Source of the DNA: Acidimicrobiales bacterium
GTDB taxonomy: Bacteria > Actinomycetota > Acidimicrobiia > Acidimicrobiales > SHLQ01
Reading direction: 5' to 3'
NCBI GenBank assembly: GCA_004282895.1
Contig: SHLQ01000013.1
Location: 1 to 32,387 of the forward strand
Length of the DNA stretch: 32,387 nucleotides
Within the stretch, counting starts at the first letter, position 1. Every line of letters begins with the position of its first letter. Below the pieces are notes generated by a model. It was given only the letters and a program-made list of their open reading frames with translations, searched no databases and was not told the DNA's origin. The position numbers and the translations under genes are program-made. Positions 1 to 32,387 of this stretch are shown here, in pieces.

Positions 1-88
1 CGGCTCACGCCGAAACTCCCGGCAACTCCTGCCGCGCTGCTTGGAGATTTCGGCTCACGCCGAAACTCCCGGCAACTCCTGCGGTTGC
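1..88. repeat. Tandem two-hairpin repeat (about 50-bp period)
   Basis: A 32-bp sequence at 1-32 recurs exactly at 51-82. The array alternates two hairpins. Hairpin B at 43-69 has arms GGAGATTTCGGC and GCCGAAACTCC around a short loop. Hairpin A at 72-88 has arms GCAAC and GTTGC. Positions 1-19 are the 3' half of another hairpin B cut by the window edge, and the stretch after it is a degenerate hairpin A. A diverged copy of the same A-B module lies at 4048-4092. It sits just past the 3' end of the minus-strand dehydrogenase, so it may act in termination or RNA stability. That role is inferred. Confidence 0.8.
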
Positions 89-110
89 GCACATGCGTCG
101 CGACGATTGA

Positions 111-1088
111 TCAGGCGTCCTGGAGATACGTCTCGCTTTGATCCCAGAGCCTCTCGGCCTGATCATCGTCGCACGCATGCGCATCCACCCCCAGGTACCG
201 CGCCATCGGGCTCTCGGGGTCGGTTGGAGCTGCAATATTGCAGTCCTCGCAATAGACCCCGGCTTTGCCTTCCAGCAACGGAGACGTCGCAGCCCACAGC
301 GTGGTCGAGGCACCCTGTTCGGGTGATTTGAATCCAGCCTTCGCCAGCTCCGATGGCTCACCGTCTTCGCCGAGCCACCCGAGGACGATCATCTCCTCCT
401 TGCTGAGGTGTCGCTGGAGCGGCGTGAAGATTCCGCCGGGGTGCACGGAGAACGAGAGACCGCCGCTCTCCTGCAATCGCCGAGACAAGCCGTTGGCAAA
501 CAGTGCGATGGCGGTTTTTGCCTGGCCATAGGCCTGCCACTTGTCGTACTCGGTGTGCTCGTAGTGCACGTCATCCCAGTTGATACCTGACATCTTGTGT
601 GCGGTTGACGAGAGGGACACGACGCGTGCCTTTTCGGTATTCAACAACAACGGCATGAGTCCTTGTGTCAACGCGAAATGGCCAAGATGGCAAATACCGA
701 ATTGGGATTCCCAGCCCGGCCCGACCCGCGCTTCAGGGCAGGCCATGATCCCGGCGTTGTTGATGAGCAGATCAAGACTCGAGAGATCTGCATTCATGGA
801 CTCGGCAAAGCTGCGCACAGTCGCCAGGTCGGAGAGGTCCATGGGGGCAGTTCTGACGTCGCCCGGAATTGCAGCCAATGCATTCGCGGCCTTACCCGGC
901 GACCTCACCGGGACAACTACCGACGCGCCCTTCGCTGCAAGGCTGCGTGCCGTCTCCAGTCCAATTCCGCTGTATCCCCCGGTCACAACTGCGGTCTTGC
1001 CGTTCAAGTCAATCGCCGACAGCACTTCATCGCCGGTGCTCTTGGCGTGAAACTCGGACTGCACGGGCGTTTGATCGGACATGCTCAT
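111..1088 (-). CDS. Short-chain dehydrogenase/reductase (SDR), retinol-dehydrogenase-like
   Basis: This is a 325-residue NAD(P)-dependent oxidoreductase of the classical SDR superfamily. The nucleotide-binding motif TGGYSGIG lies near residue 36, NNAG follows, and the catalytic YGQAK motif with an upstream SLSS serine is in place. The long C-terminal part and overall length resemble WWOX/retinol-dehydrogenase-like SDRs, but the substrate cannot be read from the sequence. The open frame extends further upstream to 1211, but the ATG at 1088 (MSMSDQ) is chosen because AAAGG lies about eight bases before it and the upstream residues are Arg-rich and unlike a protein N-terminus. A second ATG at 1082 is possible. 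It is transcribed divergently from nadE. No functional link to its neighbours is visible. Confidence 0.85.
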   Translation of the reverse strand: MSMSDQTPVQSEFHAKSTGDEVLSAIDLNGKTAVVTGGYSGIGLETARSLAAKGASVVVPVRSPGKAANALAAIPGDVRTAPMDLSDLATVRSFAESMNADLSSLDLLINNAGIMACPEARVGPGWESQFGICHLGHFALTQGLMPLLLNTEKARVVSLSSTAHKMSGINWDDVHYEHTEYDKWQAYGQAKTAIALFANGLSRRLQESGGLSFSVHPGGIFTPLQRHLSKEEMIVLGWLGEDGEPSELAKAGFKSPEQGASTTLWAATSPLLEGKAGVYCEDCNIAAPTDPESPMARYLGVDAHACDDDQAERLWDQSETYLQDA

Positions 1089-1247
1089 GGTGGTGCCTTT
1101 GGTTCGGGCGGCGCCGGCGGCCGCGTGTACCAAACCTAAGCGTCGCCACACGCGCCTGCATGATCGTTTTGTCGGCACCGCGCGTGAGCGAACGCCACGC
1201 GGGTCGGTCACAGGCTCGGCGTCGCTGGACGCCGCTAGCCTTTGCTC
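1089..1247. promoter_or_regulatory. Divergent promoter region between the SDR gene and nadE
   Basis: This noncoding stretch must carry promoters for both flanking genes. On the plus strand TAGCCT at 1236-1241 ends six bases before the GTG at 1248, which is the spacing expected for a leaderless actinobacterial transcript. On the minus strand a TAGGTT box lies about 45 bases before the SDR start. No clear operator palindrome was seen. Confidence 0.4.
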
Positions 1248-2939
1248 GTGTCTGTTCTGCGAGTTGCGGTGTGTCAGGTCAATACGAAGGTTGGGGACCT
1301 CGAAGGCAACGCGGCGAAGATCCGCGAATGGCTTGATCGCGCCGAGCAGGAGGACGCCGACCTCGCCGTCTTTCCCGAGCTGACCATCCCCGGATATCCA
1401 CCGGAAGATCTGCTACTCAAACCGCAGTTCGTGGCGGACAACGTCGAGACGCTGCACCAGCTCGCGTCGACCGTCACGGGAACCTGTGCGGCCGTCGTGG
1501 GATTTGCTGATGGTGCACCGGGCACCGTGTACAACGCACTCGCGGTGCTCGCCGATGGAGAGGTCAAGGCCACGTACCACAAGCGTGCCTTGCCGAACTA
1601 CGGACTCTTCGACGAGGAGCGGGTGTTCACCGCTGGCACCGAGCCAATGCAGCTGCACCAGATCGGCGGCGTCAACGTCGGTATGTCGATCTGTGAGGAC
1701 GGATGGGTCGACGGGGGAGCGGTTCCGCAGTTGGCGGCCGGTGGGGCAGAGATGATCATCAACATCAACGCGTCGCCGTACTACCGCCGGAAGCATCACG
1801 TTCGCCACGCCGAGATGCACGACCGGATTCGTGAGTCAGGCGGACTTCCGCTCGTCTACGTCAACCTGGTTGGTGGGCAGGATGAGATCGTCTTCGATGG
1901 GTCGTCCTTCGTCCTCGATTCAAGCTGTGAGGTCATTGGGCGGGCCGCGCATTGTGAGGAGGAACTCCTCGTGCTCGACGTGGCCTCCGAGCCGAGCGAG
2001 GTTGATGCCGGGGCTCGCTTTCCCGTCATTCCGATTTCCTCGGCCACGGGTCGCGATCAGGTTGTGGTGACCGCTCGGGTCGCGCCCGAGCCACATGAGC
2101 TCGACGAACTGCACGATGCGCTCGTGCTCGCGACCCGCGACTACGTACACAAGAACGGGTTCACCGACATCTGCCTCGGGTTGTCCGGTGGCATCGACTC
2201 GACTCTGACGGCCGCGATCGCCGCCGATGCGCTCGGCGCGGAGAACGTGCATTGTGTGCTCATGCCGAGTCGGTACTCGAGCGACCACTCCGTTTCCGAC
2301 GCGGAGGATTTCGCCGAGCGACTTGGCGTTTCGCATCGCACGATCCCGATCGAGCCTGGCCACGCGGCGTTCCTCGAGATGTTCAAGGATTCGTTTTCAG
2401 GACGGGACGAGGGGCTGACCGAGGAGAATGTGCAGAGCCGAATCCGAGGCGTGATCCTCATGGGTCTGTCCAACAAGTTCGGTTGGTTGGTCTTGACGAC
2501 CGGTAACAAGAGCGAGGCCGCGGTCGGATACTCGACGCTGTATGGCGACACGGCCGGCGCCTACGCGGTCATCAAGGACGTCTACAAACTCGATGTGTAT
2601 CGACTGTCCTCCCGGTACAACGAACGAGCGGGTCGCGAGGTGATTCCCGAATCCGTGATCACCAAACCGCCCTCAGCGGAGCTGCGTCCGGACCAGCGCG
2701 ACGACCAAAGCCTGCCGCCGTACGAGCAGCTTGACCCGCTGCTCGAGGCCTACATCGAGGGTGATCGGACCATGTCCGAACTGGTTGACATGGGTTTCCC
2801 CGAAGAAACCGTGCGCCGCATCATTCGGCTGGTCGATATCTCCGAATTCAAACGTCGACAGACGCCAGTGGGGGCTCGAGTCACCAAAAAGGCCTTCGGA
2901 CGGGACCGCAGACTGCCGATTACCAACGGATACGTCTAA
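1248..2939 (+). CDS. nadE: Glutamine-dependent NAD+ synthetase
   Basis: It converts deamido-NAD+ to NAD+ with ATP, using ammonia released from glutamine. The N-terminal half is a nitrilase-type glutaminase with the expected Glu (FPELTIPGYPPEDL), Lys (YHKRALPNYGLFDE) and nucleophile Cys (SICEDGW). The C-terminal half is the synthetase, with the PP-loop GLSGGIDSTL and the motifs TTGNKSEAAVGYSTLYGD and KDVYKLDVYRLS. At 563 residues it is full length for the two-domain enzyme. The GTG at 1248 (MSVLRVAVCQVN) is preferred over a TTG at 1242: it starts right at the first beta strand, and TAGCCT at 1236-1241 suggests a leaderless message. There is no obvious Shine-Dalgarno. It appears to be a single-gene housekeeping unit. 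Confidence 0.96.
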   Translation: MSVLRVAVCQVNTKVGDLEGNAAKIREWLDRAEQEDADLAVFPELTIPGYPPEDLLLKPQFVADNVETLHQLASTVTGTCAAVVGFADGAPGTVYNALAVLADGEVKATYHKRALPNYGLFDEERVFTAGTEPMQLHQIGGVNVGMSICEDGWVDGGAVPQLAAGGAEMIININASPYYRRKHHVRHAEMHDRIRESGGLPLVYVNLVGGQDEIVFDGSSFVLDSSCEVIGRAAHCEEELLVLDVASEPSEVDAGARFPVIPISSATGRDQVVVTARVAPEPHELDELHDALVLATRDYVHKNGFTDICLGLSGGIDSTLTAAIAADALGAENVHCVLMPSRYSSDHSVSDAEDFAERLGVSHRTIPIEPGHAAFLEMFKDSFSGRDEGLTEENVQSRIRGVILMGLSNKFGWLVLTTGNKSEAAVGYSTLYGDTAGAYAVIKDVYKLDVYRLSSRYNERAGREVIPESVITKPPSAELRPDQRDDQSLPPYEQLDPLLEAYIEGDRTMSELVDMGFPEETVRRIIRLVDISEFKRRQTPVGARVTKKAFGRDRRLPITNGYV

Positions 2940-3100
2940 ATGGCCGTTGCGCAAGGGTCGCAAAATTTCGTTCCATTACACGGTGGCCACATGAAGAACC
3001 GTCGGTAGGGTTTGCCTTCAGGTCGGCCGGGTAAAAGTCGAGACAATACGTACGTGCCATCCGGGCCCTTGCGGTCTCGAGCAAAGAATGGGGAAACCTC
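2940..3100 (+). promoter_or_regulatory. Intergenic region upstream of the sigma factor gene
   Basis: This is 161 bases without a gene. A plausible promoter with a TACGTA-type -10 lies around 3047-3052, about 50 bases before the coding start. GGGGAA at 3090-3095 is a likely ribosome binding site for the TTG start at 3101. No strong terminator for nadE is visible. Confidence 0.35.
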
Positions 3101-4039
<939 letters not shown>

Positions 4040-4047
4040 GGCAACCG

Positions 4048-4092
4048 GCAACGCTTCGCGTTGCATGGAGATTTTGGCTTCGCCAAAACTCC
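4048..4092. repeat. Two-hairpin repeat, second locus
   Basis: Hairpin A (4048-4064) is the perfect palindrome GCAACGCTTCGCGTTGC. Hairpin B (4067-4092) pairs GGAGATTTTGGC with GCCAAAACTCC. Compared with the copy at 43-69 the stem changes TTTCGGC/GCCGAAA to TTTTGGC/GCCAAAA, so pairing is kept by a compensatory change. It starts nine bases after the sigma factor stop, which suggests a termination or RNA-stabilising role, though no T-tract follows. Confidence 0.75.
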
Positions 4093-4122
4093 GCGTCGGG
4101 GAAGTTCTGCTAGCAAGTATCA

Positions 4123-5739
4123 ATGCACCCGCTTGCTTTGGCCGAATGGTCGACCCTCGCTGACCGTGAACCCGTCGGAGTGCTCGTCGGCAACATAGAT
4201 CTGGTTGTCGTACGTTTCGACGACAACCACTCCGTGCTCTTTGGCCGATGCGCCCACCGGGGAGCGCTTATGGCCGACGGCCATGTGCGTGGCGACGATC
4301 TCATCTGCGGCGTGCACGGGTGGGACTACCAATTCCGTACGGGGATCTCGAGTTACAACAACAGCGAGCGTCTTCACCGGTTCTCGTCTTGGATCGAAGA
4401 TGACCAGGTGATGGTAGATGCGGACGAGATTCTCGAATGGGAGAAGCTCCATCCGCAGCCTTATGACCGGAGCGCCTATCAGGGGGCGTACCAGGATGTA
4501 CACGGCACGCCGGACGAGCCGTGGGTCGGCCTGATCAGGAAGCTGGCGTCCGAAGGGCTCACCAAGACCGGACATCACGGACCGACGCTCTCGATGGGGG
4601 TTCCACAACACGAGCTGCCGCAGTGGGACGACATCCAATTCGTGACGGCGCAGCTTGCCACCCGTCCGCTGCTGGACGAGGACGAGGTCACCAGCTCCGT
4701 GGTGATCGGCCCGAATGCGCAACGTCCGCTGCATCTGGCGATTCCTCTGTTTGTGAGCGACATGAGCTTCGGTGCGTTGTCCGAGGAGGCAAAGACCGCG
4801 TTGGCCAAAGGCGCAGAGCTTGCCGGAACCGGGATCTGCTCTGGTGAGGGCGGCATGCTGCCGGAGGAACAGGCGGCCAACTCCCGTTACTTCTACGAGC
4901 TCGCGTCGGGGCGATTTGGATGGTCGCTCGACAAGGTGCAACGGGTGCAGGCGTTTCACTTCAAGTTCGGCCAGGGCGCAAAGACTGGAACCGGCGGTCA
5001 TCTGCCTGGGGCGAAGGTCATGGGCAAGATCGCGGAAGTCCGTGAATTGCAGGAGGGGGAACCGGCGATCTCGCCGGCGACGTTCCCGGATCTGGTTACG
5101 CCCGACGACTACCGGGAAGTGGCCGCTCAGGTGCGCGAGGAATCCGGTGGGATCCCGATCGGCGCCAAGCTCTCGGCTCAACACATCGAGGCCGACATCG
5201 ACGCCGCGCTTGACATCGGGGTCGACTACATCATCCTCGACGGTCGGGGAGGGGGAACCGGGGCCGCGCCCGAGGTGTTCCGCAATCACATCTCGGTACC
5301 GACGATCCCCGCGTTGGCCCGGGCGCGACGGCACCTGGACGCAGCTGGTCGATCTGACGTCACGCTCGTGATCACAGGAGGTCTGCGAACGCACACCGAC
5401 TTCGCCAAGGCACTCGCCCTGGGCGCCGACGCGATCGCCGTCGCGAACTCCGCCATGCAGGCAATCGGTTGCCTTGGCATGCGCGCGTGCAACACGAACA
5501 ACTGCCCCGTTGGTATCGCCACACAACGGGCCGACCTCCGGTCACGTCTCGTGGTCGATGAGGCGGCCCAACGGCTGCAGCGGTTCTTCTCCGCATCGGT
5601 CGAACTGATGGGGGTGTTGGCTCGGGCATGCGGACACGCGGACCTGTCCGAGTTCACGATCGAGGACCTCACCACGTTCGACCCGGACATGGCCGAACTC
5701 AGCGGAATCGCGTTCGGTGGTGTGGGCCGGCAACGATAG
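4123..5739 (+). CDS. Rieske [2Fe-2S] domain fused to FMN-binding glutamate synthase domain
   Basis: This is a 538-residue protein with two parts. Residues 1 to about 90 form a Rieske-type ferredoxin with C43-x-H45 and C62-x2-H65. From about residue 150 it is a glutamate synthase central/FMN domain, ending in a 3Fe-4S-type motif C450-x5-C456-x4-C461 (CLGMRACNTNNCPVG). The glutaminase domain and the NADPH-binding small subunit of true GOGAT are absent, so ammonia must come from elsewhere or the reaction differs. The Rieske part could deliver electrons to FMN. Stand-alone GltB-like FMN proteins are known; the Rieske fusion is the less common arrangement. TAGCAA at 4111-4116 is spaced for leaderless transcription of the ATG. 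Electron donor and true substrate are unknown. Confidence 0.88.
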   Translation: MHPLALAEWSTLADREPVGVLVGNIDLVVVRFDDNHSVLFGRCAHRGALMADGHVRGDDLICGVHGWDYQFRTGISSYNNSERLHRFSSWIEDDQVMVDADEILEWEKLHPQPYDRSAYQGAYQDVHGTPDEPWVGLIRKLASEGLTKTGHHGPTLSMGVPQHELPQWDDIQFVTAQLATRPLLDEDEVTSSVVIGPNAQRPLHLAIPLFVSDMSFGALSEEAKTALAKGAELAGTGICSGEGGMLPEEQAANSRYFYELASGRFGWSLDKVQRVQAFHFKFGQGAKTGTGGHLPGAKVMGKIAEVRELQEGEPAISPATFPDLVTPDDYREVAAQVREESGGIPIGAKLSAQHIEADIDAALDIGVDYIILDGRGGGTGAAPEVFRNHISVPTIPALARARRHLDAAGRSDVTLVITGGLRTHTDFAKALALGADAIAVANSAMQAIGCLGMRACNTNNCPVGIATQRADLRSRLVVDEAAQRLQRFFSASVELMGVLARACGHADLSEFTIEDLTTFDPDMAELSGIAFGGVGRQR

Positions 5740-5755
5740 GCTGCGAGTTCCCCAG

Positions 5756-5851
5756 GGAGGTGTCTGAGTACCTGGTGGGCTCCCCCGCCTTCAAAGCGGG
5801 TGGTACGGGCGATCCCCGTACGGCGGGTTCGATTCCCGTCCACCTCCGCCA
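5756..5851 (+). tRNA. selC: tRNA-Sec (anticodon TCA)
   Basis: It is a 93-nt body with encoded CCA (5849-5851). The acceptor strand GGAGGTG (5756-5762) pairs with CACCTCC (5841-5847), and the discriminator is G5848. A 6-bp-type D stem (5766-5771 with 5777-5782, one A-G mismatch) is present. The anticodon stem CCCGC/GCGGG closes the loop CTTCAAA with TCA at 5791-5793. A long 7-bp variable arm, GTACGGG/CCCGTAC, spans 5803-5821, and the T loop is TTCGATT. The long acceptor/T helix, long variable arm, UCA anticodon and G discriminator are diagnostic of selenocysteine tRNA. It begins 16 bases after the glutamate synthase fusion stop and may be co-transcribed with it. selA, selB and selD are not in the window. 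Confidence 0.95.
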
Positions 5852-5987
5852 ATCGTTCAAAAATCAACAAAGAATCTATATAGGTCGCGAGCTGACACAA
5901 CTAACCAGTCCGAGTGTCATGAATTTTACGTCGCGGACGCTAGTCTCGTATCGCCCTGTTGAGTTCCGCCAACTCGGCATGGGAAGT
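5852..5987. other. AT-richer intergenic stretch after the tRNA
   Basis: No convincing gene is present. It is noticeably richer in A/T than its surroundings. It holds an inverted pair TGACAC...GTGTCA (about 5893-5920), a TAGTCT box at 5941-5946 that could be a -10 element, and a small GAGTT/AACTC hairpin near 5961-5975. A short noncoding RNA ending at the hairpin at 5988-6016 is possible but unsupported. Confidence 0.3.
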
Positions 5988-6016
5988 CCCCGGCCGTGTC
6001 CGCCACACGGTCGGGG
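5988..6016. terminator. Strong GC-rich hairpin 3' of the dioxygenase gene
   Basis: CCCCGGCCGTGT (5988-5999) pairs with ACACGGTCGGGG (6005-6016) through a five-base loop, giving a 12-bp stem with one G-U pair. It lies 17 bases beyond the stop of the minus-strand dioxygenase gene and downstream of the tRNA on the plus strand, so it may serve transcripts from both sides. No T-run follows on either strand, so intrinsic termination is not certain. Confidence 0.55.
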
Positions 6017-6033
6017 GCGCCGCTTAAGCCTCG

Positions 6034-6879
6034 TCAGACGTCTCGACCGATCTGCACCTTGGCTTCGGCTTCGTCAAAGAGCTTCGGATACGGGTACTCG
6101 AGGCCCATGAGTTGACGGAAGAGTGGCGTCCCGCGGTCGACGACTTCCTGGCGCACACCCGAACGTTGATCCTCCAGCGGGGTGATGAATTTCGGCAGGT
6201 ACTCGATGAGGACCCCCGATCGATTCGCCTCGGAAACATTCGGCATCGCACAGTGCCAACACATGCCGTTGAACAGCACGATGTCCCCCGGTTCACCCAG
6301 CATGCGTTCCGCGTGGGCGTGGAACGTCTCGCGGTCGGCCTCATCGGGATACGACAGCTCTTTCTGCGAAAGTGGCAGGTAGGCGGTGGCGCCCGTCTCA
6401 GCGGTGAACGGATCGAGCAGGATGGTCGCCTGCAGGTTCAGCGGATAGCTGGAGTTGATCCGAGCCGGGAAGCTCGACCGTTTGTAGAGATCCCAATACG
6501 GATAGTCGATGTGAGGTTCCTGGCCGGGGCCGCCCGGCAGGAGACGGTTGGCGGCGATCGATCCCAGGATGAACTCATCGCCGAGAAATGCGCTGGTGAT
6601 CGCGACCACGGCGGGGTGCTGCACCATCGATTCGAAAATCTCACCCTTGTTCAAGAGATTCCAGACGCGACGCTGCAAGTGCACCTTGTCTCGTGACCCA
6701 CCGACGAAGTGGGTCTCTCGATCCTCGTCCGCACTGTACTCCATGATCAGATCCCGGGCGGCCGCGATCTCCTCCGAGCTGAAACCACCACGAATCACGA
6801 TGGCGCCCGCACCCGTCAGGAGTTCGTCGATAAGGGATTCCATCTGGCCATCGAGGTTGTTGACGTCGACTTCGAGCAT
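6034..6879 (-). CDS. Phytanoyl-CoA dioxygenase (PhyH) family Fe(II)/2-oxoglutarate oxygenase
   Basis: It is a 281-residue protein of the PhyH family, which hydroxylates small molecules using Fe(II) and 2-oxoglutarate. The facial-triad HxD is in PHIDYPYWD, and the distal His with the 2-oxoglutarate-binding Arg is in WHCAMPNVSEANRSGVLIEY. The frame is open from a GTG at 6900, but the ATG at 6879 (MLEVDVNN) is chosen because a good AAGGAG (complement of 6886-6891) lies seven bases before it and would be inside the longer version. It is transcribed divergently from the cyclitol cluster, with about 200 bases between, so shared control and an oxidative role on the same substrate are plausible but unproven. 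PhyH substrates range from fatty acyl-CoAs to phosphonates and betaines. Confidence 0.88.
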   Translation of the reverse strand: MLEVDVNNLDGQMESLIDELLTGAGAIVIRGGFSSEEIAAARDLIMEYSADEDRETHFVGGSRDKVHLQRRVWNLLNKGEIFESMVQHPAVVAITSAFLGDEFILGSIAANRLLPGGPGQEPHIDYPYWDLYKRSSFPARINSSYPLNLQATILLDPFTAETGATAYLPLSQKELSYPDEADRETFHAHAERMLGEPGDIVLFNGMCWHCAMPNVSEANRSGVLIEYLPKFITPLEDQRSGVRQEVVDRGTPLFRQLMGLEYPYPKLFDEAEAKVQIGRDV

Positions 6880-6885
6880 TCGTTT

Positions 6886-6891
6886 CTCCTT
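6886..6891 (-). promoter_or_regulatory. Ribosome binding site deciding the dioxygenase start
   Basis: On the minus strand AAGGAG is followed by a six-base spacer and then ATG at 6879. This places the start at 6879 rather than at the in-frame GTG at 6900. Confidence 0.75.
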
Positions 6892-7087
6892 CTCATCCAC
6901 GTTGTGGCCCGCAGTGGCAGTCGGGCCGTCCCATCGGTGAACCTAAACAGCCGAGCGCGGCGTCTGCAAGGGCTTCCGCCTGCATGTCGAGAAGTGTTGC
7001 TCCACCCACTGCCCTCCACTACGGTCGCGTGGTCGAGGTACGGCATCCTTCTGCCTCGATCTGGAGAACGGGGAAACGGTGGGATTC
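6892..7087. promoter_or_regulatory. Divergent control region for the dioxygenase and the cyclitol cluster
   Basis: About 195 bases separate the two divergent genes. It must hold promoters in both directions. TCGAGG and CCTCGA half-sites (about 7034-7060) form an imperfect inverted repeat with an inner GGCA/TGCC pair and could be an operator. GGGGAAA at 7070-7076 lies before the first plus-strand gene. No regulator gene is encoded within the cluster. Confidence 0.35.
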
Positions 7088-7972
7088 ATGAATCGCCTGG
7101 CGACGGCACCGATCTCCTGGGGGATCTGTGAGGTGCCGGGCTGGGGAGTACAGCTTCCGGTCGATCGGGTGCTTGGCGAAATGTCTCAGCTGGGATTTCC
7201 CGCAACCGAACTCGGCTCCGAGGGTTACCTCCCTTCGGAACCCTTCGAGTTGAACAGGTTGTTGGCCAACTACGATCTCGACCTTCTTGCCGCTTTTGTT
7301 CCACTGGTCGTGCATGAGCACACACTGGCCGACGACACCCTTCGTCGAGCCGATGAAACCGCAGCGCTCCTCGCGGCAGCCGGCGCCACGTACTTCAACA
7401 CCTCGACCGTGACCTCCTACGATTGGGAGCCCCGACGCACTTTGACAGAGGATGAGTGGGCCCACGCGCTGTCGATGCTCGACCGGTTGAGCGAGGTGGT
7501 CGAAGCGCACGGACTGGTTCATGTGCTGCACGAACACATCGACACGATCGTTGAAACGAAGCAAGAGATCCAACGAGTGATCGACGGGTGCAGCGTCCAG
7601 TTCGTGTTGGACACCGCCCACTTCGCCGTCGGCGGGTACGACCCGCTCGAATTTGCGGATGCGTACCCCGACCGGGTCGGACTCGTGCACATCAAAGATG
7701 CAGACCTGTCGGTCGCCGCTCGCCTCAACGCCGGCGAGTGCACCCTGATGGAAGCCGTTCAGCAGGGAATCTTCCCAACCGTCGGGGCGGGCGACCTTCC
7801 GATCGACTCTGTAATACAGTCGCTGGAACGGTCCGGCTTCACCGGGTGGTACGTGCTCGAACAGGACGCGGCAATCACGGGTGAAGAACCAGCCGTTGGA
7901 CAGGGCCCATTGCTCGATGTCGAAACTAGTCTCAACTATCTCAAGAACCTGGAGGTTCGCCTTGCGGCGTGA
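7088..7972 (+). CDS. iolE: IolE-like inosose dehydratase / xylose-isomerase-type TIM barrel
   Basis: It belongs to the AP endonuclease 2 / sugar phosphate isomerase-epimerase family. The N-terminus TAPISWGICEVPGWG closely follows the inosose dehydratase signature, as does the ELGSEGYLP stretch. Metal-binding candidates are in HVLHEHIDT, FVLDTAHFAVGG and VGLVHIKDADL, and a late Glu in WYVLEQD. IolE dehydrates 2-keto-myo-inositol to the trihydroxycyclohexanedione that IolD hydrolyses. At 294 residues it has the usual length. The ATG at 7088 (MNRLATAPISWG) matches family starts; a GTG at 7079 is also possible because GGGGAAA at 7070-7076 is close to both. It is the first gene of the plus-strand run. 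Since related barrels act as epimerases, specificity remains an inference from context. Confidence 0.82.
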   Translation: MNRLATAPISWGICEVPGWGVQLPVDRVLGEMSQLGFPATELGSEGYLPSEPFELNRLLANYDLDLLAAFVPLVVHEHTLADDTLRRADETAALLAAAGATYFNTSTVTSYDWEPRRTLTEDEWAHALSMLDRLSEVVEAHGLVHVLHEHIDTIVETKQEIQRVIDGCSVQFVLDTAHFAVGGYDPLEFADAYPDRVGLVHIKDADLSVAARLNAGECTLMEAVQQGIFPTVGAGDLPIDSVIQSLERSGFTGWYVLEQDAAITGEEPAVGQGPLLDVETSLNYLKNLEVRLAA

Positions 7973-8039
7973 GTGATTCATTTCGCTTGACGAGTCACCA
8001 GGAACTGAGCAACAAAAAAGTCCCAACTAGGAGGGGAAT

Positions 8040-9044
8040 ATGAAGAAGATGCGCTGGCTGGCAGTACTGCTGGCCCTCGTAATGGTCGCAGCCGCATGTG
8101 GTAGCGACGCAGCCGAGGAAACCACCGGTGGCGACACCGGCGGTGACGATGACACCGAAGAAGTTGACGTAGCCCAGAGCGGCGACCTCACCTTCTACAT
8201 GATCACGCACTCTGACGATGGCCCGTTCTGGTCCGTCCTCAAGCGTGGTGCCGAGGCAGCCGCGGCTGATGTCGGCGTCGAAATGGTCTGGCAGGGTTCG
8301 AACAACGACGCCAATGTCCAGGCAGAGTTCATCGACGCCGCTGTGGCCGCTGGTGCTGACGGCATCGGTGCATCACTGCCGAATGTTGACGCGGTCCGGC
8401 CGGGACTCGAAGCAGCTGTTGCTGCCGGCATCCCGGTGTACACCATCAACTCCGGTGTGAACGACTACGTCGACCTCGGCGCAACGACTCACGTCGGCCA
8501 GACCGAGATCATCGCTGGTGAAGGATCCGGTCTCCGCTTCAACGACGCGGGCGCAACCAAGATCCTCTGCGGTCGCCAGGAGCCGGACAACGGTGCGCTC
8601 ATCGAGCGGTGCCAGGGTCTTGCCAACACCTTCAACGGTGAAGTCATCTCCGAATTCATGGACCTCGACGCTGATCAGACGGCTCAGGAAGCGGCCATCA
8701 ACGCTGCTCTGGCCGCCGATCCGGACATCGACGGCTTCATGGGCGTTGGCCCGGTCATCACGATGTCGGGACTCCGCGCTGCGGACGCGCTCGGCCGTGA
8801 CCTGACGATCGGTGGATTCGACATCACGCCAGAACTCCTCGATGCAATCGAGGCGGGCGACGTGATGTTCACCGTGGATCAGCAGCAGTACCTCCAGGGC
8901 TACATCCCCATCATCTTGATGTACCTCGAGGTCACCAACTCCAACACGCTTGGTGGCGGTTTGCCGATCCTCACGGGTCCTGGCTTCGTCACCGGCGACA
9001 ACGCCTCTTCGGTGAAGGCGCTGGTTGAGGCTGGTACTCGCTAG
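8040..9044 (+). CDS. Sugar ABC transporter substrate-binding lipoprotein (Peripla_BP_4)
   Basis: It is a 334-residue periplasmic-binding-type lipoprotein that should capture a sugar or cyclitol outside the cell. A lipoprotein signal peptide (basic MKKMR, hydrophobic core) ends in the lipobox VAAAC with Cys20, followed by an acidic Gly/Asp/Thr-rich linker to about residue 43. The mature part has the ribose/inositol-binding fold signatures DGPFWSVLKRGAEAAAADVG, IPVYTINSGVND and IGGFDITPELLDAI. AGGAGG at 8029-8034 gives a very strong ribosome binding site, suggesting high expression as usual for binding proteins. It is followed by a stable hairpin and then the permease. The ligand is likely a cyclitol given the surrounding enzymes, but the sequence alone cannot fix it. 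Confidence 0.92.
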   Translation: MKKMRWLAVLLALVMVAAACGSDAAEETTGGDTGGDDDTEEVDVAQSGDLTFYMITHSDDGPFWSVLKRGAEAAAADVGVEMVWQGSNNDANVQAEFIDAAVAAGADGIGASLPNVDAVRPGLEAAVAAGIPVYTINSGVNDYVDLGATTHVGQTEIIAGEGSGLRFNDAGATKILCGRQEPDNGALIERCQGLANTFNGEVISEFMDLDADQTAQEAAINAALAADPDIDGFMGVGPVITMSGLRAADALGRDLTIGGFDITPELLDAIEAGDVMFTVDQQQYLQGYIPIILMYLEVTNSNTLGGGLPILTGPGFVTGDNASSVKALVEAGTR

Positions 9045-9128
9045 CACACAATTCGTCGACGGTCGCCTGGCTACCTCATTCGAGGATTCGTCCGGGCGGC
9101 CGTTGACGGTGTAACACAGAGCTAACGC

Positions 9129-9157
9129 ATGGGGTCGGGCTACCGGCTCGGCCCCAT
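9129..9157 (+). promoter_or_regulatory. Intercistronic hairpin between binding protein and permease genes
   Basis: ATGGGGTCGGGC pairs with GCTCGGCCCCAT across a five-base loop, a continuous 12-bp stem with two G-U pairs. Its position just after the binding-protein gene fits a known pattern in which such stems stabilise the upstream mRNA or partly stop transcription, so that binding protein exceeds permease. An ATACGTAT palindrome follows at 9163-9170. Confidence 0.6.
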
Positions 9158-9190
9158 TACGAATACGTATTGTCTCCGGGGGGAAACTAC

Positions 9191-11299
9191 ATGTCCGAAA
9201 GTGCCGACACAGCCGACGCCGAGGCGGTCGAGCCACAGTCGAGTGCAGAGAAGGCGCTCGCGGCTTCCGCCGCCGGAGGGGACGAACGGCTCGCCTACCG
9301 CGGCGTGTTCCAACGTCTGTTCGTACGGCCGGAGATCGGCGCGATCGTCGGTGCTGCCGCGATCTGGGCCTTCTTCTGGGCCGTGTCCCGAGAGTTCGGC
9401 ACCGCCGGAGGCGCCGCATCGATTCTCGATGTCTCCGCCACGCTGGGCATCATGGCGGTGGCCGTCTCGCTGCTCATGATCGGTGGCGAGTTCGACCTTT
9501 CCTCAGGCGCCGCCACGGGCACCTTTGCCATCATCACGATCCTGCTGGTGAAAGACGTTGGTGACCTCGGCGGAGCCGGGCTCAGCCTCTGGGTCGCAAT
9601 TCCACTGTCTCTGATCATCGCCCTCGGGCTTGGTTGGGCGAATGGCACGATGGTGGAGAGAACGGCTTTGCCCAGTTTCATCGTCACGCTGGCCACGTTC
9701 TTCATCCTTCGTGGCTTCAAACTCGGTTTCTCGAAGCTCATGATCGACAACCTCACCGTCGGCCGCATCAGCGAAGCCGAGGGTCGTGGATATGAATTCT
9801 GGGAGCCGATCTTCGCGTTTGTGTGGGTACGCAACGACCACCAGCTCGGCATCCGCGATGCGCTCTACACGATCGGGGTTGTCGGAGGCTTGGCACTGGT
9901 TGCCTTCGCACTTGCGGAACTCAGCTTCGTGCGACGCGAGAAGCTGAACTCCGGTGGGGTCCCCGTGCTCGCCGCCGGTGTGGTGGGCGTCGTCGCCGGC
10001 ATTCTGTTCCTCCACAATTCCGATGGCGTCGGCGCGAACACCGTCGGCGCGGTAATCATTGCCGTAGCCGGACTCGCCGCCTTCGTCGGCTTCGGACTGT
10101 GGAGGTTCACCCCCCAGGCCGCTGGCGGAGTGCACATCAAAGACTCCCTTCCGATGTACCTCGGCGGTGGTGTCGTTCTCGTCCTGCTGGGTGCCATTTG
10201 CGCAGTCGCATTCGACGTCGACTCCCAGGAGTCGGTCCTCGACCTTCTCGGCTTCCTGCGGTGGCCGATCATTCTCGCTGTTGGCGGAGGGTTCGCCGCA
10301 CGCGCCTACTTGAGAAACGACAGCGGCCACACCAACACCCTGCAGGCGGTCATCAATGTCGCCAGCATCGGCATTGCCACGGGCTTCGGTGCCTACGCCT
10401 TCATGTTCATGACGACCGAACAGGGTTTGCGCTCGATCCTGTTCGCCGTCTTCGTCCTTGCTGGTCTCGGACTCCTCGGATTGGCAGCGACGCAGGCCGG
10501 ACGGGCATCACCTGCAACCCGCGGCGTGGTTCTCGCCGTCACGGCGATTGCGCTCGCCGGGCTCGCCTTCTTCATTCGGGACCAGTCAGCATCGGAGAAA
10601 TTCCGTTCGGAGTTGTTCGGCGTGCTTCTCGCGACAGCACTGGTGGTCCTCGTGTGGGGAGTCATCAGCACGATGTTCGAACGGCGAACCTCCGATCACG
10701 AAGCCGCCGACAATCTCGGTTCGCTGGTGGCCAAGATCGGTATGGGTGCCATCGCCGTCGGGATGATCGCCAAGATGTTGTTCACTACCGATGACGAACT
10801 GGCCGCCGGGGTTGCCCGGGCCCAGTTCCGAATCAGCATCCTCTGGTTCCTCGGATTTACGTTGTTTGCGACCTGGCTGCTGGGCCGGACCAAGTTCGGC
10901 TCGTGGATATTCGCCGTCGGTGGCAACAAGCAGGCCGCTCGCCAAATCGGCGTTCCGGCGGCCCGAACGAAGACACAGCTGTTCATGATCGTCGCAGTGG
11001 CAGCCTGGCTCGTTGGACTGCTCCTGGCCTTCCGTCTCGACACCGTGCAATCGGTTGCGGGCAACGGCCTCGAATTCGAGTACATCATTGCGGCCGTCGT
11101 GGGCGGAACCTTGCTGACCGGCGGTTATGGCTCCGCATTCGGTGCATCGATCGGCGCAATCATCATGGCGATGTCGAAGCAGGGAATCCCCTCTGCCCGA
11201 TGGAACTCTGACTGGCGATTCGCCTTTCTGGGTCTGATCCTGCTGACCGCGGTGATCGCCAACAACTTCATACGGACGAAAGCGGAGGCATCAAGATGA
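9191..11299 (+). CDS. Oversized sugar ABC transporter permease (RbsC/XylH type)
   Basis: It is a 702-residue BPD_transp_2-family permease. The first 210 residues carry the usual N-terminal half ([31 protein letters not shown]). The last 140 carry the usual C-terminal half, including the cytoplasmic coupling loop [15 protein letters not shown] and [20 protein letters not shown]. Ordinary members have about 320-400 residues. Here roughly 340 residues with some nine or ten additional hydrophobic segments separate the halves. The reading frame is continuous, so this is an insertion rather than an artefact of annotation. A Ser/Ala/Glu-rich N-terminal tail of about 35 residues precedes the first membrane segment. 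The ATG at 9191 is chosen because GGGGGG lies about seven bases upstream; an in-frame TTG at 9170 has none. It overlaps the ATPase gene by four bases. Confidence 0.9.
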
Positions 11300-12090
11300 G
11301 CGATTCAACCCCACTCCTCGAACTTGAGAACATCGGCAAGTTCTACGGAAATATCATTGCCCTGCAGGGTGTGACCACCGAGGTACGCGCGGGGGAAGTG
11401 ACGTGTGTGCTCGGCGACAACGGCGCCGGCAAGTCCACGTTCATCAAGATCCTCGCCGGCGTGCACACTCACGACGAGGGGGTGTTCAAACTCGAGGGCG
11501 AAGAGGTGGGTTTCAACTCTCCCCGCGAGGCGCTCGATCGCGGAATCGCCGCGGTGTATCAGGACCTCGCCATGGTGCCGCTCATGTCAGTGTGGAGAAA
11601 CTTCTTCCTCGGCGCAGAGCCCACCAAGGGTGTCTTCCCAGTTCGTTGGGTCGACAAGCCTTTGGCGAAAGGTATTGCGAAAGAGGAGATGGCCAAAATG
11701 GGCATCGACATTCGCGACACCGAACAACCCGTCGGGACATTGTCCGGCGGTGAGCGTCAGTCCGTGGCGATCGCCCGCGCCGTGTACTACGGCGCCAAGG
11801 TGCTGATCCTCGACGAGCCCACGTCCGCACTCGGAGTGAAGCAGTCCGGGGTGGTGCTGCGCTACATCGTCGAGGCAGCCAAACGTGGCCTCGGCGTGAT
11901 CTTCATCACACACAACCCCGCGCACGCCTTCCCGGTCGGCGACCGTTTCCTGATCCTCAACCGTGGTCAGTCCATGGGCAACTTCGCCAAGGATGAAATC
12001 AGTCAACATGAGCTCACGCGGCTGATGGCCGGCGGCGCCGAGCTCGAGCAGCTCCAACACGAGCTCGAAGCGGCGATCGCCAGCAAGTAA
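11296..12090 (+). CDS. Sugar ABC transporter ATP-binding protein (single-domain, FrcA-like)
   Basis: It is a 264-residue ATPase that powers the preceding permease. Walker A is GDNGAGKST near residue 41, the Q-loop is in [15 protein letters not shown], the signature is LSGGERQ, Walker B is [12 protein letters not shown] and the switch His is in FITHNP. Ribose- and xylose-type importers normally use a tandem double ATPase of about 500 residues (RbsA/XylG). This protein has a single domain, as in the fructose importer FrcA, so it presumably works as a homodimer. ATGA overlap with the permease gene indicates translational coupling, and the PanB-like gene begins five bases after its stop. Confidence 0.94.
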
Positions 12091-12095
12091 CGGGA

Positions 12096-12899
12096 ATGGT
12101 ATCCACGCGTCCGACGGTCGCTGATCTGCTGACGGAGAAGGGCACCCGCCAACGAACCAATGTGTACGTCGACACCCTCGCGGAAGCGCGAGCTGCCGCC
12201 GACGCGGGCATAGACATCATCACTGTCCAGGACAGTCGTATGAGTGCCGAGTACCGGGAGGCGGCGCCCTCGGCGTTCATGGTTGCCGGTCTCGACTACG
12301 GGGTTGTGGTGACGACCGATGACTACCTGCGAGCCGCGTTCGACATGATGCAGTTGGGCGCGGATGCGGTCTGGAGCGCCGCCAGCCTCGAGACCATTGC
12401 CCGGATGCGGGCGGAGGGTGTTCCCGTTGTCGGCCACGTCGGCCTCATCCCCGCACGACGCACGTGGACGGGTGGATTTCGCGCCGTCGGGAAGACCGCA
12501 ACGTCCGCGGCCGAGGTGTTAGCGCAAACCAAGGCACTCGAGGAGGCAGGCGCGTTCGCGGCGGAGATCGAAGTAGTCCCGGCTGCGGTTGCCACGGAGG
12601 TCTCGAGCCGAACCTCGCTCTACATGATTTCGATGGGCTCCGGCGGTGGTTGCGACGCGCAGTATCTCTTCTCCACGGACATTCTGGGGACGAACCGCGG
12701 GCATGTGCCTCGCCACGCCAAGCAGTACCGCGACCTGGCCGCGGAGGAGGACCGACTTCAGTCCGAACGGGTCGCCGCATTCGCCGAGTATGCAGCCGAT
12801 GTGGCGTCTGGTGCATTCCCGGACGAGTCCCGTCTGGTCCCGATCGACGATGGTGAGTTGGCGGCGTTCCGGACAACACTGGACTCGATGGATTCCTGA
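12096..12899 (+). CDS. PanB-like TIM barrel (ketopantoate hydroxymethyltransferase homologue) with altered metal site
   Basis: It is a 267-residue protein alignable without gaps through most of its length to PanB, which makes ketopantoate from ketoisovalerate and methylene-tetrahydrofolate. The GHVGLIP His (H114), the catalytic-type Glu of EIEVVP (E159), the first metal Asp (D46, VQDS) and the C-terminal GHVPRHAKQY motif are retained. Compared with E. coli PanB from memory, the other Mg ligands Asp84 and Glu114 correspond to G65 and A95, and Lys112 to W93. Such changes make ordinary ketopantoate synthesis unlikely. It is translated between transporter and kinase genes, sharing TGATG with iolC, so it probably has a step in the local catabolic pathway, for example C-C bond making or breaking on a keto acid. 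Other PEP-mutase-superfamily chemistry is possible. Confidence 0.72.
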   Translation: MVSTRPTVADLLTEKGTRQRTNVYVDTLAEARAAADAGIDIITVQDSRMSAEYREAAPSAFMVAGLDYGVVVTTDDYLRAAFDMMQLGADAVWSAASLETIARMRAEGVPVVGHVGLIPARRTWTGGFRAVGKTATSAAEVLAQTKALEEAGAFAAEIEVVPAAVATEVSSRTSLYMISMGSGGGCDAQYLFSTDILGTNRGHVPRHAKQYRDLAAEEDRLQSERVAAFAEYAADVASGAFPDESRLVPIDDGELAAFRTTLDSMDS

Positions 12900-13855
12900 T
12901 GCCAACGCCCGAGATCCTGACGATCGGTCGAGTCTCCGTCGACCTGTACGCCGAACAGATCAACGAACCGATGCGAAACGTGACGACCTTTCGCAAGTCG
13001 GTCGGTGGCACGGCAACGAACGTCGCCGTCGCCGCAGCTCGGCTGGGAAGACATGCTGCCTTGGTCACGAAGGTGGGCGATGACCAGTTCGGTGACTACG
13101 TGCAGCACGCACTGGAGCACACGTTCAACGTGGACGCGCGATACGTCTCGACCGATCCCGACCTGCAGACACCTCTGGCCTTTGCCGAGCTCGATCCCCC
13201 CGAAGATCCGTCGATCATCTTCTACCGTTCGCCCCGAGCCCCGGACCTGAACATCGATGCGGCTGACGTGGATGCGGACGTTGTCGCGTCCGTGCCGATC
13301 TTTTGGCTTCCAGCCTCGCGGTTCTCCGATCCGAAGTCGGCAGAAACGGTGACGGAACTGCTGCACCTCCGGAAGCGGAAGTCGCACACCGTCCTGGACC
13401 TCGACTGGCGTCCAATGTTCTGGGAGTCGCCCGAAGCCGCTCGCGAACAGATCGCGCCGATGCTGTCGCAGTTCACAATCGCGATCGGCAACAAGGACGA
13501 ATGTGAGATCGCCGTTGGCACCCGTGACCTCAACGAAGCCGCGGACCGACTGCTCGAGGCCGGTTTGGAAATGGCGGTCATGAAACTCGGCGCGGATGGC
13601 GTGATGATTGCCACCGCCGACGGCGCGCGGGTATCGGTGCCGCCGTATCTCGTCGAGGTCGTGTCCGGACTTGGATCTGGCGACGCGTTCGGTGGTGCGT
13701 TCTGTCACGGGCTCCTCGAAGGGTGGACGCCAGAGAAGATCATCAAGTGGGGAAACGCTGCTGGTGCGATCGTCGCCGGTCGGCTCATGTGTGCGGACGA
13801 CATGCCCACGATCGAAGACATCGAGACGCTGCTTGCCGAGCGGGGGGAAACATGA
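12899..13855 (+). CDS. iolC: PfkB-family carbohydrate kinase, IolC-type (5-dehydro-2-deoxygluconate kinase)
   Basis: It phosphorylates a sugar acid with ATP; in the inositol pathway IolC phosphorylates 5-dehydro-2-deoxygluconate. The N-terminal ILTIGRVSVDLYAEQ and GGTATNVAVAAARLG are typical of IolC, and the PfkB anion hole and catalytic Asp are in SGLGSGDAFGGAF (D262). At 318 residues it is the kinase alone, without the C-terminal DUF2090 aldolase domain fused to IolC in many bacteria. A matching separate aldolase is the last gene of the run (23915-24799). The gene overlaps the PanB-like gene (TGATG) and iolB (ATGA). Assignment is strong from sequence plus neighbours. Confidence 0.88.
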   Translation: MPTPEILTIGRVSVDLYAEQINEPMRNVTTFRKSVGGTATNVAVAAARLGRHAALVTKVGDDQFGDYVQHALEHTFNVDARYVSTDPDLQTPLAFAELDPPEDPSIIFYRSPRAPDLNIDAADVDADVVASVPIFWLPASRFSDPKSAETVTELLHLRKRKSHTVLDLDWRPMFWESPEAAREQIAPMLSQFTIAIGNKDECEIAVGTRDLNEAADRLLEAGLEMAVMKLGADGVMIATADGARVSVPPYLVEVVSGLGSGDAFGGAFCHGLLEGWTPEKIIKWGNAAGAIVAGRLMCADDMPTIEDIETLLAERGET

Positions 13856-14772
13856 TCGAGGAACGACAACTGCATCGTCCGGCGCGATCGCTGGCCAACG
13901 GTACCGATGCGTGTGTGCTGACGCCGGAGGAAGCGGGTTGGACCTACAGCGGCCTGCGCATCGTGCGGATGTCACCGGGCGAGGTTCGCTCGATCGAGAC
14001 CGGAGGCGACGAGTTCGCCGTGTTGCCTCTCAGCGGCGGCACGAGCGCCGTCACCGCAGAGGATACGAGATACGACCTGTACGGACGGGACACCGTCTTC
14101 GCCCGTGTCACCGACTGGGCCTATGTGCCGATCGAGACGACGATGACGATCGAAGCCACCGGCGACCGTCCGGTCGAGCTCGCCCTGTGTTCGGCTCGCG
14201 CCACCCAACGATTCGCTCCGCACTACGGCGCGGCGGAAGACGTTTCGGTCGAGCTGCGAGGCGGTGGTCAGGCGAGCCGCCAGATCAACAACTTCTGTTC
14301 GCCGGAGCAGTTCAGTGGCGCGGAGAAGTTGATGGTCGTCGAGGTGTACACCCCTGACGGCAACTGGTCGTCCTACCCACCGCACAAACACGATGATTCG
14401 CCTGACTGCGAAGTCAACAACGAAGAGATCTACTACTTCCGGATCGGGGATGCGGGCGACACCAACTACACCGAGACCGGGTTCGGCATGCACCGGACGT
14501 ACACGGGGTCTGGGCACGAAGGGCTTCCCGAGATCGACGAGAACGTCGTTGTTCACGACGGCGACGTGTTCCTGATCCCGCGCGGCTATCACGGTCCATG
14601 TATCGCCGCCCCCGGCTACAACATGTACTACCTGAATGTGCTGGCTGGCCCCGGAGGTGAACGAAGTATGGCGTTCTGTGACGACCCCACGCATCACTGG
14701 GTTCGCGATGATCTGAGCAACCAACCAATGGACGCTCGCTTGCCGCTCATGACCTCGGAGGGTCTCTCATGA
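13852..14772 (+). CDS. iolB: 5-deoxy-glucuronate isomerase IolB (copy 1)
   Basis: It is a 306-residue bicupin of the KduI/IolB family, which converts 5-deoxyglucuronate to 5-dehydro-2-deoxygluconate. The metal-binding cluster is visible: two His in SSYPPHKHDDSP, a Glu in NNEEIYYFRI and a further His in LIPRGYHGP. The N-terminal cupin has EEAGWTYSGLRIVRMSPGE. The start ATG overlaps the iolC stop (ATGA), and GGGGGG lies just before it. This copy is the closer of the two to textbook IolB, judging by the YPPHKHD context. A second paralogue lies at 23076-23918. Confidence 0.9.
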   Translation: MIEERQLHRPARSLANGTDACVLTPEEAGWTYSGLRIVRMSPGEVRSIETGGDEFAVLPLSGGTSAVTAEDTRYDLYGRDTVFARVTDWAYVPIETTMTIEATGDRPVELALCSARATQRFAPHYGAAEDVSVELRGGGQASRQINNFCSPEQFSGAEKLMVVEVYTPDGNWSSYPPHKHDDSPDCEVNNEEIYYFRIGDAGDTNYTETGFGMHRTYTGSGHEGLPEIDENVVVHDGDVFLIPRGYHGPCIAAPGYNMYYLNVLAGPGGERSMAFCDDPTHHWVRDDLSNQPMDARLPLMTSEGLS

Positions 14773-15695
14773 CCGCGATCTGGTTCGTTCGAGAAGTGTC
14801 GCCTGAGCTCGCCGAGGCGTTGGCTGACCCGCCGCTCGGGCTGGGCCCGTTGACGGCTGTTGGACCCGCGCTCGAGGACCGTGTGCACGCGGCGGGAATT
14901 CTTGCCGGCGGGGAGCCGTATTCCGCCGAGGTACTCGACTCGCTGCCGAATCTACGGGTACTCAGCCGGATCGGCATTGGCTACGACGCCGTTGACCTCG
15001 CAGCGGCGACGGAACGCGGGATTCTGGTCACGAACACACCCGACGGTCCGACCACGTCCACCGCGGAACACACGATTGCGCTGATGATGGCCGTGGCCCA
15101 CGAGCTCAAGCCGTCGGCCGAACGGCTCCGCGACGCCACCGGCGACTACGTGTCACTCCAGAACAGCATGGAACTGCGGGATCGAGTCCTCGGGCTCGTT
15201 GGCTACGGGCGAATCGGACGTCGAGTCGCGGCGATGGCCGAGGCCATTGGTATGCGCGTTCTCATCTCCGACCCCGCTCTCGACGACTCGGTGCCGCTGG
15301 ATGAGGTACTGTCGTCGTCCGATGTCGTGTCGCTGCATGCACCGGCCACCTCATCGACGATCGGGATGATCGATGCCTCCGCACTGGCACGGATGAAGCC
15401 TGGATCAATCCTGATCAACTGCGCTCGAGGTCCGATTGTCAACACCGACGACCTTCTGGCCGCGCTCGAATCCGGACACCTCATGGGCGCCGGGCTCGAC
15501 GTCACCGAGCCCGAGCCGCTGCCAGCCGACCATCCGTTGCTGCACATGCCCAACGTGATCGTCACCCCCCACATCGCATCGAACACCGTCGCCGGGCGCG
15601 CCCGGATGGAACGGATGGCATTCGAACAGATGACGCTCGGCCTGAGCGGACAGCGCCCCACGAAACTCCTCAACGCGGATGTGTGGAAGGGCTGA
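14769..15695 (+). CDS. D-isomer-specific 2-hydroxyacid dehydrogenase
   Basis: It is a 308-residue NAD-dependent oxidoreductase interconverting a 2-keto acid and a D-2-hydroxy acid. The Rossmann motif is GLVGYGRIGRRVA, and the catalytic Arg, Glu and His are in INCARGPIVN, GLDVTEPEP and VTPHIASNT. The relatives include phosphoglycerate, glyoxylate and hydroxypyruvate reductases. It is not part of the standard inositol pathway. Its ATGA overlap with iolB makes it part of the same translation chain, so it may reduce or oxidise a keto acid or lactone-derived acid arising from the cluster's substrate. Specificity cannot be read from sequence. Confidence 0.87.
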   Translation: MTAIWFVREVSPELAEALADPPLGLGPLTAVGPALEDRVHAAGILAGGEPYSAEVLDSLPNLRVLSRIGIGYDAVDLAAATERGILVTNTPDGPTTSTAEHTIALMMAVAHELKPSAERLRDATGDYVSLQNSMELRDRVLGLVGYGRIGRRVAAMAEAIGMRVLISDPALDDSVPLDEVLSSSDVVSLHAPATSSTIGMIDASALARMKPGSILINCARGPIVNTDDLLAALESGHLMGAGLDVTEPEPLPADHPLLHMPNVIVTPHIASNTVAGRARMERMAFEQMTLGLSGQRPTKLLNADVWKG

Positions 15696-15697
15696 CA

Positions 15698-16870
15698 ATG
15701 GATCGACAACCGTTGCGTATTGCCGTCATCGGTCTCGGCTGGATGGGTCAGGCCCACAGCCGCAGCTACGCACGAATCCCCCGACTGTTCGAAGACCGCG
15801 CGTACGACCCCGTTCTTGCCATCTGCGCGGACAACATGGACGAACGGCGCGACCAAGCGGTTCACAGCTTCGGTTTCGAAGAAGCGGTTGCGGATTGGCG
15901 CGAGATCATGGACCGCGACGACATCGATGTCGTCACCTGCACCGCGCCGAACATGCTGCACGAAGAGATCTGTGTGGCGGCGGCCGAGACAGGAAAGCAC
16001 ATCTTCTGTGAGAAGCCCGTCGGGGGGAAACCGGAACAGACCGTACGAGCCGAGAAAGCCGCTCGTGATGCTGGCGTGGTCACGGGGGTCGGATACAACT
16101 ATCGCTTTGCGCCGCTGGTGCAGCACCTGAAGAACCTCATCGACGCAGGCGAGCTCGGTGAGATCACGAACTACCGAGGCCGCTTCTTCTCGATGTACGG
16201 GTCGGACCCCATGGGTCTGCTCTCGTGGCGGTTCAAGGTCGACCAGTCCGGGTACGGCGTCAGCACGGACATCCTCAGCCACTCGATGGATCTCGCCCAC
16301 ATGCTGGTCGGCCCGATCAACCGAGTGATGGGCCTGCAGAAAACGTTCATCACCGAGCGACCCCTGCCCAAACCGGGTGGCACCCACTACGACCGTGGCG
16401 AACCTGGGGATCCAACCGGTGAGGTGACAAACGAGGACTACTTCGGTGCCTTCGCCGAGTTCGAAAACGGGGCCATCGGCACGTTCGAGACCAGCCGGTC
16501 CATCATCGGGCCGGAGAGCCAGAACGCGTTTGACGTCTACGGGACGAAGGGCGCGGCGAACTGGAACCTCGAGACAATGAACGAGCTCGGACTGTTCCTC
16601 ATGAAGGACGAGGCGCGCGGCTACACGACGGTTCGAGGTGGTGACCGCTACCCGTATCACGGCAACTTCGTGCCGGGTGATGCGAACGCAATCGGGTTCG
16701 AGGATCTGGTCACGATCGAGGACTACGAGTTCCTCACCGCCGTCGCCGCCGGGTCAAAACACTCGGCGTCATTCAAGGAGGCCGTCGACTACGTGAGTGT
16801 CCAAGCAGCGCTCCTAGAATCCACAGAAACCGGCCAGTGGCAAGACGTGGTCGATCTCACCATCCCCTGA
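15698..16870 (+). CDS. GFO/IDH/MocA oxidoreductase (sugar/cyclitol dehydrogenase 1)
   Basis: It is a 390-residue NAD(P)-dependent dehydrogenase of the glucose-fructose oxidoreductase/inositol dehydrogenase family. The N-terminal Rossmann motif is VIGLGWMGQAHS and the family EKP motif is FCEKPVGGK. The catalytic domain contains NYRFAPLVQHLKNLI and TDILSHSMDLAHML, with the His/Asp pair expected near the active site. It is longer than the clear IolG (334 residues) downstream and probably uses a different substrate, such as another inositol isomer, a glycoside or a keto-inositol. The ATG at 15698 has GGAAGGG upstream, three bases past the previous stop. The gene ends against the palindromic repeat array. 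Confidence 0.88.
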   Translation: MDRQPLRIAVIGLGWMGQAHSRSYARIPRLFEDRAYDPVLAICADNMDERRDQAVHSFGFEEAVADWREIMDRDDIDVVTCTAPNMLHEEICVAAAETGKHIFCEKPVGGKPEQTVRAEKAARDAGVVTGVGYNYRFAPLVQHLKNLIDAGELGEITNYRGRFFSMYGSDPMGLLSWRFKVDQSGYGVSTDILSHSMDLAHMLVGPINRVMGLQKTFITERPLPKPGGTHYDRGEPGDPTGEVTNEDYFGAFAEFENGAIGTFETSRSIIGPESQNAFDVYGTKGAANWNLETMNELGLFLMKDEARGYTTVRGGDRYPYHGNFVPGDANAIGFEDLVTIEDYEFLTAVAAGSKHSASFKEAVDYVSVQAALLESTETGQWQDVVDLTIP

Positions 16871-16989
16871 GGGGTCTGACCCCCTTCAGCCAAAAAGGGG
16901 TCAGACCCCTTTGAATCAAGAACGTTGAAAAATCAGTGGTTTGAAGAAGGGGTCTGACCCCTAATCGGAAAAAGGGGTCAGACCCCTTT
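16870..16989. repeat. Two REP-like inverted pairs built from GGGGTCWGACCCC
   Basis: Four copies of the odd palindrome GGGGTCWGACCCC occur at 16871-16883, 16897-16909, 16949-16961 and 16974-16986, with central base T, A, T, A. Copies 1/2 and 3/4 each form a long inverted repeat (stem about 16 bp) with loops of about 10 bases. The 25-26 base spacing within pairs is nearly constant. It resembles REP/BIME sequences mobilised by RAYT transposases, though no such gene is in the window. It lies wholly between the dehydrogenase stop and the iolD ribosome binding site. Confidence 0.85.
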
Positions 16990-16999
16990 GGAGGACAAG

Positions 17000-18856
17000 A
17001 TGAGCACAATTCGACTTACGACTTCGCAGGCGATTGTTCGGTATCTGGTCGCGCAAAAGTCGGTGCAGAGTGATGGGTCTGTGGCGCCGTTGTTTGGTGG
17101 GGTGTACGGCATCTTCGGGCATGGCAATGTGACGTCGCTTGGGCATGCGTTGGAGCGGGCCAAGGACGAGCTGCCGACCTTTCGTGGGCAGACGGAGGAG
17201 GGCATGGCCCTTGCCGGGGTTGCCTACGCGAAGGCGAAGCGTCGGCGTCAGATCATGGTTGCCACAAGCTCGGTTGGGCCCGGCGCAACCAACATGGTGA
17301 CTGCTGCGGGGGTCGCCCACAGCAATCGGTTGCCGCTGCTGCTGATCAGCGGCGATACCTTCACCAGCAGGATCCCGGATCCGGTGCTGCAACAGGTTGA
17401 ACACTTCAACGACCCGACTCAGACGGTGAACGACAGCTTTCGTGCCGTCAGCCGGTACTGGGATCGCATCACCCGACCGGAACAGCTGACGAGTTCGTTG
17501 CCGCATGCGATCCACACCATGCTCGACCCCGGAGATTGTGGTCCGGCCTTCATCGGCCTTCCCCAGGATGTTGGCGCGGAGGCGTGGGACTTCCCCGAAG
17601 CCTTCTTCGGCGAAACGGTCCACGACATCGCCCGGCCCCGCGCAGACCGGGCGCAGCTCGAGCGGACCGTGGCCCTGCTGCGTTCGGCGGAGAAGCCGCT
17701 CATCGTCGCCGGCGGGGGAGTGCACTACTCGCTGGCCGAACCGGAGCTGGCTGCGTTCGCCACTGCGCACAACATCCCTGTCGTCGAGACCGTCGCCGGC
17801 AAAGCGTGCCTCGAATGGGACCACCCGATGTATGGCGGCCCGATCGGCGTCACCGGCGGCACGTCCGCCAACGCACTCGCCGGTGAGGCAGATGTCGTGT
17901 TGGCCGTGGGTACCCGCCTGCTCGACTTCACGACCGGTTCGTGGACGGTGTTCAAGAACGACGCAGTGAAGATCATCTCGCTCAACACCGCCCGGTTCGA
18001 TGCCACCAAGCGTCAATCGGTTGCTCTGGTCGGCGATGCGAAGGTGACGCTCAACGAGATGACGTCCGCTCTCGGCGACCACCAGGCGTCGGAGGCGTGG
18101 TCGACCACGTTGGCGACCGAGATCGCACAACACAACGCCTATATCGACAAGATCGCGGCAAAGGAGTCGACCAGCGATTCCGGGTTGCCCACGTATGCCC
18201 AGGTGGTCGGCGCCGTCGACCGGATGGCCGATGAGAACACGTTCGCGCTCGCCGCTGCCGGTGGCTTTCCCGGTGAGGTGAACAACGGCTGGCGGGCCAA
18301 ACACCTGAACAGCTTCGATTGTGAATACGGCTACAGCTGCATGGGCTACGAGATCAGCGGCGGTTGGGGCGCCGCGATGGCCATGCCCGACAAGGACGTC
18401 GTCGTCTTCTGTGGCGACGGGTCCTACATGATGCTGAACAGCGACATCTACAGCTCGGTCCTTCACGGCCACAAGATGACCGTGATCGTCTGCGACAACG
18501 GCGGTTTCGCCGTCATCAACCGCCTCCAGACCGGAATGGGTGGCGAGCCGTACAACAACCTGATCAAGGACAACCCGACCGTCGTCAATCCCGTGCCCGT
18601 CGACTTCGCGAAACACGCGGAGGCCATGGGCGCCATCAGCGAAACCGTGACGAGCATCGACGAGCTCGAAGCCGCGCTGGCGCGATCCAAGTCCGCCGAC
18701 CGTACCTGCGTGATCGCACTTGTCACCGATGCCTACAGCTGGACCGAGGGCGGCTCGTTCTGGGAAGTCGGCGTTCCTGAAGTCAGCGAGCTCGACTCGG
18801 TTCTGCAAGCCAAGGCAGACATGGTCGATGGCAAGAAGGAGCAGCGCATTCTGTGA
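17000..18856 (+). CDS. iolD: 3D-(3,5/4)-trihydroxycyclohexane-1,2-dione hydrolase IolD
   Basis: It is a 618-residue ThDP-dependent enzyme that opens the cyclohexanedione ring to 5-deoxyglucuronate, the defining step of inositol catabolism. The N-terminal ThDP Glu is in FRGQTEEGMALAG. The central domain has the PLIVAGGGVHYS stretch, and the Mg/ThDP motif begins GDGSYMMLNSDIYSS at residue 472 and ends at CDNGGFAVINRL. Length and motifs match IolD rather than acetolactate synthase. The ATG at 17000 follows GGAGG (16990-16994) with a five-base spacer; an in-frame TTG at 16988 lies within the ribosome binding site. The palindromic repeats end ten bases before the start. Its first 250 bases use more GGG, TTG and GTT/GGT codons than the rest. 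It overlaps the next gene by GTGA. Confidence 0.95.
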   Translation: MSTIRLTTSQAIVRYLVAQKSVQSDGSVAPLFGGVYGIFGHGNVTSLGHALERAKDELPTFRGQTEEGMALAGVAYAKAKRRRQIMVATSSVGPGATNMVTAAGVAHSNRLPLLLISGDTFTSRIPDPVLQQVEHFNDPTQTVNDSFRAVSRYWDRITRPEQLTSSLPHAIHTMLDPGDCGPAFIGLPQDVGAEAWDFPEAFFGETVHDIARPRADRAQLERTVALLRSAEKPLIVAGGGVHYSLAEPELAAFATAHNIPVVETVAGKACLEWDHPMYGGPIGVTGGTSANALAGEADVVLAVGTRLLDFTTGSWTVFKNDAVKIISLNTARFDATKRQSVALVGDAKVTLNEMTSALGDHQASEAWSTTLATEIAQHNAYIDKIAAKESTSDSGLPTYAQVVGAVDRMADENTFALAAAGGFPGEVNNGWRAKHLNSFDCEYGYSCMGYEISGGWGAAMAMPDKDVVVFCGDGSYMMLNSDIYSSVLHGHKMTVIVCDNGGFAVINRLQTGMGGEPYNNLIKDNPTVVNPVPVDFAKHAEAMGAISETVTSIDELEAALARSKSADRTCVIALVTDAYSWTEGGSFWEVGVPEVSELDSVLQAKADMVDGKKEQRIL

Positions 18857-19806
18857 AACGCGTGGCAGTGATCGGTGCAGGAGGTATGGGTCGCTTCCAC
18901 GCGGAAACGCTGATCGGCCTCCCCGGCGTCGAACTCGCCGCAATCGCCGATCCGTTTCCCCATCCGGACCTCGATCGCCTAGCCGTACCGGTCACGACCG
19001 ATGTACACGCATGCGCATCGGAAGGCTGGGACGGTGTGGTGATTGCCTCGCCCGACCAAACCCATGCCGCGCTCACCCTCACTGCGCTCGATGCCGGCAG
19101 TCGGGTCTTGTGTGAGAAGCCGCTGTCGCATGACCTGGCCGGTGCCAGAGCGGTGATCGCCAAGGAAGTCGAGCTCGGCGAACGTCGGGTGCAGGTGGGT
19201 TTCATGCGCGAGGTCGATCCGGCCCACGCCGCCTTCGCGGAAGCGCTGCCCGACCTCGGCGAGCTGCACTACCTGCGGTGCACCCATCGAAACACGAATG
19301 CCGAAGCGCGCTCACCGGAGACCGTGGTCGTGCAATCACTCATTCACGACATCCACACCGTGCATTGGTTGGGCGCGACCGTGGTCGATGTGGACGCGCG
19401 CACGATCCCTCGCCCGGGTGGGCTCATGCACGTCTTGTTGGTGTTGCGCCTTGCGTCCGGCGCCACCGCCACCGTCGAGTTCAGCGACGAAACCTATGCC
19501 TATGAGGTGGAGGTTGAGGCCACCGCGGCTCGGGGCATGATCACAACCTCCGCGCCGGCTCGGCCACGCCTGCGGATCGATGGCGACCACCGAACACCCA
19601 TCGGCGACGACTGGTTCGGGTGGTTTGCTGACGCGTATCGAGTGCAGGATCGCCTATGGGTCGAGTCCCTGCACGGGGATGCAATGGGGCCCACCGCCGC
19701 GGACGGGTTGCGGGCGCAGCTGGTGGCGGAGGCCGCACTTGCTTCCATCGCCTCGGGCGGTCCCGTCGATGTTGCGTCATACGATCCGCCGGAGTTGTAC
19801 CGATGA
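18853..19806 (+). CDS. GFO/IDH/MocA oxidoreductase (dehydrogenase 2)
   Basis: It is a 317-residue NAD(P)-binding dehydrogenase of the inositol dehydrogenase family. The Rossmann motif is VAVIGAGGMGRFHAE and the EKP motif is LCEKPLSHD. The active-site region SLIHDIHTVHWLG carries the His/Asp pair. It is shorter than the other two family members here and its C-terminal sheet is diverged, so a different substrate or stereospecificity is likely. The start is GTG, overlapping the iolD stop (GTGA). The stop overlaps the desaturase start (ATGA), so it is tightly coupled to the oxygenase. It might oxidise the product of that oxygenase, which is inference from position. Confidence 0.86.
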   Translation: MKRVAVIGAGGMGRFHAETLIGLPGVELAAIADPFPHPDLDRLAVPVTTDVHACASEGWDGVVIASPDQTHAALTLTALDAGSRVLCEKPLSHDLAGARAVIAKEVELGERRVQVGFMREVDPAHAAFAEALPDLGELHYLRCTHRNTNAEARSPETVVVQSLIHDIHTVHWLGATVVDVDARTIPRPGGLMHVLLVLRLASGATATVEFSDETYAYEVEVEATAARGMITTSAPARPRLRIDGDHRTPIGDDWFGWFADAYRVQDRLWVESLHGDAMGPTAADGLRAQLVAEAALASIASGGPVDVASYDPPELYR

Positions 19807-21215
19807 CCGCACTGGCCACACGTGATTACGCCCTGGACGGCACGGAGTCCCGTCGCGCGGTCGACCGGGGTCTCGCCGACGCCGAATGGTTCCAGGCCGA
19901 TATCGATCCGGCCACGTTGCGCGAGCTCACCGTTCGCCAGAATCTGCGGCCCGCCCTCGACATCATCCTGTGGCTCGCCCTGATCTTCGGGTTCGGCGCA
20001 CTCGCGTGGAGCCTCCGGGGCAGTTGGTGGGCGCTTCCCGCGTTCTTCGCGTATGGCGCGCTCGTCGGTGGATCCTCGGATGCCCGCTGGCACGAATGCG
20101 GCCACGGAACCGCCTTTCGCAGCCAGTGGCTGAACGACCTGATCTACTACCCGGCCAGCTTCATGCTCGCGAGGGAGGCGACCTACTGGCGTTGGTCGCA
20201 CTTCCGCCACCACACCGACACGATCATCGTCGGTCGGGATGCGGAGATCATCTTCCCTCGACAGCCATCGGTCGGCCGTCTCGTATGGATGTTCACCCAT
20301 ATCCAGGGCGGGTCCACGTTGATCTGGACCACGGTGAAACACGCCATGGGTCGGTCGGACGCCAACGTCGAGGTGCTTGTGCCCGAACAGGAGCGCGGGC
20401 GGGTCTTCTGGGAGGCCCGGGTCTACGTGCTGATCTGGACGGCAACGATCGTCTGGGCGATCGCGACCGCGTCGTTCTACCCGTTGCTTCTCATCGGCGG
20501 GCCGACGATCTACGGCGCCTGGCTGGTGCTCTTCTTCGGGGTGACCCAACATGCTGGGCTCAAAGAGGATGTGCTCGACCATCGCAAGTCGACCCGCACA
20601 GTGCTGATGAACCCGATCTTCCGGTTCCTGTATCTGAACATGAACTACCACATCGAACATCACATGTTTCCCGCCGTGCCGTACTACAACCTGCCGCGAC
20701 TGCACCGCGAGATTCGGGATCAGCTGCCTGAGCCGATGCCGAACACCGTGGCCACCTACAAGGAGATCGTCCACGCGTTTCGGATGCAGGCGCAGGATCC
20801 GACCTGGGAACTCCCACGCGAGATCCCGGATGCACCGGGACACCGAGGTCCGATCGTGCAGGGTTTCGAATGGGTGGGGGAGAAGGCGTTTGGTGACGGG
20901 TTCGACCTGGGACCGGCCGACCTTGCCGATGGCGAGATGCGTCCCGTGGAGATTGACGGCGTGTCTCGGTTGGTTGTTGCCGCCGAGGGCGAGATCTTCC
21001 TCGTCGATCGAGTCTGCACCCATGGCGACGCGGACCTGAGTGCGGGCATCGTGCTCGGCTGTGAACTGGAGTGTCCGAAGCACAATGGCCGATTCGATCT
21101 GCGCACCGGCGAGGGCACCCGCCGCCCGATCAAAGAGGCGTTGGCCACCTACGAGATTCGAATTCGCGCCGGTCGGATCGTCTTCGACCATCACCAAAAC
21201 GAAAGCAACTCATGA
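19803..21215 (+). CDS. Fatty-acid-desaturase-type membrane diiron oxygenase fused to a Rieske ferredoxin domain
   Basis: It is a 470-residue fusion. Residues about 50-330 are a desaturase/alkane-hydroxylase-type membrane enzyme with hydrophobic segments and the diiron His boxes HECGH (97-101), HFRHH (133-137) and HIEHH (283-287). Residues about 375-470 are a Rieske-type [2Fe-2S] ferredoxin with C405-x-H407 and C424-x2-H427 (ECPKH). The ferredoxin presumably feeds electrons to the diiron centre, needing only a reductase from elsewhere. Such enzymes desaturate, hydroxylate or oxidatively demethylate. ATGA overlaps on both sides place it inside the cyclitol operon, where no such enzyme belongs in the standard pathway. 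The start at 19803 overlaps the previous stop; longer frames upstream are noncoding. Substrate unknown. Confidence 0.88.
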   Translation: MTALATRDYALDGTESRRAVDRGLADAEWFQADIDPATLRELTVRQNLRPALDIILWLALIFGFGALAWSLRGSWWALPAFFAYGALVGGSSDARWHECGHGTAFRSQWLNDLIYYPASFMLAREATYWRWSHFRHHTDTIIVGRDAEIIFPRQPSVGRLVWMFTHIQGGSTLIWTTVKHAMGRSDANVEVLVPEQERGRVFWEARVYVLIWTATIVWAIATASFYPLLLIGGPTIYGAWLVLFFGVTQHAGLKEDVLDHRKSTRTVLMNPIFRFLYLNMNYHIEHHMFPAVPYYNLPRLHREIRDQLPEPMPNTVATYKEIVHAFRMQAQDPTWELPREIPDAPGHRGPIVQGFEWVGEKAFGDGFDLGPADLADGEMRPVEIDGVSRLVVAAEGEIFLVDRVCTHGDADLSAGIVLGCELECPKHNGRFDLRTGEGTRRPIKEALATYEIRIRAGRIVFDHHQNESNS

Positions 21216-22216
21216 CCACTCCAACCATCGCCGTGCTGGGTACCGGACGAATCGGCAAGATGCATGCCGAACTGATCGCCCGCCAAGTCCCGGGCCTGGA
21301 CCTTGACGCGGTCTACGACGTGTTCACCGAAGGAGCGCAGGCGGTTGCGGACGAGCTCGGTTGCCGACGGGCGGAGAGTATCGAGGAGGTCATGGCCAGC
21401 GATGTGGATGCCGTGGCGATCTGCTCGAGCACGGACACCCACGTGGATCTGGTGGTCGCCGCGGCCGAGGCCGGCAAGGCGATATTTCTGGAGAAGCCGG
21501 TGTCGCTGAATCTCGAGGAGGTTGATCGTGCCGTTGCGGCCGTGAAGTCGACGGGCGTTCCGATTCAGATTGGATTCAACCGCCGATTCGACGCCGCCCA
21601 CGCAGCCGTGAAACAGGCGGTTGCCGACGGGTCGGTCGGAGACGTGCACATGGTCAGGATTACCAGCCGGGACCCGGCCCCGCCTCCGATCGAGTACATC
21701 AACGTGTCGGGTGGGATCTTCTGCGACATGACGATTCACGACTTTGACATGGCCCGCTTCGTGACCGGGAGTGAAGTGGTCGAGGTGTATGCCAGGGGAG
21801 CGGTGCGGGTCGACCCGGCCATCGGTGAAGCCGGCGACGTCGACACTGCGGTGGTGATGATGACACACGAGAACGGAGCAATCACCACAATCGACAACAG
21901 CCGGCAAGCCGTCTACGGCTACGACCAGCGAGTCGAGGTGTTTGGGTCCGGCGGCATGGCGGTGTCGGAGAACCCGAGGGAACACACCACGGAGATTCAT
22001 ACCGCCGACGGCACGCGGCAACAGAACATCCCGTACTTCTTTCTCGAGCGGTACATCCCGAGTTACCTCGCCGAGTGGAGCGGGTTCCTGGACGGGCTCG
22101 CATCAGGCACGATGCCGGTCACGATCGAGGACGGCCGGGCGCCGCTCGTGATCGGACTGGCGGCCTGGAAGTCGGTACGTGAAGATCGCCCCGTGAAGAT
22201 CTCGGAGATCGGCTGA
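21212..22216 (+). CDS. iolG: myo-Inositol 2-dehydrogenase IolG
   Basis: It is a 334-residue member of the GFO/IDH/MocA family and the best match here to bona fide inositol dehydrogenase, which oxidises myo-inositol to 2-keto-myo-inositol with NAD+. The Rossmann motif is VLGTGRIGKMHAE, the EKP motif is FLEKPVSLN, and the active site has Lys of EKP with Asp/His in FCDMTIHDFDMARF. IolG-like signatures IGFNRRFDAAH, RDPAPPPIEYI and NSRQAVYGYDQRVEVFGS are all present. The ATG at 21212 overlaps the oxygenase stop (ATGA), and its stop shares a base with the SDR start (TGATG). Specificity for other inositol stereoisomers is possible. Confidence 0.91.
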   Translation: MTTPTIAVLGTGRIGKMHAELIARQVPGLDLDAVYDVFTEGAQAVADELGCRRAESIEEVMASDVDAVAICSSTDTHVDLVVAAAEAGKAIFLEKPVSLNLEEVDRAVAAVKSTGVPIQIGFNRRFDAAHAAVKQAVADGSVGDVHMVRITSRDPAPPPIEYINVSGGIFCDMTIHDFDMARFVTGSEVVEVYARGAVRVDPAIGEAGDVDTAVVMMTHENGAITTIDNSRQAVYGYDQRVEVFGSGGMAVSENPREHTTEIHTADGTRQQNIPYFFLERYIPSYLAEWSGFLDGLASGTMPVTIEDGRAPLVIGLAAWKSVREDRPVKISEIG

Positions 22217-23079
22217 TGGACCAAACGCTCAATCCTGCACAGCCGTACGGGTATGCATCGTTCGAGGGCAAGGTCGCCGTCATAACGGGTGGGACCCAGG
22301 GGCTCGGTTACGCGACCGCGGAACTGATGAAAGCGCGTGGTGCGGCAGGTCTCGTCCTGGTCGGTCGCACCGTCTCGAAGGGCGAGGCCGCGGCCGCGGC
22401 CTTGGACGGCGGTGGCTGCCGGGCCGTCTTCCATGCCGCCGACCTGCGCAATGATGCCGACGTTGCCGGAGTCATCGAGCGGGTCGATGCCGAATTCGGC
22501 ACCGTGCACGCGTTCGTGAACTGCGCTGCTGCCACCTGGCGTGGCACGGTGTGGAACACCACGGCCGAGATGTGGGACGAAATGCTAGGGATGAACGTCA
22601 AGATGCCCGCGTTGCTCGTTACCGGTCTGGCGCAGATCATGAAGCGCGAACATGTCGCGGGTGCGATGGTGCTGATCAGCTCCATCGCTCATCACGGCGG
22701 TAATGAGGTCCTGTGGCCCTACTCCACTGCCAAACATGCACTCGAAACACTCGTCAGAAGTGCGGCCTTCTCACTGATGCCCGAACACATTCGCATCAAT
22801 GCGGTCAATCCCGGCTGGATGGATACACCAGCCGAGCATGAGACGCAGCAGAGGTTTCACGACGCACCCGCGGACTGGCTCGTGGAGGCCGAGGCCAGCC
22901 AACCGTGGGGTCGCCTGCTCAAACCGCCCGAGGTTGCACGCAGCATCTGCTTCCTCGCATCCGACGAATCAGGGATGATGAGCGGAACATCCGTGGATCT
23001 CGATCAGACGATTCCTGGTACGGGTAACCTGCCTCGACCAGCCTCTGTCCCCGAGCACTACCCGTGGGAGAACCAATGA
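22216..23079 (+). CDS. Short-chain dehydrogenase/reductase
   Basis: It is a 287-residue classical SDR. The cofactor motif is ITGGTQGLG, the helix alpha-4 motif is VNCAAA in place of the usual NNAG, the catalytic Ser is in LISSIAHHGG and the catalytic pair is in YSTAK. INAVNPGWMDTP and a C-terminal SGTSVDLDQ complete the fold. The related enzymes oxidise sugars, cyclitols and their keto forms. It overlaps iolG by one base and iolB copy 2 by four, so it is part of the same translation chain and may interconvert an inositol or inosose stereoisomer. Its precise reaction is not determinable. Confidence 0.87.
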   Translation: MDQTLNPAQPYGYASFEGKVAVITGGTQGLGYATAELMKARGAAGLVLVGRTVSKGEAAAAALDGGGCRAVFHAADLRNDADVAGVIERVDAEFGTVHAFVNCAAATWRGTVWNTTAEMWDEMLGMNVKMPALLVTGLAQIMKREHVAGAMVLISSIAHHGGNEVLWPYSTAKHALETLVRSAAFSLMPEHIRINAVNPGWMDTPAEHETQQRFHDAPADWLVEAEASQPWGRLLKPPEVARSICFLASDESGMMSGTSVDLDQTIPGTGNLPRPASVPEHYPWENQ

Positions 23080-23918
23080 GCTCTGACCCCGTAGACATCG
23101 TTCGCAACACCGGCGGCCCCGGGGTGCGGGTTGAGATCACCCCGGAATCTGCCGGCTGGACGTATCTCAGCTTCTCTGTTGTTTCCCTTGGCGACGGTGA
23201 GTCCCACTCCGATGTTCGCGAAGGTCAGGAAACGGCCATCGTTCCGCTCGCCGGAAAGGCATCGATTACCGCCGGCGCCGAAACGTTCACGGTCAGCCGC
23301 GAGAGTGTGTTCACCGAGATGCCACACATCGTCTACGCACCTCCGGGCGCGCCCATGACGGTGGTCGCCGATGGTGGCTTCGAGTTCGCGATCGGCTCTG
23401 CGCCGGCCGAGGGCAAGTATCCCGTGCGTCTTATCGAGCCCTCCATGATGAAGAGCGAGGTGCGAGGAGGAGGCGCAGCACGCCGTCAGGTCAATCACGT
23501 GCTGGCTCCTCCGATCGACGCCGAGCGGCTGATCCTCTACGAGGTGTACGTGCCCCGCGGAACTTGGTCGGGGTGGGCTCCACATCGACATGACGGTGTC
23601 GAAGGATCGCCCTACCTCGAAGAGACCTACTTCTTCCGTCTGGACCCGGGTGATGGGTTCGCCATGCACCGCAACTGGGCGCCCGAGGACGATATGGACG
23701 AGATCCTGCTCGCCCATGATGGTGATGTTGCACTGGTGCCCAAGGGGTACCACTCGAGCGTCGCCTGTCCGAGCTCGCACATGATGTTCCTCAATTATCT
23801 CGCGGGTGAACTGGTCGACAAGGACCGCATCACCCCGCCGTGTTTCCACGAGGCCTATACCTGGATCCAAGACGATTGGGAGAAGGACAGCTGGACACTG
23901 CCCGTCACAGCACCATGA
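23076..23918 (+). CDS. IolB-like bicupin isomerase (copy 2)
   Basis: It is a 280-residue IolB/KduI-family paralogue of the gene at 13852. The metal-site residues are retained: two His in GWAPHRHDG, a Glu in YLEETYFFRL and a His in LVPKGYHSS. The rest is clearly diverged and about 26 residues shorter. Retention of the site argues for an active isomerase with a different or narrower substrate rather than a decaying copy. The ATG at 23076 overlaps the SDR stop (ATGA); an in-frame GTG at 23064 lies within the SDR. It overlaps the aldolase gene at its end. Confidence 0.85.
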   Translation: MSSDPVDIVRNTGGPGVRVEITPESAGWTYLSFSVVSLGDGESHSDVREGQETAIVPLAGKASITAGAETFTVSRESVFTEMPHIVYAPPGAPMTVVADGGFEFAIGSAPAEGKYPVRLIEPSMMKSEVRGGGAARRQVNHVLAPPIDAERLILYEVYVPRGTWSGWAPHRHDGVEGSPYLEETYFFRLDPGDGFAMHRNWAPEDDMDEILLAHDGDVALVPKGYHSSVACPSSHMMFLNYLAGELVDKDRITPPCFHEAYTWIQDDWEKDSWTLPVTAP

Positions 23919-24799
23919 TGCTCACCCCTGGCAAGGCCCGGGGACTCGACACCCTCACCACCGATGTCGGCGTCTTCGCGGTGTTGGCGATCGATCATCG
24001 AGACTCACTTCGCGCGGCTGTCCCGGGTGAACCGACCGATCCGGAGCTCACGGATTTCAAACTCGAGCTGCTGCGGATGATCGGAGATCGTGCCAGCGGC
24101 GTCATGCTCGAACCGGAGCTGAGTCTGCCACAGGCCATAACCACCGGGAGTCTCCCGGGAACCGTGGGCTTCATGGCGGCGCTCGAGGCTCAGGGATATC
24201 TCGATGATCCGTGGGCCGGCCCAACGATGATGCAGCCGGGGTGGACGGCGCTCGATGTGAAGAAGATGGGCGCCAGCGCGGCCAAGTTGTTGTTGCCGCT
24301 CAGCCCCGAACGGCCGGGCCACGCCGAACAGCAGGAGAAGATCGTCCGGGACAACGCGGCGTTGTGCACCGACCTCGATCTGGCGTTCCTCGTCGAACCC
24401 GTCGCCTTTGGGATGGAAGACGCCGTCCGACCCCCGACCGTGCTCGATGCGGCGCGTCGGCTCACGGGCACTGGTGTGGATGTGCTGAAGCTGGAGTTCC
24501 CGGGTGATCCTGCTCGTCCCGAGGAATGGGCCGCTGTGTGTGCCGCAATCACCGAGGCCGCAACGGTGCCATGGGTGCTGTTGTCCTCCGGTGTCAGCTT
24601 CGACACCTACGCTCAGCAGCTCCAGGTCGCCTTCGACAACGGTTGCTCCGGGTTCACCGGCGGCCGAGCGCTGTGGGGTGAGGCAGCCAAAGCGGATCGA
24701 TTTGGGCGGACGGCGATCATCCGTGACACCGTTGTTCCCCGCTTCGAGCAACTCCGTGATCTCGCCAACGACCGGGCCAGACCATGGCGCGAGGTCTGA
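23915..24799 (+). CDS. LacD/DUF2090-type class I aldolase, probable IolJ-role enzyme
   Basis: It is a 294-residue TIM-barrel aldolase related to tagatose-1,6-bisphosphate aldolase, sulfofructose-phosphate aldolase and the DUF2090 domain fused to many IolC kinases. VFAVLAIDHRDSLR is the family N-terminal signature. The Schiff-base Lys is expected at K192 in VDVLKLEFPGD, and SSGVSFDTYAQQLQ and GFTGGRALWGEA are the phosphate-site strands. In this context it would split the phosphorylated product of IolC into DHAP and malonate semialdehyde, the reaction of IolJ. It ends the plus-strand run, four bases from the convergent HAD gene. The start is ATG 23915 (ATGA overlap) or the adjacent ATG at 23918. 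Confidence 0.84.
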   Translation: MMLTPGKARGLDTLTTDVGVFAVLAIDHRDSLRAAVPGEPTDPELTDFKLELLRMIGDRASGVMLEPELSLPQAITTGSLPGTVGFMAALEAQGYLDDPWAGPTMMQPGWTALDVKKMGASAAKLLLPLSPERPGHAEQQEKIVRDNAALCTDLDLAFLVEPVAFGMEDAVRPPTVLDAARRLTGTGVDVLKLEFPGDPARPEEWAAVCAAITEAATVPWVLLSSGVSFDTYAQQLQVAFDNGCSGFTGGRALWGEAAKADRFGRTAIIRDTVVPRFEQLRDLANDRARPWREV

Positions 24800-24803
24800 C
24801 GCG

Positions 24804-25601
24804 TTAGATCAGGCGCCGTCGGGACTTGAGCCACCAGGTGCCGCCCACAGCCAGCGCACCCGCGCCAGCAACAAGGGCTCCGGTTCGTGCGTGTTCGCCC
24901 ATCTTGTGACGCAGTGACACCTTGTTCGTGAACGTCCGGACTTCCCAGCCTCGATCGAGTGCCTCACGGGCCAACGCCCGATCCGGGTTGACCACGACGG
25001 GATGCCCGACGGCTTCGAGCATGGGCATGTCGGTCACGGAGTCGGTGTAGGCGTACGACGCCCGCAGATCCAAGTCGTATTCGAGCGCGAGAGCTTCCAT
25101 CGCATCGACTTTGTAGGGGCCGTAGCTGTAGAACTCGACCTCGCCGGTGTATCGTCCATCGGCGTCGACCTCGGCCATGCTCGCGACCGAACCATCGGCC
25201 CCGAGGTACCGAGCCAGCGGGCGAACGACCTCTTCGGGTGAGGCCGAAACCATGAATACCATGTGGCCCGCAGCCTTGTGGGCATCCATTTCTGCGAGTG
25301 CCTCCTGGTAGACGATCGGGTCGATCACTTCCTCCATCGCACTGGTGACGAGGCGGTTGATCTTCTCCCGCTCCCAGCCTTTGCACAGCTTCAGCGCGCT
25401 GTTTCGCATCTCTTCCATGCGGTCGTGATCCGCACCCAGGTACTGATACACCGCCTTGCCCCAGATCGCCCGCATGATCACGCCGGGGCCGAGATAGCCC
25501 GCTTCCCGCAGGGTCGAGCTGAAGGCGAACATCGACGCCGTGGCAATGGTCGTCTTGTCGAGATCAAAGAAGGCGGCAACGCCGAGTTCCTGAGCCTGCA
25601 T
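24804..25601 (-). CDS. HAD-IB family phosphatase (SerB-like) with a C-terminal membrane segment
   Basis: It is a 265-residue HAD hydrolase. Motif I is FFDLDKTTIA, where the nucleophile Asp is followed by the acid/base Asp. Motif II is MVSASPEE, and motif IV with the metal Asp is in AYTDSVTDMPMLEAVG. The cap is helical, as in phosphoserine-phosphatase-like HAD-IB proteins. The C-terminal stretch GALVAGAGALAVGGTWWL followed by KSRRR looks like a single membrane anchor with a basic end. The ATG at 25601 is chosen because TACGCT (complement of 25609-25614) lies seven bases before it, fitting leaderless initiation; GGGAGG in that spacer is an alternative signal. An ATG at 25637 would add 12 residues. 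Related proteins act on lysophospholipids or phosphoserine; the substrate here is unknown. Confidence 0.86.
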   Translation of the reverse strand: MQAQELGVAAFFDLDKTTIATASMFAFSSTLREAGYLGPGVIMRAIWGKAVYQYLGADHDRMEEMRNSALKLCKGWEREKINRLVTSAMEEVIDPIVYQEALAEMDAHKAAGHMVFMVSASPEEVVRPLARYLGADGSVASMAEVDADGRYTGEVEFYSYGPYKVDAMEALALEYDLDLRASYAYTDSVTDMPMLEAVGHPVVVNPDRALAREALDRGWEVRTFTNKVSLRHKMGEHARTGALVAGAGALAVGGTWWLKSRRRLI

Positions 25602-25769
25602 TCCTCCCAGCGTAGATGCCGCACTTGGGCTTGACATGTGACGGTCGACGCCCCGGCTTGCCGTCATCAACGTGCTTGCGCGAAGGTGATCGTACGTCGC
25701 TACGAGTGGCGCTCTCGGCGATTGGCCCACACTTCCCCTGTCCTTCTGACATGACTGTGAGGCCGCTCC
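25602..25769. promoter_or_regulatory. Divergent promoter region between the HAD gene and the tad locus
   Basis: This gene-free stretch separates divergent genes. The minus-strand TACGCT box at 25609-25614 is the probable -10 of the HAD gene. On the plus side GAGG near 25757-25760 is a weak ribosome binding site for tadZ. No clear operator is seen. Confidence 0.4.
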
Positions 25770-26426
25770 ATGATGTGGAGCATCTGTTCGTCCAAGGGTG
25801 GTGTGGGTGCATCCGTGCTCGCCGCGACCCTCGCAATCGAGTCCGCACGAACGTCCGAGGTGCTGCTCGTCGACCTGGATGGTGACCAACCCGACATCCT
25901 CGGCGTGGAGACGCCTGAACTTGGACTTCGGGACTGGCTTCGCTCCGACGCCGATGGAGAGTCGATCGAGAATCTCACGGTGCCCGTTGGGTCGCGGCTG
26001 CGATTGCTGGCGGCGGGTGAGGGTGATGCCACCGATGTCTCTCGACTCGCCGCGTTGTTGCCCCAGTTCCGCGTGTCGCCGATCGTGATCTTCGATGTCG
26101 GCGTCGCCAACGCCGAGCCGTTCTCCATGCAGTCGATGGTGCTGGCGGCGAGCGATCGAACGTCGCTGGTCATCCGGGCGTGTTACGTGGCGTTGCGGCG
26201 GGCGCAACGGCTGCATCTCGAGCCTCACGACACCGTCGAGGTTGTCGAAGGCGGCCGCGCCCTCACGACCGCCGATCTTGAGGGAGCGTTGGGGCTCCCT
26301 GTTACCGCACGGGTTCCCGTCGACCCGCACATCGCGCGGGCCGTTGATGCGGGCATGTTGTTGCATCGCCGGCCGCGGTCGCTCCGTCGGTGCGCACAGG
26401 ACCTCATTGGCCAGGTGGCGCCATGA
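25770..26426 (+). CDS. tadZ: TadZ/CpaE-like (Ssd-like) ParA-superfamily protein
   Basis: It is a 218-residue MinD/ParA-fold protein at the head of the tad locus, where TadZ is thought to position the pilus machinery at the pole. The P-loop reads SSKGGVGAS: the signature Lys of ParA proteins is present, but the Lys expected before the final Thr/Ser is Ala. This is a deviant Walker A known in actinobacterial Ssd/TadZ-like proteins and implies weak or absent ATP hydrolysis. LLVDLDGDQPDILG is the switch-I/Walker B region. The N-terminal receiver-like domain found in CpaE is absent. Two adjacent ATGs offer starts at 25770 and 25773. It overlaps tadA by ATGA. Confidence 0.83.
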   Translation: MMWSICSSKGGVGASVLAATLAIESARTSEVLLVDLDGDQPDILGVETPELGLRDWLRSDADGESIENLTVPVGSRLRLLAAGEGDATDVSRLAALLPQFRVSPIVIFDVGVANAEPFSMQSMVLAASDRTSLVIRACYVALRRAQRLHLEPHDTVEVVEGGRALTTADLEGALGLPVTARVPVDPHIARAVDAGMLLHRRPRSLRRCAQDLIGQVAP

Positions 26427-27541
26427 CGTCGATCGAGGAGGTGCACCGGCGGCTGTGGGCGAGTGTGGAGGAGCACGATGTGGGTGGGGTTGATGCCGAG
26501 ATCGACCGGTTGGTCGACGATGTCGAACCCCTTGCATCGCCCGGTGAACACGCTCGACTTGTGCGCGAAGTACGAGCTCGCGTCGACGGGCTCGGCCCTC
26601 TGCAGCACTTGGCGGACGATCCGTCGGTGACGGAGATCATGGTCAATGCCGGCTCGGACGTGTGGGTCGAACGTCACGGCGAGCTTCACCGCACGTCGGT
26701 TGTGATGACCGCCGTTGAGGCGGAACATCTGGTTCGCCGGCTCGCATCGGCTGTGGGTCGTCGCATCGATCGTTCGTCGCCCACGGTGGATGTGCGCCTG
26801 GCGGACGGCGCTCGGCTGCATGCGGTGTTACCACCGCTCGCCGTCGACGGGCCGAGCATCACCATTCGACGGTTTCGGCCGTCCCCGGTCGGTCTCGAGG
26901 AGATGGCACCCCCCGCCGTGGCGAATCTGCTGAAGGCCGCCGTCGGGGCAGCCGCCACCATTCTCGTCGCTGGGTCCACGGGTAGCGGCAAAACCACGCT
27001 GCTCAACGCCTTGGCCGCGTGTGTACCGGCGGAGGAACGGCTCGTGACCATCGAGGACTCCGCCGAGTTGCAGCTGGTGAACCCTCACGTTGTGCGACTC
27101 GAATCCCAACCGGAGGGAAGCGACCACGAGGGAATCGACCTTCGGGAACTCGTTCGAAACGCGCTCCGAATGCGACCGGATCGGCTGATTTGCGGCGAGA
27201 TGCGCGGCTCGGAAGCGTTTGACCTCGTGCAGGCATTGAACACGGGCCACCACGGTTCGTTGACGACCGTTCACGCCAACTCGCCGTCCGATGCACTCCG
27301 TCGGATCGAGGCGTTGGTGATGCTCGGTGGGTCCGGGCTCCCGCTGCCGGCGGTTCGACAGCAGCTCGCGGCCTCGATCGACCTGGTCGTCCTCATGGCT
27401 CGTGGCGTCGGCTCGTCCCGCAGGGTGATGTCGGTTTCAGAAGTCCCGGCGACCGTCGAAGCGGACTGGTGCCTTCGTCCCCTCGCCGTCGGAACGGTCA
27501 TTTCCAAAGAGCCGACACGCACATGGTGGGACCGCACATGA
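26423..27541 (+). CDS. tadA: TadA/CpaF type II/IV secretion ATPase
   Basis: It is a 372-residue hexameric ATPase that drives assembly or retraction of the Flp/Tad pilus. The N-terminal helical domain leads into VTEIMVNAGSDVWVERHG. Walker A is VAGSTGSGKTTLLN near residue 182, the Asp box is VTIEDSAELQL, and Walker B is CGEMRGSEAFDLVQA, followed by the His box TGHHGSLTTVHANSP. These are complete for an active enzyme. The ATG at 26423 overlaps the tadZ stop, and the stop overlaps tadB. Confidence 0.94.
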   Translation: MTSIEEVHRRLWASVEEHDVGGVDAEIDRLVDDVEPLASPGEHARLVREVRARVDGLGPLQHLADDPSVTEIMVNAGSDVWVERHGELHRTSVVMTAVEAEHLVRRLASAVGRRIDRSSPTVDVRLADGARLHAVLPPLAVDGPSITIRRFRPSPVGLEEMAPPAVANLLKAAVGAAATILVAGSTGSGKTTLLNALAACVPAEERLVTIEDSAELQLVNPHVVRLESQPEGSDHEGIDLRELVRNALRMRPDRLICGEMRGSEAFDLVQALNTGHHGSLTTVHANSPSDALRRIEALVMLGGSGLPLPAVRQQLAASIDLVVLMARGVGSSRRVMSVSEVPATVEADWCLRPLAVGTVISKEPTRTWWDRT

Positions 27542-28326
27542 TGCCGAAGCGACTGCCGTCGCGACCCAACACCGCCGACCCATCGCTGGTCCGGACCTTC
27601 GATGAGCGCGGACTTCAACTGATCCACCAGATCGAGCCGCGCTGGCGGTATTCGCCGAGTCGGATGTGGCTGGTAGTCGGGGTGGCTTCCGTCGGTCTTT
27701 CCTTGCGCATGGGAGTACTGCCGGCGGCCTTCGTGACCGTAGCGGTACTGGCGCTGCCGCTCTTCGTTGTACGAGTGGTTGCCGCGCGGTCACGACGGGC
27801 AATCGAAGACCATCTTCCGGAGTACTGCATCGATGTGGCCAGGGGGTTGCGGTCGGGGCAGTCGATGCGGGCGGCGATCGGGCACACCATCGATGCCGCG
27901 CCGGGGTTGGCTCCACCCCAGGCGTGCCAGGTCATCGTGGAATACGACGCAGGGCGACCGATGAATGCCGCCATTGGCGAGTGGGCAGGTCGAGGCAGGA
28001 TTTCCGGGTCCGAGCGGCTGCTCGCACAGGCCCTTCATGTCGGGTCGCTGGCTGGAGGACCGGTCGGTCCCAGCCTGGACCTGATCAGCGATTCGATTCG
28101 CGCCGAACTGTCCGCGACCCGTCGACGAGAGTCTTTGACGTCTCAGGCGAGGTACTCCGCTCGGGTGCTGACGGCCCTGCCGGTTGGTGTCGCCGCACTC
28201 ACCGGTGTGCTCAGCGAGTCCGCGGTCTATTCGGGCTCGATCGCCATGGTGTCTCTGGTCGTCGGTGTACTTCTGGCGGGGCTCGGTTTGTTGTGGATGA
28301 ACTGGCTGATTGGCAGGGTGGCGTGA
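27538..28326 (+). CDS. tadB: TadB-like inner-membrane pilus platform protein
   Basis: It is a 262-residue T2SF (GspF)-domain membrane protein. An N-terminal hydrophobic pair at about residues 42-80 is followed by a cytoplasmic helical domain with IDVARGLRSGQSMRAAI and ALHVGSLAGGPVGPSLDLI. Two C-terminal membrane segments follow. TadB and TadC form the platform that TadA acts on. The ATG at 27538 overlaps the tadA stop, with a second ATG immediately after. It is coupled to tadC by GTGA. Confidence 0.88.
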   Translation: MMPKRLPSRPNTADPSLVRTFDERGLQLIHQIEPRWRYSPSRMWLVVGVASVGLSLRMGVLPAAFVTVAVLALPLFVVRVVAARSRRAIEDHLPEYCIDVARGLRSGQSMRAAIGHTIDAAPGLAPPQACQVIVEYDAGRPMNAAIGEWAGRGRISGSERLLAQALHVGSLAGGPVGPSLDLISDSIRAELSATRRRESLTSQARYSARVLTALPVGVAALTGVLSESAVYSGSIAMVSLVVGVLLAGLGLLWMNWLIGRVA

Positions 28327-28859
28327 TTCCCACAAGGCTGCCCAACCCTCAGCCGGCCGTGTCGCTCCCGCGCAGTCGATTCGTCCAGCGGCGCCGCGGG
28401 AGCGGAGCGAAACGAGGCAGTGGTTCCAACCTCTCGGGCCGGGTCGCCCTGCTCGCAATGGCGTTGTCGTCCGGTTCGACCATCCAAGGCGCCATCGAGC
28501 TTCTCGCCGAACTCGGGACCGACGACGAGGTCCGACCCTGGCGCACGGCGGCGGCGAGGCTTCGTCATGGCGCCGACCTTCGTTCGGCCCTGGAGATCGC
28601 CGAGCTCGATGGCACACCCGACTTCCAGCGGGTCGCTCGGACGGTGGAGCGGGCATCGTTCGACGGCGTTGCGCTCTCCGACCAGCTCAGGGCGCTGGCG
28701 GCCGATCTGCACCGTGAACGCGTGCACCGGATGGAACTTGCTGCGAATCGTTTGTCCATCACCCTTCTGTTCCCACTGATCACCTGCGTGCTTCCCGCAT
28801 TCGCGTTGTTGACGCTCGCACCGATGGTGATCGCCATCTTCGACGGGATCGGGCTTTGA
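28323..28859 (+). CDS. tadC: TadC-like pilus platform protein (short form)
   Basis: It is a 178-residue T2SF-domain protein. The cytoplasmic helical domain shows LLAMALSSGSTIQGAIELLA and RTVERASFDGVALSDQL, and the C-terminus is hydrophobic (ITLLFPLITCVLPAFALLTLAPMV divided here as two short membrane parts). It lacks the N-terminal membrane segments of full TadC and is about half the length of proteobacterial TadC, as seen in compact actinobacterial tad loci. The start is GTG at 28323 within the tadB stop; longer frames upstream are out-of-frame readings of tadB. Confidence 0.82.
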   Translation: MIPTRLPNPQPAVSLPRSRFVQRRRGSGAKRGSGSNLSGRVALLAMALSSGSTIQGAIELLAELGTDDEVRPWRTAAARLRHGADLRSALEIAELDGTPDFQRVARTVERASFDGVALSDQLRALAADLHRERVHRMELAANRLSITLLFPLITCVLPAFALLTLAPMVIAIFDGIGL

Positions 28860-28915
28860 GCCTCGGTCCCAACGTCTCGGCCGCTGAGCCCCATTTCAAC
28901 GACGAAGGACAAACC

Positions 28916-29086
28916 ATGAATACAAACCATCGACATCCCGAACGAGGGCAGTCGACCGCGGAGTACGCGCTGCTTCTCCTGGCGGCGGCGACGATTGCCA
29001 TTCTCGTGGCGACGTGGGCGACGGACACCGGCAAGATCGGCACGTTGTTCGACGCGGTCATCGATGCGGTGATCGGCAAGATCTGA
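28916..29086 (+). CDS. Flp/DUF4244-like prepilin
   Basis: It is a 56-residue small pilin. The short basic leader (MNTNHRHPERG) ends in G-QSTAEYALLLL, the class III prepilin cleavage and methylation context with Glu at +5, followed by one long hydrophobic helix to about residue 38 and a short amphipathic tail. This is the usual size of actinobacterial DUF4244/Flp pilins. AAGGAC lies about seven bases before the ATG. It lies between tadC and a TadE-like gene, so it is the likely major pilus subunit. Confidence 0.87.
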   Translation: MNTNHRHPERGQSTAEYALLLLAAATIAILVATWATDTGKIGTLFDAVIDAVIGKI

Positions 29087-29451
29087 TGTCGAAACGGTGG
29101 GAGGATCGGGGCCAGGCGACCGTGGAGCTGGCGCTGGTCCTCCCAATCGTTCTACTCGCCCTTGCGGTCCTCGTACACGCCTCGGTGGTGATCGGTGTCC
29201 AACTCGGGCTCGAGCACGCCGCGCGCGAAGGTGCTCGAGCCGCCGCGGTAAGTCCCGACCGAGCTCATGAAGCGGCGCGGGCAGCCGCTTCTGGTGACGG
29301 TGCCAACCGGGTGGAAGTTGTCGTCGATGCCACGCATATCAGCGTCTCGATCGCCCGCACGGTGGACATCCTGCCCGTGTTTCCTGGCATCGGAGGTCGC
29401 ACTCTTCGGGCCGAAGCCACCATGCGTCGCGAGGATCTTCTGAATCGCTAG
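29086..29451 (+). CDS. TadE-like pseudopilin
   Basis: It is a 121-residue protein with a short leader and the TadE signature: DRGQATVELALVLPIVLLAL, then a hydrophobic helix and LGLEHAAREGARAAAV. It is probably a minor pseudopilin processed and exported with the Tad pilus. The ATG shares a base with the pilin stop (TGATG). No TadF or peptidase (TadV) follows, so the prepilin peptidase must be elsewhere. Confidence 0.86.
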   Translation: MSKRWEDRGQATVELALVLPIVLLALAVLVHASVVIGVQLGLEHAAREGARAAAVSPDRAHEAARAAASGDGANRVEVVVDATHISVSIARTVDILPVFPGIGGRTLRAEATMRREDLLNR

Positions 29452-29516
29452 CCGCATACCGGGGTGGTTCGTTCGATCCATCCAGAGAACGCCAGAACCC
29501 GCCGATTCTCAACGTA

Positions 29517-31127
29517 ATGACTACTCACTCCGCGCGCGCGGGTACCCACGGCAGTTTCGGCTGGTCCCGTCGGCCATTCTTCGCGCTCGCCGTACGAGTG
29601 CTGACCGTCGCGGGGCCGCTTCTTGCCGGCTGGTTCGCGGTCCGAGCTCTGCAGTCACGGTTCATCACCGCGGAGGGCGGCGCCGGCGTCGTCTTCTGGG
29701 TCGTGCAGGCGATTGTTGTCGCCGTCGTCGCGACGCACATCGTCAGCCGCCTGACGAGTCGACTGACCCCCATGGTTGCGTTGTTGAACATGACCCTGGT
29801 CTTCCCCGATCAGGCGCCATCGCGGTTTGGGTTGGCGCTTCGGTCCGGCATGGGTTCCCGACTCGCAGACCAGACAACGCAGCTCTCGTCGGATGCACAA
29901 GAAGCCGCCGTGCAGGCGCTGGCGCTCGTCAATTCGCTCGGCGATCACGAACGCCTCACCCGCGGGCACACGGAACGAGTGCGGGCGTATGCCGATCTCA
30001 TCGGGCAGGAGATGGGCCTGAACGCCGAAGATCTGAACAAGCTCCGATGGGGAGTGCTGTTGCATGACATCGGCAAGCTGCGCGTCGACGCCGATGTGCT
30101 CAACAAACCATCCAAACCAAACGCCGAGGAGTGGGAATCGCTGAGTCATCACCCTGCCGCCGGCATGGAGATCCTGGAGCCGCTCCGCGAATGGCTCGGG
30201 CCGTGGATGAATGCCGCGGGTGATCATCACGAGCGGTGGGACGGGGCAGGGTATCCCCAAGGTCTCAAGGGGGTCGAGATCTCACTGGCCGGTCGGATCA
30301 CGGCGGTGGCCGATGCGTTCGACGTGATCACGTCGACCCGGTCGTACAAATCCGCCTTGTCGAGCGAAACGGCCCGCGAGGAGCTGGTGCGTCACGCCGG
30401 CACGCAGTTCGATCCGGCGATAGTCAGGGCATTCCTGCGGGTCGGCTTGAAGCGGCGACGTTCGCTGGGCGTCTTTGGCTGGATGCTGGAACTCCCAGGT
30501 GTTGGTCAGCTGGCAAGCACGATGAGCGCCGCTCCTGCGGTTGTGACCACCAGTGCCGCTGTGGTCTCGGTCTCCGTGGCGTCACTTGGTGCGCCAGCGC
30601 TCGCTGCGCAGCCAAGCTCGTTGGCCTTCGGAGAGGAAGCCACCGAGGTGGTCGTTGCGTCTTCAACCACCACGACCACCGTGGGCGTCACCTCTGACGG
30701 CAACGCCGTTGTCGTGGCGACAACCCGTCCCACACCCACGCCGACAACCACGACCACGACCGCAGTGCCCACAACGTCAACCACGACGACGACCACGGTC
30801 AGACCCGCCACGACGACGGTCGCTCCGACCACCACCACCACAAACGCCCTCGGCCCCGACGCCGTTTCGGACTCCTACGTGACGGAGAACGACGACTGGA
30901 ACACGATGCGCGTGCTGAACAACGACAGCACACCGTTGCCGCTCTGGTCGATGGAGATCGTCGATCTTCCGAAGCACGCCGCGTCGATCGAAGTGCGCTC
31001 GAACTTCAGCATTCGCTACTACATCGCCGACGGTTTCGTCGGCACAGATACCTTCTCGTACCGAATATGTGATGTCGCAGACAACTGTGACACCGCGCAG
31101 GTCACGTTGAGGGTCAAGGACGATTAG
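29517..31127 (+). CDS. Membrane HD-GYP domain protein with extracellular Thr-rich stalk and Ig-like domain
   Basis: It is a 536-residue protein. Two N-terminal membrane segments lie at about residues 20-45 and 56-80. A cytoplasmic HD-GYP phosphodiesterase domain spans about residues 140-315, with H183-D184 in LLHDIGKL, HHPAAGMEIL, AAGDHHERWDGAGYPQG (G245-Y246-P247) and DAFDVITS. HD-GYP domains normally hydrolyse cyclic di-GMP. A third hydrophobic segment (about 325-357) then crosses the membrane. Beyond it is a Thr/Pro-rich stalk (about 380-440) and a C-terminal Ig-like domain (DAVSDSYVTENDD ... DTFSYRICDVADNCD). This topology would link an outside domain to cyclic dinucleotide turnover inside. 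It follows the tad locus after 65 bases and may tune it. The catalytic residues look complete. Confidence 0.87.
   Translation: MTTHSARAGTHGSFGWSRRPFFALAVRVLTVAGPLLAGWFAVRALQSRFITAEGGAGVVFWVVQAIVVAVVATHIVSRLTSRLTPMVALLNMTLVFPDQAPSRFGLALRSGMGSRLADQTTQLSSDAQEAAVQALALVNSLGDHERLTRGHTERVRAYADLIGQEMGLNAEDLNKLRWGVLLHDIGKLRVDADVLNKPSKPNAEEWESLSHHPAAGMEILEPLREWLGPWMNAAGDHHERWDGAGYPQGLKGVEISLAGRITAVADAFDVITSTRSYKSALSSETAREELVRHAGTQFDPAIVRAFLRVGLKRRRSLGVFGWMLELPGVGQLASTMSAAPAVVTTSAAVVSVSVASLGAPALAAQPSSLAFGEEATEVVVASSTTTTTVGVTSDGNAVVVATTRPTPTPTTTTTTAVPTTSTTTTTTVRPATTTVAPTTTTTNALGPDAVSDSYVTENDDWNTMRVLNNDSTPLPLWSMEIVDLPKHAASIEVRSNFSIRYYIADGFVGTDTFSYRICDVADNCDTAQVTLRVKDD
30739..30843 (+). repeat. Thr-codon low-complexity tract
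   Basis: This is a run rich in ACC, ACG and ACA codons inside the HD-GYP gene, encoding the extracellular Thr-rich stalk. The ACN triplet repetition makes it prone to length variation by slippage. Changes would be in multiples of three, so the frame is kept. Confidence 0.7.
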
Positions 31128-31128
31128 G

Positions 31129-31134
31129 TATCGT
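31129..31134 (+). promoter_or_regulatory. Probable -10 box of a leaderless transcript
   Basis: TATCGT ends six bases before the ATG at 31141 and no Shine-Dalgarno is present. The same geometry occurs at nadE (1236-1241) and at the HAD gene (25609-25614, minus). It overlaps the last two bases before the end of the preceding intergenic gap, just after the HD-GYP stop. Confidence 0.45.
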
Positions 31135-31140
31135 CTCGCC

Positions 31141-32387
31141 ATGATCGGTCGCAGGGTCGCGTGTATCGCGAGTGTGAGTTTGGCGCTGCTGGCATCGGCG
31201 TGCACCAGCGGATCCGACACCACCACACCAACCACCAGCAGCTCCACGGCGCCCGTGGAGTCTGTGGAGCAACCGCCGGTGGTTACGCCGGCGCCGAATC
31301 CACCCACCGGCGTGTTCATTGTCAGCACCGAAGGTGGCCAGATCACGCTTCAGTGGGATCCGAGTCGAGAAGACAGTGTCACCGGCTACCAGGTCGTTCG
31401 AGCGCGCAGTGGTGCAACCAGTCGCGTGGACGTCACCACCAACGAGTTCGTGGACAGCGGCCTCGACGACGGAGACATCTACAGCTATTCGGTGATCGCG
31501 GTGGGAAGCGGCGGCGAGAGTGATCGCAGTGACTCGGTGACCGCGCAGGTTGGCTCCGACACCAACCCTCCCTCGGTGCCCGGCCGGCCCCGCGTCATCG
31601 AGGACTCGACCAGTGCAGTTGCACTCGAGTGGCGTGCCTCCTCCGACATCTCCGGCGTTGCTTCCTATGAGGTGTCTCGTCGTGGCGAAGGTGCCGAAGA
31701 AACCATCACGGTCACCGAGCCGACCCTGGTCGATGATGTGGAACCGGGCCTCGTCCTGACGTACTCCGTCGTCGCCGTCGACACAATAGGCAATCGATCG
31801 ATAGCGGGGCGCTCGGTCACCGTTCTTAGTGGCAGCAGCTCCGATGAAGTGGTGATCGTCGTCTCCGGAACGTCGGATCCGGAGAGCGACCCCGACACCG
31901 ACCGGTTGTATCGCTCCCTGCTCGGGGCCGGCTTCTCGGTCAGCTGGTTCGACGACGAAGCCTTCGACGCGAACCTCACCCGTTCCGACGACGTCGTACT
32001 TCTGCTCGGCGACGTGCAAGGCGAGGGATTCGATTGGAACGTCTTCTCCACCGATTCGCCGATCATCGGCTTCAAGTCCATGTTCGTACAGGCCAGTGGC
32101 ATTACGGAGAATGCGCCCAAACTCGACCGACTCGCCCAACTCGACTACCTGCCTCCGAATGGCACCGCCCGCGAGGTGTTGATGACCACGACGGGTCGGC
32201 CGAAAGCGGTTGTTTACCTGCCCGAAACCGAGTTCTTCCCCGATCTCGAAGTGTGGGCCAAGCCCGTGTGGTCAGACACCATTGCCGTCGCCGGCCTCGT
32301 GCCTGCTGGCGGCGAGTTGGCCACAGAGAAGATTGCGCCGGGTTGTCGAGCCTTCTTCCCGGGTAATACGGACAGCCTCCGCGAACA
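31141..32387 (+). CDS. Lipoprotein with two fibronectin type III domains (3' end outside the window)
   Basis: The frame is open from ATG 31141 to the end of the window, giving at least 415 residues. The signal peptide MIGRRVACIASVSLALLASAC ends in a lipobox LASAC (Cys21), so the protein is lipid-anchored outside the membrane. A Thr/Ser/Pro-rich linker is followed by two fibronectin III-like domains: about residues 52-140 (ITLQWDPSREDSVTGYQVVR) and 144-230 (VALEWRASSDISGVASYEVS). After residue 235 comes a Rossmann-like region (EVVIVVSGTSDPESD, DVVLLLGDVQGEGF) that I do not recognise. It may belong to surface or carbohydrate binding. The role and the missing end are unknown. Confidence 0.85.
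   Translation, partial: MIGRRVACIASVSLALLASACTSGSDTTTPTTSSSTAPVESVEQPPVVTPAPNPPTGVFIVSTEGGQITLQWDPSREDSVTGYQVVRARSGATSRVDVTTNEFVDSGLDDGDIYSYSVIAVGSGGESDRSDSVTAQVGSDTNPPSVPGRPRVIEDSTSAVALEWRASSDISGVASYEVSRRGEGAEETITVTEPTLVDDVEPGLVLTYSVVAVDTIGNRSIAGRSVTVLSGSSSDEVVIVVSGTSDPESDPDTDRLYRSLLGAGFSVSWFDDEAFDANLTRSDDVVLLLGDVQGEGFDWNVFSTDSPIIGFKSMFVQASGITENAPKLDRLAQLDYLPPNGTAREVLMTTTGRPKAVVYLPETEFFPDLEVWAKPVWSDTIAVAGLVPAGGELATEKIAPGCRAFFPGNTDSLRE

Follow-up and report, generated by a model that had tools for sequence, protein, structure and literature searches.

A candidate O-methyl-inositol operon with a MocD-MocE fusion oxygenase and a PanB-like protein in an Acidimicrobiales bacterium

According to PMC8730688, pinitol, ononitol and other O-methyl inositols are widespread in legumes, but on their breakdown by bacteria we found little in the open-licence literature. 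The closest described genes are rhizobial mocDEF, presented in the cited passages of PMC10107442 and PMC3538637 as part of 3-O-methyl-scyllo-inosamine catabolism; those passages do not give O-demethylation by MocD as one of the results. The locus described here, in a window of 32,387 nucleotides (the whole stretch of DNA analysed), offers a complete candidate pathway for O-methyl inositols in one operon.

The gene run and its inositol core

Sixteen genes, all on the + strand, fill positions 7088-24799, as the sequence-only reading had stated, and their presence is confirmed. Ten of the 15 junctions are overlaps, eight of them of four bases (ATGA seven times, GTGA once) and two of the form TGATG; short gaps of 5 and 2 bases occur at two junctions and longer ones of 67, 146 and 129 bases at three. 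Relatives have the same run, their proteins sharing about 40-93% identity with those of the window, and this recurrence lies far beyond chance. The divergent PhyH-type oxygenase reported at the head (Fe(II)/2-oxoglutarate family; PF05721, 78.3 bits) is also present, on the - strand at 6034..6900 and just outside the run, with an ATG at 6879 as its likelier start. Its counterparts in two relatives (G248 and G075, loci L217 and L218) are 71.7% and 70.6% identical and stand divergent from iolE, about 1.2 kb off.

The earlier claim of a full IolG-IolE-IolD-IolB-IolC-aldolase route survives in part. In a profile search of the window proteins, the NCBIfam cut-offs were passed by the IolC kinase (12899..13855; TIGR04382, 344.1 against 300), the trihydroxycyclohexane-1,2-dione hydrolase IolD (17000..18856; TIGR04377, 828.6 against 715), the inositol 2-dehydrogenase IolG (21212..22216; TIGR04380, 429.7 against 355) and both IolB isomerases (13852..14772 and 23076..23918; TIGR04378, 280.8 and 224.5 against 205), the second of which had been correctly read. 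IolD is the sole protein of the genome above its cut-off. The IolE-like TIM barrel (7088..7972), however, scores 154.6 against the 290 of the curated TIGR04379 and is an inosose dehydratase homologue only, and the aldolase (23915..24799), of LacD/DeoC type (PF01791, 60 bits), reaches 169.1 with NF009498, whose cut-off is 184. IolA was not found in the window; a single gene elsewhere in the genome (G000:C100) exceeds the cut-off of TIGR01722 (672.2 against 448.5 bits).

Uptake genes follow the IolE-like gene: a CUT2 sugar-binding lipoprotein (8040..9044; PF13407, nearest solved chain 4ru1), a CUT2 ABC permease (9191..11299; PF02653 in two stretches) and an ABC ATPase (11296..12090; PF00005). 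Further oxidoreductases are a D-2-hydroxyacid dehydrogenase (14769..15695; PF02826, PF00389), an SDR dehydrogenase (22216..23079; subfamily model NF004847, 303.9 against 240) and two GFO/IDH/MocA dehydrogenases. The first of these (GFO1, 15698..16870) is like levoglucosan and scyllo-inositol dehydrogenases (NF052479, 298.1 bits against a cut-off of 650; solved relatives 6a3f and 5ya8), and the second (GFO2, 18853..19806; PF01408, 68.1 bits) falls well under the cut-offs of the IolG models. Between GFO1 and IolD lie four copies of a palindromic repeat of a genome-wide type (16866..16990).

The fusion oxygenase and its association with iolD

The protein at 19803..21215, previously read as a Rieske-fused diiron oxygenase, does combine a membrane diiron-type oxygenase domain (PF00487, 130.8 bits) with a Rieske ferredoxin domain (PF00355, 46 bits), and by homology it is a one-chain fusion of the desaturase-type MocD and of MocE. 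Compared with a rhizobial mocD-mocE-mocF cassette, it shares 46% identity with MocD over 336 residues, and its tail 40% with MocE over 67 residues; the cassettes used for comparison were those of R. johnstonii and S. meliloti. The His motifs and the Rieske Cys and His residues are invariant in all 18 aligned proteins. Structure models were of moderate quality (mean pLDDT 72.9 for the PanB-like protein discussed below and 78.9 for MocDE), and the fold search with the predicted oxygenase was informative mainly for its Rieske domain. Among the best 80 relatives from a wider scan, 44 have the MocD-MocE architecture, 20 carry in addition a tail of 279-300 residues, and 16 are stand-alone MocD; a reductase NAD-binding domain was found in the long tail of all four triple fusions scanned. 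The run contains no MocF-type ferredoxin reductase, and PF14759 has 0 matches in the genome (85% complete); nor is there a MocR-type PLP-domain regulator among the window proteins scanned. Homologues 60% identical to MocDE (L055, L056) stand without iol genes, and the family is therefore not confined to inositols.

Across 296 genomes of the class, MocD-domain matches occur in 14 and IolD in 44; both occur in nine, in eight of these within a single cluster (for the co-occurrence, hypergeometric p 1.9e-5 with kinship ignored). IolD lies within the fetched flank in 22 of the best 80 MocDE relatives, and in 21 of the 23 loci with both IolD and MocDE (window included) the distance between them is within about 1 kb. 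For comparison, 29 iol loci were fetched from the 36 class genomes that have IolD and lack MocDE in that cluster, one of them (G242) carrying MocDE pieces on other contigs; 26 were kept, after L158, L198 and L214 were dropped under a 45% identity cut on IolD. These 26 loci hold the 2-hydroxyacid dehydrogenase in 12 cases, GFO1 in 15, GFO2 in 2 and the SDR in 8, a rough contrast, since the cuts are on identity to the window proteins, many loci end at contig ends and the MocDE loci are closer relatives. The expectation that the extra genes are conserved with iolD thus has a divided outcome: it holds for the oxygenase, but the dehydrogenases are found where iol genes stand without MocDE as well, and so a general role in handling stereoisomers suits them better than one in demethylation. 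We accordingly reject the notion that all add-on enzymes are specific to demethylation; of the earlier proposal, the modified cyclitol appears largely right, whereas the trimming role is drawn too widely for the enzymes other than the oxygenase. The 2-hydroxyacid dehydrogenase is not favoured as a formate dehydrogenase ending one-carbon oxidation, that model being a minor match (147.4 of 329).

The PanB-like protein and the one-carbon unit

The product of 12096..12899 matches PF02548 (144.6 bits) and lies far below both PanB cut-offs (130.6 against 272, and 107.8 against 207.55). It belongs to a moc-linked tree group ('mocPanB') with support of 100/98, or 97/91 when 13 more rows are added, and a predicted model and fold search assign it the PanB fold. 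In the E. coli enzyme the metal and keto-acid residues of PanB are D45, D84, K112 and E114, with E181 as the base. KxEGG and the DxP aspartate, carried by the 12 ordinary PanB rows, are lost in all 18 moc-linked rows, of which four keep the aspartate of the VGDS column and all 18 the glutamate of the LExxP column. Because the ordinary motifs are also missing in 11 further PanB-like rows with no known moc link, their loss is older than that link and is no proof by itself of a one-carbon role.

Among the best 80 MocDE loci the PanB-like gene occurs in nine, namely 3 of the 44 fusions, 0 of the 20 triple fusions and 6 of the 16 stand-alone MocD loci. In the fetched stretches only 4 of the 23 loci with IolD and MocDE contain the gene, and 19 lack it. 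Three genomes (G008, G071, G275) hold a PanB-like gene for which adjacency to MocD(E) was not seen. The protein nevertheless accompanies mocD or mocE in bacteria as distant as Actinomycetota and Pseudomonadota. Rhizopine-type loci have mocDEF followed by the PanB-like gene and purU, Mesorhizobium huakuii has mocDEF followed by the PanB-like gene, purU and folD, and in Nitratireductor purU comes after mocDEF. Twelve loci picked from the PanB-like search include MocD in 10, MocE and MocF in 11 each and purU in 6. One locus (L191) encodes the PanB-like protein, placed in the moc-linked group on a long branch, with MocE, MocF, PurU and FolD, and has a fatty-acid-hydroxylase-type protein and no MocD; in R. 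lentis (L192) the PanB-like protein, at the base of the group and also on a long branch, occurs with MocF and purU without MocD or MocE.

This linkage suggests, tentatively, that the moc-linked group could be a tetrahydrofolate-dependent formaldehyde-capturing enzyme that has lost the keto-acid half of the PanB reaction, kept the methylene-tetrahydrofolate half and feeds FolD and PurU, a role we consider rather unlikely. He et al. (PMC7073904) found that, uncatalysed, the condensation is too slow for effective assimilation, weighed PanB as a potential promiscuous catalyst of it, and allowed that a formaldehyde-activating enzyme accepting tetrahydrofolate might exist. Our search of the open-licence literature gave no paper in which a PanB homologue or purU is connected with mocDEF or with the demethylation of inositols. 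As for the present locus, purU and folD occur in 0 of the 23 fetched stretches with IolD and MocDE, no PurU above cut-off was found in the 85% complete genome, and a mycothiol-dependent formaldehyde dehydrogenase, which is encoded there, could alone handle formaldehyde.

Proposed function and relation to known systems

From the genes present and their order, families, conservation and linkage we infer that the operon probably serves the uptake and use of O-methylated inositols, through O-demethylation by MocDE, one-carbon disposal with the PanB-like protein, stereoisomer funnelling and the inositol core. The CUT2 transporter would import a substrate such as ononitol, pinitol, sequoyitol or quebrachitol; the fusion would hydroxylate its O-methyl group, with electrons reaching the diiron site through the Rieske domain. 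The resulting hemiacetal would break down to free inositol and formaldehyde, and the PanB-like protein may take part in disposing of the one-carbon unit, for which tetrahydrofolate is the most likely carrier. IolG, the two other GFO/IDH/MocA enzymes and the SDR would oxidise and re-reduce stereoisomers to 2-keto-myo-inositol, whose ring the IolE-like protein, IolD, IolB, IolC and the aldolase would open and cleave, leaving malonate semialdehyde to the IolA encoded elsewhere. The idea of a modified cyclitol trimmed before the inositol core is thereby narrowed: the modification is probably O-methylation, given the fusion, its retention with iolD and rhizobial relatives beside purU and folD, whereas a deoxygenated substrate finds no support. 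MocD and MocE as a working pair are supported by their fusion here and by fusions to reductase-type domains in other phyla; the PanB-like protein emerges as an overlooked candidate part of demethylation, and whether a dedicated enzyme loads formaldehyde onto tetrahydrofolate becomes a testable question.

Other substrates deserve consideration. MocDE might act on methylated sugars or another natural product, the operon's substrate being sugar-like and not an inositol: the 10 neighbours scanned of MocDE relatives without iol genes include sugar-type genes, for example for an aldose epimerase, for a ROK kinase or for a TIM barrel, and GFO1 resembles levoglucosan and L-glucose/scyllo-inositol dehydrogenases. 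With IolG, IolD, IolB and IolC in the same run and the iolD-MocDE spacing tight in relatives, this is unlikely. Quite unlikely, too, is the amino-cyclitol rhizopine (3-O-methyl-scyllo-inosamine or scyllo-inosamine), although the fusion is present and the rhizopine model NF052284 is the best NCBIfam match of the binding protein. That match (188.9) is far under the cut-off of 420, and the name of the model carries little, because the binding protein of a rhizopine-type locus itself scores only 45.4, which weakens any inference of substrate from it; moreover, the window proteins scanned include neither a MocR-type regulator nor an aminotransferase or any other enzyme of deamination.

The added enzymes might instead merely widen the range of unmethylated stereoisomers, with the oxygenase unrelated and engaged, for example, in lipid desaturation. 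Its fatty-acid desaturase Pfam family and the dehydrogenases of iol loci without MocDE would agree with this, but start and stop codons overlap on both sides of MocDE, its nearness to iolD is conserved and its relatives sit in moc cassettes, which makes such an arrangement very unlikely. An ordinary ketopantoate hydroxymethyltransferase, in the operon by chance, is a highly improbable identity for the PanB homologue, and one that we reject on cut-offs, motifs and trees. It shares the fold and Pfam family, yet it misses both PanB cut-offs, lacks KxEGG and DxP and belongs to a group repeatedly linked to mocDEF, purU and folD, and another PanB of the genome (G000:C145, L165) falls among the ordinary rows.

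The proposed O-methyl-inositol operon can be set against four known systems. Like bacterial iol (myo-inositol) clusters it has IolG, IolD, IolB and IolC above curated cut-offs; unlike them it adds a second IolB, two further GFO/IDH/MocA dehydrogenases, an SDR, a 2-hydroxyacid dehydrogenase, the oxygenase and the PanB-like protein, and its IolE-like protein and aldolase fall below theirs. With PanB, the moc-linked protein has in common the fold, the Pfam family and the glutamate of the LE(G/M)xP motif, but it is without the KxEGG, DxP or VGDS motif of the 12 ordinary rows, lacks some 20 residues near the N-terminus and forms a separate tree group. The MABO-FolD-PurU set of nicotine breakdown, in the part of PMC3891541 cited, places FolD and PurU after a demethylating enzyme much as M. 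huakuii has folD and purU after mocDEF; in the moc set a PanB-like protein is added and the methyl source would be an O-methyl cyclitol. MocD and MocE homologues are shared with rhizobial mocDEF of rhizopine catabolism and with the LacI-linked sister cassette (S. meliloti 2011 pSymB, R. johnstonii pRL11), and in the rhizobial cassettes mocDEF is followed directly by a PanB-like gene that belongs to the same group as the one here. There, however, MocD and MocE are separate proteins, whereas here they form one chain, with no MocF or regulator seen in the run, set within an iol operon that has its own transporter.

Operon layout and surroundings

The window (contig C63 of genome G000; 316 contigs, 3.48 Mb, 85% complete) carries 16 genes spanning 7088-24799, all on the plus strand, in the order IolE-like protein, binding lipoprotein (8040-9044), permease, ATPase, PanB-like protein (12096-12899), IolC, IolB, 2-hydroxyacid dehydrogenase, a first GFO/IDH/MocA dehydrogenase (GFO1, 15698-16870), IolD, a second such dehydrogenase (GFO2, 18853-19806), oxygenase (19803-21215), IolG, SDR, a second IolB and aldolase. 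Eight of the 15 junctions are four-base overlaps and two are TGATG, which bears out the mostly overlapping same-strand run described in the sequence-only reading; the remaining five are gaps, of which two are short (5 and 2 bases) and three longer. The full inositol route claimed there holds in part: IolD, IolG, IolC and both IolB proteins score above the NCBIfam cut-offs, but the IolE-like protein and the aldolase, like GFO1 and the PanB-like protein, fall below the cut-offs of their own models. G000 has a single IolD over cut-off, and its IolA lies outside the window.

The GFO1-IolD gap is filled by four copies of a palindromic 22-mer repeat of the AAAGGGGTCAGACCCCTTT type (16866-16990), an array with a strong predicted RNA fold (z -9.2). 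The repeat is interspersed genome-wide, often paired 25 bases apart; its 15-base core has 92 forward and 87 reverse matches in G000, which overlap because the core is nearly palindromic, and the reversed control gave 0. A selenocysteine tRNA gene (5756-5851) sits just ahead of the operon, and G000 also has a SelB homologue over cut-off. The protein at 4123-5736 begins with a Rieske domain, which is joined to a glutamate-synthase-type domain. Downstream of the operon, 26390-29448 encodes a Tad-pilus-like set (a type II/IV secretion ATPase plus T2SSF and TadE proteins), and the protein at 29517-31124 combines an HD domain with a bacterial Ig-type domain at its C-terminus.

The MocD-MocE oxygenase and other oxygenases

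The 470-residue oxygenase consists of a fatty-acid-desaturase domain followed by a C-terminal Rieske domain. Compared with the Rhizobium johnstonii pRL11 cassette, the desaturase part matches MocD at 46% identity across 336 residues, and the tail matches MocE at 40% identity across 67 residues; we refer to this one-chain fusion as MocDE. The histidine clusters HExGH, SHxRHH and HxEHH, like the CTH and CPKH residues of the Rieske domain, do not vary in alignments of 8 and 18 rows that include the window protein. In the AlphaFold2 model (mean pLDDT 78.9) residues 1-330 are helical and a beta domain is terminal, and the fold search ranked Rieske ferredoxins of aromatic dioxygenases highest. Among the matches listed, the closest named relatives come from Acidimicrobiales metagenome genomes.

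A scan of the genome collection confirmed 568 relatives, the best 80 of which comprise 44 MocD-MocE fusions, 20 fusions extended at the C-terminus by another 279-300 residues, and 16 stand-alone MocD proteins. The extra part is a reductase NAD-binding domain (PF00175) in all four of the 20 that were scanned, and record titles place these 20 in Verrucomicrobiota, Acidobacteriota and Bacteroidota. These single chains of about 750 residues (20 loci within L092-L129) are perhaps self-sufficient oxygenases, and the existence of fusions with Rieske and reductase parts argues that both serve the diiron site. No MocF-type ferredoxin reductase was found in G000, an 85% complete genome.

The divergent PhyH oxygenase at the operon head is conserved in two relatives. 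Another PhyH type occurs in iol loci that have MocDE (L148, L219, L085) as well as in loci lacking it (L211, L212, L213). PhyH may be a second trimming oxygenase. In L115 a PhyH gene follows the long-fusion gene.

Linkage to the inositol core

Among 296 genomes of the class, 14 have a MocD-domain protein (about 200 bits or more) and 44 have IolD (E up to 1e-150); nine have both, in the same cluster in eight (co-occurrence P=1.9e-5, kinship ignored). IolD lies in the fetched flank of 22 of the best 80 of the 568 relatives, and in 21 of 23 loci (these 22 and the window) MocDE is at most about 1 kb from IolD, by open-frame limits.

These 23 loci were compared with 26 IolD loci without MocDE (29 were fetched). 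GFO1 was present in 22/23 with MocDE versus 15/26 without, the 2-hydroxyacid dehydrogenase in 19/23 versus 12/26, the SDR in 11/23 versus 8/26 and GFO2 in 6/23 versus 2/26; IolG (22/23 versus 8/26), the second IolB (20/23 versus 6/26), the aldolase (20/23 versus 7/26) and the PanB-like protein (4/23 versus 0/26) were counted likewise. The extra dehydrogenases also occur without MocDE and are thus not tied to the oxygenase. The expectation that the add-on genes stay with iolD stands for the oxygenase; these dehydrogenases fit general handling of stereoisomers better than demethylation, and the PanB-like protein is present in 4 of the 23 loci.

The PanB-like protein and one-carbon neighbourhoods

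The model of the PanB-like protein (pLDDT 72.9) has the PanB fold, with PanB proteins as all of its best 28 structural matches; its score is under the PanB model cut-offs. When 41 PanB-type proteins were placed in a tree, 18 moc-linked rows formed one side of a branch (support 100/98), the label having been set by linkage or identity prior to the tree and the G008, G071 and G275 proteins not being shown beside MocD. With 13 rows from plasmid loci added, 31 group together (97/91), L191 inside and L192 basal, both on long branches. Ordinary PanB (12 rows) has VGDS, D(M/L)P(W/F), (V/I)K(L/I)EGG and an LE(G/M)xP-type glutamate, residues that we take to match E. coli D45, D84, K112, E114 and E181. 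In the 18 moc-linked rows KxEGG and the DxP aspartate are absent, the VGDS-column aspartate is kept in four and the glutamate in all. The three ordinary motifs occur in 0 of 42 non-ordinary rows of the enlarged set, 11 of them without known moc link. Further PanB-like groups with neither these motifs nor a known moc link occur at L136-L146, L178-L180 and L154, one of these groups belonging to a small-genome family of the class (f30). A PanB-like match of at least 53% identity occurs in five of the 296 class genomes, every one of which also belongs to the 14 that have MocD (P=1.1e-7, uncorrected); a single family supplies four of these five genomes.

On rhizobial plasmids, mocD-mocE-mocF is directly followed by a PanB-like gene (58-64% identical), as in the LacI|mocD-mocE-mocF-PanB-like order of S. 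meliloti 2011 pSymB. In 12 loci hand-picked for variety from 60 listed rows of 251 PanB-like search records, MocD is present in 10, MocE and MocF in 11 each and purU in 6; FolD is matched in 3, once partially. Mesorhizobium huakuii has mocD-mocE-reductase-PanB-like-purU-folD, and in Nitratireductor purU occupies the place expected for the PanB-like gene. The R. hidalgonense set (L191) lacks MocD and has a fatty-acid-hydroxylase-type protein instead, followed by an ABC transporter, MocE, a TIM barrel, PanB-like, IolG-type, MocF, PurU and FolD. The 7 kb upstream of iolE in class genome G157 contain a PanB-like gene, a PhyH gene and, on the opposite strand, a purU match. Taken together, these neighbourhoods suggest that a methyl group is taken off as a one-carbon unit and that the PanB-like protein acts in this arm.

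We infer the substrate, the reactions and the folate step of the following route, which is our favoured reading. The compound would be imported first, and MocDE would O-demethylate a methylated inositol to free inositol and formaldehyde. Disposal of the one-carbon unit could run over folate and involve the PanB-like protein, or go through the mycothiol formaldehyde dehydrogenase, which was found in G000; no PurU over cut-off was found there. The dehydrogenases would funnel stereoisomers into the inositol core.

In the open-licence literature, we found no fusion inside an iol operon, triple fusion or PanB-like/purU/folD link, and a word search of the main text of a large iol-cluster survey returned no Acidimicrobiia, pinitol or O-methyl compound (PMC9430895). 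In the relevant passages, He et al. describe formaldehyde-THF condensation without catalyst as too slow for effective assimilation and discuss PanB as a possible catalyst, with E. coli growth unchanged after panB and ltaE deletion; these data concern ordinary PanB, not the moc-linked group (PMC7073904). The role of mocDEF in rhizopine catabolism is already known, according to the pertinent parts of four papers (PMC10107442, PMC3538637, PMC6668481, PMC11387232). At L186 and L193 the moc/PanB-like set is followed by purU and adjoins three genes of the kinds named for rhizopine catabolism, which encode a MocA-type dehydrogenase, a PLP-type regulator and a sugar-binding protein.
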